Of a DNA stretch of 64,000 nucleotides, positions 1 through 64,000 are shown piece by piece. Made by a program: the position numbers and the translations under genes. The notes under the pieces are model-generated. The model ran no database searches, was not told where the DNA came from, and saw only the letters and a program-made list of their open reading frames with translations. How positions within the stretch are numbered: position 1 is the first letter of the stretch; every line of letters starts with the position of its first letter. The DNA is from Tangfeifania diversioriginum (lineage in GTDB: Bacteria > Bacteroidota > Bacteroidia > Bacteroidales > Prolixibacteraceae): contig CAMCBW010000002.1 of assembly GCA_945873105.1 (NCBI GenBank), positions 62,001 through 126,000 of the forward strand, given 5' to 3'.

Positions 1-1974
1 AATGGAATTGATTATGTCAATATCAATTCTCCGATCACATTTCTCCAGAATACCGAAGGGATAGGTGCAGGATATGTTGCCATGGTAAAGGAGAAGAAAC
101 TATACCTTGGCACCAACCAGGGTCTTTTTGTAACAGATTGGCAGGGAGGCGGACAAATCAGTAATTTTACCTTGATCCCAGGTACTCTGGGTCAGGTGTG
201 GTCGCTGGATATTCTGGATGGAGTACTGCTCTGCGGCCACAACAATGGCACCTTTGAGATTGTTGACGACAAGGCAGTGGTCATCGACAGAACCCCGGGG
301 GGGTGGAAGTATTTGCAGCTTAAAAATCATCCGGGTTACATGATCGGTGGAACCTACAGTGGTTTGACCCTGTTCAAAAAAGAGGGAAGCCATTGGCGTT
401 TTCTAAAGACAATTAAAGGGTTCAATGAGTCATTCAGGGTCTTCGAGGAGGATGAAAACGGAGATTTGTGGATGAGTCATGGCTTCAAGGGAATATTTAA
501 GGTGACGCTTGACAACAGCCTTGATTCGGTTACCTCTTCCAGGTTTTACACTTCTGAAGATGGACTACCAACCAACTACAATTTGAATGTATACAAGATT
601 AAAAACAGAATTATTTTCACCTCCAGGTTAGGGGTCTATGAGTACAATGCCCAAAGTGATCATTTTGAAAAATCTGTCTTTTTTAACCAGTTGCTGCAAC
701 CTGTAACAGATATCTCTTTTTTGAAGGAGGACAGGAAAGGGAACATATGGTACATTGCATGGTTCAATTCAGTGAACAGGGCTGGAATGTTCAGGTTAAG
801 GGATGATTTAAGGTACCAGCACATCTCCTCAGCCTTTGTAATCCTGGCGGGGAAATTTATCAGCGGATTTGAGTCCGTTTATGAGTATACGGAGGAGAAT
901 TATTTCATAGGTACAGAAGACGGGTTTGCCCACTTCAACCCACGGATTGATTCCAATACAAATCCTGAATTTTCAACCTACATTACCAAGGCTGTTGCCA
1001 TGCACCTTGACAGTACTTTTTACTTTGGGAACAGCTACATTTCCAGAAAAAGTGAACCCGTCGTCAAATACCAGTTCCCATACAAGGGGAATACCTTCCG
1101 GTTTAACTACACTTCACCTACCTATGACAATTCTGGAAACATTGAATACAGCTACAAACTTTCCGGTTTTACTGAGGTGTGGTCTGAATGGAGTAGCAGC
1201 TCCGTCAATGAGTATACCAATCTTCCCGAAGGTGATTTTGTATTTATGGTTAAGGCCAGAAATCCATTGGGAATTGAGAGTCTGACCGATCAGGTGGAGT
1301 TTAGTGTCAGTCCCCCCTGGTACAAAACAACCTACGCCTATTTGGTCTACTTTATACTGTTGATACTTCTAGTAATGGCAATCGTATGGTTAATCTACCT
1401 CCGGATGGATATTTCCAGAAGAAAGGAGCGGCTGAAACACTTGCAGACCTACCGCCATAAAGAGCAGGAATACCTCAGAAATGCCCTCATTGATGAGAAG
1501 AAAATCATCAACCTGAAGAATGAGAAATTAAAGGCTGAGATGATTCATCGTGACAAGGAACTTGCCAATCAAACAATGGACCTTATCCGCAAGAATCAGT
1601 TTCTATTGAGCATCAAGGAGGAGTTGCTAAAATTAAAGCGGCCCAACAATGATTTTGCGCTGAATGACAAGATCAATTCGTTGATCGTTAAAATTGACAA
1701 GGATCTTGACCACAACAAGCAATGGGAAGTCTTTGAAACCGCGTTTGATGAGGTGCATGAAGATTTTCTGAACAGGCTCAAGGCTGCTTATCCCAATTTA
1801 ACACCCAAGGAGCTCCGTTTGTGTGCCTACCTTCGGCTGAATATCTCCTCCAAGGAGATTGCCCCTTTAATGAATATTTCGGTGAGAGGAGTAGAAATAT
1901 GCCGTTACAGGGTCCGTAAAAAATTGGACATTGATCGGGATACCAACATGACTACCTTTGTGATCAATTTTTAG
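1..1974 (+). CDS. Membrane-bound Y_Y_Y / LuxR-type HTH regulator (5' partial)
   Basis: The frame is open from base 1, so the start lies outside the window; the first internal ATG is at 82. The visible part resembles the hybrid sensor/regulators that control Bacteroidota glycan loci. It has beta-propeller-type repeats (about the first 320 residues), a Y_Y_Y domain, one membrane segment following SPPWYKTTYAYLVYF, a basic coiled coil, and a C-terminal LuxR/GerE-like helix-turn-helix (TPKELRLCAYLRLNISSKEI...). There is no histidine kinase or receiver domain, so signal sensing in the periplasm would pass straight to a cytoplasmic DNA-binding domain. It ends 270 bp upstream of a SusC gene in the same orientation, so I infer that it regulates that locus. 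The domain call is firm; the target and ligand are inferred. Confidence 0.85.
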   Translation, partial: NGIDYVNINSPITFLQNTEGIGAGYVAMVKEKKLYLGTNQGLFVTDWQGGGQISNFTLIPGTLGQVWSLDILDGVLLCGHNNGTFEIVDDKAVVIDRTPGGWKYLQLKNHPGYMIGGTYSGLTLFKKEGSHWRFLKTIKGFNESFRVFEEDENGDLWMSHGFKGIFKVTLDNSLDSVTSSRFYTSEDGLPTNYNLNVYKIKNRIIFTSRLGVYEYNAQSDHFEKSVFFNQLLQPVTDISFLKEDRKGNIWYIAWFNSVNRAGMFRLRDDLRYQHISSAFVILAGKFISGFESVYEYTEENYFIGTEDGFAHFNPRIDSNTNPEFSTYITKAVAMHLDSTFYFGNSYISRKSEPVVKYQFPYKGNTFRFNYTSPTYDNSGNIEYSYKLSGFTEVWSEWSSSSVNEYTNLPEGDFVFMVKARNPLGIESLTDQVEFSVSPPWYKTTYAYLVYFILLILLVMAIVWLIYLRMDISRRKERLKHLQTYRHKEQEYLRNALIDEKKIINLKNEKLKAEMIHRDKELANQTMDLIRKNQFLLSIKEELLKLKRPNNDFALNDKINSLIVKIDKDLDHNKQWEVFETAFDEVHEDFLNRLKAAYPNLTPKELRLCAYLRLNISSKEIAPLMNISVRGVEICRYRVRKKLDIDRDTNMTTFVINF

Positions 1975-2009
1975 CTTTGATGAAATACATTTTCTTAACA
2001 TTGACTATG

Positions 2010-2131
2010 TTGATGTAATAAATAAATTAGCATAATATATTTAAAAATATGAAAATGAATTATATATGTATTAAGTAGATGTATTTTTGATGTATTAACA
2101 ATTAATTGATGTTGTATTATTGATGTAGTAA
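2010..2131 (+). promoter_or_regulatory. Direct repeats TTGATGTANTAA upstream of susC
   Basis: The 270-bp AT-rich gap between the regulator and susC carries three copies of TTGATGTANTAA, at 2010-2021, 2087-2098 and 2120-2131. Weaker relatives (TTGATGTTGTATTA at 2106, TAGATGTATTT at 2077) lie between them. All are in the same orientation. They are candidate operators for the HTH regulator encoded just upstream; this is inference from position and repetition only. A poor promoter-like box (TAAAATTG) lies near 2160. Confidence 0.45.
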
Positions 2132-2244
2132 TAAATTGTTTGTTGATATTAATAAATGTTAAAATTGCACCCAGATATGAAGGCTGGGGATTAAGTTTCC
2201 CGGAATTGTTAAGGTTAATTGAATTCTAACATTTATTTAAATTT

Positions 2245-5200
2245 ATGAAACAAACGATTTTTGCTCTTTTGTTTTTGTTAAGCTCCTTTGCAGGATTTGC
2301 GCAGGAGCTTTCAGTAAAGGGTGTGGTCACATCGGCCGACGATGGGCAACCGATTCCGGGAGCGACTGTGGTCGTGAAAGGAAAATCAACGGGGATAACG
2401 ACCAATCTGGATGGGGCTTATACCCTTAAAGTACCAGGGAATGCAACCCTAATATTCTCTTTTGTGGGATTGAAATCTCAGGAGATCGCTGTAAATAACA
2501 GGACCACCATCAATGTAATACTTGCTGCTTCGACGGAGGCAATTGAAGAGGTGGTTGTTGTTGGTTACGGAACACAAAAGAAAAGTGTGGTTACCGGCGC
2601 TATTTCAAGCGTGAAAGCAAAGGACCTTGAAAAAGTAGCGCCAGGACGCATTGATCAGGCTTTGCAGGGTCGTGTTTCCGGAGTGACCGTTGCTGCCAAT
2701 TCCGGTCAGCCGGGATCCAGTGCTACCATACGTGTTCGTGGTATTACAACTTTTGGAGACGGCGGTAACAATCCCTTGTGGGTAGTGGATGGTGTAGTTG
2801 TGGATGCCGGTGGTATAGGCTACCTTAATCAATCTGATATTGAATCCATCGAGGTACTGAAAGATGCAGCCTCCTCTGCCATATACGGTACCCGTGCAGC
2901 CACAGGAGTTATTCTTGTAACAACCAAAAAGGGAGTGGCCGGTAAAATGAGCGTCAATTACAATGGATTTTACGGGACCTCTCAACCAGCAAAAATTCTC
3001 AATTTACTGAATGCAACGCAATACGCTACCTTGTTGAACGAAAGGTCGGTGGCGGGTGGTGGCAACATTGTATTTCCCGATCTGGGTGCCCTGGGTGTAG
3101 GGACTGACTGGCAAAAAGCGATTTTCAACAACAGTGCCAGGAGGTATTCACACGAATTAAGTTTGAGTGGCGGAAATGACAAATCCAACTTCTATGTCTC
3201 TTTCGGTATTCAAGACCAGGAAGGAATTGTAGCGTCTGATATTTCCAATTTCAACCAGAAAAATATCCGTCTGAATTCAACCCACAAGATCTCCAGGATT
3301 TTCACATTTGGACAAACACTGGGGTATACGCACCAGAAACAATTGGGTATTGGAAATACGAACAGCGAATTCGGAGGCCCGCTCAGTTCTGCCATCAATC
3401 TTGATCCTGTTACCCAGCTTGTCGTTACAGATCCTGCCCTGGCGAATGCAGCACCTTATAGTGTTAATCCTGTAATTAGGGATGCAAATGGTAATCCTTA
3501 CGGTATATCCTCTATCGTAGGTCAGGAGATGACCAACCCGCTTGCGTACATGGAGACCAGAAAAGGTAATTATGGCTGGTCTGACAATTTTGTTGGGAAT
3601 GCCTATCTGCAGGCACAAATCACCAAGAAATTGGTAGCCAGATCCACTGTTGGAGCCAAATTGGCCTATTGGGGCGATCAGGGCTACAATCCGGTATTTT
3701 ACTTAAGTGCTACCAACCAGTTGCTCAAGAACAATGTATACAAAAACAACTCCAGTGTCTTCAACTGGAATATTGAAAATACGCTCAACTATTCTGATAA
3801 AATTGGGGACCATACCTTCAACCTTTTGTTGGGACAAGCTGTTTATGTCGATAACAATGGAGGAAGCTCAAATGTAACCTTGTACGATCTTCCGATCAGC
3901 AGTTACGAAGATGCCTCCTTTAATTTTAACATTCCTGATGCCACCAACAGGGTGGGTGGAGCTTCAGATTTTGTACTCCACAAGGTAACTTCTCTTTTCA
4001 CCCGCTTAAATTATAACTACAAGGAAAAATATCTGTTTACAGGGATCTACCGTCGTGATGGTTCCTCCCGCTTTGGCGCCAACAACAAATATGGGGTATT
4101 TCCATCCTTCTCCCTGGGTTGGGTAGTTTCCAAGGAAGATTTTTGGAAAACCAATGATGTTGTTGATCAGTTAAAGATCCGTGCCGGTTATGGCGTTGTT
4201 GGAAACGATGCAATACGTGATTTCGGATATCTGGCAACTGTTGGTGGCGGATTCAACTATACAGTTGGAAATTCAGGCAAAATTACCACCGGTTATGCAC
4301 CTGCTTCCCTGGATAATCCTGATTTGCGCTGGGAAGAGACTTCTCAAACGAATATTGGTGTAGATGCCAAATTGTTCAAGGCTGTTTCACTTACCATTGA
4401 ATACTACAAGAAGAAAACCTCTGGTATCTTAAGGCCTGTAACCATTCCTGGATATGTTGGAGTCTCCTCCTCTCCGGTTGGAAATATCGCTGATATGGAA
4501 AACAGAGGTTTCGAAGTTGAGCTGGGTTACAACAAAAAATTTGGCGAGCTTAACTTTTCCGCCAATGGCAATGTGGCCTACCTGAAAAATGAGGTAACCT
4601 ATGTAGCTTCTGATGCAAACTATATTACAGGGGATGCCTCCTTCCAATCCATGGGGTCTGTCACCCGCACACAGGCAGGTGAGTCTTACAACTCCTTCTA
4701 CGGTTACCAGACAGCAGGTATTTTTCAAACACAGGCCGAAGTTAACGCCTACACCAATTCGACAGGTGGTTTGATCCAACCCAGCGCATTGCCCGGTGAT
4801 TTCCGTTGGGTAGACAACAATGGAGATGGTAAGATAACTGACCTTGACAAAGCCTTCCTTGGAAATAGTATTCCGAAATATACTTTCGGTCTGACCTTGA
4901 ATTTTGAATACAAGAGCTTTGACATGATGGCGTTTTTATCGGGTGCAGCTGGCAACAAGGTTTTCCAGGGATTGCGTCGTCTGGATATCAGCAATGCCAA
5001 CTGGCAAACTGATGCCATGACCCGTTGGACAGGAGAAGGAACCTCCAACGATTACCCCCGGCTCACCAGCAGCGATCTCAACAGCAATTTTGCCTATATG
5101 TCCAACTTTTATTTGGAAAAGGGTGATTATTTGCGGCTTAAAGTGTTTCAGTTAGGCTATACACTGCCAACAGACCTTGTAAACAAAATCGATGCAAGCA

Positions 5201-5352
5201 AGGTGCGCTTCTATTTATCGGCTGAGAATCTGTTCACCATGACCAAATACACAGGTTATGATCCTGAAATTGGTGGTGGAGTTTTTGGTATAGACAAGGG
5301 TGTTTATCCCCAGGCACGTTCGTTTATGCTTGGCGTTCAATTACAATTTTAA
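2245..5352 (+). CDS. SusC/RagA-family TonB-dependent outer-membrane transporter
   Basis: A 1035-residue outer-membrane porin that imports oligosaccharides with TonB energy and a SusD lid. The order is a signal peptide (cleavage near FAQE, residues 1-20), a carboxypeptidase-regulatory-like domain (about 22-95), a VVVVGYGTQ segment typical of the SusC TonB-box region (about 102-110), a plug domain with the family sequence ASSAIYGTRAATGVILVTTK (about 210-230), and a long beta-barrel ending in an aromatic residue (QLQF). It has no STN domain, so it is not the sigma/anti-sigma type, in keeping with the LuxR-type regulator upstream. susD follows after 12 bp. Substrate is inferred as a beta-glucan from the downstream GH16, GH30 and GH3 enzymes. 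Confidence 0.95.
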   Translation: MKQTIFALLFLLSSFAGFAQELSVKGVVTSADDGQPIPGATVVVKGKSTGITTNLDGAYTLKVPGNATLIFSFVGLKSQEIAVNNRTTINVILAASTEAIEEVVVVGYGTQKKSVVTGAISSVKAKDLEKVAPGRIDQALQGRVSGVTVAANSGQPGSSATIRVRGITTFGDGGNNPLWVVDGVVVDAGGIGYLNQSDIESIEVLKDAASSAIYGTRAATGVILVTTKKGVAGKMSVNYNGFYGTSQPAKILNLLNATQYATLLNERSVAGGGNIVFPDLGALGVGTDWQKAIFNNSARRYSHELSLSGGNDKSNFYVSFGIQDQEGIVASDISNFNQKNIRLNSTHKISRIFTFGQTLGYTHQKQLGIGNTNSEFGGPLSSAINLDPVTQLVVTDPALANAAPYSVNPVIRDANGNPYGISSIVGQEMTNPLAYMETRKGNYGWSDNFVGNAYLQAQITKKLVARSTVGAKLAYWGDQGYNPVFYLSATNQLLKNNVYKNNSSVFNWNIENTLNYSDKIGDHTFNLLLGQAVYVDNNGGSSNVTLYDLPISSYEDASFNFNIPDATNRVGGASDFVLHKVTSLFTRLNYNYKEKYLFTGIYRRDGSSRFGANNKYGVFPSFSLGWVVSKEDFWKTNDVVDQLKIRAGYGVVGNDAIRDFGYLATVGGGFNYTVGNSGKITTGYAPASLDNPDLRWEETSQTNIGVDAKLFKAVSLTIEYYKKKTSGILRPVTIPGYVGVSSSPVGNIADMENRGFEVELGYNKKFGELNFSANGNVAYLKNEVTYVASDANYITGDASFQSMGSVTRTQAGESYNSFYGYQTAGIFQTQAEVNAYTNSTGGLIQPSALPGDFRWVDNNGDGKITDLDKAFLGNSIPKYTFGLTLNFEYKSFDMMAFLSGAAGNKVFQGLRRLDISNANWQTDAMTRWTGEGTSNDYPRLTSSDLNSNFAYMSNFYLEKGDYLRLKVFQLGYTLPTDLVNKIDASKVRFYLSAENLFTMTKYTGYDPEIGGGVFGIDKGVYPQARSFMLGVQLQF

Positions 5353-5364
5353 AAATAGAGAGAT

Positions 5365-6879
5365 ATGAAAGTAAAAGTATTCAATTACTTATTCATAGCA
5401 GTAGCCATGGCTTCTTCATTGGGCTCCTGCAACAAGGCATTTCTTGAAGTTGAACCGAAAGGTCAGTTTCTTTCAGCCAATTACTATGCAGACAAGGATC
5501 AGGCATATGCTGGCCTGGTTGGTGTCTACGATGTTTTGCGCAAAAATTCCGGTGGTTTCGAAAATATGATTTCGATGATGAACGCGGGATCTGACGACCA
5601 TTATGCCGGTGGCGGTGGTGCATCCGACGGTGCCGGAATTCAAGGTTTCTCCAATTATACCCTCAATTCAACCATCATGCCAGAGAGTTTTTGGAGCGAC
5701 CATTACCAGGGAATTTTCAGGGCAAATACCTTGTTGTCAAAACTGCCTGACATTGCCATGGATGCAGCCCTGAAAGCCAGATTTACCGCAGAGACCAAGG
5801 CATTGCGCGCTTTCTACTATTTTAACCTGGTACGAATGTTCAAAAATGTGCCGTTGTTACTTGATCCTTTGACTGCCACCAACATGTATGATGTGACGCA
5901 AGCCACTCCGGCTGCAGTCTATGCACAAATAGAAAAGGACCTGACAGAAGCCATCGCTGATTTGCCTGCTACCGTTGCAGCAACAAATGAGGCAGGTCGT
6001 TTGTCAAAGGGTGCTGCCCAGGCAATTTTGGGCAAAGTTTACCTCTATGACAACAAGGCCTCCCTTGCAGCGGCACAATTGGCACAAGTCAATGGGACCC
6101 CCGGAGGAACAAGTCAATACGGCTACCGGTTGCTGGCAAGCTTTGGTGATCTTTGGGTAACCACCAATAAATTCAACACAGAATCGATCATCGAAGTCAG
6201 CCATAGCAGCGCCGGTAATTCAGATTGGGGCTGGTGGGGTAGCAGCAGTGACGAAGGCAATTCATTGAATGTGATGGTTGGTCCAAGAAGTTATTCCAGA
6301 CCTGCAGGATCTACAGCAGATGATATTCCTTCCGGATGGAGTTTCAATGTCTTTACCCAGGATTTGTATGATGCAATCAAATTGGATCCACGTTTTGGTG
6401 CGACAGTTTTTGACCTGAAGGCACTGAAAGCTGCCGGGAAGGCTGATTACATCGGTGGATACCAGGATACCGGGTATTTTCTTAATAAATTTTTACCCCG
6501 TCAAGCAGATGTAAGAACCGGTGGTGGATCAATGGAGCTGAATTACAGGCAAGATACCTATGTAATCCGGCTGGCAGATACCTATTTGCTCGAAGCAGAG
6601 GCGCTCGGAGCAACAGGCACGAGGGCTCAGGCTCTTTTGGATGCTGTAAGGGCCAGGGTTAAATTGCCCTCTGTGCCAGTTTCCATGAATGCGGTAAAGG
6701 CCGAAAGAAGGCTGGAACTTGCAGGTGAAGGTCACCGGTTTTTCGACCTGGTCCGCTGGGGTGATGCTGTGGCTAAACTGGGAAGCAGGGGTTTTGCTGC
6801 CAACAAAAATGAGGTATTCCCAATTCCCTACAGAGAATTACAAGGTACCAAACTGGTTCAAAACCCTGGTTACAATTAA
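5365..6879 (+). CDS. SusD/RagB-family surface glycan-binding lipoprotein
   Basis: A 504-residue partner of the upstream SusC. The signal peptide ends in a lipobox with Cys22 (SLGSC|NK), followed by the conserved FLEVEPKG N-terminal stretch. TPR-like helices include LRAFYYFNLVRMFKNVPL. The C-terminal signature is RRLELAGEGHRFFDLVRWGD and the protein ends KLVQNPGYN, as SusD proteins usually do (NPGY). It would bind oligosaccharide over the SusC pore on the cell surface. Spacing (12 bp after susC) supports one operon. Confidence 0.95.
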   Translation: MKVKVFNYLFIAVAMASSLGSCNKAFLEVEPKGQFLSANYYADKDQAYAGLVGVYDVLRKNSGGFENMISMMNAGSDDHYAGGGGASDGAGIQGFSNYTLNSTIMPESFWSDHYQGIFRANTLLSKLPDIAMDAALKARFTAETKALRAFYYFNLVRMFKNVPLLLDPLTATNMYDVTQATPAAVYAQIEKDLTEAIADLPATVAATNEAGRLSKGAAQAILGKVYLYDNKASLAAAQLAQVNGTPGGTSQYGYRLLASFGDLWVTTNKFNTESIIEVSHSSAGNSDWGWWGSSSDEGNSLNVMVGPRSYSRPAGSTADDIPSGWSFNVFTQDLYDAIKLDPRFGATVFDLKALKAAGKADYIGGYQDTGYFLNKFLPRQADVRTGGGSMELNYRQDTYVIRLADTYLLEAEALGATGTRAQALLDAVRARVKLPSVPVSMNAVKAERRLELAGEGHRFFDLVRWGDAVAKLGSRGFAANKNEVFPIPYRELQGTKLVQNPGYN

Positions 6880-6906
6880 TTAAGCTAATTCATAAAACAT
6901 AGAAAC

Positions 6907-8016
6907 ATGAAGAAAATATCAATCATCTGCAGCTTTGCATTGCTACTGGTAGTGGCAGTAAGTTGTACCATGAAGGATGGTGTTGATCAAGACCTTTCGT
7001 TTTTGGAGAGTGCGGCAACTGCCAATACCAACAAGATTTTCGATATCAGTACCGATAATTCAGGAAAAGTTAAAATCACCCCAATCGGGGAAGGCTTGGT
7101 ATCTTCCGTGGTAACTTTTGGCCATGGCACAGGTGCTGCAGCTATGGCAACTGTTGTTGCCGGGAGTAATACCACCCATGTTTATCCCGAAGGTACCTAT
7201 ACTGTCTCGATTGCCTATTCGGATATTTCCGGTAGGTTAACCTCCACCACCTATCCATTGGCGGTTACATACAGGATTCCAGAAAATCTCGCAGTTACCA
7301 TGACACAGTCGGTTCACAATGTGAAGGTCCAGGCCAAGGCGGATTATGCTGCTTCCTATCTGGTATACTTTGGTGATGTTTCCAATGAAGCCGGAACAGC
7401 GTTGGCAAACGGGGCTGAGATATCCCACGATTACGCAAAATCCGGCAATTACAATTTAAAAGTTGTGGCATTGAGTGGTGGTGCAGCCAAATCTGAGAAA
7501 ATTACTGCCATTACAGTTACAGATCCATTTGGATTACCGATTGATTTTGAAAATGCATTTGTGAGTTATTTCTTTGGAACCTTCGGTGACAATCAAAAAT
7601 TTGCCACAGAGGCTAATCCAAAACCTTCCGGATTAAATACCAGCTCCAAGGTTGGTAAATTTACCAGGGGACAGCAGGGATGGAGCGGAACCTATAGCCC
7701 GCTCAACGATCCCATTGATTTTACAGTCGGTAAAAAAATCAAGTTGTTGGTATACAATCCTGATGCAGCAATGGTCGGAAAGAAATTGAATGTGGAACTT
7801 GAATGGGCTGTGGGCGGTACACCAGCCAATGGTGTTGCAGCCTTGAAGATGCCATTGACCACATCGGGAGCATGGGAAGAGTTGGTATTTGATTACAGTG
7901 GCATTGCCGGCATTCCTGCAGGGTCAAAATTCACACAGCTGGTTTTGCGTTTCAACGATACGGCTGACGGAGCTGGTGCTGTTGTGTATGTCGACAATAT
8001 TAGATTAACCAATTAA
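6907..8016 (+). CDS. Surface glycan-binding lipoprotein (SusE/F position)
   Basis: A 369-residue lipoprotein with lipobox Cys20 (VAVSC|TM). Residues of about 45-200 look like one or two PKD/Ig-like beta-sandwich domains (FGHGTGAAAMATVV, then NLKVVALSGGAAKSEKI). The C-terminal part (about 215-369) looks like a jelly-roll carbohydrate-binding module, ending in the frequent VVYVDNIRLTN motif. It lies 27 bp after susD, where Bacteroidota loci commonly encode surface glycan-binding proteins. The exact ligand cannot be told; laminarin-type beta-glucan is inferred from context. Confidence 0.75.
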   Translation: MKKISIICSFALLLVVAVSCTMKDGVDQDLSFLESAATANTNKIFDISTDNSGKVKITPIGEGLVSSVVTFGHGTGAAAMATVVAGSNTTHVYPEGTYTVSIAYSDISGRLTSTTYPLAVTYRIPENLAVTMTQSVHNVKVQAKADYAASYLVYFGDVSNEAGTALANGAEISHDYAKSGNYNLKVVALSGGAAKSEKITAITVTDPFGLPIDFENAFVSYFFGTFGDNQKFATEANPKPSGLNTSSKVGKFTRGQQGWSGTYSPLNDPIDFTVGKKIKLLVYNPDAAMVGKKLNVELEWAVGGTPANGVAALKMPLTTSGAWEELVFDYSGIAGIPAGSKFTQLVLRFNDTADGAGAVVYVDNIRLTN

Positions 8017-8026
8017 TAAAAAAAAT

Positions 8027-8959
8027 ATGAAAAGAATATTCAAATATCTGCTGGGCCTGTTCGTTGTATTGGTCGTAGGGTACAGTTGTTCAGAACCCAA
8101 CTATACCATGGGAGATCTGACGGCTCCCACCAACATCGTGATCAACGCGGAGATTGTCGGTGCAACTACTGCCAGTCCGACTGGTGATGGTTCAGGTGAC
8201 GTGAAAATTACCATAACTGCTGAGAATGCATTGGCATACAAAGTGGATTATGATGCAAACACTGCACTCGATTTGGTCTATCTCTCCACGGGTAGTGTCA
8301 CCAAAAAATACACCAATCTGGGTACCAATACCTATCGTATTACAGCGGTAGTATACGGGAAAGGGGGTACATCTTCAACATTGACAAAAGATGTTACAGT
8401 AAGAAGTGATTTCAATGTAGCATCCTCCATTGTTACCAATTTAACAGGAGGCACCTCAAGAACCTGGGTGGTAGATAAGAGTGTGGCCGGTCATTTTGGT
8501 GTTGGTCCATGGTCCAACTCCTCTGCCGGTCCTGAATGGTGGGCAGCCAGCGTCAACGAAAAAGTGGCTTGTTGCAACTGTTTTTACACTGCAGCCTTCA
8601 CCTTTACGAAATTAGCAGCCGGTGGCTATACCCTAAAGGTGGCATCTCCCGACGGTGTTTTTACCAAAACAGGATCGCTCACTACTTTGCCCGGTATTCC
8701 AGGATCTGGTGATGAGGGCTGTTACAGTTACGCCGGTGGAACAGCCGCCTTCTCTTTTGCTCCTTCCAGTACAGGAATACCTGCATCAGCACCCTCTACC
8801 AAGACAGCCATTCTGTTGGCAGGGAACACCACTTATATTGGCTATGGCGCACTTCAGAAGGAGTATGAAATCATGGTAATTACCTCAACCTACCTATACC
8901 TTAGGGTACAAGGTACCGAGACCGGAAATGCCTGGTACATTAAGATGAAACCGCTATGA
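8027..8959 (+). CDS. Second surface lipoprotein, probable glycan-binding, Cys-rich
   Basis: A 310-residue protein with lipobox Cys21 (VVGYSC|SE). An N-terminal PKD/Ig-like domain (about 30-125) is followed by a C-terminal domain containing RTWVVDKSVAGHFGVGP and PEWWAASVNEKVACCNCFYT. This arrangement occurs in accessory lipoproteins of glycan-utilisation loci. The CCNC cluster plus a further Cys in GDEGCYSY is unusual for a surface lipoprotein and may form disulfides. It is the last gene before a hairpin terminator, so it closes the binding-protein part of the operon. Function is inferred from context. Confidence 0.65.
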   Translation: MKRIFKYLLGLFVVLVVGYSCSEPNYTMGDLTAPTNIVINAEIVGATTASPTGDGSGDVKITITAENALAYKVDYDANTALDLVYLSTGSVTKKYTNLGTNTYRITAVVYGKGGTSSTLTKDVTVRSDFNVASSIVTNLTGGTSRTWVVDKSVAGHFGVGPWSNSSAGPEWWAASVNEKVACCNCFYTAAFTFTKLAAGGYTLKVASPDGVFTKTGSLTTLPGIPGSGDEGCYSYAGGTAAFSFAPSSTGIPASAPSTKTAILLAGNTTYIGYGALQKEYEIMVITSTYLYLRVQGTETGNAWYIKMKPL

Positions 8960-9003
8960 TAGTTGTTATACCAAGCGTATCTTTGAACCATCAGAATTAA
9001 TCT

Positions 9004-9031
9004 AAATGGAGGAGTTGCGGCTCCTCCATTT
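9004..9031 (+). terminator. Intrinsic terminator after the binding-protein operon
   Basis: A perfect 11-bp stem, AAATGGAGGAG (9004-9014) against CTCCTCCATTT (9021-9031), with a 6-nt loop. T-rich sequence follows (ttcattctttttttc). It lies 45 bp after the stop of the second lipoprotein and 28 bp before the GH16 gene, so the enzymes downstream may be separately or partially transcribed. Confidence 0.75.
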
Positions 9032-9058
9032 TCATTCTTTTTTTCACAATTATATCCA

Positions 9059-10267
9059 ATGATTCCATCCAAAATTGTAGCTGGAGTGCTGTTAGTCCTG
9101 GTTTTGAATTCCTGCAAAAAGGAGAGTGAAGCAACGATTCCTGATACTGGTCCGGTAGTCGTTCCTGCAGTTAGCGTACTGAACATTAGTCAGCCTATTG
9201 CAACAACCAATACCACCATGTCATTTTACATCAATCTGAGTAAGTCGACCACCAAAGCTGTATCGGTCGATTATACCCTGGTAGACGGCAGTGCTGTTTC
9301 GCCGAAGGATTATGTGGCATCCACCGGTACGATTACCATCCCGGCCGGGCAAGTACAATCCATCCTGGAAGTTCAGATCAAGGGAGATCCAACCAATTTG
9401 CGCAGGAGCAATCCTCAGTTTACACTTCAACTCAGCAAACCCCAATTTTGTACGCTGGAAACTTCTTCGGCTACCGGAACCATCCTGACAGAAGATGGAA
9501 CCTACCTTACCACAGACAATACAGGCTATTCTACTCCAATGACCTATCCAGGTTATACCCTTGTCTGGAATGATGAATTTTCCGGCAACAGCCTGGATCT
9601 GAATTCCTGGAACCAGGAGATTGGGAATGGCACCGGAGGTTGGGGAAACTATGAACTGGAGTACTACACCAATAATCTGAAGAACAATTTTCTATCCAAT
9701 GGAAATTTGATCATTGAGGCGCGGAAAGAGGCAGCTGGCGGATTTAATTATACCTCCGGGAGAATGACCACCCAAAACAAGAAGGTGTTTAAATTTGGAC
9801 GTGTTGATATCCGGGCAAAACTGCCGGTAAGCAAGGGATTGTGGCCTGCCTTGTGGATGCTCGGAACCAACATCACTACTGTTGGCTGGCCTGCATGCGG
9901 AGAGATCGATATCATGGAGCTGATCGGGACCTACCCATCAAGAGTTCATTCCACCATGCATTGGAAGAATTCCTCCGGTGTTCATGCCTCCAAGGGTGGC
10001 AACTACAACTTGCCGAATGGTGATTTTTCGCAACAATTCCATGTGTACAGCATGATATGGTCAAAAGATTTGATTAAATGTTATGTAGATGACATTTTGT
10101 ATGTTACGGTGGCAATCGGAGATGTTGGAACTGCAAATTACCCGTTCAATGCAGACCATTTCTTTATTTTCAATGTGGCCGTAGGGGGTGAATGGCCGGG
10201 CCCACCCGATGCAACCACCCAGTTTCCGCAGCGAATGTTCGTCGATTATGTCAGGGTTTTTCAGTGA
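9059..10267 (+). CDS. GH16 endo-beta-1,3-glucanase-like lipoprotein with Calx-beta domain
   Basis: 402 residues. Lipobox Cys19 (VLNSC|KK) suggests an anchored, probably surface, enzyme. A Calx-beta-like domain (about 45-150, with STTKAVSVDYTLVDGSAVSP) precedes a GH16 domain (about 168-402). The catalytic signature EIDIME has the nucleophile at E282, the helper at D284 and the acid/base at E287. Flanking motifs (GWGNYELEYYT, WPALWMLG, MFVDYVRVFQ) are those of laminarinases and related endo-beta-1,3(4)-glucanases. The family is certain; exact linkage preference is not. A second GH16 lies at 14216. Confidence 0.92.
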   Translation: MIPSKIVAGVLLVLVLNSCKKESEATIPDTGPVVVPAVSVLNISQPIATTNTTMSFYINLSKSTTKAVSVDYTLVDGSAVSPKDYVASTGTITIPAGQVQSILEVQIKGDPTNLRRSNPQFTLQLSKPQFCTLETSSATGTILTEDGTYLTTDNTGYSTPMTYPGYTLVWNDEFSGNSLDLNSWNQEIGNGTGGWGNYELEYYTNNLKNNFLSNGNLIIEARKEAAGGFNYTSGRMTTQNKKVFKFGRVDIRAKLPVSKGLWPALWMLGTNITTVGWPACGEIDIMELIGTYPSRVHSTMHWKNSSGVHASKGGNYNLPNGDFSQQFHVYSMIWSKDLIKCYVDDILYVTVAIGDVGTANYPFNADHFFIFNVAVGGEWPGPPDATTQFPQRMFVDYVRVFQ

Positions 10268-10333
10268 AAATGGCCTGAGGCATCGAAATTTTAAGTATCA
10301 AGCAAAATAACCTTTGATATAAAAGCTCCAGGA

Positions 10334-11803
10334 ATGTTTTTATCGCTCCGACCACCATCCTTCTATCTGCTTGGCCTCGCTTTGATTCTCTCTCTGCTGC
10401 TGGGTTGCAAACCCCGTACCCAATCATTGCCACCCGAGCCCGAACCTGTTCCTCCGGTCAACCCTGGGGGTGCAAGTAAGACTGATATTGTATCATGGAT
10501 GACCAGTCCGGATCAGATGATCTTGTTTAAAAAGCAATCGGCCGCATTGAATTTTAGCAGTTCCTCGAATTATTTTCCAACCATAATGGTAGATACGACG
10601 GAGAATTTTCAAACCATCGATGGATTCGGGTTTGCCCTGACAGGTGGCAGTGCGATGTTGATCAATCAATTAACCTCCCAAGCGAAATTGGAATTGTTGA
10701 ATGAGCTTTTTAGAAGCGACAGCACTTTTATCGGGATCAGTTACCTGCGAATCAGCATTGGCGCTTCTGACCTGGACGACAAGGTGTTCTCTTACGATGA
10801 TATGCCTGCCAATCAGACAGATGTGGATCTGAAAAATTTCAGTATCGAGTACGATGCTCCGAATTTAATACCGGTATTGAAATCCATACTCGCAATAAAC
10901 CCTGGTATTAAAATCATGGGTTCGCCCTGGTCCGCTCCGGCCTGGATGAAAACCAACCAGAGCCCCAAAGGTGGAAGTCTGAAACCTGAATACTATACGG
11001 TGTATGCCAATTATCTGGTCAAATATGTAAAGGCAATGGAAGCCCGGGGAATAAGAATTGATGCGATTACCCCCCAGAACGAACCGTTGAACCCTTACAA
11101 CAATCCCAGCATGACCATGTCTGCCGCTGAACAAGCCGATTTCATCAAGAGTCATCTTGGACCGGCATTTCAGGCAGCTGGCATTGCCACCAAAATCATC
11201 GTCTATGACCATAACTGTGATGTGACTTCCTATCCTTTGACCGTTTTGGCAGATGCAGGTGCCCGCAAATATGTGGATGGTTCGGCATTTCACCTCTATG
11301 CTGGTGACATTGGTGCACTGTCGCAGGTTCACAATGCATATCCTGACAAGCATGTCTATTTTACGGAACAGTGGGTTGGCGGACCGGGCAATTTTGCCGG
11401 AGATCTGAAATGGCATGTCAAGAACCTGATCATCGGGGCCACCCGCAATTGGAGTAGGAATGTCATTGAATGGAACCTGGCCTCTGACCCCAACTATTAT
11501 CCGCATACGGTCGGCGGCTGCTCCACCTGCATGGGTGCGCTTACCATTGGAACTTCCGTAACCCGGAATGTTTCTTATTACATCATTGCCCATGCCTCCA
11601 AATTTGTACCGGCCGGATCCGTCAGAATTGACTCTAACCTTGCCGGTACATTGGCCAATGTGGCATTCAAATCACCTGCCGGGAAGAAGGTGCTGGTGGT
11701 ATTGAACGAGGGAACTACCACCCAGAAATTCAATATTCAATTCAAAGAGATGATTGCTACTGCTGAACTGGCATCAGGTGCAGTCGCAAGCTATATATGG
11801 TAG
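10334..11803 (+). CDS. GH30 beta-1,6-glucanase / glucosylceramidase-family lipoprotein
   Basis: 489 residues. Lipobox Cys25 (LLLGC|KP). A GH30 (beta/alpha)8 catalytic domain carries the acid/base E250 in TPQNEPLNP and the nucleophile E345 in YFTEQWVGG. The typical IDGFGFALTGGSA opening and a C-terminal beta domain (KKVLVVLNEG) are also present. In a locus with GH16 and GH3 enzymes the likely job is cleaving beta-1,6-linked glucose branches of laminarin-like glucans. GH30 also holds other activities, so that is inference. It is a paralogue of the protein at 15054. Confidence 0.9.
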   Translation: MFLSLRPPSFYLLGLALILSLLLGCKPRTQSLPPEPEPVPPVNPGGASKTDIVSWMTSPDQMILFKKQSAALNFSSSSNYFPTIMVDTTENFQTIDGFGFALTGGSAMLINQLTSQAKLELLNELFRSDSTFIGISYLRISIGASDLDDKVFSYDDMPANQTDVDLKNFSIEYDAPNLIPVLKSILAINPGIKIMGSPWSAPAWMKTNQSPKGGSLKPEYYTVYANYLVKYVKAMEARGIRIDAITPQNEPLNPYNNPSMTMSAAEQADFIKSHLGPAFQAAGIATKIIVYDHNCDVTSYPLTVLADAGARKYVDGSAFHLYAGDIGALSQVHNAYPDKHVYFTEQWVGGPGNFAGDLKWHVKNLIIGATRNWSRNVIEWNLASDPNYYPHTVGGCSTCMGALTIGTSVTRNVSYYIIAHASKFVPAGSVRIDSNLAGTLANVAFKSPAGKKVLVVLNEGTTTQKFNIQFKEMIATAELASGAVASYIW

Positions 11804-11928
11804 AGACTTTTTTGGGGATGATACGGATCAGCTGCAATGGAGGCATCCATGAAAATTTGATCTTTTTTTGCCCCTTCCGGTTGCCGGAGAAGATAATTTT
11901 AGGATAAGTAACAGATAAATTAATCAGA

Positions 11929-14184
11929 ATGGATTTCTATAAATCAACAGTTATCTATGGACTCCTTGTTTTGTCCGCACTATTTCTTTCGTGCAGTAAC
12001 AAGGAGAACAAGACGGATACAATTGAGACCAGGGTGAACCAGCTGTTGGACAGGATGACACTGGATGAAAAAATTGGGCAGATGACCCAGATCGATCCTG
12101 GTTTTGCCGGAGGGGAGGAGCAGATGAAAAAGTCGGTCAGGGATGGCCGGTATGGTTCCATGTTAAACCTGTTTGGGGTTGAAAAGGTCAATGAACTGCA
12201 AAAGATCTCCGTCGAGGAGAGCCGTTTGGGAATACCCTTGCTCATCGGCAGGGATGTCATTCATGGCTATCAGACCATCTTCCCGATTCCGCTTGGGATG
12301 GCTGCATCGTGGAATCCTGAGATTGTCAAGAAGGCCTTTCGTATTTCTGCCATCGAATGTTCCTCTCAGGGAATTAAATGGACTTTTGCCCCAATGGTTG
12401 ATATCACCTGGGATCCCAGGTGGGGGAGAATCGCAGAAGGCTGCGGGGAGGATCCTTTTCTGGCATCCAGTTTGTCGAGGGCTATGGTGGAGGGGATTCA
12501 GGGCGAAAGCCTGACTGATCCCAGCGCTGTTGCCGCCTGTGCGAAACACTTTGTGGGATATGGATTTTCTGAAGGGGGTCGCGACTACAGTACAACCTAC
12601 ATCTCTGAACCGGTTCTTCGTAACGTTGTTCTGAAGCCATTTTTGGCTGCCAGGGATGCAGGAGCCTTGACCTTCATGTCGGGGTTCAATGACCTGAATG
12701 GTGTGCCTGCTTCAGGCAATGAATTTACCCTGAAGCAAATTCTTCGCAAAGAGTGGGACTTCAAGGGGATGGTGGTCAGTGACTGGGCATCTGTATCGGA
12801 GATGATCTCACACGGTTATTGCTCCAACGAGAAGGAGGCCGCACTTAAAGCTTTGAAGGCTGGTGTCGATATGGAAATGTCGAGCCTTACCTATGCCGGA
12901 AACATCAAAGCACTGCTTCAGGAGGGGCGCATTGAGCAGTGGGTGATCGACGATGCTGTCAGAAATATTTTGCGTGTAAAGTACAAGCTTGGTCTTTTTG
13001 AAAATCCTTATGTCTCCCCTGAGGCGCAGAAGCAACTGCTGAATCCCGAATTTCTTGACCATGCACAAAAGGTGGCAAGACAAAGTGCAGTTTTGCTCAA
13101 GAATGATCAAAAAACATTGCCATTGTCACAAAAGATTCGTTCGGTCGCAGTTTTTGGTCCTTTGGCTGATTCTCCCCGTGATCAGCTGGGAACCTGGGTA
13201 TTTGACGGCAAAGCAGAAAATTCAGTGACTCCTTTAGCTGCCATCAGGGAGCTCCTCGGACCCGACAAAGTGAATTTTATCAAAGGATTGCAATACAGCA
13301 GGGACAAAAATAGAGGGGAGTTTGTCAAGGCACTGGCACTTGCCAAACAATCTGATGCCATACTCTATTTTGGTGGTGAGGAGTGGATTCTATCGGGTGA
13401 AGGTCAATCCAGGGGGGAAATTAACCTACCCGGTGCCCAGGAAGAGTTGATAGCAGAACTTGCCAGGAGTGGCAAACCTCTGGTAGTGATCATCATGGCG
13501 GGCAGACCTTTGGCAGTTGGAAAGGTTGCAGGGATGGCCGACGCCCTGCTTTATGGCTGGCATGGCGGAACCATGGCCGGACCAGCTTTGGCTGATCTGA
13601 TCTTTGGCAAGGAGTCCCCTTCCGGGAAGTTGCCGGTTACTTTTGTGAAAGGATCTGGACAAATACCTTTCTACTATTACCACAACCAAACTGGCAGACC
13701 TGCCTCGGAAGGCAGCTGGACACCGATGGATAGCATCCCCGTGGTCAATCCTCAAAGTTCACTCGGCTATAAATCGTTCCACCTCGATTATGGATTCACT
13801 CCCTTGTACCCTTTCGGCTATGGTCTCAGTTACACAACATTCAAATATTCCGGATTGAAGCTCTCTTCCATGTCGATGTCGACTACTGGTTCGATTGTTG
13901 TTAGTGCCAACATCACCAATACCGGTGAGATGGATGGAGACGAAATTGTGCAGTTTTACATTCGCGACAGAGTCGGTTCAATTACACGGCCGGTAAAGGA
14001 GCTGAAAGGTTTCCAGCGGGTCTCCATTCCGCAGGGGATGCAAAAGGAGATTCAATTTACACTGAACGCCAAGGATTTGTCATTTTTCAACGGGAAGACC
14101 CAGGTTGTTGAACCCGGAGAGTTTGATGTCTGGATTGGACCCAATTCGGCAGAAGGTTTGCACGGTGAGTTTAACATGCATTAA
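11929..14184 (+). CDS. GH3 beta-glucosidase (BglX-like) lipoprotein
   Basis: 751 residues. Lipobox Cys22 (LFLSC|SN). GH3 N-terminal barrel with nucleophile D285 in VVSDWASVSE, alpha/beta sandwich C-domain with acid/base candidate E491 in SGEGQSRGEINLPG, and a C-terminal fibronectin-III-like domain (DGDEIVQFYIRD). This is the usual layout and length of periplasmic BglX-type beta-glucosidases. It would release glucose from the oligosaccharides made by the neighbouring GH16 and GH30 enzymes. It sits between the two GH16/GH30 pairs. Confidence 0.93.
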   Translation: MDFYKSTVIYGLLVLSALFLSCSNKENKTDTIETRVNQLLDRMTLDEKIGQMTQIDPGFAGGEEQMKKSVRDGRYGSMLNLFGVEKVNELQKISVEESRLGIPLLIGRDVIHGYQTIFPIPLGMAASWNPEIVKKAFRISAIECSSQGIKWTFAPMVDITWDPRWGRIAEGCGEDPFLASSLSRAMVEGIQGESLTDPSAVAACAKHFVGYGFSEGGRDYSTTYISEPVLRNVVLKPFLAARDAGALTFMSGFNDLNGVPASGNEFTLKQILRKEWDFKGMVVSDWASVSEMISHGYCSNEKEAALKALKAGVDMEMSSLTYAGNIKALLQEGRIEQWVIDDAVRNILRVKYKLGLFENPYVSPEAQKQLLNPEFLDHAQKVARQSAVLLKNDQKTLPLSQKIRSVAVFGPLADSPRDQLGTWVFDGKAENSVTPLAAIRELLGPDKVNFIKGLQYSRDKNRGEFVKALALAKQSDAILYFGGEEWILSGEGQSRGEINLPGAQEELIAELARSGKPLVVIIMAGRPLAVGKVAGMADALLYGWHGGTMAGPALADLIFGKESPSGKLPVTFVKGSGQIPFYYYHNQTGRPASEGSWTPMDSIPVVNPQSSLGYKSFHLDYGFTPLYPFGYGLSYTTFKYSGLKLSSMSMSTTGSIVVSANITNTGEMDGDEIVQFYIRDRVGSITRPVKELKGFQRVSIPQGMQKEIQFTLNAKDLSFFNGKTQVVEPGEFDVWIGPNSAEGLHGEFNMH

Positions 14185-14215
14185 GTTCAATCTATAATCT
14201 TTCAATACCAATCGT

Positions 14216-15040
14216 ATGCATCTAATCAATCTTTTTTTTGCGGTTCTTTTTACAGGAAATATCATTCCTTCCGATCATACCAGTAATGCAGCGTTCCAAT
14301 TGGCGCCCAAGTATCAACTCGTTTGGAGCGATGAGTTTGATTATTCCGGTCTTCCTGATTCAACCAAATGGAGCTTTGACCAGAAGGGGAATGGTTATGG
14401 CTGGGGAAACAACGAAGCGCAGTTTTATACCAGGAACCGCTTGCAAAATGCCGGTGTGAAGGATGGCTTTCTTACCATCACAGCCCTCAAGGAAGCGTTT
14501 GAGGGGAAAAAATATACATCGGCACGGTTAGTGACGGCCCACAAGGGAGATTGGTTGTATGGCCGGTTGGAGATTAGGGCAAAATTGCCGGATGGAAGAG
14601 GAATGTGGCCAGCCATCTGGATGTTGCCAACAGAAGGGAAGTATGGTGGCTGGCCTGCTTCAGGAGAGATTGATATCATGGAGAATGTAGGATATGATCC
14701 TTTTGTAATTGTGGCCTCCGCCCATACCAAATCCTACAACCACGTACAGGGTACCCAAAAAAACAACAAAATTACGGTTGCCGATTGTCATACAAATTTT
14801 CATGTCTATGCACTTGAATGGGAGGCTGCTGAATACAGGGTTTTTGTGGATGATCAGCTCTATTTTACTTTTAAGAACGAAGGCACAGGATCCAAGGCAT
14901 GGCCATTTGATCAGAAATTTCATTTGCTGCTTAACTTAGCGGTCGGTGGTAACTGGGGAGGGAAAGAAGGAATAGATGATGCAATTTTTCCACGTTCCAT
15001 GGTGGTGGATTATGTGAGGGTCTACCAACAAAAAGATTGA
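14216..15040 (+). CDS. GH16 endo-beta-1,3-glucanase-like secreted protein (second copy)
   Basis: 274 residues, essentially a lone GH16 domain. The catalytic signature is EIDIME (E151, D153, E156), with WSFDQKGNGYGWGNNEAQFYT, WPAIWMLP and MVVDYVRVYQQ. The N-terminus is hydrophobic without a lipobox cysteine, so a soluble periplasmic location is likely, unlike the copy at 9059. It lacks the Calx-beta domain. It lies 31 bp after the GH3 gene and 13 bp before the second GH30 gene, consistent with one transcript. Confidence 0.92.
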   Translation: MHLINLFFAVLFTGNIIPSDHTSNAAFQLAPKYQLVWSDEFDYSGLPDSTKWSFDQKGNGYGWGNNEAQFYTRNRLQNAGVKDGFLTITALKEAFEGKKYTSARLVTAHKGDWLYGRLEIRAKLPDGRGMWPAIWMLPTEGKYGGWPASGEIDIMENVGYDPFVIVASAHTKSYNHVQGTQKNNKITVADCHTNFHVYALEWEAAEYRVFVDDQLYFTFKNEGTGSKAWPFDQKFHLLLNLAVGGNWGGKEGIDDAIFPRSMVVDYVRVYQQKD

Positions 15041-15053
15041 TAAATTCTAGATT

Positions 15054-16469
15054 ATGAAAAGGATCCAATTATTCGTTGTGTGCTTGTTGATTTTTGGGAT
15101 GGTTCAAGTCAAAGCAAAAAATGTTTTTTTGGGAGGTGATCAAAGAGTGATACAATTCTGGTTGACAGCTCCATCCGAAGGCATCCATTTTCAAAAACAG
15201 ACCATTGATTATCAATTTGGATCGGTAGCAAGTGCTGCAAAGGTCATTGCAGTGGAGGAGGGTGAGAAATTTCAAAACATGGATGGTTTTGGGAACTGTC
15301 TGACAGATGGCAGTGCCCTGTTGCTTGCCAGGATGAGTCAACCTGCAAGAGCTGCTCTATTGAAGGAGTTGTTTGCCTGGGATGAGGGCAACATTGGAAT
15401 CAGTTACCTGCGCATCTCGCTGGGCGCCTCTGATTTAAGTGAAAAATGCTATTCCTACAACGACCTGCCGGCAGGAGATTCCGACTTTGAGCTCAAAAAA
15501 TTCTCCCTGGATCCCAACCGGAAGGAGTTGATTCCAGTCCTGAAAGAGATTCTCCGCATCAATCCGGAGATCAAAATCATGGCCTCACCCTGGTCTGCCC
15601 CTACCTGGATGAAAACCAACAACAATTTCAAGGGAGGAAGCCTGCGTCCGGAGTGTTTTGAGGTCTATGCCAGCTATTTTGTCCGGTACATCCAGGCGAT
15701 GAAGGCCGAGGGAATCGACATTGATGCGATTACCGTCCAAAACGAACCGCTGCATCCGGGAAACACCCCCAGCATGTACATGACGGCAGAAGATCAGGCG
15801 CTGTTTGTGAAAAAGAATCTTGGTCCGGCCTTCGTTGCTGCCGGCATCAAGACCAAGATTATTGTCTACGATCACAATGCGGATAAGATCATCTATCCAT
15901 TGACAATTTTAAGGGACCCGGAGGCTGCAAAATTTGTGGACGGCTCCGCTTTTCACCTCTACGGCGGAAAGATAGAGGACCTTTCAGCGGTGCACAATGA
16001 GTTTCCTGGAAAGCACCTCTATTTTACGGAACAGTGGATCGGATCTCCTGCCAACTTTCCGGGCGACCTGGCATGGCACGTCAAGACCCTGATCATTGGC
16101 GCAACCCGCAACTGGTGCCGTAATGTGCTGGAGTGGAATCTTGCTGCTGATCCCAAAAATGATCCGCATACAGTAGGGGGGTGCGACAGGTGTTTGGGTA
16201 CGATTACCCTGGATGGAGATATGGTAACCAGGAATCCTGCCTACTACATCCTGGCCCATGCCGCCAAGTTTGTAAGACCGGGGGCTGTCAGGATTGCATC
16301 AAATGTGCCTGAAAATTTACCCAATGTTGCTTTCAAAAACAAAGATGGCAGGATCGTTTTGATTGTGCTCAATGAATCGCAGGAGCAAAAAAAGTTTAGC
16401 ATCTCTTTCGGGGGGAAACAATTTCTGGCAGAACTAGGTAAAGGTTCCGTTGCGACATTTGTCTGGTAG
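15054..16469 (+). CDS. GH30 beta-1,6-glucanase-like secreted protein (second copy)
   Basis: 471 residues. The signal peptide MKRIQLFVVCLLIFGMVQVKAK lacks a lipobox. Catalytic acid/base is E231 (VQNEPLHPG) and nucleophile E326 (YFTEQWIGS). It is closely similar along its length to the GH30 at 10334 (shared KIMASPWSAP/KIMGSPWSAP, KTKIIVYDHN, LIIGATRNW), so the pair arose by duplication. Likely periplasmic beta-1,6-glucan side-chain removal. The stop codon lies one base from the end of the convergent pncB gene, with no clear terminator between. Confidence 0.9.
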   Translation: MKRIQLFVVCLLIFGMVQVKAKNVFLGGDQRVIQFWLTAPSEGIHFQKQTIDYQFGSVASAAKVIAVEEGEKFQNMDGFGNCLTDGSALLLARMSQPARAALLKELFAWDEGNIGISYLRISLGASDLSEKCYSYNDLPAGDSDFELKKFSLDPNRKELIPVLKEILRINPEIKIMASPWSAPTWMKTNNNFKGGSLRPECFEVYASYFVRYIQAMKAEGIDIDAITVQNEPLHPGNTPSMYMTAEDQALFVKKNLGPAFVAAGIKTKIIVYDHNADKIIYPLTILRDPEAAKFVDGSAFHLYGGKIEDLSAVHNEFPGKHLYFTEQWIGSPANFPGDLAWHVKTLIIGATRNWCRNVLEWNLAADPKNDPHTVGGCDRCLGTITLDGDMVTRNPAYYILAHAAKFVRPGAVRIASNVPENLPNVAFKNKDGRIVLIVLNESQEQKKFSISFGGKQFLAELGKGSVATFVW

Positions 16470-16470
16470 G

Positions 16471-17898
16471 CTACTCGTAATTCTTTTTGTAATTGGCAAT
16501 CAAATTATTGCGTAGTTCAAGCAATTGTCCGGAGATTCCGACTTTGAAGATATGGGGCATGATAAATCTTTTGTGCTCTTCCGGCAAAAGTGCAGCCCTT
16601 TGCAAAAGGTACTGGTGGCATTCGGCGGGTGAGGGAAGGGGTTGCAATAATTTCCCCTTTTCATAGACTGGTTGCAGCAACTGCTCTCTTTTGAGCTGGC
16701 AGACCAGCGTTTTCTTGTCGGTCTGCACCGGATGGTAGAGCCATTCACATTCACCCGGTGTCTCATGGTCCAACAGGATGCCGTCCCTGTAAATATTCCC
16801 CTCTTCATCGAAGAAACGCCAGACCATCTTCTTCCCGGGAAGGGTATTCTTTTCAATATTTTCGGAGACCTTCATGCTTGGCTTTCCGGCACTTACACAC
16901 AATTTATAGACTCCATCCAGCGATGCGTCAGGTTTGCCGGTTACCAGTTCAGTGCCAACACCAAAACCGTCGATGGGGGCACCCTGGTCTTCCAGACTCT
17001 TGATCACATGTTCATTCAATTGGTTGGAAACAAAAATTTTCACCTCCGTGAAACCCTCTTTGTCCAACATTTTTCTGGCTTTTTTACTCAGGTAGGCAAG
17101 GTCACCGCTGTCGAGACGAATACCGGTGAGATGATTGCCCTGCGATGCCAACTCCCTGGCTACCAGAATGGCATTGGGCACCCCACTACGCAGGGTATCG
17201 TAAGTATCGACCAGCAAGATGGAATTGTTTGGATTGATTTGCGCATAGGTGCGAAACGCGATCAGCTCATTTTCAAAACTCTGCACCCAGCTGTGGGCCA
17301 TCGTTCCCGAGACGGGCAGATCGTACAGGAAGCCTGCCTGAACATTGGAGGTGGTGGCTGCACCTCCAATGATCGCCGCCCTGCTGGCCTGGAGTCCGCC
17401 AAATCCATGCGCCCTCCTGAGTCCGAAGTCAGAGAAACTTTTTCCGTTGGCTGCCAGCTTCACCCGAAAGGCTTTGGTAGCAATCAGGGATTGGAAATTG
17501 AGTATGTTGAGCAACAGAGTCTCTATTAACTGAGCTTCAATAAGATTGGCTTCGATCCGGAGGATTGGTTCATTGGGAAATACCACCTCGCCTTCCCTGG
17601 CTGCGTAGACTTTTCCCCTGAAGCTGAAGTGAGCCAGATAATCGAGAAATTCAGGTTTCAGTCCGAGCGTACGAAGATAGCTGATGGCCTCCTTGTCGTA
17701 GGTGAAAGAGTTCAACTGTTCCAGGAAATCGCCCAGGCCGGCGAAGACCAAAAAACCGCCCTTGAACGGGTTGGTCCTGAAAAAATAGTCAAAAACGGCA
17801 TCCTCTGCTTCCTTGCCTGCATAAAAATATCCCTGGGCCATGGAAAGCTCATAGAAATCTGTGTACAAGCCGCTGGTATGTACCGAATGGGAAACCAT
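16471..17898 (-). CDS. pncB: Nicotinate phosphoribosyltransferase
   Basis: 475 residues, cytoplasmic. It makes nicotinate mononucleotide from nicotinate, PRPP and ATP in NAD salvage. Recognised by LYTDFYELSMAQGYF at the N-terminus, the SGTMAHSWV motif with the phosphorylatable His202, and IRLDSGDLAYLSK with the following FVSNQLNE. Full length. The ATG is one base after the purA stop codon on the same strand, so the two are probably co-transcribed and translationally coupled. Confidence 0.94.
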   Translation of the reverse strand: MVSHSVHTSGLYTDFYELSMAQGYFYAGKEAEDAVFDYFFRTNPFKGGFLVFAGLGDFLEQLNSFTYDKEAISYLRTLGLKPEFLDYLAHFSFRGKVYAAREGEVVFPNEPILRIEANLIEAQLIETLLLNILNFQSLIATKAFRVKLAANGKSFSDFGLRRAHGFGGLQASRAAIIGGAATTSNVQAGFLYDLPVSGTMAHSWVQSFENELIAFRTYAQINPNNSILLVDTYDTLRSGVPNAILVARELASQGNHLTGIRLDSGDLAYLSKKARKMLDKEGFTEVKIFVSNQLNEHVIKSLEDQGAPIDGFGVGTELVTGKPDASLDGVYKLCVSAGKPSMKVSENIEKNTLPGKKMVWRFFDEEGNIYRDGILLDHETPGECEWLYHPVQTDKKTLVCQLKREQLLQPVYEKGKLLQPLPSPAECHQYLLQRAALLPEEHKRFIMPHIFKVGISGQLLELRNNLIANYKKNYE

Positions 17899-17899
17899 C

Positions 17900-19168
17900 T
17901 TATCTTTCTATGGTTTGGGAACGGTTGGGTCCGACCGAAACAATGGTAATTGGCACCTTGAGATAATCTTCGATAAATTTGATGTAGCTGGAAAGTGCGG
18001 CAGGAAATTGTGTCGTTGACTCGACTCCTGTTAAGTCAGTTTTCCAACCTTCCAACACTTCGTAGTTGGGAACGACATCACCATCAATTTCGTTGGGAAA
18101 ATTGATCGTAGAGGTCCCGTCAATATTGTAGGAGGTACATATTTTGATCTCTTCGAACTGGTCCATGACATCTGCCTTCATCATGATCAGGTCTGTGACC
18201 CCATTGATCATGATGGCATAGCGAAGGGCAACCAGGTCGAGCCAGCCGCAACGACGTGGCCTTCCGGTGGTCGAACCAAACTCGTTGCCGATTCTGCGCA
18301 GAGTTTCGCCGGTTTCGTCCAGCAGCTCAGTGGGGAAGGGGCCGCTGCCCACCCTGGTGCAATAGGCCTTGAAAATACCGTAAACCCGTCCAATTTTGTT
18401 GGGGGCAATGCCCAGACCGGTACATGCACCGGCTGCAATGGTATTGGAGGAGGTTACAAAAGGGTAGGAGCCAAAATCGATGTCAAGCATGGTTCCCTGT
18501 GCACCTTCGGCAATGATGCTTTTGCCGGCCAGCAGCTGGTCGTTGATAAAGTGTTCGCTGTCGATCAGCTGAAATTGCTGAATCACTTCGATCCCTTCAA
18601 ACCACTCCTTCTCATAGTCGCTCAATGCCTGCTGGTAATCGAAATGGTAGAATTTGGTGAGCAATTCGATGTGGGAATCAACCCTGGTCTGGTACTTCTC
18701 TTTGAAATTGTGGAGGATATCTCCCACACGCAACCCATCCCGGCCAATCTTATCCCGGTAGGTGGGACCGATCCCTTTCAGCGTGGATCCGATTTTGGAA
18801 GCCCCCTTGGCTGCTTCAGAGGCGGCATCCAACAAACGGTGGGTTGGAAGGATCAGGTGTGCTTTTTTGGAGATGTAGAGGGTCTTGGTCAAATCAAAAC
18901 CAATATTTTTCAGCGATTGAATCTCTTTCCTGAAGATGGAAGGATCGATAACTACCCCATTCCCAATGACATTGATCTTGTCTCCGCGAAAGATCCCGGA
19001 GGGAATGGTATGCAATACATGTTTGATGTTGTTGAATTCGAGGGTATGACCGGCATTGGGGCCACCCTGAAACCGGGTGATCACATCGTACCTGGGGGTC
19101 AATACATCCACCACTTTTCCTTTTCCTTCGTCTCCCCATTGAAGACCCAACAATACATCAACTTGCAT
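17900..19168 (-). CDS. purA: Adenylosuccinate synthetase
   Basis: 422 residues. It joins IMP and aspartate with GTP to form adenylosuccinate, the first committed step to AMP. The GTP-binding loop LQWGDEGKGK (residues 9-18) is at the very N-terminus. GPNAGHT, the IMP loop region (GIGPTYRDK), and the C-terminal STTGRPRRCGWLDL are present. Full length for the family. It follows the Fur-family gene after 117 bp that contain a strong hairpin, so it probably has its own promoter. Confidence 0.97.
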   Translation of the reverse strand: MQVDVLLGLQWGDEGKGKVVDVLTPRYDVITRFQGGPNAGHTLEFNNIKHVLHTIPSGIFRGDKINVIGNGVVIDPSIFRKEIQSLKNIGFDLTKTLYISKKAHLILPTHRLLDAASEAAKGASKIGSTLKGIGPTYRDKIGRDGLRVGDILHNFKEKYQTRVDSHIELLTKFYHFDYQQALSDYEKEWFEGIEVIQQFQLIDSEHFINDQLLAGKSIIAEGAQGTMLDIDFGSYPFVTSSNTIAAGACTGLGIAPNKIGRVYGIFKAYCTRVGSGPFPTELLDETGETLRRIGNEFGSTTGRPRRCGWLDLVALRYAIMINGVTDLIMMKADVMDQFEEIKICTSYNIDGTSTINFPNEIDGDVVPNYEVLEGWKTDLTGVESTTQFPAALSSYIKFIEDYLKVPITIVSVGPNRSQTIER

Positions 19169-19238
19169 CTGATTTATTTTATATTTTGTAAAATGTCAAA
19201 ACCCCACAAAATTAATCGATTTTTTAGAGCAGGGCACA

Positions 19239-19270
19239 AAAAAACCTCTTTAATTAAGAGGTTTTTTTAT
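19239..19270. terminator. Bidirectional hairpin between fur-family gene and purA
   Basis: The inverted repeat ACCTCT ... AGAGGT is flanked by an A-run on one side and a T-run on the other. Together they form a long stem (AAAAAAACCTCTT / AAGAGGTTTTTTT) just downstream of the Fur-family stop codon (19286). It should terminate the minus-strand Fur-family transcript before purA; the symmetry would also allow termination on the plus strand. Confidence 0.8.
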
Positions 19271-19285
19271 ATGGTTTTCGATCCC

Positions 19286-19732
19286 TTACTTGGTCTCTTC
19301 AGATTCTCCGTAAAGATAGAGTGAGTGGTGCGACAATTTGAAATTGTGAAGTGCGCAGGCATCTTCGATGATCTGCCGGATGCGTTCGTCGTGGAACTCA
19401 GTAACTTTTCCCGAACGAATATCGATGAGGTGGTCGTGCTGGGTGGTTGCCAAAGTCTTTTCGAATTGGGCAATGTTCTTGCCGAACTGATGTTTGACCA
19501 CAAGCTTACAATCAAGCAAAATCTCAATGGTATTGTACAAGGTAGCCCTGCTGACCCGGTAATTTTTGTTTTTCATCGAGATATAAAGGGTCTCAATGTC
19601 AAAATGACCATCACGCGAGTAGATCTCATCCAGGATGGCGTACCGCTCAGGCGTCTTGCGATGCCCGTTTCTTTCGAGGTACTCCGTAAAAATATTCTTG
19701 ACTGTCTCTTTGTTTTTCTGTATGCTATTCAT
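19286..19732 (-). CDS. Fur-family transcriptional regulator
   Basis: 148 residues with the Fur layout: a winged helix (about 15-85, [14 protein letters not shown] ... [14 protein letters not shown]) and a C-terminal dimer and metal-sensing domain with [20 protein letters not shown]. The position normally held by the structural CxxC pair (HLICxxCGKV) reads [10 protein letters not shown], so that zinc site is absent, and no second CxxC is seen at the C-terminus. Which metal or peroxide signal it senses cannot be told. A hairpin terminator separates it from purA. Confidence 0.88.
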
Positions 19733-19784
19733 ACTTAAACTAAGTTAAAATAGAGAGTAAAGATATATCTTTTTTCATGAAAGC

Positions 19785-19806
19785 GAAGTTTTTGAATAAA
19801 AACTTC
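19785..19806. other. AT-rich inverted repeat between araB and the fur-family gene
   Basis: A perfect 9-bp stem, GAAGTTTTT (19785-19793) and AAAAACTTC (19798-19806), with a 4-nt loop. It is downstream of araB and upstream of the Fur-family start. It could end the ara operon transcript or be an operator for the Fur-family protein; the sequence does not decide. A small GC hairpin, GCGGCttGCCGC, lies at 19920-19931. Confidence 0.35.
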
Positions 19807-19945
19807 ACAGACTTTTTCTGAATATTTCAATTTAAGGTTTGACCTTTCCGGGGAGAATGAATAGGTTTGGCACATTGACATCAGCAACAACCCGGTAAAT
19901 CCCCTTGAACTGTTGTGATGCGGCTTGCCGCAAACCTTTTTAAAA

Positions 19946-21625
19946 CTACCTGCTGCGCATGGTCTCCTCTTCTACCAGGGTTCCATACCTGGAATACTGC
20001 TCGTAGAGTTGCTGGTATTTCGCGGCATTGGCCGGAATAGGTGTGTATTCGGTCTCGAATCCATTGCCCATGGCCTGCTGGGCCCCTGCAATGGAGGGGT
20101 ACAATCCGCCAACCACAGCGGCTGCCATGGCAGAACCCAGTGCACAGGCTTGTTCACTGCGCGCCACCAGGATGGGCTTGTTGATCACGTCGGCAACTAC
20201 CTGCATCACAAAGGGTGATTTTTTGGCAACACCACCCAGGGCAATAATTCCCTCGATCGGGATGCCCTCTTCTGCAAACCGGTCGATGATTTTCTTGGAG
20301 CCAAAGGCAGTTGCCTCCACCAGGGATCGGAAAATTCCGGGTGCATCAGAACCCAGGTTAAGTCCGAATATCGCTCCCTTGAGCAATTGGTTGGCATCGG
20401 GGGTTCGCCGGCCATTCAGCCAGTCTAGGGCTACGATGCCGGTTTCACCGATTTCGATCTTTGCTGCTTCGGCAGAGAGCCAGGGGATCATGTTGCCGGC
20501 AATTTCATCTACCAGGGCTGACTTTTGTGCTTCGTCCAGCAATGTCGTTTTATGGATCAACGTCTCGGTTGGTCCCATCAGGAGTTGCTTGAACCAGGCA
20601 TAGACATCCCCAAAAGCCGATTGTCCTGCTTCGAGACCCAGCATTCCGGGTACGACGGATCCATCGACCTGCCCGCAGATTCCCTTGACAAATTTGTCGC
20701 CAACTTCATCAGATGGAGCGATCAGTATGTCACAGGTGGAGGTGCCCATGATCTTGCTCAGGTAGTAAGGCTTGATCTCACCGCCCAGCGCACCGATGTG
20801 TGCATCGAACGATCCAACGCCCACGGAAACCTGTTCACTTAATCCGAGCCGTTTTGCCCATTCTGCATTCAGATTCCCTGCCTTTACTTCGCAGGTATGG
20901 GTTTCATTATAGAGTCTTGACCTAAGGCCGGCCAGTAACGGATCCAGTTTTTGGAGGAAATCTTCGGAGGGCAGTCCGTCGAAATGGGCATGCCACATTG
21001 CCTTGTGACCTGCAGCACAGCGGCTCCGCTTCAACTCCAAAGGGTCACTTATTCCTGTCAACAAAGCCGGAATCCAGTCGCAATGCTCCACCCAGGAGAA
21101 GGCCGCTTGCCGTATGGCACTGTCTTCACGCAGCACATGGAGGATTTTGGCCCAGAACCACTCTGAGGAGTAGATTCCACCCTCAAACTGGGTATAATCG
21201 ATCCCACCCCAACTTCTGGCTAGTGTGTTGATCTCTTCTGCCTCTTTGGTCCCGGTATGGTCCTTCCACAAGACAAACATGGCATTGGGATTCTCTGCAA
21301 ATTCTGGCAGGAGTGCCAGTGGTGTGCCGTTTTTATCCACTGCCACGGGTGTAGAACCGGTGGTATCTACCGAGATGGCTACTACATCAGCCGCAACTCC
21401 CTGCGGAGCTTTTGCCAATGCCTCCCTGATCGTTTTTTCGATTCCTTCCAGGTAGTCCAGCGGATGCTGACGGAACCTGTTTTTGGCGGGGTCACAATAT
21501 TTCCCGGCTTTCCACCTGGGATAGTAAAAAACACTGTTTGAAATTTCGGTTCCATTGGATGCATCCACCAATACAGTACGTACGGAATCAGTGCCGTAAT
21601 CAACGCCTAAAGTGTATTTTGACAT
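19946..21625 (-). CDS. araB: Ribulokinase
   Basis: 559 residues of the FGGY carbohydrate kinase family. It phosphorylates L-ribulose to L-ribulose 5-phosphate. The N-terminal phosphate-binding stretch GVDYGTDSVRTVLVD, AISVDTTGSTPVAVD, DWLNGRRTPDANQ and the ATP-side FGSKKIIDRFAEEGIPI ... ALGGVAKKSPFVMQV are typical of AraB. Length is normal. It is the last gene of the ara operon, 106 bp after a GH2 gene, a gap that holds a REP-like fragment. Confidence 0.95.
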   Translation of the reverse strand: MSKYTLGVDYGTDSVRTVLVDASNGTEISNSVFYYPRWKAGKYCDPAKNRFRQHPLDYLEGIEKTIREALAKAPQGVAADVVAISVDTTGSTPVAVDKNGTPLALLPEFAENPNAMFVLWKDHTGTKEAEEINTLARSWGGIDYTQFEGGIYSSEWFWAKILHVLREDSAIRQAAFSWVEHCDWIPALLTGISDPLELKRSRCAAGHKAMWHAHFDGLPSEDFLQKLDPLLAGLRSRLYNETHTCEVKAGNLNAEWAKRLGLSEQVSVGVGSFDAHIGALGGEIKPYYLSKIMGTSTCDILIAPSDEVGDKFVKGICGQVDGSVVPGMLGLEAGQSAFGDVYAWFKQLLMGPTETLIHKTTLLDEAQKSALVDEIAGNMIPWLSAEAAKIEIGETGIVALDWLNGRRTPDANQLLKGAIFGLNLGSDAPGIFRSLVEATAFGSKKIIDRFAEEGIPIEGIIALGGVAKKSPFVMQVVADVINKPILVARSEQACALGSAMAAAVVGGLYPSIAGAQQAMGNGFETEYTPIPANAAKYQQLYEQYSRYGTLVEEETMRSR

Positions 21626-21693
21626 GGTTTGAAATGTTTATAAAGTTTTTATTAGTTTGAAATGTTATTTAGTTTGATCCTTTTAGAGAAGTG

Positions 21694-21717
21694 CCGGTCC
21701 ATGAGCCTGTCGAAGGG
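21694..21717. repeat. Copy of a REP-like motif (TTCGACAGGCTCA type)
   Basis: On the minus strand the segment contains CCCTTCGACAGGCTCATGG followed by ACCGG. This closely resembles the CTTCGACAGGCTCA-type sequence found scattered between genes in many bacterial genomes. Only one copy is seen here, between araB and the GH2 gene. Confidence 0.45.
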
Positions 21718-21731
21718 AAATGTTTGAAATT

Positions 21732-24500
21732 CTACCTATTCGGGGTAGCAACTGATGGGCCAAAATGGAAATAAATCTTTCCTGTAAGTGGTGGATCCGA
21801 CAGTCGGTATTCATTCATTTGGCTTTGCGGTCCTTCGTTCTCTGCTTTGGTGAATTTGGTCCCAATGGCGCTAATCCCGTGCAGGATAGAAATGTTGCCT
21901 GACGGGAAGGGAGGGGATACACCACCCTTTGAAAACAGTGGGGTTTGCGGGGTAAACAGGTGTAGAAAAAGATCCTCTGTGGCAGAAACTATGGTTACAG
22001 GAAGCTCTTTGGATTGCAGTTGCAGGGCATAAAAGTTGGCATAATATCCTTTGAATTCGGGGTATTCCCAGGTTTCTCCGGTTACAGTGTTGTTGTATGT
22101 TTTGCTGTGGAGATCAAATTCTGTTCCTTTCAACCTGTTCTTCCAGACACGGTAGGGGCCGTTGGCCAACAGCTTGGCTCCGGTAACCATTTTCTCAGGA
22201 CAATCGAAGGTGATACCCGCAAAGTTGACCTTTCCTACCGGATGAAACTTGTACTCCAGTTCTAGCCAGCCACCAGGAAACATGGTCCAGCGGGCAAAAC
22301 TCCCGGGAGATTGGTGGTAACTGATCTCAATTACCCCGTTTTTCCCGTCTTGTTTGAAAGATACATTCTTGAAGGTGAGGGTATCGCCGATAAACCTTGG
22401 GCCATTGGTGAAGGGGATCAATATGCCATCCTGGGCTACCTCCGTGATCAATCCTGTTTGTTTGCTGACTTTTAGGATTGTTTTTCCGGAAGAGAGGAAA
22501 AGACAATCCTCCTTTTCACCTACGGTAACCATCTCCTCGCTCTTTTTAACCAATCTCTCTCCAAAATCCTTGGGTTGGGTAATATTCCAGGACCATTTGT
22601 GAATCAAACGACCCGTTGGATCGGTGGCAGTCAGGTACAAAACATCGTATTCGCTCCAGGTTGCCGGTAGCGTTAAAAACCCGTTGCCACCCACGGCTAC
22701 ATCCGGTGACTGAATTTTTACAGCAGATTTTTGGCGGTCAAAAGCCGGGAAATTGCCTGTGAATTTTACCAGTTCCCCCGAAAATTTGCACTGGTTCAAA
22801 TTGGTATACAAGAACTTGTTCTCTACCGGGATTTTGCCATTGAAGTTTGCGTCAATTACAGTGGTATTTATTTTCACCGGCGACCAGATCTCGCGGATGG
22901 TATAAAAGCTGCCCTCCTTTTCCCGGTAAGGGCCGAGGATTCCATCGGGGGCATTGTTTCCGTGGTTGTCGATCGAATCTTTCAGGTCATTTCTGACGAC
23001 TCCCTCATCGGCAAAAACCCAAAGAAATCCGCCGGCTGACAAAGGTTTTGAGCCCAGCAAATTCCAGTAGTCATCCAGTCCGGCACCCAATCCTCCATCG
23101 TACAACCCATGCAGGAATTCTGTGGGGAAATAGACCAGATTGCCATTGTTCAAGGCATTGTCGACATATTTGTAACCCGGATAGTGCTTGGTATCGGTGC
23201 CGTTTATTTTGGCCCAGGGTTCGATCACTACCCGCTCTTGGGGATCGTATTTGGCATATTCCTCCCGCAGATCTTTGTTAAATCCGCCTTCATTTCCATT
23301 GTCCCACAACAGGATGGAAGGATGATTTACATCCCGTTCGACCAGTTCTTTCACCAGTTTTTTACCAATTTCAGTGCTGTAATAAGCTTGCCAGCCGGTC
23401 AATTCATCCAGAACAAATAACCCGAGCGAATCGCAAACATCCAGAAAATGTTGATCAGGTGGATAATGGCTCATGCGCACAGCATTCATGTTCATCTCCT
23501 TCATCAGGTTGACATCCAGGATGCTGAGCTCCTTGCTGCTGCAGCGGCCGGAGGTTGGCCAGGCTGTATGGCGGCAAACCCCGCGGAAGATGATCTTTTG
23601 GTTGTTGACAAATATTCCATCACCCGTCCTTACCTCGACAGTCCGGAATCCGAAACGCTGTTTTTGCTGGTGCAGGATCTTTTTCCCCTCTTTCAGGCTA
23701 ACGACTACGTCGTAAAGGTTGGGCGTTTCGGGGTTCCAAAGCGAAGGGTTTGAAAATTGACCAGCGAGTTTCGCGGTATCCTGATTTGGGGATATTTGTA
23801 CTTTCAATGGCGATCCAAACTTCTTGCCGTCAGTGGTTTGTATCTGTGCTTCAATGGTTTTGGCTTTGGAGATTCCACCTAAAAATGCATCCATCTTGAA
23901 GGAGCCATCAGCTTTGGCATCAATCGCTACTCTGTCAATGAATTCGGACGGGTAAGCTTCGAGGTAAACAGGCCGGTAGATTCCTCCAAATACCCAAAAA
24001 TCGCCCCTGCGTTCCGCCTTGTTGATGGTGGCATCGCTTGATTCCTTGCTGACAGTCACTTCAAGCAGGTTTTTTGATCCAGGTAGCAACAGTTGGGTGA
24101 CCTCGTAGCGAAAACGGTAGAAGGCACCCTGGTGGATGGCCCCGGCCGATTTTCCGTTCACTTTCACCTCGGTATCGGTCATGGAACCTTCAAAAACCAG
24201 GAAGATCTTTTTCTGATTCCAGTTTTTGGGAAGATTGAACTGGTATTTGTAGTGTCCTTTTTCGTCGTTGAAGACTTTCTCATTCTGTCCGTAATTGAAG
24301 GCCCCATAACCCTGGAACTCCCAGTGGGAAGGAACCTGGATGGTCGACCAATTTCCGCTGTTCCTTCCTTTGGTGCAAAGGAAATCCCAGGTAACGGTAT
24401 GGTCCTTGTCTGTGCCCGACAAATATTGAAGTTCTGTTTTCTGCGCGAAAACATCCATGGAAAATGCCCACAAAAGAAGCAAGCAACTTAGATATCTCAT
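21732..24500 (-). CDS. GH2 beta-galactosidase-like secreted enzyme
   Basis: 922 residues with signal peptide MRYLSCLLLLWAFSMDVFAQ. N-terminal sugar-binding jelly roll (about 30-190), immunoglobulin-like domain, and a TIM barrel with the acid/base E404 in WDNGNEGGFN and the probable nucleophile E461 in FPTEFLHG. Then a long C-terminal part follows that is outside the usual GH2 core. Family-level call only; GH2 covers beta-galactosidase, glucuronidase, arabinosidase and others. Its place in an arabinose operon suggests it acts on arabinose- or galactose-containing oligosaccharides such as arabinogalactan side chains. It starts 25 bp after the other GH2 gene. Confidence 0.88.
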   Translation of the reverse strand: MRYLSCLLLLWAFSMDVFAQKTELQYLSGTDKDHTVTWDFLCTKGRNSGNWSTIQVPSHWEFQGYGAFNYGQNEKVFNDEKGHYKYQFNLPKNWNQKKIFLVFEGSMTDTEVKVNGKSAGAIHQGAFYRFRYEVTQLLLPGSKNLLEVTVSKESSDATINKAERRGDFWVFGGIYRPVYLEAYPSEFIDRVAIDAKADGSFKMDAFLGGISKAKTIEAQIQTTDGKKFGSPLKVQISPNQDTAKLAGQFSNPSLWNPETPNLYDVVVSLKEGKKILHQQKQRFGFRTVEVRTGDGIFVNNQKIIFRGVCRHTAWPTSGRCSSKELSILDVNLMKEMNMNAVRMSHYPPDQHFLDVCDSLGLFVLDELTGWQAYYSTEIGKKLVKELVERDVNHPSILLWDNGNEGGFNKDLREEYAKYDPQERVVIEPWAKINGTDTKHYPGYKYVDNALNNGNLVYFPTEFLHGLYDGGLGAGLDDYWNLLGSKPLSAGGFLWVFADEGVVRNDLKDSIDNHGNNAPDGILGPYREKEGSFYTIREIWSPVKINTTVIDANFNGKIPVENKFLYTNLNQCKFSGELVKFTGNFPAFDRQKSAVKIQSPDVAVGGNGFLTLPATWSEYDVLYLTATDPTGRLIHKWSWNITQPKDFGERLVKKSEEMVTVGEKEDCLFLSSGKTILKVSKQTGLITEVAQDGILIPFTNGPRFIGDTLTFKNVSFKQDGKNGVIEISYHQSPGSFARWTMFPGGWLELEYKFHPVGKVNFAGITFDCPEKMVTGAKLLANGPYRVWKNRLKGTEFDLHSKTYNNTVTGETWEYPEFKGYYANFYALQLQSKELPVTIVSATEDLFLHLFTPQTPLFSKGGVSPPFPSGNISILHGISAIGTKFTKAENEGPQSQMNEYRLSDPPLTGKIYFHFGPSVATPNR

Positions 24501-24525
24501 TTGAATGAAAATTTTGGTTCAGTTG

Positions 24526-26958
24526 TTATTTGACTTCCAGTTCAACGACCTGCTCCCTTAACCAGGGCGACGAAAAGGTTATTTTGGCCTTTCCCTTTTC
24601 TCCCTTAGATTGGATATAAGCGATCATTTTGCCTTGAAATACCCTTTGCTTGTTGTCGGTATAGTCGCCCATATCTGCAGAATTACTTGCCTCCAGTCCC
24701 AGCAATTTTACCGGACCGTCTGTGGTACAGGTTATTTCATTGTCGGCCAGTAGGACAGGTTTGCCATCTTCATCCACAATTTGTAACGCTATTTGGGCTA
24801 CCCCCTTGTCGGAAGAGAGGATTTCATTGGTTGTTACAGCTTGTATGCCAAATGGTTGCTTGCTGGTTTCGAGGAGATACCTGGAAGCCTCCTTGCCGGC
24901 ATTGTAGCCAATGACCTCCAGTTTCCCGGCGTGGAATGGAAGATCCCAATAAATCATGCCGGTGTCATCGTTGCGGTCTTTTTCCGCCTCAATTTTTTTT
25001 CCGTTGAGTAGGAGTTGCGCTTTTTGACAGTTGGTATAACTAACCACCCTGACTGAATCACCTTCACGGTAGTTCCAAATTGGCAATGCATCTGTAGAGA
25101 GATTCCGTCCTCTGCCTGTCTTCAGGTAGCTTCCCAGGTAGATCATTGGTTTTTCTGACCATAGACTCTCCCTGAACCAGGCACGCGGCTTTTTGAACCC
25201 GGCCAAATCCAGCAAGCCGGAGGTAAAGCCCCGGGATGGCCAGCGATGGGCCTCTCCCAGGTAATCAATACCCGTCCAGAGGAATTGTCCAAATATGTAA
25301 TCGTTGTCGCGAACAGCCTTCCAGGCATCCATGGCATAACTGTTTTCACTGCCGTAGAAGATTCGTTTGGGATATGTTGCATGATCTTTGGCGTACCTGC
25401 TTTCGGTATAATTGTAACCCACTACATCCAGTGCCCCCGGATAATCTGTTTCATTCGACATGATGGGGCCGGCCAATCCCGCGGTTACCGGCCTGGAGGG
25501 ATCCTGTTTTCTGACCACTTCGGCCAGTCGTTTGGCAATGGCACCAAGTCGGTCAGCATGCGGATGATCGGCCAAATAGCCACTGGTGTGTTGTTGTCCG
25601 ATTCCCTCCTTGTTCAGGATGGGGTGGGAGTAGGGATCGTTGGGGTAATCGACCTCGTTGCCGATGCTCCACATGAAAACGGAGGGATGGTTTCTGTCGC
25701 GAAGTACCAAATCTCGCAGGTCTGTTTCACCCCACGCTTCAAAAAATTCGGCCGGACCTTCAAATCCCGGTTGGCTAACATTCCAGCCTTCCAGCCACTT
25801 CTTCTTTGGAAATTCCCATTCGTCAAAAGCCTCATTGATAACCAATATTCCAAGCTTGTCGCAGAGGTCGTAAAGATCTGGCGATTGTGGATTATGGCTG
25901 CCCCTTATGGCATTGCATCCGATCGATTTTAGGGTCAATAGCCTTCTTTCCAGTACCTCCCTGGGTACCGCAGATCCTAACATACCAGCATCGTGGTGCA
26001 TGCAAACCCCTTTTATTTTCATGTTTTTCCCATTGAGCGAGAAGCCTTTGTTGGCATCGAATCCCAGGGTTCTAATCCCAACCTGCTCCGTGGATTGATC
26101 GGTCAGTTTGCCATCCAGGTAGATTGAGGTGACGAGTTGGTAAAGGTATGGCGTATCAACTGACCATAATTTCGGTTGGTTCACAGTCAGATCCTGTTTG
26201 ACCACACCGCTATTTCCTGCGGCAACGATCAGTTTTCCTGTGGTTTTGGCTTTGCTTTTTTGCTCATCCTCAAATAGTTCCTGCACCACAGTTAGCGAAA
26301 CCTGCTTTGCCGTGGTATTCTTGACAGTAGTTTGAACCTGTACCGATGATTTTTTGTCACTTAATTGCCTGGTGGTATAAAAAAGTCCCCACAAATCGAG
26401 GTGCACCGGATTTTTTTCTACCAGGAAGACATTGCGGTAGATGCCAGATCCGGTGTACCAGCGTGAATCGGCAGATTTACTGTGATCCACCCGGACCGCC
26501 AGGATGTTTTTTTCTCCAAAGCGAAGGTGCTGCGTCAGATCGTACTGAAAGGAGATGTAGCCATTGGGCCGCATTCCAAGTGAAACGCCATTGATGAAAA
26601 CTTCGCCATTTCGGTAAACTCCCTCAAAATAGATGTAAAACTTTTTATCCTTCAGATTGACCGGGATGTCAAGAATCTTGCGGTACCAGCCGATACCTCC
26701 GGGAAGGTAACCCGTTGCACTGGCCAAACTTTGGTTCAGTGGACCCTCTACGCTCCAGTCGTGTGGCAGATCCAATGTTCGCCATTTGGAGTCATCGAAG
26801 TCAGGAGTAGCCGCATTTTTGAGATCTCCCTTTTGAAATTTCCAGTTGTCATTGATCTTTAGTGGTTTCATAGAACCATCCTGACCAAAAATGTTCTGGA
26901 CAAGCAGGAAGAACAAGAGAAAACCGGTAATCCATCCGGAGATCGTTACACTTCTCAT
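24526..26958 (-). CDS. GH2 beta-galactosidase-like enzyme
   Basis: 810 residues with an N-terminal signal or anchor segment (ITGFLLFFLLVQNIFG). The layout is that of Bacteroidota beta-galactosidases: sugar-binding domain (KINDNWKFQKGD ... GIGWYRKILDIP), Ig-like domain, TIM barrel with acid/base E435 (WSIGNEVDYP) and nucleophile E538 (FYGSENSYAM), and C-terminal DUF4982/Ig-like domains. It follows araD by 24 bp, so it belongs to the ara operon. Substrate is inferred from context; alpha-L-arabinopyranoside is sterically like beta-galactoside and is a plausible alternative. Confidence 0.9.
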   Translation of the reverse strand: MRSVTISGWITGFLLFFLLVQNIFGQDGSMKPLKINDNWKFQKGDLKNAATPDFDDSKWRTLDLPHDWSVEGPLNQSLASATGYLPGGIGWYRKILDIPVNLKDKKFYIYFEGVYRNGEVFINGVSLGMRPNGYISFQYDLTQHLRFGEKNILAVRVDHSKSADSRWYTGSGIYRNVFLVEKNPVHLDLWGLFYTTRQLSDKKSSVQVQTTVKNTTAKQVSLTVVQELFEDEQKSKAKTTGKLIVAAGNSGVVKQDLTVNQPKLWSVDTPYLYQLVTSIYLDGKLTDQSTEQVGIRTLGFDANKGFSLNGKNMKIKGVCMHHDAGMLGSAVPREVLERRLLTLKSIGCNAIRGSHNPQSPDLYDLCDKLGILVINEAFDEWEFPKKKWLEGWNVSQPGFEGPAEFFEAWGETDLRDLVLRDRNHPSVFMWSIGNEVDYPNDPYSHPILNKEGIGQQHTSGYLADHPHADRLGAIAKRLAEVVRKQDPSRPVTAGLAGPIMSNETDYPGALDVVGYNYTESRYAKDHATYPKRIFYGSENSYAMDAWKAVRDNDYIFGQFLWTGIDYLGEAHRWPSRGFTSGLLDLAGFKKPRAWFRESLWSEKPMIYLGSYLKTGRGRNLSTDALPIWNYREGDSVRVVSYTNCQKAQLLLNGKKIEAEKDRNDDTGMIYWDLPFHAGKLEVIGYNAGKEASRYLLETSKQPFGIQAVTTNEILSSDKGVAQIALQIVDEDGKPVLLADNEITCTTDGPVKLLGLEASNSADMGDYTDNKQRVFQGKMIAYIQSKGEKGKAKITFSSPWLREQVVELEVK

Positions 26959-26982
26959 AACCTAATTGTTAAATGGATGAAA

Positions 26983-27675
26983 TTATTTCTGGCCATAATA
27001 GGCATCTTTCCCATGCTTGCGCAGGTAATGCTTGTCGAGCAAATACTGGTCAATGGCCGAAACCTTGTTCATGGTCAGTGCATGGTGGGCCATCTTCGCT
27101 ACCTGTTCCAACACTACAGCATTGTGGACGGCGTCGCTGGCATTTTTCCCCCAGGAGAATGGACCATGGCCATCGATCAGAACGGCCGGAACGGCTTGCG
27201 GATCGACACTTCGTTGCCGGAAAGTCTCAATGATGACTTGGCCGGTCTCATGCTCATAGCTGTTTTTTACCTCTGATTCGGTTAGTTTCCGGGTGCATGG
27301 GATCTCGCCGTAAAAATAGTCAGCATGGGTAGTTCCGAGCGCGGGAATGGGCAGTCCCATCTGTGCCCAACTGGTTGCCCACTCGGAATGGGTGTGTACG
27401 ACCCCTCCGATCGATCCGAATTCCCGGTACAAAACCAGGTGGGTCGGGGTATCGGAGGAGGGCTTCCATTTCGAATCTACTATTTTGCCATCCAGGTCCA
27501 CCAAAACTATATCTTCCCAGGTCATGGTATCGTAGGACAATCCGCTTGGTTTGATTGCCAGGATTCCTTTGTCCCGGTCAATTTCCGAAACATTGCCCCA
27601 GGTAAAAATGACCAGACCATGTTTTACAAGATCGAGATTGGCTTCGAAAACGCGTTTTTTCAGATCGGAATACAT
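26983..27675 (-). CDS. araD: L-ribulose-5-phosphate 4-epimerase
   Basis: 230 residues, class II aldolase/adducin fold. It converts L-ribulose 5-phosphate to D-xylulose 5-phosphate, the last step of the arabinose pathway. Zinc-binding histidines are visible in [14 protein letters not shown] and the later DGHGPFSWG. The characteristic [18 protein letters not shown] is present. Normal length. It is 72 bp after the transporter gene in the ara operon. Confidence 0.96.
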
Positions 27676-27707
27676 GGATAATATTATTTAATTATGGATG
27701 GTAGGTT

Positions 27708-27749
27708 ATTGGCTCTTGGCTAATCGCCAAATGCCTATAACCTCTCGCT
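27708..27749. repeat. Degenerate heptamer array, six units
   Basis: Six consecutive 7-mers: ATTGGCT, CTTGGCT, AATCGCC, AAATGCC, TATAACC, TCTCGCT. It abuts and slightly overlaps the stop codon of the transporter gene. A second six-unit heptamer array with related units lies at 31095-31136 in the same operon. Confidence 0.55.
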
Positions 27750-29466
27750 ACCAGAAGTAGATGTAGAACGCCACCGTAATGGTAAGAATAATGGCCGAAT
27801 GTATGATATCCCATTTGTTCCAACTGGCACGTGTTGCCGCTTTATCTGCCGCTGAAGCAGAGGACAATGTAATCCCCTGCAATTGCAATTTGGTGGCAGG
27901 TGCTGTATACCGGCTGACAATCATGATTACCAGCATACAGAAAACAAGCATTCCACCACTGAAGAACAACCAGTTGGTATCGTAGAAGAGATAATAGAAT
28001 AGGTTGTTGACCCCTTTTTCTGCGGCCCAAAGTTTCACATCGGTGTAGCCTGCCCCTGTAGCAGTAGTTGAATAATAGACTTTGGCACCAAGTCGCATGA
28101 TCCCAATGATAAAACCGACGATCATTCCCCACATTCCACCTTTGGGAGTCGGGCGTCTGGATAAAATTCCCAAAAGGAAGGCTGCCGCAATTCCAGGTGC
28201 CAGTACCGACTGAACGTCTTGCAGGTAAGTATAGAGTACACTGCCGATACTTTTCATGATTGGAATCCAGAGCATGCCCAGGACAACTACTACAACCGTG
28301 GCTATCCTGCCTACATGAAGTAATTTTAATTCACTGGCTTCGGGACGGTATTTTTTATAAAAATCGATGGTGAACAACATGGCCGATGAGTTGAACAGGG
28401 AGGCCAGGGAACTCATCAATGCTGCAAGGATTCCACATACGACCAATCCCTTTAAACCAGCAGGGAGCAACTTGTTTACAAGGGTCGGAAAGGCTGCATC
28501 AGATGATGATAGGGTGAATGGTTCACCATTGATAATTACTCCTTTTTGAACCATGGCAAAGGCAATCATTCCGGGGATAAGGAAGAGAAAAACAGGGGTA
28601 AGTTTCAGGTAGGCACCGAAAATCGCACCGCGTCGGGCTTCTGTTTCATTTTTGCCTGAGAGCACCCGCTGTACAATGAACTGATCTGTACACCAATACC
28701 AGAATCCTATGACCGATGATCCGATCAAAACCCCCAACCAGGGGAAATTTGGATCCCTGTTGCTCCGAATCAGGTTGGACATGGTATCACCATATGCATT
28801 CACCGTCTTGGCACTGGTGGCAGCCAGCATTTCATCCCAACCTCCTACTGCGCGAAGTCCAAGCACTACGATGATGATGGATCCCAACAGGAGAATGGGT
28901 GTTTGCAAAATCGAGGTATACAAAACTGATTTCATGCCCCCAATAACCGTATAAATAGCAGTCAGCAGGACCAATCCAATGGCCGATATCCAGAAGAAAT
29001 CAATTCCCCACATGGTTTCTATCCCGAAAACCTCCTTGAAAACCAAGCCTCCCGCATAAACCGTTACGGCCACTTTTGTTAGAACATAACTGACCAGCGA
29101 AATCATGGAAAGGATGGTTCTTGACTCAGGATTGTACCTTCGCTCCAGGAATTCCGGCATGGTTGTCACCATGCTTCTGGAATAGAAGGGAACAAATACC
29201 CAACCCAGAATCAGGATCATCCAACCCTGAATTTCCCAGTGAGCCATGGCCATACCACTTGATGCACCTGCACCAGCCAGACCGATCAGGTGTTCCGATC
29301 CAATATTTGAAGCGAATATGGAGGCTCCGATGGCGAGCCAGGTTGCATCACGACCTGCCAGGAAATAATCCCCTGAGGTTTCCTCTTTTTGTTTGAACAC
29401 CCACAAGATAATACCGATGAGCGCCAGACCAAAAAGAGCAATCACAATCCAGTCCAATAGTACCAT
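27748..29466 (-). CDS. Sodium:solute symporter (SSS family), probable L-arabinose transporter
   Basis: 572 residues, highly hydrophobic, with many membrane helices. SGLT-like features include LLDWIVIALFGLALIGI at the start, FASNIGSEHLIGLAGAGAS (sodium-site helix 1), YTVIGGMKSVLYT, and WYWCTDQFIVQRVLSGKN. It would import a sugar with sodium across the inner membrane. Between araA and araD its cargo is most simply L-arabinose, which is inference. Gaps of 79 and 72 bp to its neighbours suggest one transcript. Confidence 0.92.
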   Translation of the reverse strand: MVLLDWIVIALFGLALIGIILWVFKQKEETSGDYFLAGRDATWLAIGASIFASNIGSEHLIGLAGAGASSGMAMAHWEIQGWMILILGWVFVPFYSRSMVTTMPEFLERRYNPESRTILSMISLVSYVLTKVAVTVYAGGLVFKEVFGIETMWGIDFFWISAIGLVLLTAIYTVIGGMKSVLYTSILQTPILLLGSIIIVVLGLRAVGGWDEMLAATSAKTVNAYGDTMSNLIRSNRDPNFPWLGVLIGSSVIGFWYWCTDQFIVQRVLSGKNETEARRGAIFGAYLKLTPVFLFLIPGMIAFAMVQKGVIINGEPFTLSSSDAAFPTLVNKLLPAGLKGLVVCGILAALMSSLASLFNSSAMLFTIDFYKKYRPEASELKLLHVGRIATVVVVVLGMLWIPIMKSIGSVLYTYLQDVQSVLAPGIAAAFLLGILSRRPTPKGGMWGMIVGFIIGIMRLGAKVYYSTTATGAGYTDVKLWAAEKGVNNLFYYLFYDTNWLFFSGGMLVFCMLVIMIVSRYTAPATKLQLQGITLSSASAADKAATRASWNKWDIIHSAIILTITVAFYIYFW

Positions 29467-29545
29467 TTTTTAAGTTTAAATGTTGGTTGTTAAATTGTTA
29501 GCGAGATAATTTTTTATTTGTTAGTTATTAACTCATAACTTTGTT

Positions 29546-31057
29546 TTAGATTCCTTTGGAAAGATGATAGTACAAATCATTCCACCTGAGCTCCTTTTTG
29601 AAGTCGGAGATTTTGGTGTCATTGTTGATCAGCACATATTCGATTCCGGCCATTTCGGCAAAATCTTCCAGTACTTCGGCAGGTATAGCCTGAGAGAAGG
29701 AGGTGTGGTGGGCTCCACCAGCCAGAATCCAGGCACCGGCACCAATCTCGAGATTTGGCTTTGGAATCCACAGAGCACTCGCAACCGGAAGTTTTGGCAT
29801 GGGTGCATCCAGTGGGACTACCTCTACTTCGTTGACGATCAGCCGGTAGCGGTTACCCATGTCGACAAGGGAGGCATTAAGCGCCTGACCAGGTTTCACC
29901 GTAAATTTGGAACGAACCGGATCTGCTTTTCCTCCGATTCCCAATTTGTGTATTTCAACGCAGGGTTTTTCCTGTGCGATTGATTCGCACACTTCGAGCA
30001 TATGCGCACCCAATACCTTGGCACCACTCGGGTGGAGGTGATAGGTATAATCTTCCATGAAGGAGGTTCCTCCGGTTAATCCGGTAGCCATTACCTTCAT
30101 GGTGCGCACCATGGCAGCTGTTTTCCAGTCTCCTTCTCCTCCGAAGCCGTATCCATCCGCCATCAAACGCTGTACGGCAAATCCGGGCAGTTGTGCCAAG
30201 CCCTGCAGGTCTTCGAAAGTAGTAGTAAAGGCCATGAAGCCACCTTTGAGGAGGAAGGCCCTCATGCCTAGTTCAATTCTGGCAGATTCGCGCAGTGATT
30301 CGTGTGCTGCACCTCCTTTTTTCAGGCTATCGACCACATCGTATTTGGCTTCAATTTCGGTTACCAGACTGTCGATGGCACCCTCCGTCACTTCGTTCAC
30401 GAATTTGACCAGGTCACCCACCCCGTAACCATTGACAGAAAGGCCCAGTTGAATTTGTGCTCCAACCTTATCTCCTTCTGTTACTGCTACTTCACGCATA
30501 TTGTCACCCCAGCGGGCAACCTTCAGGTGGCGAAGCTCATTCCAGCCTGCTGCCGCCCTGGCCCAAAGACCAATTTTCTTCTGAACATTTTCTTCCTGCC
30601 AGTGGCCGACTACCACTTTTCGCTGGATGCGCAGACGACTGCCGATGAAACCGAATTCGCGGTCGCCATGGGCTGCCTGGTTCAGGTTCATGAAGTCCAT
30701 GTCAATTTCGTCCCATGGCAGATCCCGGTTAAACTGGGTATGCAGATGGATAAACGGCTTTTGCAAAGAGAGCAAACCGGCTATCCACATTTTGGCAGGA
30801 GAGAAAGTGTGCATCCAGCAGATCAGTCCGATACAGGCTGATGAGTTGTTTGCCTCCTTGCACAATTCGGTTATTTCCGCAGGGGTCTTTACCACCGGTT
30901 TAAATACGATGGTGACCGGAATATGTACCGAAATATCAAAGGCATTTGCGATGGTTGTGGAATTCAACCTTACCTGCTCCAGTGTTTTGGGACCATACAG
31001 GTGCTGGCTTCCGGTAACGAACCAGACTTCAAACTGTTTCAAGGATGTAGTGCTCAT
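29546..31057 (-). CDS. araA: L-arabinose isomerase
   Basis: 503 residues, cytoplasmic. It converts L-arabinose to L-ribulose. Recognised by the start [35 protein letters not shown], and [12 protein letters not shown], with metal-ligand region residues in [11 protein letters not shown]. Full length. First enzyme gene of the operon, with a candidate AraR operator 89 bp upstream of its start codon and a heptamer array in the leader. Confidence 0.97.
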
Positions 31058-31094
31058 GGGGTAGAATTTATTTTTAAATTTTAATGTATTATGG

Positions 31095-31136
31095 TCTTGG
31101 CTGTTTGCCTCTAGCCTTTGGCCGTTGACTGATAGC
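31095..31136. repeat. Degenerate heptamer array, six units, in araA leader
   Basis: Six consecutive 7-mers: TCTTGGC, TGTTTGC, CTCTAGC, CTTTGGC, CGTTGAC, TGATAGC. It lies between the candidate AraR operator and the araA start codon, so it would be part of the araA leader transcript. Same unit length, unit number and related sequence as the array at 27708. Confidence 0.55.
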
Positions 31137-31145
31137 TGGTTTTTT

Positions 31146-31165
31146 AAGAGTTAAAATTACTTTTA
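31146..31165. promoter_or_regulatory. Candidate AraR operator upstream of araA
   Basis: AAGAGTTAAAATTACTTTTA, an imperfect palindrome matching 16 of 20 positions with the site in front of araR (31918-31937). It is in the araR-araA gap, correctly placed to control araA and the genes after it. Confidence 0.65.
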
Positions 31166-31175
31166 ATATTGGTGT

Positions 31176-31889
31176 TTAAGGAAATTTGACAATTCTTTCG
31201 GAGCGAACTCCTGATTCTGCCTCTTTGAACTTGTAGTAAAAGGCTCCCTTTTTTGATTCTGAGGTGTTTTTCTCGTTGGATCGTTCGAGGAGGTCCAGTG
31301 AAAGTACTTTTTTCCGAAAATTCCCTGGATCAAATGTCCGCTGAAAAATGGCCTCGTAGAGGTTTTTTAGTTGCATCAAGGTGAAAAGTTCAGGGAGAAG
31401 CTCTTTTCCTACCAGATTGATTCCGGCTTTCTGCTGCAGGAGCGCCAAAGCATTCTGGATCATTGCCTCATGGTCAAAGATCAGGGGGGGGAGTTTGGTG
31501 ACCGGCCACCAGTGGGCACCATTCTCACGAACCAACTCCTTGTCGTGCATGTCAATGCGGATCAGCGCTACAAAGGTAACGCTGATGACCCTGGCACCAG
31601 GGTCACGGTCGGGTTTTGAAAACGCACCCGACTGCTCCAGGAAAATATCGTGAAGTCCTGTTGTTTGCACCAGGATTCTTCTGGCAGCCTCTTCCAGGGA
31701 TTCGTTGTTCTGGACAAAACCTCCCATCAGCGACCATTTTCCGCGTGCTGGTTCAAAACCCCTTGGATAGAGCAGCAACTTGAGTTCTCCCTCTTCATAA
31801 CCAAAGATGGAGCAGTCAACAGCAACGTAATGTTTTGGATGCTGCTTGTATATTTTGGTCAGCAGGGATATTGCGTTCTCTTCTTGCAT
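31176..31889 (-). CDS. araR: Nudix-domain transcriptional repressor of arabinose genes
   Basis: 237 residues: an N-terminal Nudix domain (about 15-150) and a C-terminal winged helix (about 160-230, LFTLMQLKNLYEAIFQRTFDPGNFRKKVL). In the Nudix box (57-79) the catalytic glutamates are replaced (I72, Q75 and T76 where E is expected), so it should bind rather than hydrolyse its ligand. This agrees with the known Nudix-type AraR of Bacteroides, which senses L-arabinose. It is upstream of araA on the same strand and has its own operator, so it probably represses both itself and the operon. Confidence 0.9.
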   Translation of the reverse strand: MQEENAISLLTKIYKQHPKHYVAVDCSIFGYEEGELKLLLYPRGFEPARGKWSLMGGFVQNNESLEEAARRILVQTTGLHDIFLEQSGAFSKPDRDPGARVISVTFVALIRIDMHDKELVRENGAHWWPVTKLPPLIFDHEAMIQNALALLQQKAGINLVGKELLPELFTLMQLKNLYEAIFQRTFDPGNFRKKVLSLDLLERSNEKNTSESKKGAFYYKFKEAESGVRSERIVKFP

Positions 31890-31908
31890 GTTGTTTGGTT
31901 GTTCCCTG

Positions 31909-31937
31909 CAAACTTATAAAAGTATTAATTACTTTTA
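31909..31937 (-). promoter_or_regulatory. araR promoter box with overlapping AraR operator
   Basis: On the minus strand TAAGTTTG (31909-31916) matches the Bacteroidota -7 consensus TAnnTTTG, 20 bp before the araR ATG. Directly upstream is the near-perfect palindrome AAAAGTATTAATTACTTTTA (31918-31937). A repressor bound there would cover the promoter spacer, indicating autorepression. Confidence 0.7.
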
Positions 31938-32065
31938 ATACCGGAAGGTCAATTTTTTTTAGATTCCTGCTGAAGAACATTTTTACAGTGGTGATTTGGA
32001 TGAAGAGGTCCACAGGGCAACTGAGCAATAGTCGTCGAAAACACTCCATACTAATCATGTAAAGC

Positions 32066-32103
32066 AAAAAGGAGCCACAATTTTTACATTGTGACTCCTT
32101 TTT
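32066..32103 (-). terminator. Intrinsic terminator of the TIM-barrel gene
   Basis: The stem AAAAAGGAGCCACAAT (32066-32081) pairs with ATTGTGACTCCTTTTT (32088-32103) with one mismatch and a 6-nt loop, followed by a U-run in the minus-strand RNA. It begins 28 bp after the stop of the gene at 32131. The symmetry could also stop plus-strand transcription. Confidence 0.85.
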
Positions 32104-32130
32104 ACTTGGAAACCCAATTACTTTGGCAGG

Positions 32131-32967
32131 CTATTTCTTGGTAGCCCGGATGATTCCCCTGAAATAGCCAATGTCTTCGGCAATTCCCATGAAGGGGTCA
32201 CCCATGTCTTTTTCGTGTTCCAGGCTGCACATTCCGCTGTATTTGACCTTGCGGAGCATCTTGACAAATGCAGGAAAGTCGATGATGCCACGACCGATCT
32301 CCAGGGAGTATCCCAGTTTGGTTGGACCGGTAACGTCTTTGATGTGAATGTCAAATACCCTGGTAATATACTTCTTGAGGTCGGCAACAGGATCCTTGCC
32401 ATTTCTGGTGTCATGCCCAATATCGAGGCACATGCCGATGCGGGGATCAAGATCCTTTACATGGTTCCAGACATCTTCTGCATCCGGATAGGTCTTGATG
32501 TCAGGACCATGGAGGTGAATGGCATAATTGAAGCCATACTCCTTCACTTTTTTGTCGACATAGGGTAGCAGTTCATAATTGGGAACCCCTACGATCAATT
32601 TAACGCCAACCCTCTTGGCATAATCGAAAGCCTTGTCAATTTCGGCTTCGGATCTCATGTAGATTGGTCCGACGGCATAACCGGTAACCCCTTTTTCTTT
32701 CAATTTTGCATGAAATGCAGCAATCTGTTCATCTGTGCTGTTCAAAGGCAGATGGAAATCCTTGATGCAAAGATAATGGACATCCACCCGTTGCATGGTA
32801 GCAAGGGTTTTGTCGAGATCGAATTTTGCAAAGGTGTAGCCAGCCATCCCTAGTTTAAACAGTTCTCCTGTTTCAGGGGCCGGTTGAGGACCCGGCCGTG
32901 TCTCCTGAGCAAGAACGGTGAAGCTTGTCACCAGGACTACCATCCATAAAATTAGCGTTTTCTTCAT
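32131..32967 (-). CDS. Secreted sugar phosphate isomerase/epimerase-like TIM-barrel protein
   Basis: 278 residues with signal peptide (MKKTLILWMVVLVTSFTVLAQ), then a xylose-isomerase-like AP_endonuc_2 TIM barrel. Probable metal ligands lie in IHLHGPD, MCLDIGHDTR, FDIHIKDV and SLEHEKD. Secreted members of this family are found with DUF1080 proteins in Bacteroidota glycan loci, and some are reported to act on 3-keto-glycosides. The DUF1080 protein at 48379 makes that a reasonable but unproven role here. Single-gene transcript with its own terminator. Family call firm, reaction uncertain. Confidence 0.82.
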   Translation of the reverse strand: MKKTLILWMVVLVTSFTVLAQETRPGPQPAPETGELFKLGMAGYTFAKFDLDKTLATMQRVDVHYLCIKDFHLPLNSTDEQIAAFHAKLKEKGVTGYAVGPIYMRSEAEIDKAFDYAKRVGVKLIVGVPNYELLPYVDKKVKEYGFNYAIHLHGPDIKTYPDAEDVWNHVKDLDPRIGMCLDIGHDTRNGKDPVADLKKYITRVFDIHIKDVTGPTKLGYSLEIGRGIIDFPAFVKMLRKVKYSGMCSLEHEKDMGDPFMGIAEDIGYFRGIIRATKK

Positions 32968-32999
32968 TTGCTTGAAATTTACATTTAGTTTGAATCGTC

Positions 33000-33062
33000 C
33001 AGCAGCATCATCCTATAACCATGCCAATTTCCTGGTTGCAAAAGGATGATGCGAAACTGCTG
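33000..33062. other. Long imperfect hairpin between the TIM-barrel and sigma genes
   Basis: GCATCATCCT (33005-33014) pairs with AGGATGATGC (33043-33052). Inside it AACCA (33017) pairs with TGGTT (33033), and outside it CAGCA pairs with TGCTG across a 5-nt bulge. It lies 33 bp upstream of the TIM-barrel start and about 150 bp upstream of the sigma gene. No U-run follows, so a leader structure or protein-binding site is as likely as a terminator. Confidence 0.4.
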
Positions 33063-33213
33063 AATGTAGTGCGGAACAAATTTAGTGGAAAGATCATTCA
33101 TTTGGTCTGAAAGTCCCGTTAAATTTGAAGGCTTAACCATTATTTTAAAATTGTTTTGACAAAATCAGCAATTCGGGCAAGACTCCGCTTGTCATTCTTC
33201 TATTGAATATTTG

Positions 33214-33221
33214 TAGTTTTG
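33214..33221 (+). promoter_or_regulatory. TAnnTTTG promoter box of the sigma factor gene
   Basis: TAGTTTTG matches the Bacteroidota -7 element exactly, with a TTG (33189-33191) 22 bp upstream as a possible -33 element. It overlaps the first possible TTG start of the sigma gene, which argues for a start slightly further downstream. Confidence 0.5.
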
Positions 33222-33809
33222 CAAGGAACTAACAACCCTATTTTGAAAGATACATTGTTGATCGACGGGCTCGAACGCAGGGACAAGGTAGTATTTGACT
33301 ATGTATTTAATTTTTACTATTCTTCCTTGTGCGCCTTTGCCATGCAGTATCTCAACGATCGCAATGCAGTGGAAGATTTGGTTCAGGAGTTTTTTGTCAC
33401 CCTCTGGATCGAGGCTCCCAGCCATCCAATACATGCTTCGCTGAAAACCTATCTTTTTGCTGCAGTCAAGAATCGCTGCCTCGATGTACAGAAGCACCGC
33501 AAGGTGGTCGAGAAATACCGGTCGTTCATCCTGTTTTCCACCAGCGAGGAGGATAATTTATCGGATCATCTTTTTGCTGAATCAGAACTGCGTCATGCCA
33601 TTCAAAACAGTGTGGAAAAATTGCCTCCGCGCTGCCGTGAGATTTTTGAACTCAGCCGGCTCAAAGGGTATTCCAACCAGGAGATCGCCCTGCATTTGGG
33701 CCTTTCCAAGCGAACAGTAGAGCTTCAGATCAGCAATGCCCTCAAAGTTTTGAGAAAGGAGCTGGTGGCCTATTTGCCGGTTTGGCTGGTTTTTTGGCTT
33801 TTATTTTAG
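33219..33809 (+). CDS. ECF RNA polymerase sigma factor (FecI type)
   Basis: Up to 196 residues, an ECF sigma factor of the Bacteroidota expansion family. Region 2 (FDYVFNFYYSSLCAFAMQYL ... VEDLVQEFFVTLW) and region 4 (LPPRCREIFELSRLKGYSNQ ... HLGLSKRTVELQISNAL) are clear. No ATG precedes region 2; TTG codons at 33219, 33243, 33255 and 33258 are possible starts, and because a promoter box overlaps the first, 33243 is the better guess. It would direct transcription of the SusC/SusD genes at 35385-40597 once released by FecR encoded next door. Confidence 0.9.
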   Translation: MQGTNNPILKDTLLIDGLERRDKVVFDYVFNFYYSSLCAFAMQYLNDRNAVEDLVQEFFVTLWIEAPSHPIHASLKTYLFAAVKNRCLDVQKHRKVVEKYRSFILFSTSEEDNLSDHLFAESELRHAIQNSVEKLPPRCREIFELSRLKGYSNQEIALHLGLSKRTVELQISNALKVLRKELVAYLPVWLVFWLLF

Positions 33810-33816
33810 TTAAGAA

Positions 33817-34024
33817 GTGCCTAGAGTGCCTAGAGTGAACTAAAGTGCCTAAAGTACTTAAGACAAAAGAATTCATTGGATGAAAGCATCTTTCGGTAGT
33901 TCCAAAATACTTTAGGCACTCTAGGCACTTTAGTTCACTTTAGGCACTTTTAAATGGGTTCAGCTTTTCGCAGTCCCCAAATACTTTAGGCACTCTAGGC
34001 ACTTTAGTTCACTCTAGGCACTTC
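33817..34024. repeat. Three copies of a nonamer-based repeat, one inverted
   Basis: Copy 1 (33817-33862) is built of 9-10-mers such as GTGCCTAGA, GTGCCTAAA and GTGAACTAAA. Copies 2 (33906-33950) and 3 (33980-34024) are nearly identical to each other and are the reverse complement of copy 1 (TTTAGGCACTCTAGGCACTT). In RNA, copy 1 can pair with either copy 2 or copy 3 but not both. The array fills the gap between the sigma and fecR genes. Confidence 0.75.
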
Positions 34025-34105
34025 TTCAGTATGTGTTCTGCGAGCCTTTGTCGTCTTAACCTACAAAGGCAGTTAAACCGCATATTTTTCAAGATCCAAT
34101 TGCAA

Positions 34106-35155
34106 ATGAATTTTACGAAAATTGAGTTTGATGAATTGTTGCCGGGTTATTTGTCGGGCGAATTGTCCGATGAAGAGCGGGTCGGTATGGATGTTTGGCG
34201 TGCTGAGTCTGCTGAAAATGAGCAGCATTATTTAAATTCACTCCAAGCGTGGGAATCGATCTCGCTCTTGCACGAGATGGAGCAGTTCAACTCGTTCGAA
34301 GCTTTGAACAAGGTCCATGTTCGTATCAACCATACCACTTCCGTAAAATGGCTGGTAGTTTTGAAGCATGTTGCAGCCATCCTGGTGCTTCCCCTTTTGG
34401 TTTATTCAGGCTATGTTACCTGGCAGAATTCTTCGCTCACGAAGATGATGACTGAGCGCATTGTCATGCAGACCATCACCTCACAGCAAGGCATGGTCAC
34501 CCAATTTCAGTTGGCGGATGGAACCAAAGTTTGGCTGAATTCAGGATCAGAACTACAGTTTCCCAACCGTTTTACCGGAGATTTCAGGGTAGTGAAACTG
34601 AAGGGGGAGGCCTATTTTGAGGTTACTGAAAACAAAAGGAAACCCTTCAGGGTGAACGCTGGTGAGCTCAATGTGGAGGTGTTGGGAACCTCCTTCGATG
34701 TCGCCAATTACATGGATGAAAAATTGTCGGAGGTAATTCTTGTCGAGGGTAAAGTTAATCTAACTGCCAATGATGCTGCGAAAATAGCCAGACAAATGAC
34801 CTTGCACCCTGGTCAGCGGGGAGTCTATTGTGACCAGACACGGGCGATGCATGCCGAAGAGGTCAATGTAGACAAATACATTGCCTGGCGCGATGGAAAC
34901 CTGATTTTCAGGGATGATAAAATGGAGGAGGTGGTAAAACGGCTCAGCAGATGGTTCAATGTTGAGATCATTGTGAATGATCCAGAAATTAACAGCTACA
35001 TTTATAAGGCCTCTTTTAGAAATGAAAATTTGTTGCAGGTGTTGAACCTGTTGAAAATATCAGCGCCAATTGATTTTAGGATCACCGAGCGCAAAGCACT
35101 TCCAAATGGGGAATTCACCAAACAAAAAGTGTATCTTCAGAAGAAGAGGAGTTAA
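34106..35155 (+). CDS. FecR-family anti-sigma factor
   Basis: About 349 residues from the ATG at 34106 (MNFTKIEFDELLPGYLSGEL). A longer frame to 34031 would run into repeat DNA and is less likely. N-terminal cytoplasmic anti-sigma part (DELLPGYLSGELSDEERVGM), one membrane helix (HVAAILVLPLLVYSGYVTW), periplasmic FecR domain (VTQFQLADGTKVWLNSGSEL ... GEAYFEVTENKRKPFRV), and C-terminal DUF4974 domain (MEEVVKRLSRWFNVEI). It should receive the signal from the STN domain of the SusC at 35385 and control the sigma factor upstream. Confidence 0.93.
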   Translation: MNFTKIEFDELLPGYLSGELSDEERVGMDVWRAESAENEQHYLNSLQAWESISLLHEMEQFNSFEALNKVHVRINHTTSVKWLVVLKHVAAILVLPLLVYSGYVTWQNSSLTKMMTERIVMQTITSQQGMVTQFQLADGTKVWLNSGSELQFPNRFTGDFRVVKLKGEAYFEVTENKRKPFRVNAGELNVEVLGTSFDVANYMDEKLSEVILVEGKVNLTANDAAKIARQMTLHPGQRGVYCDQTRAMHAEEVNVDKYIAWRDGNLIFRDDKMEEVVKRLSRWFNVEIIVNDPEINSYIYKASFRNENLLQVLNLLKISAPIDFRITERKALPNGEFTKQKVYLQKKRS

Positions 35156-35277
35156 GACATTTTATACCAGTTGGGGTCGTAGAAGAAAAATGTAAATCAA
35201 GGATTAGAAGGCTAGAATGATGCTGGTTAGGAAAAACCAATAAACTCAATTTAAGATGATAAGCATATAAAAAAATA

Positions 35278-35309
35278 CCGGGGAAGATGTTTGGCCACAT
35301 CCGCCCCGG
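35278..35309 (+). other. Strong GC hairpin in the fecR-susC gap
   Basis: CCGGGG (35278-35283) pairs with CCCCGG (35304-35309) and GATGT with ACATC inside it, with a 6-nt loop and one small internal loop. A short T-run occurs only about 18 bp later. It is 123 bp after fecR and 76 bp before the susC start, so it could be an attenuator, a weak terminator or a leader structure. Confidence 0.5.
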
Positions 35310-35384
35310 CACCACATCCGGCACACTTTTTTGGTCGAAAGTGTTTCGGTTTCATTAGTATTAACTAAAAAACATGTCAAATCT

Positions 35385-38300
35385 ATGAAAAAATTGTTCC
35401 GTTTAACGAGGAGGTGCCAAAGAAATGACCATCTCCGAAAAATTTGGCTATCTATGAAACTAACAGTGGTTCTATTCTTCCTTGCACTTTCCCAGGTGGT
35501 GGCATCAGAAGTGTATTCGCAGGTTACCAAAGTTTCCCTTCACATGAAGGATGCTGCGGTAAAGGAGGTACTCAATAAAATTGAGGAGAGCAGTGAATTT
35601 GTTTTTCTCTACAACAGCAAACTTGTTGATGTCGACAGAAAAGTCAACGCTGAATATGAAAATCAAAAAATTGCCGAGATTCTCAACGATATTTTCAGGG
35701 AATTCGATGTGGTTTACACCGTTGTTGACCGGCAGATCGTACTGACCAATAATGCAGATCAGTCCAGCTTTATGACTTTAACCGGACAGAAGCAAAGGAC
35801 CCTTACCGGGAAAGTGGCAGATACCGCTGGTGCTCCGCTGCCGGGAGTATCGGTGGTGGTAAAGGGAACAACCATTGGTGTCATTACAGATGCAAATGGC
35901 GGATTCTCATTGGCCAATGTCCCTGACGGAGCGACGATTGTATTCTCTTTTGTGGGTATGGTAACCCAGGAGATTGCGGTTGGTACCAAAACAGAGCTGA
36001 AAGTTGTGCTGAGTGAATCTTCCATCGGCGTAGACGAAGTCATTGTCATTGGTTACGGTACCAGCACGAAGAAGGATTTCACCGGATCAGTTGCTTCTGT
36101 TAAGATGGAGAATTCTCCGATTGCCAATCAGCCAAGCCTGAATGCATTGGAAGCCATGAAGGGGAGTGTTGCAGGACTGGATGTCGGCGCAGTCAACACG
36201 GCAGGTGGTACACCTTCCATCCAGATTCGCGGTCAAAAATCTATTTCAGGTTCAAACTCACCTTTGATTGTATTGGATGGAGTTATTTTTATGGGTAGTC
36301 TCAACCAAATCAATCCCAATGATATTGCCTCCTATGACGTATTGAAAGATGCGACCTCTTCCGCAGCCTATGGATCCCGTTCGGCCAATGGGGTCATCAT
36401 CATTACCACCAAGAAGGGGAAATTGGGCAAGCCAACCATCAATTTCAATGCCAACAGCGGATTTCAGACCTGGCAGACCAAGCCTGTGATGCAGTCTCCA
36501 GAGCAATACATCCAGATGGTACTTGATCGCAACAAGACCACGGATATGTCGTGGTTGAAAGACCAGCAAAAAGCCAATATGGCCGCAGGGAAGGTGACGG
36601 ACTGGTTAGACATGAGTACACGTACCGGCTACATACAGGATTATCAGGCATCCATCTCCGGAGCCAGCGAGAAGATGAGCTATTCCTCTCCGGGGCCTAT
36701 TCGGGCAGCAAAGGTGTGGTAATTGGGGATGATTTCAACCGTGCAACCCTTTTGGCCAAAATCAATGCAGATATTACCAGCTGGTTGCAGGTAGGTTTGG
36801 ATGCAGCCTACACGAATGCTCATTTTTCAGGTGTGCGTGCGAACCTCACCACTGCCCAGAACATGGGTCCTTACAGTGTTCCCTACAGGGATGATGCAAC
36901 GCAGTTGTTGGAGAAATATCCTGAAACACAATCCCAGGTTAATCCTTTGTGGGATGTTTTGGGCGACACGCGCGAGAATCTTGACAAACGGAATAATTTT
37001 CGCATCAATACCACTGCTTTGATTAAAGTTCCTTGGGTCAAAGGGCTAACTTACCGTTTTAACTTTGCCGGTAACCTAAGCAAAGACCAGACCGGTGCAT
37101 TTGTGAATGAACGTTCCTATGTGGCGGAAGGCAATGTCACGGATGTTACCAGATATTCTGCTGCAGCTTACAAGAACTTATTGTCCAAAGCCAATGGCAA
37201 TATCAACAACTCTACTGGTAGCAGCTGGCTAATTGACAATATCTTATCCTATAAGAATACCTTTGGAAAACATGCTGTTGACCTCACCGCCGTAGCAACC
37301 CGGGATTTTTCCCAATCTGAATTCCAAAATGTAATCGGATCCGATTTTACCGCCAATGGGAATACGCTTTTGGGAATTTATGGTTTGCACAAGGCTACCA
37401 CCCAAAAAATAGATCTCGGAGTAACCGAACGTTCCAATATTGGTTATTTTGGCAGGGCCAACTACACCTTCAATGAAAAGTATTACCTGACTACTTCCTA
37501 CCGTCGTGATGGCGCTTCTGTTTTCGGGATGGAAAGTAAATGGGGGGACTTTTTCGCAGGCGGACTTGCCTGGAAGATTTCAAAAGAGGAGTTTTATGCT
37601 CCGATCCTGAAAGTTGTCAACAGTCTGAAGCTGAAGGCCTCCTCCGGGATGAACGGGAACCAGGGTCTCAGTCCGTACGGAACCCTGTCTCCGGTAGCAA
37701 GCGGTTCCTCTGGTGGAATCCGTTATGAATTTGGTACTCCCACTATTAATTATGGTATGAATGTGACTGCATTGGGAAATCCAAGCCTGGGATGGGAGAA
37801 AACACAATCCACCAACGTAGGCTTTGAATCGGCTTGGTTCAACGACCGACTCTTCTGGGATGTCGACATGTACTTCACCCAAACTACCAATCAACTCTTC
37901 ACCAGAAGTATTCCCGTCATGACTGGATTTGCTACCATGCAATCTTCCATGGGGCAGGTTAACAACACAGGTGTGGAAATGACCTTCAGCTCAGTCAACA
38001 TAAAGTCCAAGGATTGGACATGGAATTCAGGACTAACCACCTGGTTGAATCGCAACAAACTGGTCCATCTTTATGGTGATGACCTGAACAAGGATGGTAA
38101 AGAGGATGATGATATCGCCAATAGCCGGTTCATCGGCAAACCATTGGGCGCAATTTATGGTTACAAACAGGACGGGATTGTCCAGACTTCGGATACAGAA
38201 TACATGGCCGCGAATGGTGTTACACCAGGTACCCCCAAATATTTTGATTTGGATACTGATGGCAAAATTACTTCGACCGACCGTGCTATTTTGGGTTATA

Positions 38301-38779
38301 CATCTCCCAATTTTAAGATAAACCTGAGCAATACGGTGTCCTACAAGAATTTTGAATTTTACATGATGATTGCAGGCGTATTTGGCGGCGGTCCGGGCTA
38401 TTACCAAGCGGGTAATGCTACTGCCTATATGGCAGGAGGTACGGGATTGTTTGCATCAAACAGCATCTATATTCCATACTGGACTACTGCAAATCCATCC
38501 AACACCTATCCTGCCGCAACCTTCGCCGGAGATGGTCGTTTCCTGGGTTTGATGAGTCGTGATTTTATCCGTATCCAGGATATAAGTCTGTCCTATACTT
38601 TCAATCAACCGTGGGTGAAAAATGCCGGAATAAGAAACATGAAGGTGTTTGTTTCTGCAACAAACCTCGCAACTTTCACCAACTGGGAAGGCGGAGATCC
38701 TGAAGTTGGTGTGACGGTACGTTCGAATACCCTTTCGGCGCTGACCTCCTACAACCTTGGTGTTAATATTAGTTTCTAA
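35385..38779 (+). pseudogene. SusC/RagA TonB-dependent transporter with STN domain, frameshifted
   Basis: Read as one gene it would encode about 1131 residues: signal region (LTVVLFFLALSQVVASEVYSQ), STN domain (KVSLHMKDAAVKEVLNKIEE ... VVDRQIVLTNN), carboxypeptidase-regulatory-like domain, VIVIGYGTSTK box, plug, and beta-barrel ending NLGVNISF. The frame breaks near 36684: ATG AGC TAT TCC TCT should read ATG AGC TAT TTC CTC, so one T is missing and the first frame stops at 36722. The rest stays open in the new frame. Everything else looks intact, so a very recent mutation or a sequencing error are equally possible. The STN domain marks it as the partner of the sigma/FecR pair. Confidence 0.88.
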
Positions 38780-38800
38780 CCATTAAAGAATTAAGAAATT

Positions 38801-40597
38801 ATGAACAAGCTTTTCAATATAAAATATTTGTGGCTGATACTGCCTTTGTTGGCTGTATTTGGTTGTAACGACGCTGAATTTTTAACAGAGAAACCTAAGA
38901 CGTTTTATACCACAGACAATGCTTTCTCATCATCAGATCAGGTCGACCAGGTTGTGGTCGGTTGCTACTCTCATGTACGTTTCATGTACAATCTGATTGG
39001 AGTAAATGACCCGTGGATTGCCTTCAAGGGAGCCAATGGAACAGATATGATGGATGTTCCAACGATCCGTCGCGGTAATCGTTTCAATGATTATGGAATT
39101 ATCACTCCGACCCATACCGTGTTTAATAGCGTTTATACTGCATTCTATCAATTGGTCGAAAGAGCGAACCTGGCTGTCTATGCTGCTGAACTTCCTCAGA
39201 TTGTCTGGAGTTCAGAAGCGGATAAGAAGTACGTTCTGGCCCAGGCTAGATTCTTCCGTGCGTTTGCTTACCGCAATCTGGGTGAGTTGTTTGGAGGAGT
39301 TCCGCTCGTGAAAGAGATCGTTACAGCGCCGAGGTATGACTTTGAAAGGGCCACCCGTGTCCAAACCTATCAATTTGCCATTGATGAACTGGAGGCAGCA
39401 TTGGCTGATCTGCCTGTTACAACCACTGTCAAGGGACGATTGACAAAAGGTGCCGCACAGCACTTGCTGTGTCAGTTGTACCTTGACAAAGGCTTGGCGC
39501 TCGAGGCCGAAGGAGGAAGTGCCAATGCTCCGGCAGCTTACCAGAAGTCCATTGAAAATGGTAATGCAGTCATCGACGGAGGTACTTACAGCTTGATGAC
39601 CACTCGTTTCGGTAGCCGTGCTACCCAGAATCCAGATTATTACTTTGCCAATACACTGGCCACCCAAACTCCGGACCGTCTCTATTCAAAGGCAGGTTAT
39701 CCAATTACGGCCAATGTTTACTGGGATCTTTTCCAGGAGGGAAACCAGGATTATCAGGCCGGCAACAAGGAGGCGATCTGGTCAACCCAGGTCAATTATG
39801 CCGCCTATAAGACGGAAGATAAAGAGTCCTTCCTGCCTTATTCCAGGGTTTTTGGGGGTGTTTTCCGTGATCCAATGTCAGCAATCGCTACAGGAACACT
39901 GGAAGATGTAGGTGGCCGTGGCATCGCACAGGCGATTCCGAATTTTTATACCCGCGACCTTATCTATGCTGACAAGTGGGCAACTGATTTGCGCAATTCA
40001 GAGGCAGTCTACCGCCGTATCTTCCTGGGCAATGTACCCGCCAACACCGCGTATTACGGGAAGGTGGTTCCATGGAGTATCCTGTACCGCGATGGACAGT
40101 CTGTTGATGCTGTGAATGCCGCCAAGACTCAGGTCTATCCTGTGTCCTGCAAGGTGGCAACCGACAAATATACCGGAGTTGCCGATGGTGAAAACATGAG
40201 TAACCTCTTCAGGGGCGAATACATCTTCCGTCTTTCCGAAACTATCTTACTTCGTGCCGAAGCAAAAATGCGCATGAATGACAAGGGCGGCGCGGCTACT
40301 GACATCAACCTTGTCCGCAATCGTGCAAAATGCACTTACCTGGTTACTGCAGCCGATATCAGCGTCGATTTGATTTTGGATGAACGTGCACGGGAACTGG
40401 TTTACGAAGAAACACGCTGGAATACCCTCCTGCGCATGGGTGGCACCATCGCAGTAGACCGTATCAAGAAGTATTCCTATTGGGATGATCCAAGAAATAC
40501 CCTGACTACCAATTTCAACCTGTGGCCCATCCCACAAACCGTCATTGATACCAACAAGGACAAACCAATGGCCCAGAATCCGGGTTGGAACAAATAG
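38801..40597 (+). CDS. SusD/RagB-family surface glycan-binding lipoprotein
   Basis: 598 residues with lipobox Cys22 (LAVFGC|ND). The N-terminal EFLTEKPKTFYTTDNAF, TPR-like YVLAQARFFRAFAYRNLGELFGG, and C-terminal VRNRAKCTYLVT ... ERARELVYEETRWNTLLRMG are typical; it ends MAQNPGWNK. It follows the frameshifted SusC by 21 bp and would form its surface lid. A terminator follows, so the SusC/SusD pair is one unit. Confidence 0.95.
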   Translation: MNKLFNIKYLWLILPLLAVFGCNDAEFLTEKPKTFYTTDNAFSSSDQVDQVVVGCYSHVRFMYNLIGVNDPWIAFKGANGTDMMDVPTIRRGNRFNDYGIITPTHTVFNSVYTAFYQLVERANLAVYAAELPQIVWSSEADKKYVLAQARFFRAFAYRNLGELFGGVPLVKEIVTAPRYDFERATRVQTYQFAIDELEAALADLPVTTTVKGRLTKGAAQHLLCQLYLDKGLALEAEGGSANAPAAYQKSIENGNAVIDGGTYSLMTTRFGSRATQNPDYYFANTLATQTPDRLYSKAGYPITANVYWDLFQEGNQDYQAGNKEAIWSTQVNYAAYKTEDKESFLPYSRVFGGVFRDPMSAIATGTLEDVGGRGIAQAIPNFYTRDLIYADKWATDLRNSEAVYRRIFLGNVPANTAYYGKVVPWSILYRDGQSVDAVNAAKTQVYPVSCKVATDKYTGVADGENMSNLFRGEYIFRLSETILLRAEAKMRMNDKGGAATDINLVRNRAKCTYLVTAADISVDLILDERARELVYEETRWNTLLRMGGTIAVDRIKKYSYWDDPRNTLTTNFNLWPIPQTVIDTNKDKPMAQNPGWNK

Positions 40598-40617
40598 AAA
40601 ATAAATTGTATTTTTAT

Positions 40618-40656
40618 ATCAGGGACATCTTTCACAAAAGCTGTCCCTGATTTTTT
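40618..40656 (+). terminator. Intrinsic terminator after SusD
   Basis: A perfect 10-bp stem, ATCAGGGACA (40618-40627) and TGTCCCTGAT (40642-40651), with a 14-nt loop, followed by a T-run. It is 20 bp after the SusD stop and separates the SusC/SusD pair from the enzyme genes. Confidence 0.88.
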
Positions 40657-40690
40657 CTCCTTCAATTTTTTTCAACTCATATTAATCATT

Positions 40691-41686
40691 ATGATAAAGC
40701 CTGTATTGACCATTTTGGGAATATTTCTGTTGTGGACTGCCAGCAGCCAACAGAAGTATTCGATTCTGACAGACCGGGCTGTTACATTGGAGCAACTCAA
40801 AGGCGGTTTTTCGAATCCTCCCGCCGAAGCCGGTCTCAGATGTTATTGGTGGTGGCTCAATAGCATGGTTACGAAAGAATCCATTACCAGCGATTTGGAA
40901 GAAATAAAAGCAAAGGGATATGGTGGTGCATTAATTTTTGACGCCGGAACGCCTCCTGGTAGGAAAAAAATTCAGGCTGGCCCCGTTTTCATGGGGCCGG
41001 AATGGATGAAGCTATATCAACATGCAGTTAAGGAAGCCGACCGTTTGAACCTGGAGTTAAGTATCAATGTGCAAAGTGGATGGAACCCCGGAGCCCCGAC
41101 AATTGTTCCTGAAATGGCACAAAAAATACTGGTGTTTACTGAAACCAAGGTAGCAGGAGGAAAGCCAATACAAATTGATTTGCCCCAGCCCAAAACCAAT
41201 CTGACCTACCGGGATGTTATAATTCAAGCCATTCCATTACATTCAAGAAATGCACCTTTAAGAAATGATGCAATTACCAATTGGGACAAAAAATCTTTTA
41301 CCAAAGCAATGGGTTGGCAAGGCATCTATCCCTTGCACGAATTGCGCGGCGGATTTGAAAGTCCGGTCAATGCGGACATAATACACAAAAATGACATTGT
41401 TAATTTAACAACCAATTTCGATGGAAAACAACTTCGGTGGAATGCCCCGGAGGGCGATTGGTTAGTTATCAGATACGGTTGGACATGTACTGGGGCTCAT
41501 ACCGAGCGAAACAGCGATGGATGGTATGGATTATCTCTTGACCATTTAAGTCCTGATGCATTTAAATTTTTCCAAAAAACAGTAATTGCAGTTCAGTATT
41601 TGAATAATGGTTTGTCTAACGATAAAATAATTAAAGATGCGATTGAAATTTATAGTCTGTTTGTTGGTTGTTTTACTTATAGTTGA
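40691..41686 (+). pseudogene. Truncated GH106 (alpha-L-rhamnosidase family) N-terminal fragment
   Basis: 331 residues. The first 298 or so align throughout with the intact GH106 protein at 43075: AEAGLRCYWWWLNSM, LSINVQSGWNPGAPT/LSVNVQSGWNPGAPS, and GDWLVIRYGWTCTGA/GDWIIVRYGYTCTGA. Similarity stops abruptly after FFQKTVI at about 41585, and the last 33 residues are unrelated. The catalytic part of the family (about 700 residues) is missing. The frame runs 50 bp into the start of the next gene. The simplest reading is a deletion or recombination that joined the remnant to the nucleoside-hydrolase gene. Base composition here is more AT-rich than in the intact copy. Confidence 0.8.
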
Positions 41687-42665
41687 CTGCAATATATTTG
41701 GTTCTGACCAATCAAACCAATCTATACAAAAGGGAAAAAAAGTAAGGCTTATTTTCGATACCGATATGCTGACTGATTGTGATGACGCAGCTGCCATGGC
41801 AATCATGCACAAGTTGGCTGATATGGGAGAAGTAGATATTCTGGCAACGATAGTATCTTCAAAGTATCCGATGTCGGCTCCAGTGGTTAATGTAATCAAT
41901 TCATATTACGGACGGCCTTATATTCCGGTAGGTGCTCCAAAAAGCGGGACTGGCGCTTATCGTCCAAACTCTGTCTTTCTTGATAAAGTTGCATCCGAAT
42001 TCAAACATCAACTTAAATCGAATGACGATGCCACCGATGCCGTTGAATTATACAGAAAGATACTTGCCTCCGAAGCAAACGGTACGGTGGTTATACTTAC
42101 AGTTGGCTACATGTCTAATATTGAAACGCTGCTTAAAAGCGAACCAGATAATTTTTCGGAGCTCACAGGAATTGAATTGGTAAAGAAGAAAGTAAAGGTT
42201 TGGATTTGTATGGGCGGAAATTTCCCTGTAGACCCTGCAAAAGACAATGTCAATTTTACAAGAGATGCCACTGCAGCTTTATTTGCCATAAAAAATTGGC
42301 CCGGGAAAATAATCTTTGCAGGCCGAGAGATCGGGCACAATATTTTTATCGGTAATAAACTGCGAAACACCCCAATTACCAATCCAGTAAGAAGGGCTTA
42401 TGAACTGCATCGCAGCCCAGTGAATCCGGAAAATTGGAACCATCACACAGCTGATCCTTGCGCGGTGATGCTGGCAATTAGAGGCATGGCTGATTACTGG
42501 GAATTGGAAAATGATGGCTACATAGACATGAAAGACGATTGTAGCTTCGAGTGGAAGAAAAAAAAAGGAGCTAAACAAGCCTATATCCTGCAAAAAATGG
42601 ATAGGGCAAAATTGGGGAATATCATGGAAGAACTTTTGGTTTCTCCTCCGAAACATAGCAACTAA
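41637..42665 (+). CDS. Secreted inosine/uridine-preferring nucleoside hydrolase-like protein
   Basis: 342 residues. Hydrophobic N-terminus (KFIVCLLVVLLIVDCNIFGS). The calcium-binding aspartate motif of nucleoside hydrolases is at 41-50 (DTDMLTDCDD, a variant of DTDPGxDD), with later family stretches VKVWICMGGNFPVDP and NFTRDATAALFAIKNW. In glycan loci, exported members of this fold probably hydrolyse N- or O-glycosidic bonds of unidentified substrates. Its start overlaps the GH106 remnant by 50 bp, and the surrounding DNA is AT-rich, suggesting that it arrived by recombination. Confidence 0.8.
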   Translation: MRLKFIVCLLVVLLIVDCNIFGSDQSNQSIQKGKKVRLIFDTDMLTDCDDAAAMAIMHKLADMGEVDILATIVSSKYPMSAPVVNVINSYYGRPYIPVGAPKSGTGAYRPNSVFLDKVASEFKHQLKSNDDATDAVELYRKILASEANGTVVILTVGYMSNIETLLKSEPDNFSELTGIELVKKKVKVWICMGGNFPVDPAKDNVNFTRDATAALFAIKNWPGKIIFAGREIGHNIFIGNKLRNTPITNPVRRAYELHRSPVNPENWNHHTADPCAVMLAIRGMADYWELENDGYIDMKDDCSFEWKKKKGAKQAYILQKMDRAKLGNIMEELLVSPPKHSN

Positions 42666-43074
42666 TTTTTTGAATGTTAAGCCACACCTCTTTCGTAATT
42701 TGCGTAAAAGGTATGGTTAAAACATTTTTATGAAAAAGGACTGTAATTGTTATAACCTCAGAATCAGAGGACGTGAATTCTCTGTTTCTTATTCCTTTAG
42801 AAGATTCTTTTGTAAGGACATATCCCTCCTTGGACTTTGTTGAATTCTTTACAAAATTAGTCTAATAAAATAGTAATTTTCAGCAACTTTAGCGTTTATA
42901 ATAAATCAATGATAATTTGTTTATTCAAAAATATTTCAGCTTTTTTATATCCTACTCACGTTATTATTAAAACAGATATTGAAAATGATATGACCATGAG
43001 AAAACCTTTATCACACAGGAGAATGATTATTGGGAGTATCATCTGGCAATTAAAAAAAACAAAATTCTAAGCAG
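42666..43074. other. AT-rich gap without a recognisable gene
   Basis: 409 bp, strongly AT-rich. Apart from a 26-codon frame starting at about 42990 (MTMRKPLSHRRMIIGS...) that shows no family likeness, nothing is seen. It may be residue from the rearrangement that truncated the upstream GH106 copy, and it must contain any promoter for the intact GH106 gene. Confidence 0.5.
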
Positions 43075-46000
43075 ATGGGAAAAGTAATCATTTTATTCTT
43101 TATAAGTTATTTTTTCCCACTTGCAAGTGGGAAATCCCAAAACTACTTATTGGTAACAGACAGAACAATAAGTTACAAACTACTCAAATCCGGTTTTTCG
43201 AACCCTCCCGCCGAAGCCGGTCTCAGGTGTTATTGGTGGTGGCTCAACAGCATGGCTACCAAGGAATCCATAACCCGAGACCTGGAGGAGATGAAAGCCA
43301 AAGGGTATGGGGGTGCCTCCCTGGTGGATGCAGGGAGTTCCAATTACCAGGTGGCACTTAAAACAGCAGCCGGACCGGTTTTTATGAGTCCCGAATGGAT
43401 GGAACTTTTCAAGCATGCAGTGAAAGAGGCCGATCGGGTCGGAATTGAGTTAAGTGTCAATGTTCAAAGTGGATGGAATCCCGGTGCTCCCTCCATCACC
43501 CCCGAATTTGCGATGAAAAAATTGATCTATTCTGAAACTGAAGTTTCAGGCGGGAAAAATATCAGCATCTTTTTGCCCCAACCTGCCAGTAAATTGATGT
43601 ACCAGGATATAATGGTTCAAGCGCTGCCAAGAAGAGCCGGTTCACTGCTCAAAAAAGATGCCATCAAAAACTGGGCGAAGAAATCCTTCAACGAGCCTAT
43701 TGGCTGGAAGGGCGTTTATCCGCTGGACGAGCTAAGGGATGATTATGTAGGAGAAGGCAAGGAGCATGCAATAATGAAGTCTGAAATTATCGACCTTACC
43801 AGCAATTACAAAAAGGGGAAACTTGAATGGAATGCCCCTGCAGGTGATTGGATCATTGTCAGGTATGGGTATACCTGTACCGGGGCCAAAACATCCACCA
43901 ACAGCGATGGCTGGTCAGGCCTGTCCGTCGACCATCTCAATCCGAAAGCCTTCGAACTCTTCGCCAATACCGTGATTGAACCATTGATCCAAGCCGCCCA
44001 ATCCGTGGGCAACAGTGTCAAATACCTTCAAACCGATAGTTGGGAAATGGGGGTTGTTAGCTGGACCAACCAGTTTCCTGCCGAATTCAAAAGATTCAGG
44101 GGATATGACCTGCAAAATTATTTACCAGTCTTAACTGGACGAATCGTAGAGACAAGGGATGAATCGAACCGCTTTCTGCATGATTTTCGCCGGACTGTCG
44201 GGGATTGTGTGGCTGAGAACCACTACCGGCTCTTTTACAACCTCGCACACAAATATGGAATGGGCATTCACCCGGAGTCGGGCGGACCACACTCGGCACC
44301 GGTCGACGCACTCGGGATCATGGGCATCAGCGATTTCCCGCAAGGCGAATTCTGGGCAGTAGCCAATACCCACCGCATCAAGGATGATGAACGGCTCTCT
44401 GTCAAACAGAGTGCCTGCGTGGCCCATACCAACGGCAAGCGGTTTGTGGCCGCCGAAGGACCAACCAGCATTGGTCCACAATGGGAACGTTCGCCCAAGG
44501 ACCTGAAAGCCAATATCGACCGGGTCTTTTGTTCGGGTGTGAACCGGATCGTCTGGCATACCTTTACCTCCTCTCCCAAAGAGTTTGGTCTGCCGGGCAA
44601 CGAATATTTTGCCGGGACGCACCTCAACCCCAATGTCACCTGGTGGCAGCAAGCCAAAGATTTTATCAGCTACCTCGACCGCTCCAGTTTCCTGCTACAG
44701 CAGGGACTCTATGTTGCCGATGTACTCTACTATTATGGGGACGATGTGCCAAATTTTGTCTTTTTGAAGGAGGATCTTCCCGAGCTTAATTTTGGCTACG
44801 ACTGGGACAAATGTTCCAAAGAGGTGATCCTGAACCGTGCCTCTGCTGAGAATGGAAAAATTGTATTGCCCGACGGTATGAGCTATCGGGTGCTGATGCT
44901 GGCTCCTGAAAAATCGATCGACCTGAATGTGTTGAAGAAGGTCGAATTACTGGTAAAATCAGGTGTTACAGTCGTGGCGCCACGACCCGAAAAGGCATCC
45001 GGACTGACAGGATTCCCCGAAAGCGACAAGGCATTGAAAAAGATCACAGATCGACTGTGGGGCAGGATTGATGGCCGACAGATCACTGAGAACAGGGTAG
45101 GCAAGGGCCGTGTCATCTGGGGCCAGAACATCAACAACATCTTGGCCAACATGAATGTCCAACCCGATTTTTCCTTCGTCAGCAACAACAGCAAGACGGC
45201 GCTCGATTACATCCACCGGACGACCGATCATTCTGACATCTATTTTGTAGCCAACAGGTTTGCGCGCAAGGGGATCGATGATTTTGAATACAGGTACCTG
45301 ACCTCCCTGCCCGACCGGTATGAACAGGTCATTGGCCGCTTCCGGGTTACCGGGAAATCGCCTCAGCTTTGGAATCCTAAAACGGGCGAAACAACTGCAG
45401 TACTTACCTACCGGGAAGAGGAGGGTTATACGTTGGTCCCCCTTGCCCTGGAGCCCGACGGATCAATTTTTGTGGTTTTTACGGAGGATGCACCCGGCAG
45501 GCACATTACGGACATCCAAAAAGAGAACAAAAGTATTTTTCCCGTGAATGAGCTGGAGGTCAGAAATTTTCCATGCATAACGGCTGAGGTCAGGGAAGGT
45601 ATTAAAACATTGATAGTTGCCATACCCGGAACCTATACACTGACATGGTCGGATGGTAGCAAAGAGGTGATCAAAGCCGATCAAAAGCTGACTGAATCAG
45701 TATTGGAGGGCAATTGGATGGTTCATTTTGACCCAAAATGGGGAGGACCGGAGCGCATGGAAATGGACCAGCTAAAATCCTGGATCAAGTTTGATGAACC
45801 GGGTATCAAGTACTATTCCGGGACTGCTACCTACACCAAATCATTTGTGCTGACTGAAAACGAAACAAGGGAGAAGCAGGTGTTGCTTGACCTGGGCAAT
45901 GTACAGGAGATGGCCTCTGTGAAAGTGAACGGAACACAGCTGCAGGTCATCTGGAGTGCCCCATTCCGTTACGATATCACCCGGTATGTCAAGACAGGCG

Positions 46001-46212
46001 GCAACAAACTGGAGGTTGAGGTGGTCAACATGTGGCCCAACCGCTTGATTGGAGATGCTGATTTACCGGCTGATCAAAGGCTGACCAAAACCAATATCAA
46101 CAAATTCAACGGTGCGGACAGGGAGAAATACCTGCGCGAATCTGGTTTGCTTGGTCCGGTAAAAATCAGGTTGGCAGGAACCAGGATCTTAAGCGAAGCA
46201 ACCAAAAGATGA
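43075..46212 (+). CDS. GH106-family alpha-L-rhamnosidase-like enzyme
   Basis: 1045 residues with a short signal peptide. The GH106 catalytic region spans about 30-760 (RCYWWWLNSMATKESI, KYLQTDSWEMGVVSW, GIHPESGGPHSAPVDALGIM, RFVAAEGPTSIGPQWERS). It ends in a GH2-like jelly-roll sugar-binding domain (about 870-1040, YTKSFVLTENETREKQVLLD ... VEVVNMWPNRLIGDADL). GH106 enzymes release alpha-L-rhamnose from pectic rhamnogalacturonan and similar glycans. Its stop overlaps the ATG of the next gene by 4 bp. A truncated paralogue lies upstream. Confidence 0.88.
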   Translation: MGKVIILFFISYFFPLASGKSQNYLLVTDRTISYKLLKSGFSNPPAEAGLRCYWWWLNSMATKESITRDLEEMKAKGYGGASLVDAGSSNYQVALKTAAGPVFMSPEWMELFKHAVKEADRVGIELSVNVQSGWNPGAPSITPEFAMKKLIYSETEVSGGKNISIFLPQPASKLMYQDIMVQALPRRAGSLLKKDAIKNWAKKSFNEPIGWKGVYPLDELRDDYVGEGKEHAIMKSEIIDLTSNYKKGKLEWNAPAGDWIIVRYGYTCTGAKTSTNSDGWSGLSVDHLNPKAFELFANTVIEPLIQAAQSVGNSVKYLQTDSWEMGVVSWTNQFPAEFKRFRGYDLQNYLPVLTGRIVETRDESNRFLHDFRRTVGDCVAENHYRLFYNLAHKYGMGIHPESGGPHSAPVDALGIMGISDFPQGEFWAVANTHRIKDDERLSVKQSACVAHTNGKRFVAAEGPTSIGPQWERSPKDLKANIDRVFCSGVNRIVWHTFTSSPKEFGLPGNEYFAGTHLNPNVTWWQQAKDFISYLDRSSFLLQQGLYVADVLYYYGDDVPNFVFLKEDLPELNFGYDWDKCSKEVILNRASAENGKIVLPDGMSYRVLMLAPEKSIDLNVLKKVELLVKSGVTVVAPRPEKASGLTGFPESDKALKKITDRLWGRIDGRQITENRVGKGRVIWGQNINNILANMNVQPDFSFVSNNSKTALDYIHRTTDHSDIYFVANRFARKGIDDFEYRYLTSLPDRYEQVIGRFRVTGKSPQLWNPKTGETTAVLTYREEEGYTLVPLALEPDGSIFVVFTEDAPGRHITDIQKENKSIFPVNELEVRNFPCITAEVREGIKTLIVAIPGTYTLTWSDGSKEVIKADQKLTESVLEGNWMVHFDPKWGGPERMEMDQLKSWIKFDEPGIKYYSGTATYTKSFVLTENETREKQVLLDLGNVQEMASVKVNGTQLQVIWSAPFRYDITRYVKTGGNKLEVEVVNMWPNRLIGDADLPADQRLTKTNINKFNGADREKYLRESGLLGPVKIRLAGTRILSEATKR

Positions 46213-48368
46213 CAATCTGTTCTCAAATTAAGATATTGCTGCTTTTCGTGTTTCTGTTTCCAAGTTTGTATGGAAGTGCAGATGATATTCTTCGGAAGAG
46301 CATGTTGAAATCTGAAATGCGATTGGCAGAAGAGAGCTTGCAGGTAAAAAATCTTAATGAGGTACCCAGTGAAGCCAATTTTTTCTCCTTGCTCAATTTG
46401 GAAATTCCACAACTGGTTTCCGTTAAAAAGGCGGTAAAAACCGGAGACTGGCTGCTGGCAAAGAAAGAGTGGGCAAATTATTTGCAGCACAGGAATAGCC
46501 CCCGATGGGTATGGTCACGGAAGGAAAAGCAAAGGATCAGGATCGCTTTTGAGGCTGATTTTGGGGGTACCGCCTATTACAACGCACAGGCTGATAAGAT
46601 ACTGGCAAGGGAATTCACCTTTAATGGTGTGACTAAAATACTTAACAAACAATTTAACTGGGTAACGGGAAGCCCTATTTGGGAACAATTGCTGAACCGT
46701 CATGTTTGGTTGCAAACCCTTGGGCAGGCTTTTACATTGTCGGGCAAGGCTGCCTATGCGAAAGACTTTAATGAACTGGTTAAAGACTGGGTGAGAAATC
46801 ATCCGGTTCCCGCCGATGTCAATGTATCATGGAATGGAACTGATAAGGCATGGATGACACTGGAGGCTGGAATACGAACCGGAATCTGGATGGACGTCTT
46901 TGAGTCTTTTTCTGATGCTCCTGAGTTCGATGTCGAAGCCAGGTATTTAATGACCCGCTCCATTGTTGAACATGCCCGATACCTCACGAGTCGGGAAGAT
47001 AAGTACCGTGCCGGTAATTGGCAGGTTGCCGAATGTACCGGACTGGCCTGTGCCGGTATCATGTTTCCAGAGTTTAAGGAATCGGCCATTTGGCGCGATA
47101 GATCATTCAAATATCTTTCGGAACACATGGAAAAAGATGTCCTTCCGGATGGTACCCACATTGAAGTTACACCTGGATACCATTTAATGGTCCTGCAAGA
47201 GTTTCTGAAAATCTCTCTTTTAAGCAAAGCCAATGGATATTCCATACCAGGACTGATGGACAAACACGAGAAGATGTTTGATTTTATCCTTGATATCACA
47301 AAACCAGATGGAATGTATCCCGCACTTGGCGATGCAGTTCCCGAAAGTTCAAAACCTGTTTTAGGTTTGGGAGCAATGATTTATAAACGAGGAGACATGC
47401 GTTTTGCTGGCGTTGAAAAAGCACAACCAGAATGGGTTTGGCTGTTCGGTTCGGGGGTAGTTGATGACTATAAAAAACTGTCTGCTACCACTCCCGCCTT
47501 ACAGTCGGTACTTTTGCCCGACTCCAGATATGCGGTCATGCGCACAGGATGGCAAAAAGAGGACAGATACCTCCTTTTTGATTGCGCTCCTTCGCTTGGA
47601 AGCCATTCTCATGGAGACCGCTTGCAGGTTCTTGCCTATGCGGGAAGGGATCTGTTAATTGATCCGGGTCAATACAGTTACGCGGAACCGTTGATGGGCT
47701 ATTTCAGGGGTACAAGACCACACAATGTATTGGTTGTTGACGGCAATGATCAGGAATGGATAAACCCCGCAATAAAAACCTGGCATGTAGGGAAGAGTTT
47801 GGAATATGTTTCCGGCAAAATAGATTTGAAAGATCTTTCGCACCAGCGGACAGTGGTATTTGTTAAACCGGATTACTGGCTTGTTATCGATCATCTGACG
47901 GCGAAAGAGGAGCATGAATATACCCGGCAGTTTCAGTTTCCGATCGGTTCCAATGCGGTTGTTAAAGGAAAGGCTGCTTTGACTCAATTTTCGGAAGGGA
48001 TGAATTTGGCAATAATTCCTGTTGAAGACACAAAGCTGGATTTGCGTTCTTCCCCTGTTCCCACGAGCCTTACAACTACCAGAGATGCCCCTCAGGCAAC
48101 ATTGGTCAACAACGGAAAAACTATCGCACTCTGCAGTTTGTTGATCCCATTCTTAAATTCAATGACACTTCCGGAAGTTGTAAGGATGGAGCATGACAAT
48201 AGCAAACCTGGAATGCTGATAGTTCAAATTTCCTTTCCCAATGGTCGCGTGGATAAAATTGCTATCGCGGAAGAGGAATCGGATTTGAAAATAAATTCAT
48301 TTTCCCGCAAGGCAACTGTGCTGTACTTAAGGAAAAGCAAAAATAAGGAAGAGTTTCTGGTGGAATAG
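46209..48368 (+). CDS. Heparinase II/III-like polysaccharide lyase
   Basis: 719 residues. N-terminal signal (ICSQIKILLLFVFLFPSLYGSA), an alpha-toroid Hepar_II_III_N domain (about 70-360, with NRHVWLQTLGQAF and YRAGNWQVAECTGL), and the C-terminal beta-sandwich (about 400-640) with SLGSHSHGDRLQVLAYAGRD and LIDPGQYSYAE at residues of about 465-490. Such enzymes split uronic-acid-containing polysaccharides by beta-elimination. Overlap with the GH106 stop (ATGA) shows translational coupling. Together they point to a rhamnose- and uronate-containing substrate. Confidence 0.88.
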   Translation: MTICSQIKILLLFVFLFPSLYGSADDILRKSMLKSEMRLAEESLQVKNLNEVPSEANFFSLLNLEIPQLVSVKKAVKTGDWLLAKKEWANYLQHRNSPRWVWSRKEKQRIRIAFEADFGGTAYYNAQADKILAREFTFNGVTKILNKQFNWVTGSPIWEQLLNRHVWLQTLGQAFTLSGKAAYAKDFNELVKDWVRNHPVPADVNVSWNGTDKAWMTLEAGIRTGIWMDVFESFSDAPEFDVEARYLMTRSIVEHARYLTSREDKYRAGNWQVAECTGLACAGIMFPEFKESAIWRDRSFKYLSEHMEKDVLPDGTHIEVTPGYHLMVLQEFLKISLLSKANGYSIPGLMDKHEKMFDFILDITKPDGMYPALGDAVPESSKPVLGLGAMIYKRGDMRFAGVEKAQPEWVWLFGSGVVDDYKKLSATTPALQSVLLPDSRYAVMRTGWQKEDRYLLFDCAPSLGSHSHGDRLQVLAYAGRDLLIDPGQYSYAEPLMGYFRGTRPHNVLVVDGNDQEWINPAIKTWHVGKSLEYVSGKIDLKDLSHQRTVVFVKPDYWLVIDHLTAKEEHEYTRQFQFPIGSNAVVKGKAALTQFSEGMNLAIIPVEDTKLDLRSSPVPTSLTTTRDAPQATLVNNGKTIALCSLLIPFLNSMTLPEVVRMEHDNSKPGMLIVQISFPNGRVDKIAIAEEESDLKINSFSRKATVLYLRKSKNKEEFLVE

Positions 48369-48378
48369 GTCTCTATAT

Positions 48379-49170
48379 CTATTCTTCCTCACAGTAATCG
48401 CCCAGATTGAGCAACTCAACCTTGCGGAAATCGATGGAGTGACTCTCTGCCTGCAGGGAGATGGTTCCTTTTTTGAGGAGTTTGCTTTTATCCGCTGGCA
48501 GCAGTTTTTGGTAATTGGCATCACGCTCATCCAGCTGAGGTTGGGTGTATTCAAGCACAGTTTGCCCGTCGATGGTATGACGGATAATCGAATCGCCCCG
48601 CACCTCAACTTCCACGGTTACCCATTGGTCGCCATGGTATGTTTTTGAGGTGGAATTGGTGCAATGCTGTGTCCAGAGCTGACCGTTCATCACCACATTG
48701 GTGCCCGGTGTGCAGAGGTTGAGGGTAGAGCGTTCCTCCTTACCGTTGCCGCCCAGGAGCTGAACTTCAATGGAGACAGGGAAATCCTGGTCAAGCTCCA
48801 TGCTCCTGGCACTTTGCCCGTGGATCATGATGCCGCTGTTGCGAAAAGCCCATCCCGGTCCACCTGGTGCCTGCTCCCCTACAAAACGGTATTCTGCCCT
48901 GATTTTGTAGTGGGAATAGGAGTGTTTGTAAAAAATATGCCCGAAATGGTTGTCAAATTTCTGGTAGCCATCGTACCTTACTTTCAGTAAACTATCTTCC
49001 ACCCTGAAGGTGTTGAGGTAATTCTCGCCCAACGGGAAACCTTTGATTTTAATGGTCCAATCCTTCAGGTCTTTTCCATTGAACAACTGGACCCAGCCTT
49101 CGTTTTTGGGCTTGGCGGTAGAACAGGCCATTGTCAGGGCAATGATAAGCGTCGCAAATAGTTTATTCAT
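48379..49170 (-). CDS. DUF1080 lipoprotein (3-keto-glycoside hydrolase-like)
   Basis: 263 residues. Lipobox Cys16 (LTMAC|ST). A single DUF1080 concanavalin-like fold: WVQLFNGKDLKDWTIKIKG at the start, GWAFRNSGIMIHGQSARSME in the centre, and ISLQAESHSIDFRKVELLNL at the end. Members of this family are reported to cleave 3-keto-disaccharides. With the secreted TIM-barrel protein at 32131 it may form part of an oxidised-sugar pathway; no keto-forming oxidoreductase is in the window. Convergent with the lyase gene, with a 10-bp gap. Confidence 0.85.
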   Translation of the reverse strand: MNKLFATLIIALTMACSTAKPKNEGWVQLFNGKDLKDWTIKIKGFPLGENYLNTFRVEDSLLKVRYDGYQKFDNHFGHIFYKHSYSHYKIRAEYRFVGEQAPGGPGWAFRNSGIMIHGQSARSMELDQDFPVSIEVQLLGGNGKEERSTLNLCTPGTNVVMNGQLWTQHCTNSTSKTYHGDQWVTVEVEVRGDSIIRHTIDGQTVLEYTQPQLDERDANYQKLLPADKSKLLKKGTISLQAESHSIDFRKVELLNLGDYCEEE

Positions 49171-49664
49171 AATAGGTAGCAGTTATAAGATTAAATATTA
49201 GTCCCTAAGTTTAATTTTTTTTCCAATCTTTTCATAAAGCATTCATTCTTAATGATTGTAATAATAAGGCAAATTGCAAAACCTTATTTTTCTCAGGTAA
49301 CCTTAGTAGTAGATACAGGAGGTGAAGATATAACTAAAACCTTATTACCTTATTATGCAGATTCTACTTTGACTTTTCACTATATTCCGCCCGATCCCAA
49401 AATGTATGATTCTGTCAAGATCTATACGCGGGCGAAAATCAGGACTTTTCTCTTTGCTACTAAGGTTGCCTGAAGGAATAAGGTTTTCAAACCCCTAAAT
49501 TTTCCTGTGATTAAATTCTGGCAACTTTGTAGTTTAGCCATAGAAAATTTTAAACAATCACTTAGTTTGTTTAGAAGGCATAATTACTATTTTTTCCTTT
49601 AATTTATTACAAATTTCTTTGCGAAATCTTTTTGCATTAGTGCCTCAGTATCAGAAATAATAGC
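49171..49664. other. Gap with a possible small relic frame
   Basis: AT-rich DNA upstream of the DUF1080 gene. A 73-codon plus-strand frame (49252-49473, with VTLVVDTGGEDITKTLLPYY) has protein-like composition but no family I recognise. It has no neighbour in its orientation, so it may be a relic or chance. Nothing else is seen before the octamer repeat at 49665. Confidence 0.3.
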
Positions 49665-49698
49665 CACCAAAGCACTAAAGCACAAAGATTTCACGAAG
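49665..49698 (+). repeat. CACNAAAG octamers plus TTTCACGAAG
   Basis: CACCAAAG, CACTAAAG, CACAAAGA followed by TTTCACGAAG. It lies just beyond the 3' end of the DUF5686 gene. A sister copy in the same orientation is at 52494-52520 on the other side of that gene. Confidence 0.6.
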
Positions 49699-49723
49699 TA
49701 AACGCTAATATGTTAATTGGCCT

Positions 49724-52369
49724 CTATTTAATATTCAAACTTACTTTAAATCCCCACGATCTGAAACTACCATTTTCAAAACCGGCCATCACCTCGGCAT
49801 TCAGAAAAAGAAAAAGATTGGAGAAACCGTAACCTACTTCCACATAATTTTTAATCTCCGGGGTGGTCAGGTAGTTGAGGTACAGGTTCTCCGACATGGC
49901 AGTTTTCTTTATCAACGGCAACTGTTTTAGAATCAGTTTGTAGGTTTGAAAATTTAGGTGTGCTTCGGCATATTGTTTTCCGGTTGAATATTGGTAAAAA
50001 GGCAGTAGCCTGAAGCTGTTCTCCGTTGGGGTGAAGGTCAATTCGGTCGGTTGGGTATTGAAATGCTGGAAGTCCTCAAAATACAACCGTTTGCTGTTTA
50101 GAAATTTGCCTGCTCCTACCTGGAAGGAGAAGTGGTTGTCGAAGCCATAATCAATCTTCTGCCTGATGCCGACTCTCAGCATGTCGAACCGTGCATCATC
50201 CGCAGAGAACCAAGATAGCGCGCTTCTGTAACCGAGCGAAAAAGTGGGGTATTTGCTCCCCGCATACATCTTCTTGTTGTCGCGGATGCGGTATCGGTTG
50301 TGCGGGGTATAGTCGAGATTAAACCTGAATACGAAGGAACCATGGTCGGTAGTTTGCCAGGGCTCCGTAGTGCTGTTGACAGGTATATTCGGGGTGAATT
50401 CCTTGTTTTTGTTGTCGAAAAAGGTAAAGGTCGAGTGGTTGGTCAAAGCCCTGTTGTAATTGTATTCAACCGCCTCTGTCCAGGTTAGCCCGTTGATCAA
50501 ATCTCTGCTGTAGATGAACTGCAGGTAATCCCGGCGGTAAAACTTCTTGTAGTTTTCCTCCAGAAAGAGGGTGTAGAATTCGTTGGTAAGTGTTGAAATG
50601 GACGAATTGCGGTTAAAATCTTCGGTGGTAGTACCAGCCGTAGCTGTTAGCCAACTATTGCTGAGGCTTCTGAACCGCTGACTGTAGGTAAAGACGGCAT
50701 CCAGCTTCTGACGCAAAAATGCATAGTCAAATCTGGCGTTGAGGCGCAAGGTATGGCCCGTCGTATCCGACTTGTAGTAGCTGAATGGCAGTTCCATACG
50801 AACCCCGTCTACGGTATTGAAGGAGATGGCAGATGGATTGACAAGGGTTGGTACGTTGAAATATTCGTATTGCCTGATTGAGTCGATGGAGTAGTTGTAG
50901 TTCTTTCCAAAAAGCAGGTGTTTGGCCTTGAACTTCCGCCTCGAATCGCGCACCGAATCCTTGTACCGGGGAGTGGAGGAGATTCTCAGGAAGGAGTCCT
51001 TCTTGACAAAGCTTTTGCTCTCACTCAGGGTTAACGGGATGGGTCGCTCCCTGGCCCAATAGCTGGAGTCGTTGTTGACCTGTTTCTGACTCACCTGCAT
51101 GCTGGATTTGATCTCCAGCGGTTCCGGCGGACTGCTCCGCTGGATATCCTTCTCCATCATTTTATTCAGTTTAACCGACTCCCGGTTGGTGAGCTCCTCT
51201 TTCTGCATCAGCTCCTGGATGGCCTTCTGTTGTTTGGTGGGTACCTTGGGCCGTTCCTCCGGAGCGGTTTTGGCCTCGTTGATTTGTTCAAGGATGCGCT
51301 GGTCTGCCAATTGCTGCTGCTTGATCTTATCTAGAAAGGAGTGGTCCAGCGCGGGATTCAGGGTGGTCTTGTATTCGTTGATGGAGGCCACATATTTGTA
51401 CTTCATCTTGAAGCCAAAACCAGAGAAATTCATGTCGAAATCGAGGCTGACCGGCATCCAGGTATTCTTGTTTACTTCGGCATAGACCTGGTGCACATTG
51501 ACATCTGTCATCGGGATATGAAGTTGCAAATCGGCTGAATGGATGTTCCAGTAGCTGCTGGCAATGTAGATGTAACCCGAAAAAGTGTTGTTTCCCTTTG
51601 ATTTCGGGATGACCCTGATCTTGTTGATGGTACGGCCCTGGTCGGTAAAGACACCCTCCAGTTTGAATTGGTACATTTTCATGGCCGAAATTCCTACCGG
51701 GGAAACTACCCCATATTTGTCGGCATCGTAGAGGTTGTTGGTAATCATTTCCATGGGCGAGGTATTGTTCTGCTGACCCGAGGTTCGCATGGCCAGCACC
51801 TGTTGGTTGACTTTGTCGGGAAGCTCAAAGTCAATCTTGCTGAGGGTCTCCATCACAAAAGGTTCATTTTCTTTCAGTCCCTCCTTCTTCATCTGTTTCT
51901 CCAACAAATAGGGTATTTTTTCCAATACGCCATTCCCTTTTAAATAAACTTTGCACGAATATTTGGAAACCTGCTTCTGGTAATAGGGAGCCATGGCTAT
52001 GGCTTTGCGCATGATGTAGTAAGCCGGATCCTCCCTGGTGGCCAGTACTTCAATTTCAGGAATGGTATAATTCTGTGCCGACAACACAATGTCAATTTGC
52101 TGGAAGGTTTTGCCAATGGTCACTTCGCGGGATACCGTCTGGTAACCCAGGTACTGAAACAGGAGGGTGTATTTTCCCTCCTCCATTTTTAATTCATAAT
52201 TCCCCTCGTGGTTGGAGGTGGTACCCGTTGTCATCTGGGGGATGTAGATGCTGGCGTAGGAGACCGGTTCGCCGGCAGCGTTGGTAATGCGTCCCTTTAT
52301 TCCCTGGGCAGAGATGGACAATGTTGAAAGGCAGCTTATTGCAAATAGTAAAAAGAGTCTTCCTGTCAT
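49724..52369 (-). CDS. DUF5686 outer-membrane protein with carboxypeptidase-regulatory-like domain
   Basis: 881 residues with signal peptide (LFLLFAISCLSTLSISAQ). Residues of about 22-105 form a carboxypeptidase-regulatory-like (CNA-B/DUF4480) domain: GIKGRITNAAGEPVSYASIY. The rest is a DUF5686 region with many short beta-strands ending in SFRSWGFKVSLNIK, as expected of an outer-membrane beta-barrel. A charged helical stretch (about 350-420, ILEQINEAKTAPEERPKVPT) interrupts it. Function of the family is unknown. No operon partners; flanked by a pair of octamer repeats. Confidence 0.85.
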   Translation of the reverse strand: MTGRLFLLFAISCLSTLSISAQGIKGRITNAAGEPVSYASIYIPQMTTGTTSNHEGNYELKMEEGKYTLLFQYLGYQTVSREVTIGKTFQQIDIVLSAQNYTIPEIEVLATREDPAYYIMRKAIAMAPYYQKQVSKYSCKVYLKGNGVLEKIPYLLEKQMKKEGLKENEPFVMETLSKIDFELPDKVNQQVLAMRTSGQQNNTSPMEMITNNLYDADKYGVVSPVGISAMKMYQFKLEGVFTDQGRTINKIRVIPKSKGNNTFSGYIYIASSYWNIHSADLQLHIPMTDVNVHQVYAEVNKNTWMPVSLDFDMNFSGFGFKMKYKYVASINEYKTTLNPALDHSFLDKIKQQQLADQRILEQINEAKTAPEERPKVPTKQQKAIQELMQKEELTNRESVKLNKMMEKDIQRSSPPEPLEIKSSMQVSQKQVNNDSSYWARERPIPLTLSESKSFVKKDSFLRISSTPRYKDSVRDSRRKFKAKHLLFGKNYNYSIDSIRQYEYFNVPTLVNPSAISFNTVDGVRMELPFSYYKSDTTGHTLRLNARFDYAFLRQKLDAVFTYSQRFRSLSNSWLTATAGTTTEDFNRNSSISTLTNEFYTLFLEENYKKFYRRDYLQFIYSRDLINGLTWTEAVEYNYNRALTNHSTFTFFDNKNKEFTPNIPVNSTTEPWQTTDHGSFVFRFNLDYTPHNRYRIRDNKKMYAGSKYPTFSLGYRSALSWFSADDARFDMLRVGIRQKIDYGFDNHFSFQVGAGKFLNSKRLYFEDFQHFNTQPTELTFTPTENSFRLLPFYQYSTGKQYAEAHLNFQTYKLILKQLPLIKKTAMSENLYLNYLTTPEIKNYVEVGYGFSNLFLFLNAEVMAGFENGSFRSWGFKVSLNIK

Positions 52370-52493
52370 AAATTCCGTTTTTCTGTTGGGCGATTAAAAG
52401 TAAACGAAATATTTATGCCACAGTCAGTCATTGTGTTAAAGTTGGTTAAGGTATTTTAATCCAATTCTTGCCTGGGGAGGTGTTTGAATCCTG

Positions 52494-52520
52494 CCGCAAA
52501 GTCACAAAGGTTTCACGAAG
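52494..52520 (+). repeat. CCGCAAAG/TCACAAAG octamers plus TTTCACGAAG
   Basis: Two octamers, CCGCAAAG and TCACAAAG, then GTTTCACGAAG. It shares the TTTCACGAAG end with the element at 49665 and has the same orientation. It lies in the promoter-containing gap between the divergent DUF5686 and hsdM genes. Confidence 0.55.
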
Positions 52521-52611
52521 AAAATTATAAATTTTAACCAGTCTCATGGTTGGATCCAATTTTTTGAACTAATCCAGCTATCTTCGTAGACTCAGAAAAA
52601 CCCGACGCTAA

Positions 52612-54156
52612 ATGATCACAGGTGAACTCAAATCGCAGATAGACAAGATATGGACCGACTTCTGGACGGGCGGCATTGCCAACCCGCTCACGGTCATCGA
52701 ACAGTTTACCTACCTGCTCTTTATCCGCAGGCTCGACGAAATCCAGCTTACGAAGGAGAAACAGGCACACCTGGTAGGAATCGCCATCAAGGATCCGGTC
52801 TATTCCGAGGAGGAGAAACCCCTGCGCTGGAGCAGTTTCCGCAACAACGACCCGGAGACCATGTACCGGCTGTTTCAGAAGGAAAACGGCGTATTCGACT
52901 TCATGAAGAATGTGGGGGCCAAAGGCTCCATCTTCGCCGGATTTATGAAGGGAGCCACCTTTATGATCCCCACGCCGCGCCTGTTGGACATGGTGGTGCA
53001 GCAGATTGATAAAATAAAAATGGAGGACCGCGACACCAAGGGCGACCTTTACGAATACCTCCTCTCCAAAATCGCCACCTCAGGCACCAACGGACAGTTC
53101 CGCACCCCCCGCCACATCATCAAAATGATGGTCGAGCTGGTGAAACCGCAGAAGGACGACACCATCTGCGACCCTGCCTGCGGAACGGCCGGCTTTTTGG
53201 TAGCTGCCGGCGAATATTTCCACCAATACCATCCCGGTTGGTTCATGGAATCCGCTTTTCGCGACCATTACAATACCAAAATGTTTACGGGCGCCGAGTT
53301 CGACGCCACCATGATGCGCATCGCCGCCATGAACCTGCAGTTGCACGGCATCGAGCATCCCAACCTGGTGAGCAAGGATGCGCTCAGCGAATCGAACATC
53401 GGCATGACCGACCAGTTCTCACTGATACTGGCCAATCCACCCTTCAAGGGAAGCCTCGACTACGACTCCGTCGAGAGCGGGATCCTGAAACGGGTAAAGA
53501 CCAAGAAGACCGAACTGCTCTTCCTCGGACTGATCCTCCGCGCCCTGAAAACCGGAGGCCGCTGTGCTGTGATTGTGCCCGACGGCGTGATGTTCGGCTC
53601 CTCGAACGCCCACCAACAGATCCGGCAGGAGCTGGTCGAGAACCAGCGGCTGCAGGCGGTGATTTCGATGCCCAGCGGGGTGTTCAAACCCTATGCGGGG
53701 GTGAGTACCGCCATTCTGCTCTTCACCAAGACCAACTCGGGCGGCACCGACCGGGTGTGGTTTTACGACATGCAAGCCGATGGCTTCTCGCTCGACGATA
53801 AAAGGAACCCGGTGGCTGCGAATGATATTCCCGATATCATTGAACGATGGCACGCTTTTGAGCAAGACTTGGGGACTAAGGGACTGGGAGACTTGGGGAC
53901 TAAGGGACTTGGGGACTTGGAGACGGAGGGACGGAAGGATGAAGGCATGAATAAGCGGACGGAGCGGTCGTTTGTGGTGCCGTTTGCGGAGATCAAGGCC
54001 AATGGCTGGGACCTGAGCATCAACCGCTACAAGGAGGTAGAACACCTGGAGGTGGCGTACGATTCGCCGGCAGCGATCTTGCAGGAGATCCGCCTGCTCG
54101 ACGCCGAACGAGCCGAGGCATTGAAAAAATTGGAGGAGATGCTGGGATGGCAATAG
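52612..54156 (+). CDS. hsdM: Type I restriction-modification DNA methyltransferase
   Basis: 514 residues. Helical N-terminal domain (KIWTDFWTGGIANPLTVIEQ), then an N6-adenine methyltransferase domain with the SAM-binding DPACGTAGFLVAAG (from D187) and the catalytic NPPF (275-278). C-terminal helix for subunit contact. Residues of about 420-441 are low-complexity (DLGTKGLG repeated twice, then DLETEG) and come from an octamer array not usual in HsdM. GC content is clearly higher than in neighbouring genes, suggesting acquisition. Overlaps hsdS by 10 bp. Confidence 0.95.
   Translation: MITGELKSQIDKIWTDFWTGGIANPLTVIEQFTYLLFIRRLDEIQLTKEKQAHLVGIAIKDPVYSEEEKPLRWSSFRNNDPETMYRLFQKENGVFDFMKNVGAKGSIFAGFMKGATFMIPTPRLLDMVVQQIDKIKMEDRDTKGDLYEYLLSKIATSGTNGQFRTPRHIIKMMVELVKPQKDDTICDPACGTAGFLVAAGEYFHQYHPGWFMESAFRDHYNTKMFTGAEFDATMMRIAAMNLQLHGIEHPNLVSKDALSESNIGMTDQFSLILANPPFKGSLDYDSVESGILKRVKTKKTELLFLGLILRALKTGGRCAVIVPDGVMFGSSNAHQQIRQELVENQRLQAVISMPSGVFKPYAGVSTAILLFTKTNSGGTDRVWFYDMQADGFSLDDKRNPVAANDIPDIIERWHAFEQDLGTKGLGDLGTKGLGDLETEGRKDEGMNKRTERSFVVPFAEIKANGWDLSINRYKEVEHLEVAYDSPAAILQEIRLLDAERAEALKKLEEMLGWQ
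53871..53934 (+). repeat. Octamer array inside hsdM
   Basis: Eight 8-mers in a row: GGGGACTA, AGGGACTG, GGAGACTT, GGGGACTA, AGGGACTT, GGGGACTT, GGAGACGG, AGGGACGG. Three units make 24 bp, seen in the protein as an 8-residue repeat. The general form RGRRACNN is shared with the array at 63486. Confidence 0.8.
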
Positions 54157-55286
54157 AACTAAAAACGCTTGGGGATTGTATGACCCTAATAAATGGGAGA
54201 GCTTACCTTCAACCAGAACTTCTTGATAGTGGTACACCTGTATTGCGAATCCAAAATTTAAACGGAGGGGATAGATGGTATTATTCAAATCTTACTCTTC
54301 CTGAGAATAAATATTGTGAAAATGGAGATTTACTATTTGCATGGTCTGCCACTTTTGGTCCCTATAATTACAGCGGACCAAAATCGATCTATCACTATCA
54401 TATTTGGAAGGTTTTACCAAAGAAAAATGTAACAGATAGGGGATATGCATATTATGTATTAATGCACATTACACAAAAAGTTAAGGATGAAGCACATGGA
54501 ATATCAATGCTTCACATAACTAAATCTGGAATGGAAGCCCTCCAAATCCCCCTTCCCCCACTCACCACCCAAAAGCGCATTGCCGCCATTTTGGATGCCG
54601 CCGATCTGTACCGGCAAACTACCAAAGCCCTGGTAGCGAAGTACGACCAGCTGGCGCAGTCGCTGTTTTTGGAGATGTTTGGGGACCCGGTGAATAACCA
54701 GAATAATTGGGAAATAAAGAAGTTTTCTGACGTGGGTAAACTGGATAGAGGAAAATCAAAACATCGTCCAAGAAATGCTCCGGAATTGTTGGGTGGAAAA
54801 TATCCATTAATTCAAACTGGAGATGTAGCCAATAGTGAAGGATACATAACTACCTTTAAATCTACATATTCTGACTTTGGTCTCAAGCAGAGTAAAATAT
54901 GGAAAGCAGGCACTTTATGCATTACAATAGCAGCAAACATAGCGAAGACGGGAATACTTACTTTTGATGCTTGCTTCCCAGATAGTGTTGTCGGTTTTAT
55001 TCCAAACGCGAGAACCAATGCGGAATTTGTTCAACATTGGATGTCTTTTTTACAAAAAATCCTCGAAGATTCAGCACCTGAGTCAGCACAGAAAAACATC
55101 AACTTGGAAATTTTAAGAAACCTTGATATCATTGTGCCACCAGAAACTCTTCAATCTCAATTCTCAGATAGAATAAATATTATTTTGCAGCAGAAGCATC
55201 AAGCCCTTGCCGTCCTCCAAAAATCCGAAACCCTGTTTAACAGCCTGTTGCAAAAGGCGTTCAAAGGGGAGTTGGTGGCAGAATAG
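54147..55286 (+). CDS. hsdS: Type I restriction-modification specificity subunit
   Basis: 379 residues. Two target-recognition domains (about 1-135 and 190-345), each followed by a conserved helix (LTTQKRIAAILDAADLYRQT and QQKHQALAVLQKSETLFNSL), the usual HsdS arrangement. The recognition-domain DNA is AT-rich, while the central conserved segment (about 54540-54700) and the 3' end are GC-rich like hsdM, indicating exchanged recognition domains. ATG overlaps the hsdM stop region by 10 bp. It sets the DNA sequence recognised by the HsdM and HsdR subunits. Confidence 0.93.
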   Translation: MAIELKTLGDCMTLINGRAYLQPELLDSGTPVLRIQNLNGGDRWYYSNLTLPENKYCENGDLLFAWSATFGPYNYSGPKSIYHYHIWKVLPKKNVTDRGYAYYVLMHITQKVKDEAHGISMLHITKSGMEALQIPLPPLTTQKRIAAILDAADLYRQTTKALVAKYDQLAQSLFLEMFGDPVNNQNNWEIKKFSDVGKLDRGKSKHRPRNAPELLGGKYPLIQTGDVANSEGYITTFKSTYSDFGLKQSKIWKAGTLCITIAANIAKTGILTFDACFPDSVVGFIPNARTNAEFVQHWMSFLQKILEDSAPESAQKNINLEILRNLDIIVPPETLQSQFSDRINIILQQKHQALAVLQKSETLFNSLLQKAFKGELVAE

Positions 55287-55290
55287 CGCG

Positions 55291-55568
55291 AGCCCTGAAA
55301 GGGTCTCTCCTTCAGCTTTCAAGCCCTGAAAGGGCGTCAGCCCCATCACAGGGCACCGCCCTGTGATGGGGGCGTGCGTACCACGACTTTCGAGCCCTGA
55401 AGGGGCGTGAGCTGACGCCCTTTCAGGGCTGGCACCCGGCGAGAGCGGAGGAGGGGCTAGAACACAGGGCTTCGCCCTGCGTAGAGGCTGACGCCCTTTC
55501 AGGGCTCGAAAGTAAAAACTGGAACCTTTTCAGGGCTGTAAAGTAGGAGCTGGCGCCCTTTCAGGGCT
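55291..55568. repeat. REP-like palindrome array beside an IS200-like transposase
   Basis: Seven copies of AGCCCTGAAAGGGCG or variants. Plus-oriented copies are at 55291, 55322 and 55393; inverted copies (CGCCCTTTCAGGGCT) are at 55416, 55492, 55525 (shortened) and 55554. Between them are hairpins ATCACAGGGC-acc-GCCCTGTGAT (55345-55367) and a similar CAGGGCttcGCCCTG near 55465. Left copies face right and right copies face left. The array directly abuts the transposase gene. Confidence 0.85.
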
Positions 55569-55576
55569 CACTTTGC

Positions 55577-56029
55577 TTAGTCCCAGACGTAGCGTTCGTC
55601 GTAATCGATCTCGTACAGCTTGAGGAAGCCCCTGAATTCGTCCTGAAAGGTGTCTTTGGTGTGGTGCTCCTCCTGGATGTCGATGTAGCGAACTACATCA
55701 TTCACCCCTTTCGGACTGACGGAAAATGCGCCGTAGCCATCCTGCCAATAGAAATTAGAGTAGCGCGGATGAACGGTTTTTATCCACAAGGAGGAATGCG
55801 TCTTAACCTCCTCCAGCAATTTTGCCTGGGTTATTTTCCGCGACAGGAGGCAGAGGATGTGCACATGGTCCAGATGGCCTCCCACCCGGATGGGCGTGCA
55901 TTCGAGTCCACGGCAGGTGCCACCCAGGTAATCAAACAACCGGTTTTTGATGGTATGATCAATCATTGGCCGACGGTGCTTCGTGCTAAAAACGAGGTGG
56001 ACATAGACTTTGGAAAGGGATTGTGGCAT
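55577..56029 (-). CDS. IS200-like Y1 (RAYT-type) transposase
   Basis: 150 residues, full length for the family. The HUH motif is H55-V-H57 (GGHLDHVHILCLL) and the catalytic tyrosine is probably Y115 in RYIDIQEEHHTKDTFQDEF. It is single-copy with no orfB, and flanked by REP-like palindromes rather than insertion-sequence ends, which is the arrangement of REP-associated tyrosine transposases. It would cut and join single-stranded DNA at the palindromes. Separated from the PIN gene by 144 bp in which I see nothing else. Confidence 0.9.
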   Translation of the reverse strand: MPQSLSKVYVHLVFSTKHRRPMIDHTIKNRLFDYLGGTCRGLECTPIRVGGHLDHVHILCLLSRKITQAKLLEEVKTHSSLWIKTVHPRYSNFYWQDGYGAFSVSPKGVNDVVRYIDIQEEHHTKDTFQDEFRGFLKLYEIDYDERYVWD

Positions 56030-56173
56030 GATAGTGCGGTTCTTTTCTACAAGTTACCGCAAAAAACTGACAAAAACGAATGCAGATCAGACTTGGCAAA
56101 TCGGAAATCATTCTTTAATCAATGAGTAAAGATTCTTAACTTTCCGTTGTAAACAGCAATTGGAGTGGAATTT

Positions 56174-56722
56174 CTAATAAAGCAATTTTTCTTGCTTAAA
56201 ATGTCTTCTGATGTGCTCTTCCAAAGAGTGGCAACACAGATAGCTCTTTTGATTCAAAATCAAATTAACGCAAGCTTCAACCTCTTTCGACGTCATTTTC
56301 CCTCTGTCAACGGCTACAGCGAAAAGATCCATCGTTGTTAAATAGGCGATGCTATTGGCTTCGCAAAACGGAACAATATCCCTGGTATTGCTACTTGCTA
56401 TAATTTGTTTGAAGTGTTTACAATAGAGCAGGCTTGCTCTCTCCCCAGCCCCTTCGATCTCATATTTCAATCTGACAAATTCCTGTAAAAGAGAAGGAAT
56501 GCTGATGGTAGGAAATTTAATTTCTTCGACATGTTTGAAAACAAAAAGGCTTTCCACTATTTTATTGACGGTCCTGTTGTTCAGCAATTCGGCTAGAACG
56601 ATATCCAGCATCCTCAATCTGCCGGCATATAATTCGTGTAGCAAGCTAATTCTTTCAGCCTTAAACAGATGAATGACAACATCCGCATCCAAAAGAATCA
56701 AGACTTTCTCACTCTGTATCAT
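56174..56722 (-). CDS. PIN-like domain protein, last gene of XRE/ImmA/PIN cassette
   Basis: 182 residues. The start VLILLDADVVIHLFKAERI with D12 and D14, a central acidic GAGERASLLYCK, and a late TTMDLFAVAVDRGK fit the spaced acidic residues of PIN-type RNases, although the similarity is distant. Its ATG overlaps the end of the ImmA/IrrE-like gene by 14 bp. By analogy with toxin-antitoxin modules of this gene order it may be the effector; that is inference. Confidence 0.65.
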   Translation of the reverse strand: MIQSEKVLILLDADVVIHLFKAERISLLHELYAGRLRMLDIVLAELLNNRTVNKIVESLFVFKHVEEIKFPTISIPSLLQEFVRLKYEIEGAGERASLLYCKHFKQIIASSNTRDIVPFCEANSIAYLTTMDLFAVAVDRGKMTSKEVEACVNLILNQKSYLCCHSLEEHIRRHFKQEKLLY

Positions 56723-57464
56723 TTTCTACCGGGGCAAAAGGATCAAGATGGATGGCGTTGAGTAATTCCATGTAATGAGATTCCGAGATTATTTCGTCCT
56801 TAAACAACTTGTCAACACGTGTTGCATAATCTCCGATCACTTTATCCGCATTTCCAGGTTTGTATAAATGATCATCGTAACCCAACCTTAAAGCTGTGCC
56901 AATTTTACCACTACTGAATTTGTCAAAGTAGGACTTGTCTACATATTCGAGTTCGCACAAACGATATATGACGGCATTGACCGATAATCCATAATATTGC
57001 TGGATCCTGAAGAGGGTTTCGGTGCTAATCTGATTTTTACTTTTCTTCTCCAAGTCAGGGATTAGCTGAACAATTCCATTCTCGGGCATCAACAAACATG
57101 CTGCAAAAAAGTCGGCTCTCTTCTCCTCCGGGTCTTCCTGTTTGTCAAAAAGTCCGGTATTGCATTTTTGGGAGGTGAAATTTTCCTGGCAAAACAGATG
57201 ATAGATCTCATGTCCAATGGTAAAATGTTGTTTGCCTATACTATGGTTTTGATTGACCAATATAAAATTAAAGTTTCCGTCGGCTTTGATGGCCATCCCT
57301 CCAAATTTGTCCGATAAGGGTTTAAATAGCGTAATTATATTGGATTTTAGTAAGAAACTGTTCAGCTGGATAGGATCAGTTGGTCCAAAACCATTCCGAC
57401 TCCTGAAGGTTGAAGCCTTTTCTCCAATCTCAAACCAAAGCAAACTATTTTTTCTCATTGGCAA
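56709..57464 (-). CDS. ImmA/IrrE-family metallo-endopeptidase
   Basis: 251 residues. Zinc motif HEIYH (H85-E86-H89 within HFTIGHEIYHLFCQE) and a downstream ligand region EEKRADFFAACLLMP, both typical of COG2856 proteases. Such proteases often cut a partner XRE-type repressor in response to stress or DNA damage. Overlaps the XRE gene by 20 bp upstream and the PIN gene by 14 bp downstream, a tightly coupled operon. Confidence 0.9.
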   Translation of the reverse strand: MPMRKNSLLWFEIGEKASTFRSRNGFGPTDPIQLNSFLLKSNIITLFKPLSDKFGGMAIKADGNFNFILVNQNHSIGKQHFTIGHEIYHLFCQENFTSQKCNTGLFDKQEDPEEKRADFFAACLLMPENGIVQLIPDLEKKSKNQISTETLFRIQQYYGLSVNAVIYRLCELEYVDKSYFDKFSSGKIGTALRLGYDDHLYKPGNADKVIGDYATRVDKLFKDEIISESHYMELLNAIHLDPFAPVENDTE

Positions 57465-57792
57465 TCCGAACTATCTTGATATAGTTTTTAACAACCTTTT
57501 GGAACGAAGCAATACCTTTTATGTCTTGTTCTTCCAACCCCTCACTTCGAAAAGCAAAGGCCAGATTTGCTTCTTTATGGAGCCTGTCCGGCTCAATCAA
57601 ATCGTCAATTTCTATGCCGAAAAGATCAGCAAGCCTGGTCAGATTGAGCAGGGAAATCTCCCTCTCCGCGGATTCATATTTGCTTAGCGTAGTTCTGTCA
57701 ATCTCTAAATATTTCGCAATATGATCCTGTGAGTAACCGAATTTTTGGCGATAACTCTTGATGTTATTGCCAACAATAGCTGCAAATTCCAT
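57445..57792 (-). CDS. XRE-family helix-turn-helix regulator
   Basis: 115 residues. HTH_3 domain at about 7-62 (IKSYRQKFGYSQDHIAKYLE and LSKYESAEREISLLNLTRLA), with a C-terminal tail that may be the cleavage or interaction segment for the ImmA/IrrE partner. First gene of the three-gene cassette and most likely its autorepressor, given direct repeats at its promoter. Confidence 0.92.
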   Translation of the reverse strand: MEFAAIVGNNIKSYRQKFGYSQDHIAKYLEIDRTTLSKYESAEREISLLNLTRLADLFGIEIDDLIEPDRLHKEANLAFAFRSEGLEEQDIKGIASFQKVVKNYIKIVRIANEKK

Positions 57793-57825
57793 AATTCTTT
57801 CGTTTTCCTTCTTTCGTTTCTGTCA

Positions 57826-57860
57826 CAAATGTATGAATATTTTAATAATCTGAATATTTT
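57826..57860 (-). promoter_or_regulatory. Promoter and candidate operator of the XRE cassette
   Basis: On the minus strand TACATTTG (57826-57833) fits the TAnnTTTG promoter box, 33 bp before the XRE start. Immediately upstream, two exact copies of AAAATATTCA (57834-57843 and 57851-57860, plus-strand TGAATATTTT) lie 17 bp apart, a plausible repressor-binding pair. The DNA from here to 58070 is very AT-rich with no gene. Confidence 0.6.
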
Positions 57861-58072
57861 GTGATTTTCAAATTACCAGCAATAAACGACTACTTCGAAG
57901 AGATAAATATTATTAAATATATTAAATTCAATAGTTTAATTTAAATATTAGTACAGTTATTGTCAGATTCCGTTTATGTAAATATAGATTAATATTGTCA
58001 CATAATCAAATTATATTCAATTAATTTTCTGTTTCTGATCAATTATTTTATATATCCTGCATTCATTAATCC

Positions 58073-58220
58073 AGCCCCAACGGGGCGTCAGCATTTCAGC
58101 ACGACACAGCCTCCAGGTTACTTCTTCCCAGCCCTGAAGGGGCGTCAGCATTTCAGCACGGCACAGCCAGGAGGTACTTCTTTCCAGCCCTGAAAGGGCG
58201 TCAGCTCCTCCACAGGGTGA
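58073..58220 (+). repeat. Second REP-like array, before hsdR
   Basis: Three same-orientation copies at about 57-bp spacing: AGCCCCAACGGGGCG (58073), AGCCCTGAAGGGGCG (58130) and AGCCCTGAAAGGGCG (58186). Each is followed by GTCAGC and, in the first two, TTTCAGCACG; the last is followed by a CACAGGGtgaaGCCCTGTG hairpin. The core matches the array at 55291, so the two arrays bracket the transposase and the XRE/ImmA/PIN cassette. Confidence 0.85.
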
Positions 58221-58313
58221 AGCCCTGTGAAAGATCCCAAAAAATCCCTTGCATATCCCATAATTCCTCCTTAACTTCATCCGCCTTAACTACTTGACCT
58301 GCCGGATGAACTT

Positions 58314-61300
58314 ATGAGCAACTTTTCTTTCCTTCAAAAAGAATTTCCTGACCTGTTCGCCGAAGCCACGGAGGCCGAAAAACATACCCTTTCCAATCCG
58401 AAAATTGGGGCTTTTCTCTGTCGAAGCGTGCTGGAAATTTCGGTCAATTGGCTGTACGACAATGACTCAGAACTAACACTTCCCTACGACAAAACCCTTG
58501 CTTCACTCATCCATGATCAGGATTTTCGCGAACTGATTGGTCCGCGCATGTTTCAGGAGATCAATGTCATCCGGCTAACCGGCAACAAGGCTGCGCATGA
58601 GAAGAGGGTGAGCAGGCAGGAGTCGCTGGTCTCGCTGAAGTGCCTGTTCCGCTTCCTCTCTTTCCTGAGCCAATGCTACAGCGAGGAGAATCCGGTGATT
58701 CAGGCTTTCAATGAGAACCTAATCCCGGTAGGTGACGAGAAAGAGAAAGGGTTGCAGGAGCTGAGGAGTAAAATTGATGAGCTGGCTGCCCAGACAGTGG
58801 CCCTGCAACAGGAGCGCTTACGGACTGCCGAACTGGCCAGCAACAACGAATTGCTGCAAAGGCGACTGGAACATGAAAAGGAAGAGCTATCACTTCGTAA
58901 AAATGTGCGGCTTCAGACAGGTGACCTGAATAAATCGATACCTGAATTGATTCCTGAGTCAGTAACCCGAAAAATATACATTGACACCCTCCTGGCGGAA
59001 GCCGGTTGGGAAGTTTTGCGCATGGGGCGCGAACTGGAATTTGAAGTATCCGGAATGCCCGAATCGACCAACCCTACCGGGATTGGCTTCATCGATTATG
59101 TTCTTTGGGGCAACAATGGTTTGCCCCTTGCAGTCATCGAAGCCAAGAAAACGAGCGTCGATGCCCACAAGGGAAGACACCAGGCCGAGCTCTATGCCAA
59201 TTGCCTCGAAAAGAGCACCGGACAGCGGCCAGTCATCTTTTACACCAACGGTTACGAGACGCATATCTGGGACGATACCTTTTATACAGAGCGGGAAGTG
59301 GCAGGATTCTACACCAAAGATGAGCTTCAATTGCTGGTAGACCGCAGGAAATCGAGGAACGATCTGCGAAAATTCAGGGTGGATACCCAAATTGTCGAGC
59401 GCCCCTATCAGCTGGAGGCGATCCAAAGGGTCGCGGAGGCTTTGGTGACCACGAGCTATCATCAATTGAGGGGAAGAAGCCGAAAAGCCTTGCTGGTGAT
59501 GGCCACCGGAAGCGGTAAGACAAGGGTTTCGGCAGCCCTGGTGGATATGCTGACCAAATGCAACTGGGTCAAGCGGGTGCTTTTCCTGGCCGACCGGAAT
59601 GCTTTGGTTACCCAGGCAAAGAATGCCTTCAAGGAGCATCTGCCCAATCTGTCGGCCATCGACCTGACCAGGGAGAAAGAGGACAACGGCACCCGGCTGG
59701 TCTTTTCGACCTATCCGACAATCATGAACAAGATTGACAGCTTAAAGACGGAAAAGGGCCGGTTTTATGGTCCTGGCCATTTCGACCTGATCATCATCGA
59801 CGAGGCACACAGGTCGGTATACCAGAAATACAAGGCCATCTTCGATTATTTCGATGCCTTGCTGGTAGGTTTAACTGCCACCCCAAAGACAGAGGTCGAT
59901 CACAACACCTACGGATTGTTTGAGATCGAAGACAACAATCCCACTTTTGCCTATGAATTGGACCAGGCAGTTCAGGATGAATACCTTGTTCCACCAAAGG
60001 CATATTCTGTGCCGATCAAGTTTCCACGGGAGGGGGTTCGGTATGCAGATCTATCCGAAGTCGAAAAAGCCGAATACGAAGAGAAATTTGGCGACCCAAC
60101 CACGGGTGAAGTTGCTGAGGAGATTGAGAGCAATGCGCTCAACAATTGGCTTTTCAACTCCGACACCGTCGACAAGGTGCTCGATTTCCTGATGACCAAA
60201 GGGTTGAAGACAGCGGGTGGGGACAAGCTGGGCAAGAGCATCATCTTTGCCCGTAACCACAACCATGCCATTTTCATTGAGAAGAGGTTCAATAAAAATT
60301 ATCCCGAATACGCTGGTAAATTCCTGCGGGTAATCGACAACTACGAAACCAAAGCCCAGAGTTTACTGGAGGTTTTCTGTTTAAAAGACCAGGAGGCAGA
60401 TCCGCAGATAGCCGTTTCTGTGGACATGATGGATACAGGGGTAGATGCTCCAAGGGTGGTCAATCTTGTATTTTTCAAGCCAGTTAAGTCAGTTGCCAAA
60501 TTCTGGCAGATGATTGGCCGGGGAACGCGGCTGTGCAAAAATCTGTTTGCTCCCGGCGAGGATAAAAAGTATTTCCTCTTACTTGATTTCTGTGAGAATT
60601 TTGAATATTTCAATGCATTTCCGGAAGGGATCGTTCCAACGGTTCCAAAATCACTTTCTCAGCAACTCTTCGAAACAAAACTTGAAATTGCGGTTCAGCT
60701 GAGATCCAATCCTGAATCGACAGAAGAGGATCAGCTACTTGCTGCCCTGTACGTGGATGAATTGCACCACTTGATCGCAACGCTGGATCAACAGCGCTTT
60801 GTCGTCAGAAAAGAGCTAAGGCTGGTAAACACGTTCACCGGTAGGGAGAGATGGGAAAACCTCAGCATGGGTGATAAAGTTGATATTTGCAACCATCTCT
60901 CAAAGCTCCCGGCGCAAAACGAGAATGAGGATGAATTGGCCAAAAGGTTCGATTTGATTGTGTTGAATCTGCAATTGGCCCTTTTGTTGAGCGACCCCAA
61001 ACAGGTTAGTTTGATCCGGCGGATAGCCAAAGTTGGAAAACTGCTTCAAAAGAAAAAGAATATTCCGGCGATACACCAACAGATCGAGACGATAAAGACT
61101 GTCCAGACAGATGAATTCTGGCCGGATGTTACGCTCAAACAACTGGAAAAAGTGCGCTGCGATTTGCGCGAGCTGATCAAATTCATCGATACGGAAGAGA
61201 AAAAGAACGTTTATACCCATTTTGAGGATGAGCTTATTGAAAGTCAAACAAAGGAAGTACCACTACTTCCTTCCTATACCAGTCTGAAAAGCTACCGCGA

Positions 61301-61757
61301 ACGCGTGGAGAGCTTTATCCGGCACAACAAGGATTTTCTGGTTATCCACAAGATTCAGAACAATATACAGATTACATACGAAGAGTTGAACCTGCTGGAG
61401 AAGCTGCTTTTTGACGGTAGTCTGGGCACCTACGAGGACTACCGGAGAGAATACGGTGAAATGCCACTGGTACAATTCATCCGGAGCCTGCTGGGATTAG
61501 AGAAGGCGGCTGTCAATCAACTTTTTTCTGAATTTATCCAATCCGGCAACCTGTCGGCCGATCAAATAACCTTTGTCAATACCATGATCAGTTACCTCAC
61601 CCAAAACGGTACCATTGACAAAGCTATTTTGTTTGAACCACCCTTTACCGAAATCAACGACCAGGGAATTACCGGGGTCTTTGACGAGGTGATGGTAGGA
61701 AAAATCATCCGGATCATTGATGAGGTAAATAACAACGCTTTGAAGAATATGGGATGA
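58314..61757 (+). CDS. hsdR: Type I restriction endonuclease, motor/nuclease subunit
   Basis: 1147 residues. DUF4145-like N-terminal region (about 1-130), coiled coil (about 140-200), nuclease domain with the PD-(D/E)xK residues D261 (FIDYVLW) and E276/K278 (VIEAKKT), then a superfamily 2 helicase with Walker A MATGSGKTR (K402) and DEAH (496-499), helicase motif VI near MIGRGTRLCKN, and an EcoEI-type C-terminal region. All key residues are present. It is separated from hsdM-hsdS by about 3 kb of foreign-looking DNA, so it must use its own promoter. Confidence 0.96.
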   Translation: MSNFSFLQKEFPDLFAEATEAEKHTLSNPKIGAFLCRSVLEISVNWLYDNDSELTLPYDKTLASLIHDQDFRELIGPRMFQEINVIRLTGNKAAHEKRVSRQESLVSLKCLFRFLSFLSQCYSEENPVIQAFNENLIPVGDEKEKGLQELRSKIDELAAQTVALQQERLRTAELASNNELLQRRLEHEKEELSLRKNVRLQTGDLNKSIPELIPESVTRKIYIDTLLAEAGWEVLRMGRELEFEVSGMPESTNPTGIGFIDYVLWGNNGLPLAVIEAKKTSVDAHKGRHQAELYANCLEKSTGQRPVIFYTNGYETHIWDDTFYTEREVAGFYTKDELQLLVDRRKSRNDLRKFRVDTQIVERPYQLEAIQRVAEALVTTSYHQLRGRSRKALLVMATGSGKTRVSAALVDMLTKCNWVKRVLFLADRNALVTQAKNAFKEHLPNLSAIDLTREKEDNGTRLVFSTYPTIMNKIDSLKTEKGRFYGPGHFDLIIIDEAHRSVYQKYKAIFDYFDALLVGLTATPKTEVDHNTYGLFEIEDNNPTFAYELDQAVQDEYLVPPKAYSVPIKFPREGVRYADLSEVEKAEYEEKFGDPTTGEVAEEIESNALNNWLFNSDTVDKVLDFLMTKGLKTAGGDKLGKSIIFARNHNHAIFIEKRFNKNYPEYAGKFLRVIDNYETKAQSLLEVFCLKDQEADPQIAVSVDMMDTGVDAPRVVNLVFFKPVKSVAKFWQMIGRGTRLCKNLFAPGEDKKYFLLLDFCENFEYFNAFPEGIVPTVPKSLSQQLFETKLEIAVQLRSNPESTEEDQLLAALYVDELHHLIATLDQQRFVVRKELRLVNTFTGRERWENLSMGDKVDICNHLSKLPAQNENEDELAKRFDLIVLNLQLALLLSDPKQVSLIRRIAKVGKLLQKKKNIPAIHQQIETIKTVQTDEFWPDVTLKQLEKVRCDLRELIKFIDTEEKKNVYTHFEDELIESQTKEVPLLPSYTSLKSYRERVESFIRHNKDFLVIHKIQNNIQITYEELNLLEKLLFDGSLGTYEDYRREYGEMPLVQFIRSLLGLEKAAVNQLFSEFIQSGNLSADQITFVNTMISYLTQNGTIDKAILFEPPFTEINDQGITGVFDEVMVGKIIRIIDEVNNNALKNMG

Positions 61758-61880
61758 ATGTATTTTCTTTTGGTTGATCATCTTGCAAGGAATCCTGCCA
61801 AGCACTTTAAAAAAGCTGCTTCTTGAAATCTCAGACCACTCCTTCAGTAAAACAAACGCATCTTTTGTTTTTTGAAAGTG

Positions 61881-62042
61881 AGTTCTCATTTTTACCTCAG
61901 TAGTTATCATTTAGACCCTGTTAATTCTCATTTTTACCTCAGTAGTTCTCATTTAGATCCCGTTAATTCTCATTTATACCTCGTTAATTCTCATTTTTTA
62001 TTCAGCGGTTATCATTTTCTGTTCAGTAGTTCTCATTTTGCC
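61881..62042 (+). repeat. 21-bp tandem array, about 7.7 units
   Basis: Units start every 21 bp from 61881 to 62028. Each begins with a form of AGTTCTCATTT or AATTCTCATTT (TTATCATTT in units 2 and 7) and has a variable second half such as TTACCTCAGT, AGACCCTGTT or AGATCCCGTT. Units 1/3 and 2/4 are most alike, giving a 42-bp higher order. Two helical turns per unit give it an iteron-like look. It lies between hsdR and the PL22-like gene. Confidence 0.85.
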
Positions 62043-62070
62043 CCCAATCTGTTAGTATCCAAAAAACTGC

Positions 62071-62078
62071 TATTTTTG
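62071..62078 (+). promoter_or_regulatory. TAnnTTTG promoter box of the PL22-like gene
   Basis: TATTTTTG, 24 bp before the ATG at 62103 and 29 bp after the end of the 21-bp array. No good -33 element at the usual distance was found. Confidence 0.45.
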
Positions 62079-62102
62079 AGATTCATCCTTCCAACTCATC
62101 CC

Positions 62103-63458
62103 ATGAAGAAAAATTCAATGGTTCTCCTTTTGTTCGCCGCATTTGCATCCCTTTGGCTGCAGGAGCCAGCCCAGGCCCAGATTGGCCGTCGTTTCCCCTC
62201 CGAAAAGAAGGTGGTCACTGATCCGGTTACCGGCACCAAACTCACCTTTCTCACCAGCACCCCTGCCGGCGACAGCAAGATATACCAGACCCACAACCAA
62301 TGGACCGCTGATGGGAAATGGGTCATCTTCAGATCCGACAGGGTCAAAGGGGAAGCCTTTGCGGTCCATGAGAAATCCGGAATAATCGTTCAGGTTACCG
62401 AAGGAGGCTACACCGGAATGCTGAATGTGGCCCGGAAATCGATGAAACTCTATTTCATGCGGAAAAGCAGCAGCGAATCAGCTACCAATTCCCTGCAGAT
62501 TGTGGAGGTCGATCTTGCAAAACTCTTTGCCGACAGCCAGGCTGGAGCCTTAAAAGAGCATTCCGCTTACCAGCGGATCTGCGGAACAACCCCTCCGGCA
62601 CTGGAGGCTGGGGGCGATATGGCATTGGATGGGGGAGAGGAGTGGGCCTGGTTCCGCGTAGGGAAGGGTGAAGCCATGATGCATCTTCCCGAAGGAACAA
62701 AAATTGAAGAGGCTTTTGGCCCCCGGAAGATGGGTGCCGGACCTGCCGGAATTGCCGGGATGAATGTACTTACAGGAGAGGTTAAGTACGTCGTCTCCGT
62801 ACCGTTCCAGATAGGCCACATACAGAGCAATCCATGGGTGCCGGGACAGGTAGTATTCTGCTGGGAGACAGGCGGCAAGGCTCCGCAACGTACCTGGATC
62901 GTAAATGCAGACGGCTCGGGTTTACGTCCGCTTTACCCCGAAGCTCCCTATGAGTGGATTACCCATGAAGCAGTGTTTAGCCCAAACGAAGTTGCCTTTG
63001 CCATCATGGGGCACCGGAAAATTCCAAACACTAACGGGGAGGCAAAAGCGGGTACCGCGGTCGGAGGAGCCAATCCCGGTCAGGAAGCAGCCTGGGGACC
63101 ATCGGGTACCCGGGAAAAACCAACAGGGCTCGGTATCGTCAACATCGATACCAGGGAGATGACCATCGCCGGTCAGATACCTTCCGGAAGCGGATTCTGG
63201 CATGTCAACGGATCCTCCGATGGACGCTTTGTGGCAGGAGATGATTTCGACCGCAACATCTACCTGATCGACCGCAAGTCTCACGAAATGATCCTGCTCT
63301 CGGCCGGTCACAAAACCACCGCTGCCGACCACCCGCATCCAACCTTCAGCCCCGATGGTACGCGGATCGAAATCCAGTCGGCGATGTTGTCAGTCGACAA
63401 CAAATCAATGAACATTTGCATCATCCCGGTACCGAAAAAGTGGCTGGCAAAAAGATAA
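62103..63458 (+). CDS. PL22-like (oligogalacturonate lyase-type) secreted beta-propeller
   Basis: 451 residues from the ATG at 62103, which begins a clear signal peptide (MKKNSMVLLLFAAFASLWLQ ... AQA). A longer frame back to 61872 only translates the 21-bp repeats. The body is a seven-bladed TolB/WD40-like propeller with the features of the PL22 family: HNQWTADGKWVIFRSD, IGHIQSNPWVPGQVVFCWET and HPHPTFSPDGTRI. PL22 enzymes split unsaturated pectic digalacturonate, but related propellers have unknown roles. No neighbouring pectin genes. Confidence 0.72.
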   Translation: MKKNSMVLLLFAAFASLWLQEPAQAQIGRRFPSEKKVVTDPVTGTKLTFLTSTPAGDSKIYQTHNQWTADGKWVIFRSDRVKGEAFAVHEKSGIIVQVTEGGYTGMLNVARKSMKLYFMRKSSSESATNSLQIVEVDLAKLFADSQAGALKEHSAYQRICGTTPPALEAGGDMALDGGEEWAWFRVGKGEAMMHLPEGTKIEEAFGPRKMGAGPAGIAGMNVLTGEVKYVVSVPFQIGHIQSNPWVPGQVVFCWETGGKAPQRTWIVNADGSGLRPLYPEAPYEWITHEAVFSPNEVAFAIMGHRKIPNTNGEAKAGTAVGGANPGQEAAWGPSGTREKPTGLGIVNIDTREMTIAGQIPSGSGFWHVNGSSDGRFVAGDDFDRNIYLIDRKSHEMILLSAGHKTTAADHPHPTFSPDGTRIEIQSAMLSVDNKSMNICIIPVPKKWLAKR

Positions 63459-63485
63459 CTGATCAATCTTGCTGACTAACGACTA

Positions 63486-63567
63486 AGAAACAGAGAAACA
63501 GAGAAACGGGGAAACGGGGAAACAGAGACTGCCCAATGCCCTCTGCCCCATGCCCTCTGCCCCATGC
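63486..63567 (+). repeat. Octamer array followed by a 14-bp repeat
   Basis: AGAAACAG, AGAAACAG, AGAAACGG, GGAAACGG, GGAAACAG, then AGACTG. This is followed by CCCAATGCCCTCTG, CCCCATGCCCTCTG and CCCCATGC. It fills nearly all of the gap between the convergent PL22-like and relA/spoT-family genes. Confidence 0.8.
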
Positions 63568-64000
63568 TAAATATCCTGTCTTGTCACAGAATCTATCCCC
63601 TTCATTCGCTGTAGCTTGGTGATCAGGGTGTTCAGGTTGTCGGTGTTGTGGATGTAGAGGTAGAGGTGCCCCTCAAAAATGCCATCGTGTGCATCCAGGG
63701 TGATGGTGCGCATGTTGATGCCGTATTCGTTGGAGATGATGTTGGTAATCTGGTTGGCCATTCCCTGTTTGTCGAATCCCCTGACGTAAAGGTGAGTCAG
63801 GTAAGAGAGTACCTTGAATTTGTTCCAGGTGGCCTGGACAATGTCTTCCCCCCTGCTCGACATCAGTTTGATCGCCTCCGGACAAGTTTTCCGGTGGATG
63901 ATAATCTGTTGGTCATCGGATACGAAACCGACCACATTGTCGCCGGGAATTGGGTTGCAGCAGGGTGCCAGCGTGTAGTTGGGATTTTTGGCGTCTTCTG
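63567..64000 (-). CDS. RelA/SpoT-family (p)ppGpp synthetase/hydrolase, C-terminal part
   Basis: Partial: the frame continues past the window end. The visible 144 or so residues include the TGS-to-ACT linker motif LAPCCNPIPGDNVVGF and the IIIHRKTCPEA stretch, and then a C-terminal ACT domain (YVRGFDKQGMANQITNIISN ... GHLYLYIHNTDNLNTLITKL). These are the sensing domains of long RelA/SpoT proteins. Whether it is synthetase, hydrolase or both depends on the missing N-terminus. Confidence 0.92.
   Translation of the reverse strand, partial: EDAKNPNYTLAPCCNPIPGDNVVGFVSDDQQIIIHRKTCPEAIKLMSSRGEDIVQATWNKFKVLSYLTHLYVRGFDKQGMANQITNIISNEYGINMRTITLDAHDGIFEGHLYLYIHNTDNLNTLITKLQRMKGIDSVTRQDI

Follow-up and report, generated by a model that had tools for sequence, protein, structure and literature searches.

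Small elements that carry a gene of the family PF05635 (23S_rRNA_IVP or S23p, abbreviated IVP below) are the probable source of the short-period tandem arrays scattered through the window (the whole 64-kb stretch of DNA analyzed here); the arrays would be their terminal repeats or else leftovers in the form of solo arrays and hairpins. A complete element would be about 0.5-0.6 kb long, with one PF05635 gene bordered on either side by an array of 7-, 8- or 9-bp units, the two arrays being inverted relative to each other, and its protein would be a homopentameric four-helix-bundle ring. The part of PMC4990558 that treats S23p describes it as a homopentamer, and PF05635/S23p proteins as having no known function. 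The structures 2gsc and 2rld contain five chains each.

Arrays in the window were scored with Tandem Repeats Finder (TRF), with a score of 50 as the main level (Table 1). The first-pass annotation had listed nine arrays, five of which (33815, 53866, 61881, 63486 and 63529) reached this level; the array at 49668 was weak (31), and those at 27708, 31095 and 52494 were absent even at a score of 30. The regions, with 61881 left out, were also each compared with 1000 dinucleotide shuffles, using a 21-position window and lags 7-9. No shuffle equaled the arrays at 53871, 63486 and 63532, while 16, 17 and 45 shuffles equaled those at 33817, 27708 and 49665, respectively. The arrays at 31095 and 52494 were equaled by 81 and 236 shuffles and are therefore insufficient taken alone. 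Rfam gave zero matches in the window, rRNA included.

Table 1. Repeat features of the window.
Position	Strand	Feature	Context or score
27700..27745	.	decayed heptamer hairpin	araD/SSF-symporter gap 27676-27747
29467..29545	.	degenerate relic, by eye	SSF/araA gap, own genome
31095..31143	.	degenerate heptamer array, no family assigned	araA/NUDIX gap
33815..33855	+	9-bp array, forward arm of hairpin, AGTGCCTAG family	TRF 52
33909..33950	-	9-bp array, reverse arm of hairpin	TRF 61
33983..34023	-	extra 9-bp reverse arm	TRF 66
49665..49697	+	degenerate CACAAAG-type octamer array	TRF 31 (at 49668)
52494..52521	+	CACAAAGG-type stretch	not significant alone; 236/1000 shuffles equal
53866..53932	+	GACTTGGG octamer array (8/24 bp)	TRF 101; in frame within hsdM 52612-54156
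61881..62045		21/42-bp array	TRF up to 179
63486..63528	+	AGAAACAG octamer array	TRF 58
63529..63567	+	CTGCCCC/ATGCCCT heptamer array, 14-bp period	TRF 71

At 27708, a decayed palindrome (RNA fold z -5.6) is a better description than a heptamer array, and the fold of 31095 was no better than that of its shuffles (z -0.6). The hairpin at 33812-33952 reached -61.1 kcal/mol (z -9.2 against shuffles), and its forward arm contained five AG sites by eye. The two inverted 9-bp arrays at 33909-33950 and 33983-34023 were missing from the earlier list. The octamer array at 53866 lies in a gene whose product has an N6_Mtase match; the HsdM homolog of genome G311 (72% identical) has no array at the corresponding position, and the homolog has an insert ~15 residues upstream. 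The 21-bp array at 61881 was dropped as a family member, its pattern being matched at one place only; we wondered whether IS21-type terminal repeats would be conceivable here.

Four of the eight short-period arrays of the window were matched, by unit, at the ends of IVP genes in its own or a congeneric genome. The AGTGCCTAG 9-bp family also borders the IVP gene L033 of the own genome, and GAAAC arrays were found, inverted, on both sides of an IVP gene on G299:C99. In the congener G302, GACTTGGG-kind units (by eye) border the IVP genes L337 and L339, and GGCATGG/CAGGGGG heptamers, alike by eye to the array at 63529, border L341. A fifth array, 27708, is tied to IVP through its orthologous gap and not through its unit. 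Arrays of AAAGGCAC type were seen by eye on both sides of the IVP genes L134 and L284 and upstream of L296; the array at 49665 may be assigned to its family by resemblance only, and the same holds for the putative assignment of the stretch at 52494.

IVP genes are associated with such arrays, which flank them in inverted symmetry and with a period linked to the clade of the protein. A PF05635 match was found in 232 of the 296 Bacteroidota genomes sampled, and six PF05635 genes of the own genome were over the cut-off. High-scoring loci were used: 30 from a phylum search, 40 hand-picked from its listing, 30 from a family search and 7 from the own genome. A second set comprised named loci, the best 80 of at least 582 relatives. 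Among 154 flanks of 77 Bacteroidota loci, the best autocorrelation lag was 7 in 99, 8 in 22, 14 in 14 and 9 in 4; best lags of the 77 gene bodies were scattered over 4-15 (lag 7 in 5). The 160 flanks of the second set gave lag 7 in 78, 8 in 33, 14 in 27 and 9 in 2; lag 7 was best in 6 of its 80 gene bodies, yet lag 8 was best in 17. Control genes had lag 7 as the best in 40 of 294 flanks. A level of 18/28 at lag 7-9 was reached in 150 of 214 IVP flanks and in 15 of 294 control flanks, leaving 64 IVP flanks with no array at that level.

Inverted symmetry was measured by comparing the upstream flank with the reverse-complemented downstream flank, with the 95% level of swapped flanks as the threshold. 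The score exceeded it at 55 of 77 loci, against 8 in the backwards control and 11 in the direct-orientation control, and 22 loci stayed below. In the second set 46 of 78 loci were above the threshold versus 5 backwards, and among control genes 8 of 147 were above the same level (6 backwards). Both arms had the same period at 54 of 58 loci. On a tree of 88 of the 107 IVP proteins (the others were left out for lack of a clear period, for a stop or for an unknown residue), the period changed 8 times against a shuffled mean of 19.3, and none of 200 shuffles was as low. One clade (SH-aLRT 99) had octamers in 13 of its 14 members and was spread over four host families; some of its rows are near-copies. 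The own match L037, which is under the Pfam cut-off, had no arrays. Recent transposition in the form of near-identical copies was looked for among 24 IVP copies (of 34 matches from two genomes) and none was found, the best pair being 85% identical.

The arrays beside IVP genes share an AG core, and the length of their AG runs peaks at five. In 106 out of 150 arrays, 80% or more of the units had AG at the same phase (GT, the next dinucleotide, did so in 52); for the second set the figures were 67 out of 108 arrays and, for the next dinucleotide, 40. Runs of exactly spaced AG numbered five in 124 of 371 IVP flanks, four in 43 and six in 41, with three or fewer in 144, and no control flank out of 294 reached five. 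The peak above three was at five in both data sets, in both arms and for either period, 7 or 8; with 88 loci left after dereplication, five was found in 52 flanks, four in 23 and six in 16. The rule was broken in part of the divergent clade of the own genome, with the units ATTTTCG, GACAATTC and AAATGTGA.

This peak matches the subunit number of the IVP pentamer. TRAP, the trp RNA-binding attenuation protein, is a ring that reads evenly spaced, AG-containing NAG triplets, one per subunit. By analogy, we infer that the IVP ring may read the arrays with one AG per subunit. The likeness would lie in a ring and regularly spaced AG; TRAP differs in its eleven subunits, shorter spacing and unrelated fold.

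The arrays were counted in 459,370 bp of the own genome, with genes called greedily from ORFs of 80 aa or more. There were 58 intergenic arrays, 51 of them with a period of 7, 8, 9, 14, 16 or 18, whereas five shuffles together gave 5 intergenic arrays, of periods 18, 19 and 23, and none of 7-9. Predicted genes contained 11 arrays versus 9 over the five shuffles. Gaps of at least 40 bp held an array in 11 of 35 convergent, 20 of 135 tandem and 4 of 45 divergent cases. The earlier expectations that the arrays would be mostly intergenic and frequent at gene ends held. The arrays had also been called unrelated, with different sequences; their units do differ, but some of the arrays belong to high-copy families. 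The 9-bp pattern had 92 + 75 matches in the own genome and the GAAAC octamer pattern 86 + 37 (overlapping) matches, and either pattern read backwards had none.

An inverted partner within 300 bp was present for 35 of the 51 intergenic arrays, compared with 0 of 51 in the backwards control. Twenty hairpins of the 9-bp family were found in the own genome, ~95-170 bp in size and several with a common loop core, and the gene-less ones have terminal inverted repeats in common with the gene-bearing element L033. Similarity between the arms was not significant in a first crude test that included duplicated hairpins (152 of 2000 permutations), and was modest in a cleaned test on the 20 hairpins (35 and 26 of 5000).

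Array density was 5-15 per 100 kb in the genus of the window (own genome and three congeners sampled), and no dense arrays were seen beyond this genus among the genomes sampled. In 200-kb samples of family members, two with 8 and 5 IVP matches gave 0 per 100 kb and two without IVP gave 0.5. In 40-kb samples, gaps at 20/28 (lag 7 or 8) numbered 0, 0, 0 and 0 in four IVP-less genomes and 0, 0, 0, 3 and 1 in five IVP-rich ones. A density that tracks IVP number was therefore set aside, as neither sample size gave a clear correlation; amplification of arrays does not track IVP number in these samples.

Orthologous gaps, compared in one genome per species with families and empty gaps read by eye, were full, decayed, re-occupied or empty. 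In the araD/SSF gap (27708), G301 has a complete IVP element with TTAGCTA arrays and a profile-confirmed gene, G298 a solo TTAGCTA array, G300 a remnant, and G297, G302 and G299 CACAAAGG-type hairpins, and the gap is empty in G296. In the SSF/araA gap, G299 has an IVP gene (profile 115.8 bits) with TTAGCTA arrays on either side; in G301 the arrays remain and the gene is decayed, G298, G300 and G302 have hairpins of other units, and G297 has an empty gap of 19 bp. The araA/NUDIX gap (31095) contains heptamer arrays of other units in G301 and G302 and measures 62 bp, with no array, in G299. The gap that contains the 9-bp arrays of 33815-34023 has a single hairpin in G302. All elements examined in gaps were placed between protein genes, and the flanks compared by eye were too diverged to resolve any target-site duplication. 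Arrays were thus missing from some orthologous gaps, as had been anticipated. A mobile element had, however, been excluded in the first-pass annotation, and this exclusion fails on the inverted partners, on the four families at IVP-gene ends, and on gaps that contain elements, relics, other families or nothing.

As an alternative, IVP could be a stationary protein that binds RNA in the manner of TRAP and regulates its own mRNA and its neighbors; the arrays would then be its binding sites, with units that are inherited vertically or gene-converted and do not move. The upstream arrays do fall within the IVP gene's leader, their inner edge a median of 42 bp away from the Pfam match; a run of five AG suits a ring, and in one genus an IVP gene occupies the same gap in 7 of 8 genomes. 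Downstream, however, the array has the opposite orientation, so that the mRNA there carries CT; moreover, one gap shows different families and empty states among close relatives, and a single genome has 167 9-bp and 123 GAAAC pattern matches for six IVP genes over the cut-off. We regard such a regulator as unlikely. The chance appears smaller still that the gene-less hairpins are MITE- or REPIN-like and moved in trans by an unrelated transposase (e.g. Y1/RAYT), with IVP genes as passengers. The small hairpins with their common loop core and a Y1_Tnp gene in the window (55577-56029) would fit, but this gene adjoins its own GCCCTGAAAGGGC palindromes, unlike the arrays in sequence and plan, and not the short-period arrays. 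Passengers would also leave the matches of four window families to IVP-gene ends, and a period that tracks the IVP protein tree, without a cause.

Common growth by slippage or by templated synthesis had been favored in the first-pass annotation, and the idea of one common process behind the arrays stands. Independent microsatellites, arisen by slippage and selected or tolerated at gene ends, are very improbable: some arrays do combine length with near-perfect units (one GAAAC array has ~30), and slippage may have lengthened arrays later, but it leaves the inverted pairs (35 of 51, backwards control 0), the high-copy families, the link to IVP genes, the AG spacing, the clade-linked period and the comparison with shuffles unexplained. 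A reverse transcriptase that templates the arrays, partnered by IVP in the role of Avd, would draw on the homology of PF05635 to the Avd protein of DGRs given in a section of PMC10053308, and RVT_1 matches occurred in 11 of 20 relatives searched. The array-rich own genome, unlike a DGR host, has 0 RVT_1 matches, and we rejected this candidate as hardly credible.

For the PF05635 elements, the arms may be sites or structures by which an element spreads or is tolerated at gene ends, and gene-less deletion derivatives would do so through the same arms. The arrays would afterwards lengthen and drift through slippage.

We read the elements of these arrays as kin of the 23S rRNA intervening sequences (IVSs), but sited between protein genes. 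In the account of Coxiella burnetii within PMC4990558, tandem GACAGAT heptamers, in 2-3 copies that differ among strains, precede the S23p ORF of the 23S IVS. The S23p family (six genes in the own genome), the complementary, stem-forming ends (55 of 77 loci; the window hairpin above) and AG-containing tandem heptamers before the ORF are common to both. The Rfam-negative window and the elements examined in gaps, in contrast, gave no site inside a 23S rRNA gene, and the elements here form many families by unit and period, with gene-less derivatives.

In REP/REPIN-RAYT systems, short palindromic repeats occur as gene-less copies and each family has a cognate protein gene. Gene-less copies and families tied to one protein gene are found here as well, but with a ring protein without known nuclease activity in place of a Y1 transposase, and with 7-9-bp arrays in place of single palindromes. 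As in MITEs, non-autonomous copies share the ends of a gene-bearing element, as seen for the 9-bp hairpins and L033 and for the full element and the solo array in one gap. STRR and other heptamer repeats of Cyanobacteria, Xanthomonas and Beggiatoaceae are likewise intergenic arrays, with a mechanism given as not known in portions of PMC4692102 and PMC4679880. The phrase "four helix" occurs nowhere in the main text of either paper, and the portions on such repeats give no link to IVP; XCC0516 of Xanthomonas (2gsc) is an IVP relative. No statement of a link between IVP and arrays was found in the literature searched (open-licence PubMed Central).

In its widest form, for which we see somewhat less than an even chance, IVP elements would be a very widespread, unrecognized class of selfish elements with no known transposase, whose pentamer counts five AG along the inverted arrays at either end, spaced by 7, 8 or 9 nt according to clade. 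Members of this class inserted into 23S genes would be the rRNA IVSs, and bacterial heptamer-repeat DNA that lacks an explanation would in large part be debris of such elements. If this is true, it would account for a large class of short tandem repeats in bacteria, rRNA intervening sequences would become part of a general class of elements, and IVP would be a second, unrelated case of a repeat-counting ring protein. The array rule gives the PF05635 family a concrete prediction, namely five AG at a spacing of 7 nt (or 8 nt).

The window spans C2:62001-126000, and nine of its tandem arrays, with periods of 7, 8, 9, 14 and 21 bp, had been called unrelated in the first-pass annotation. Instead, we found families of arrays with inverted partners. 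When the genome (5.36 Mb in 99 contigs) was searched with the 9-bp pattern of the array at 33815, allowing up to three mismatches, 92 forward and 75 reverse matches were obtained, and the same pattern read backwards gave none. Many of these matches formed opposite-arm pairs spaced some 70-150 bp apart. An inverted partner was present within 300 bp for 35 of 51 intergenic short-period arrays, versus 0/51 in the backwards control. Four matched units, making five AG sites by the pattern, were carried by 31 of the 40 arms of 20 distinct 9-bp hairpins. A first test of similarity between arms failed. In a cleaned test with the 20 hairpins, rare units were common to both arms (35 of 5000 permutations as high) and placed at mirrored arm positions (26 of 5000) above chance, which is compatible with pairing or with arm-to-arm correction. 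At two loci, L022 and L023, arrays of different families were adjacent: a 9-bp arm was followed by CCGTTTCT and, in L022, also by TAAGTCCC-type octamers, as if a single gap gathered several elements.

Arrays were in excess over shuffled DNA: a 459,370-bp genome sample contained 58 intergenic arrays scoring at least 50, versus 5 in five dinucleotide shuffles pooled, and 51 of the 58 had a period of 7, 8, 9, 14, 16 or 18. The nine listed arrays fared unevenly. Tandem Repeats Finder called five at a score of at least 50 and one weakly (49668, score 31), but not 27708, 31095 or 52494. Shuffle tests of eight of them supported 53871, 63486 and 63532 strongly, 33817 and 27708 moderately, 49665 and 31095 weakly, and 52494 not at all.

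Features of the window and related loci (window positions unless a contig is named)
Position	Feature	Partner gene or remark
27708	array in araD/SSF gap	IVP gene, by gap
31095	array	no IVP partner assigned by unit, gap or resemblance
33815	9-bp family	own IVP gene L033, by unit
33812-33952	hairpin	fold z -9.2
33909; 33983	9-bp arrays, previously unlisted	Tandem Repeats Finder
49665; 52494	arrays	resemblance only, to CACAAAGG type; in other genomes this type lies on both sides of, or ahead of, IVP genes L134, L284, L296
	GACTTGGG array inside hsdM	IVP genes G302 L337, L339, by unit
	CTGCCCC/ATGCCCT array	IVP gene G302 L341, by unit
	AGAAACAG array	IVP gene on G299:C99, by unit; inverted GAAAC arrays on either side
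52612-61757	type I restriction-modification locus	hsdM-hsdS-(Y1_Tnp, ORF, IrrE-like peptidase, HTH)-hsdR
55270-55570; 58071-58205	GCCCTGAAAGGGCGTCAGC-type palindromes	either side of four-gene stretch including Y1_Tnp
55577-56029 (-)	Y1 transposase gene (Y1_Tnp)	beside type I restriction locus
61881-62045	tandem array of 21-bp period, unit TTCTCATTT..	between hsdR and next gene
	own IVP gene arrays, period 8	AAATGTGA; GACAATTC
	own IVP gene array, period 9	AGTGCCTAG, family of 33815
	own IVP gene arrays, period 7	ATTTTCG; TAAAGGC; AAGGATA
C2:128989-129061	empty gap in own genome	9-bp hairpin in G298; degenerate hairpin in G300
G311:C3:392-1951	HsdM homolog (L300)	72% identical

The families led to genes for PF05635 (23S_rRNA_IVP/S23p) proteins, here IVP. 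Of seven matches in the genome, the six above the Pfam cut-off all had inverted arrays on both sides, with unit and period particular to each gene; the seventh was without flanking arrays. IVP matches were present in 232/296 Bacteroidota genomes, in 53/60 genomes of the window's family, and in 0/14 control genomes. In a first set of 77 loci (7 own and 70 from a phylum search), the best lag in flank autocorrelation was 7 in 99/154 flanks, 8 in 22, 14 in 14 and 9 in 4, and lag 7 was best in 5/77 gene bodies. The upstream flank resembled the reverse complement of the downstream flank above the swapped-flank 95% level at 55/77 loci, versus 8/77 backwards and 11/77 in direct orientation. A second set, comprising 80 named loci that were the best 80 of at least 582 relatives, agreed: lag 7 in 78/160 flanks, 8 in 33 and 14 in 27, with inverted flanks at 46/78 versus 5 backwards; its gene bodies showed lag 7 in 6/80, yet lag 8 in 17/80. 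A match level of 18/28 at lags 7-9 was reached by 150/214 IVP flanks versus 15/294 flanks of 147 other genes, which had no such lag preference. The 21-bp array was dropped as a candidate member, its pattern being matched at a single genome place.

The units shared a core. Of 150 arrays next to IVP genes, 106 had AG at a fixed phase in 80% or more of their units (next dinucleotide GT, 52), as had 67 of 108 arrays of the second set, the best 80 of at least 582 relatives (GT, 40). AG lay on the gene's strand in upstream arrays and on the opposite strand in downstream arrays. The longest AG run at an exact spacing of 7, 8 or 9, counted with no array threshold in 371 flanks of 187 loci, was five in 124 flanks, four in 43, six in 41, and three or fewer in 144; a run of five was reached by 0/294 control flanks. 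Five was the peak in both data sets, in both arms and at either period, 7 or 8, and it persisted once the loci had been dereplicated at 65% protein identity (five 52, four 23, six 16). S23p of Xanthomonas is described as a homopentameric ring (PMC4990558), and PDB entries 2gsc and 2rld have five chains each. From this ring and the peak at five we infer that one IVP subunit would read one AG. Part of a divergent IVP clade in the window's genome had units without AG. Both arms had the same period at 54/58 loci, and a tree of 88 IVP proteins, made by a quick method from few columns, required 8 period changes, against 19.3 on average after shuffling. A clade with an SH-aLRT of 99 had octamers in 13 of 14 members, from four host families and including some near-copies; six more octamer members were elsewhere on the tree.

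In orthologous gaps, elements were full, decayed, replaced by others or missing. The araD/SSF gap, compared across eight congeneric genomes including our own, held a complete IVP gene (Pfam and profile match) flanked by TTAGCTA arrays in G301, a solo TTAGCTA array in G298, a remnant in G300, CACAAAGG-type hairpins in G297, G302 and G299, and a decayed palindrome in our own genome; it was empty in G296. The neighboring SSF/araA gap held an IVP gene with arrays in G299 (profile match 115.8 bits), arrays with a decayed gene in G301, hairpins with other units in G298, G300 and G302, and only 19 bp in G297. Arrays were missing from some orthologous gaps, a point that the first-pass annotation had asked about: among 60 own-relative pairs, both had an array in 4, own only in 4, the relative only in 7, and neither in 45. 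Eight genomes of another genus were compared at the gap ahead of a thiolase gene: seven contained an IVP gene there, each a Pfam match, and in the eighth the gap was empty. By eye, arrays at L173 and L178 seemed to extend into the upstream gene's stop codon and the downstream gene's start codon.

The octamer array inside hsdM was in frame. The L300 homolog was without it at that place and had another in-frame insert of ~30 residues with a CTCCCCTTCAGGGGAG palindrome, some 15 residues upstream in the same linker; this linker therefore tolerates several kinds of small insert. The restriction locus was broken up by other genes, partly mobile-looking, and Y1_Tnp with its GCCCTGAAAGGGCGTCAGC-type palindromes resembles a REP/RAYT system.

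When 24 of the 34 IVP matches of two genomes were compared, none were near-identical copies (best pair 85%), and thus this comparison gave no evidence for current mobility. Among the genomes sampled, arrays were dense only in the window's genus (5-15 per 100 kb, four genomes) and not in the other IVP-bearing ones. A reverse transcriptase match was present in 11/20 relatives and absent from the window's genome. IVP genes with arrays also occurred in assemblies labeled Nitrospirae, KSB1, Clostridia, Lambdaproteobacteria, Anaerolineales and Gottesmanbacteria (L284, L296, L280, L226, L275 and L291), which could reflect transfer or binning error.

The elements here work like REPIN/RAYT systems and MITEs: they, too, have derivatives that lack a gene but are linked to a cognate one. 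Literature listings of open-licence PubMed Central yielded no statement of the IVP-array link. Heptamer arrays of Beggiatoaceae, Cyanobacteria and Xanthomonas are described in passages that give no mechanism (PMC4679880, PMC4692102), PF05635 is reported as homologous to Avd (PMC10053308), and 'four helix bundle protein' genes of Flavobacterium columnare are listed in a passage that does not comment on repeats (PMC5524665). The 23S rRNA intervening sequence (IVS) of Coxiella is portrayed as a selfish element of 428 nt whose S23p ORF is preceded by two or three tandem GACAGAT heptamers depending on the strain, and which is excised by RNase III; the same account gives S23p no known function and reports an earlier proposal of IVS mobility (PMC4990558). 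The elements examined in gaps lie outside 23S rRNA, the location that defines an IVS, and are thus not classed as IVSs. The nearest relatives of the elements are nevertheless the IVSs, with which they have the protein, the ends and the heptamers in common.
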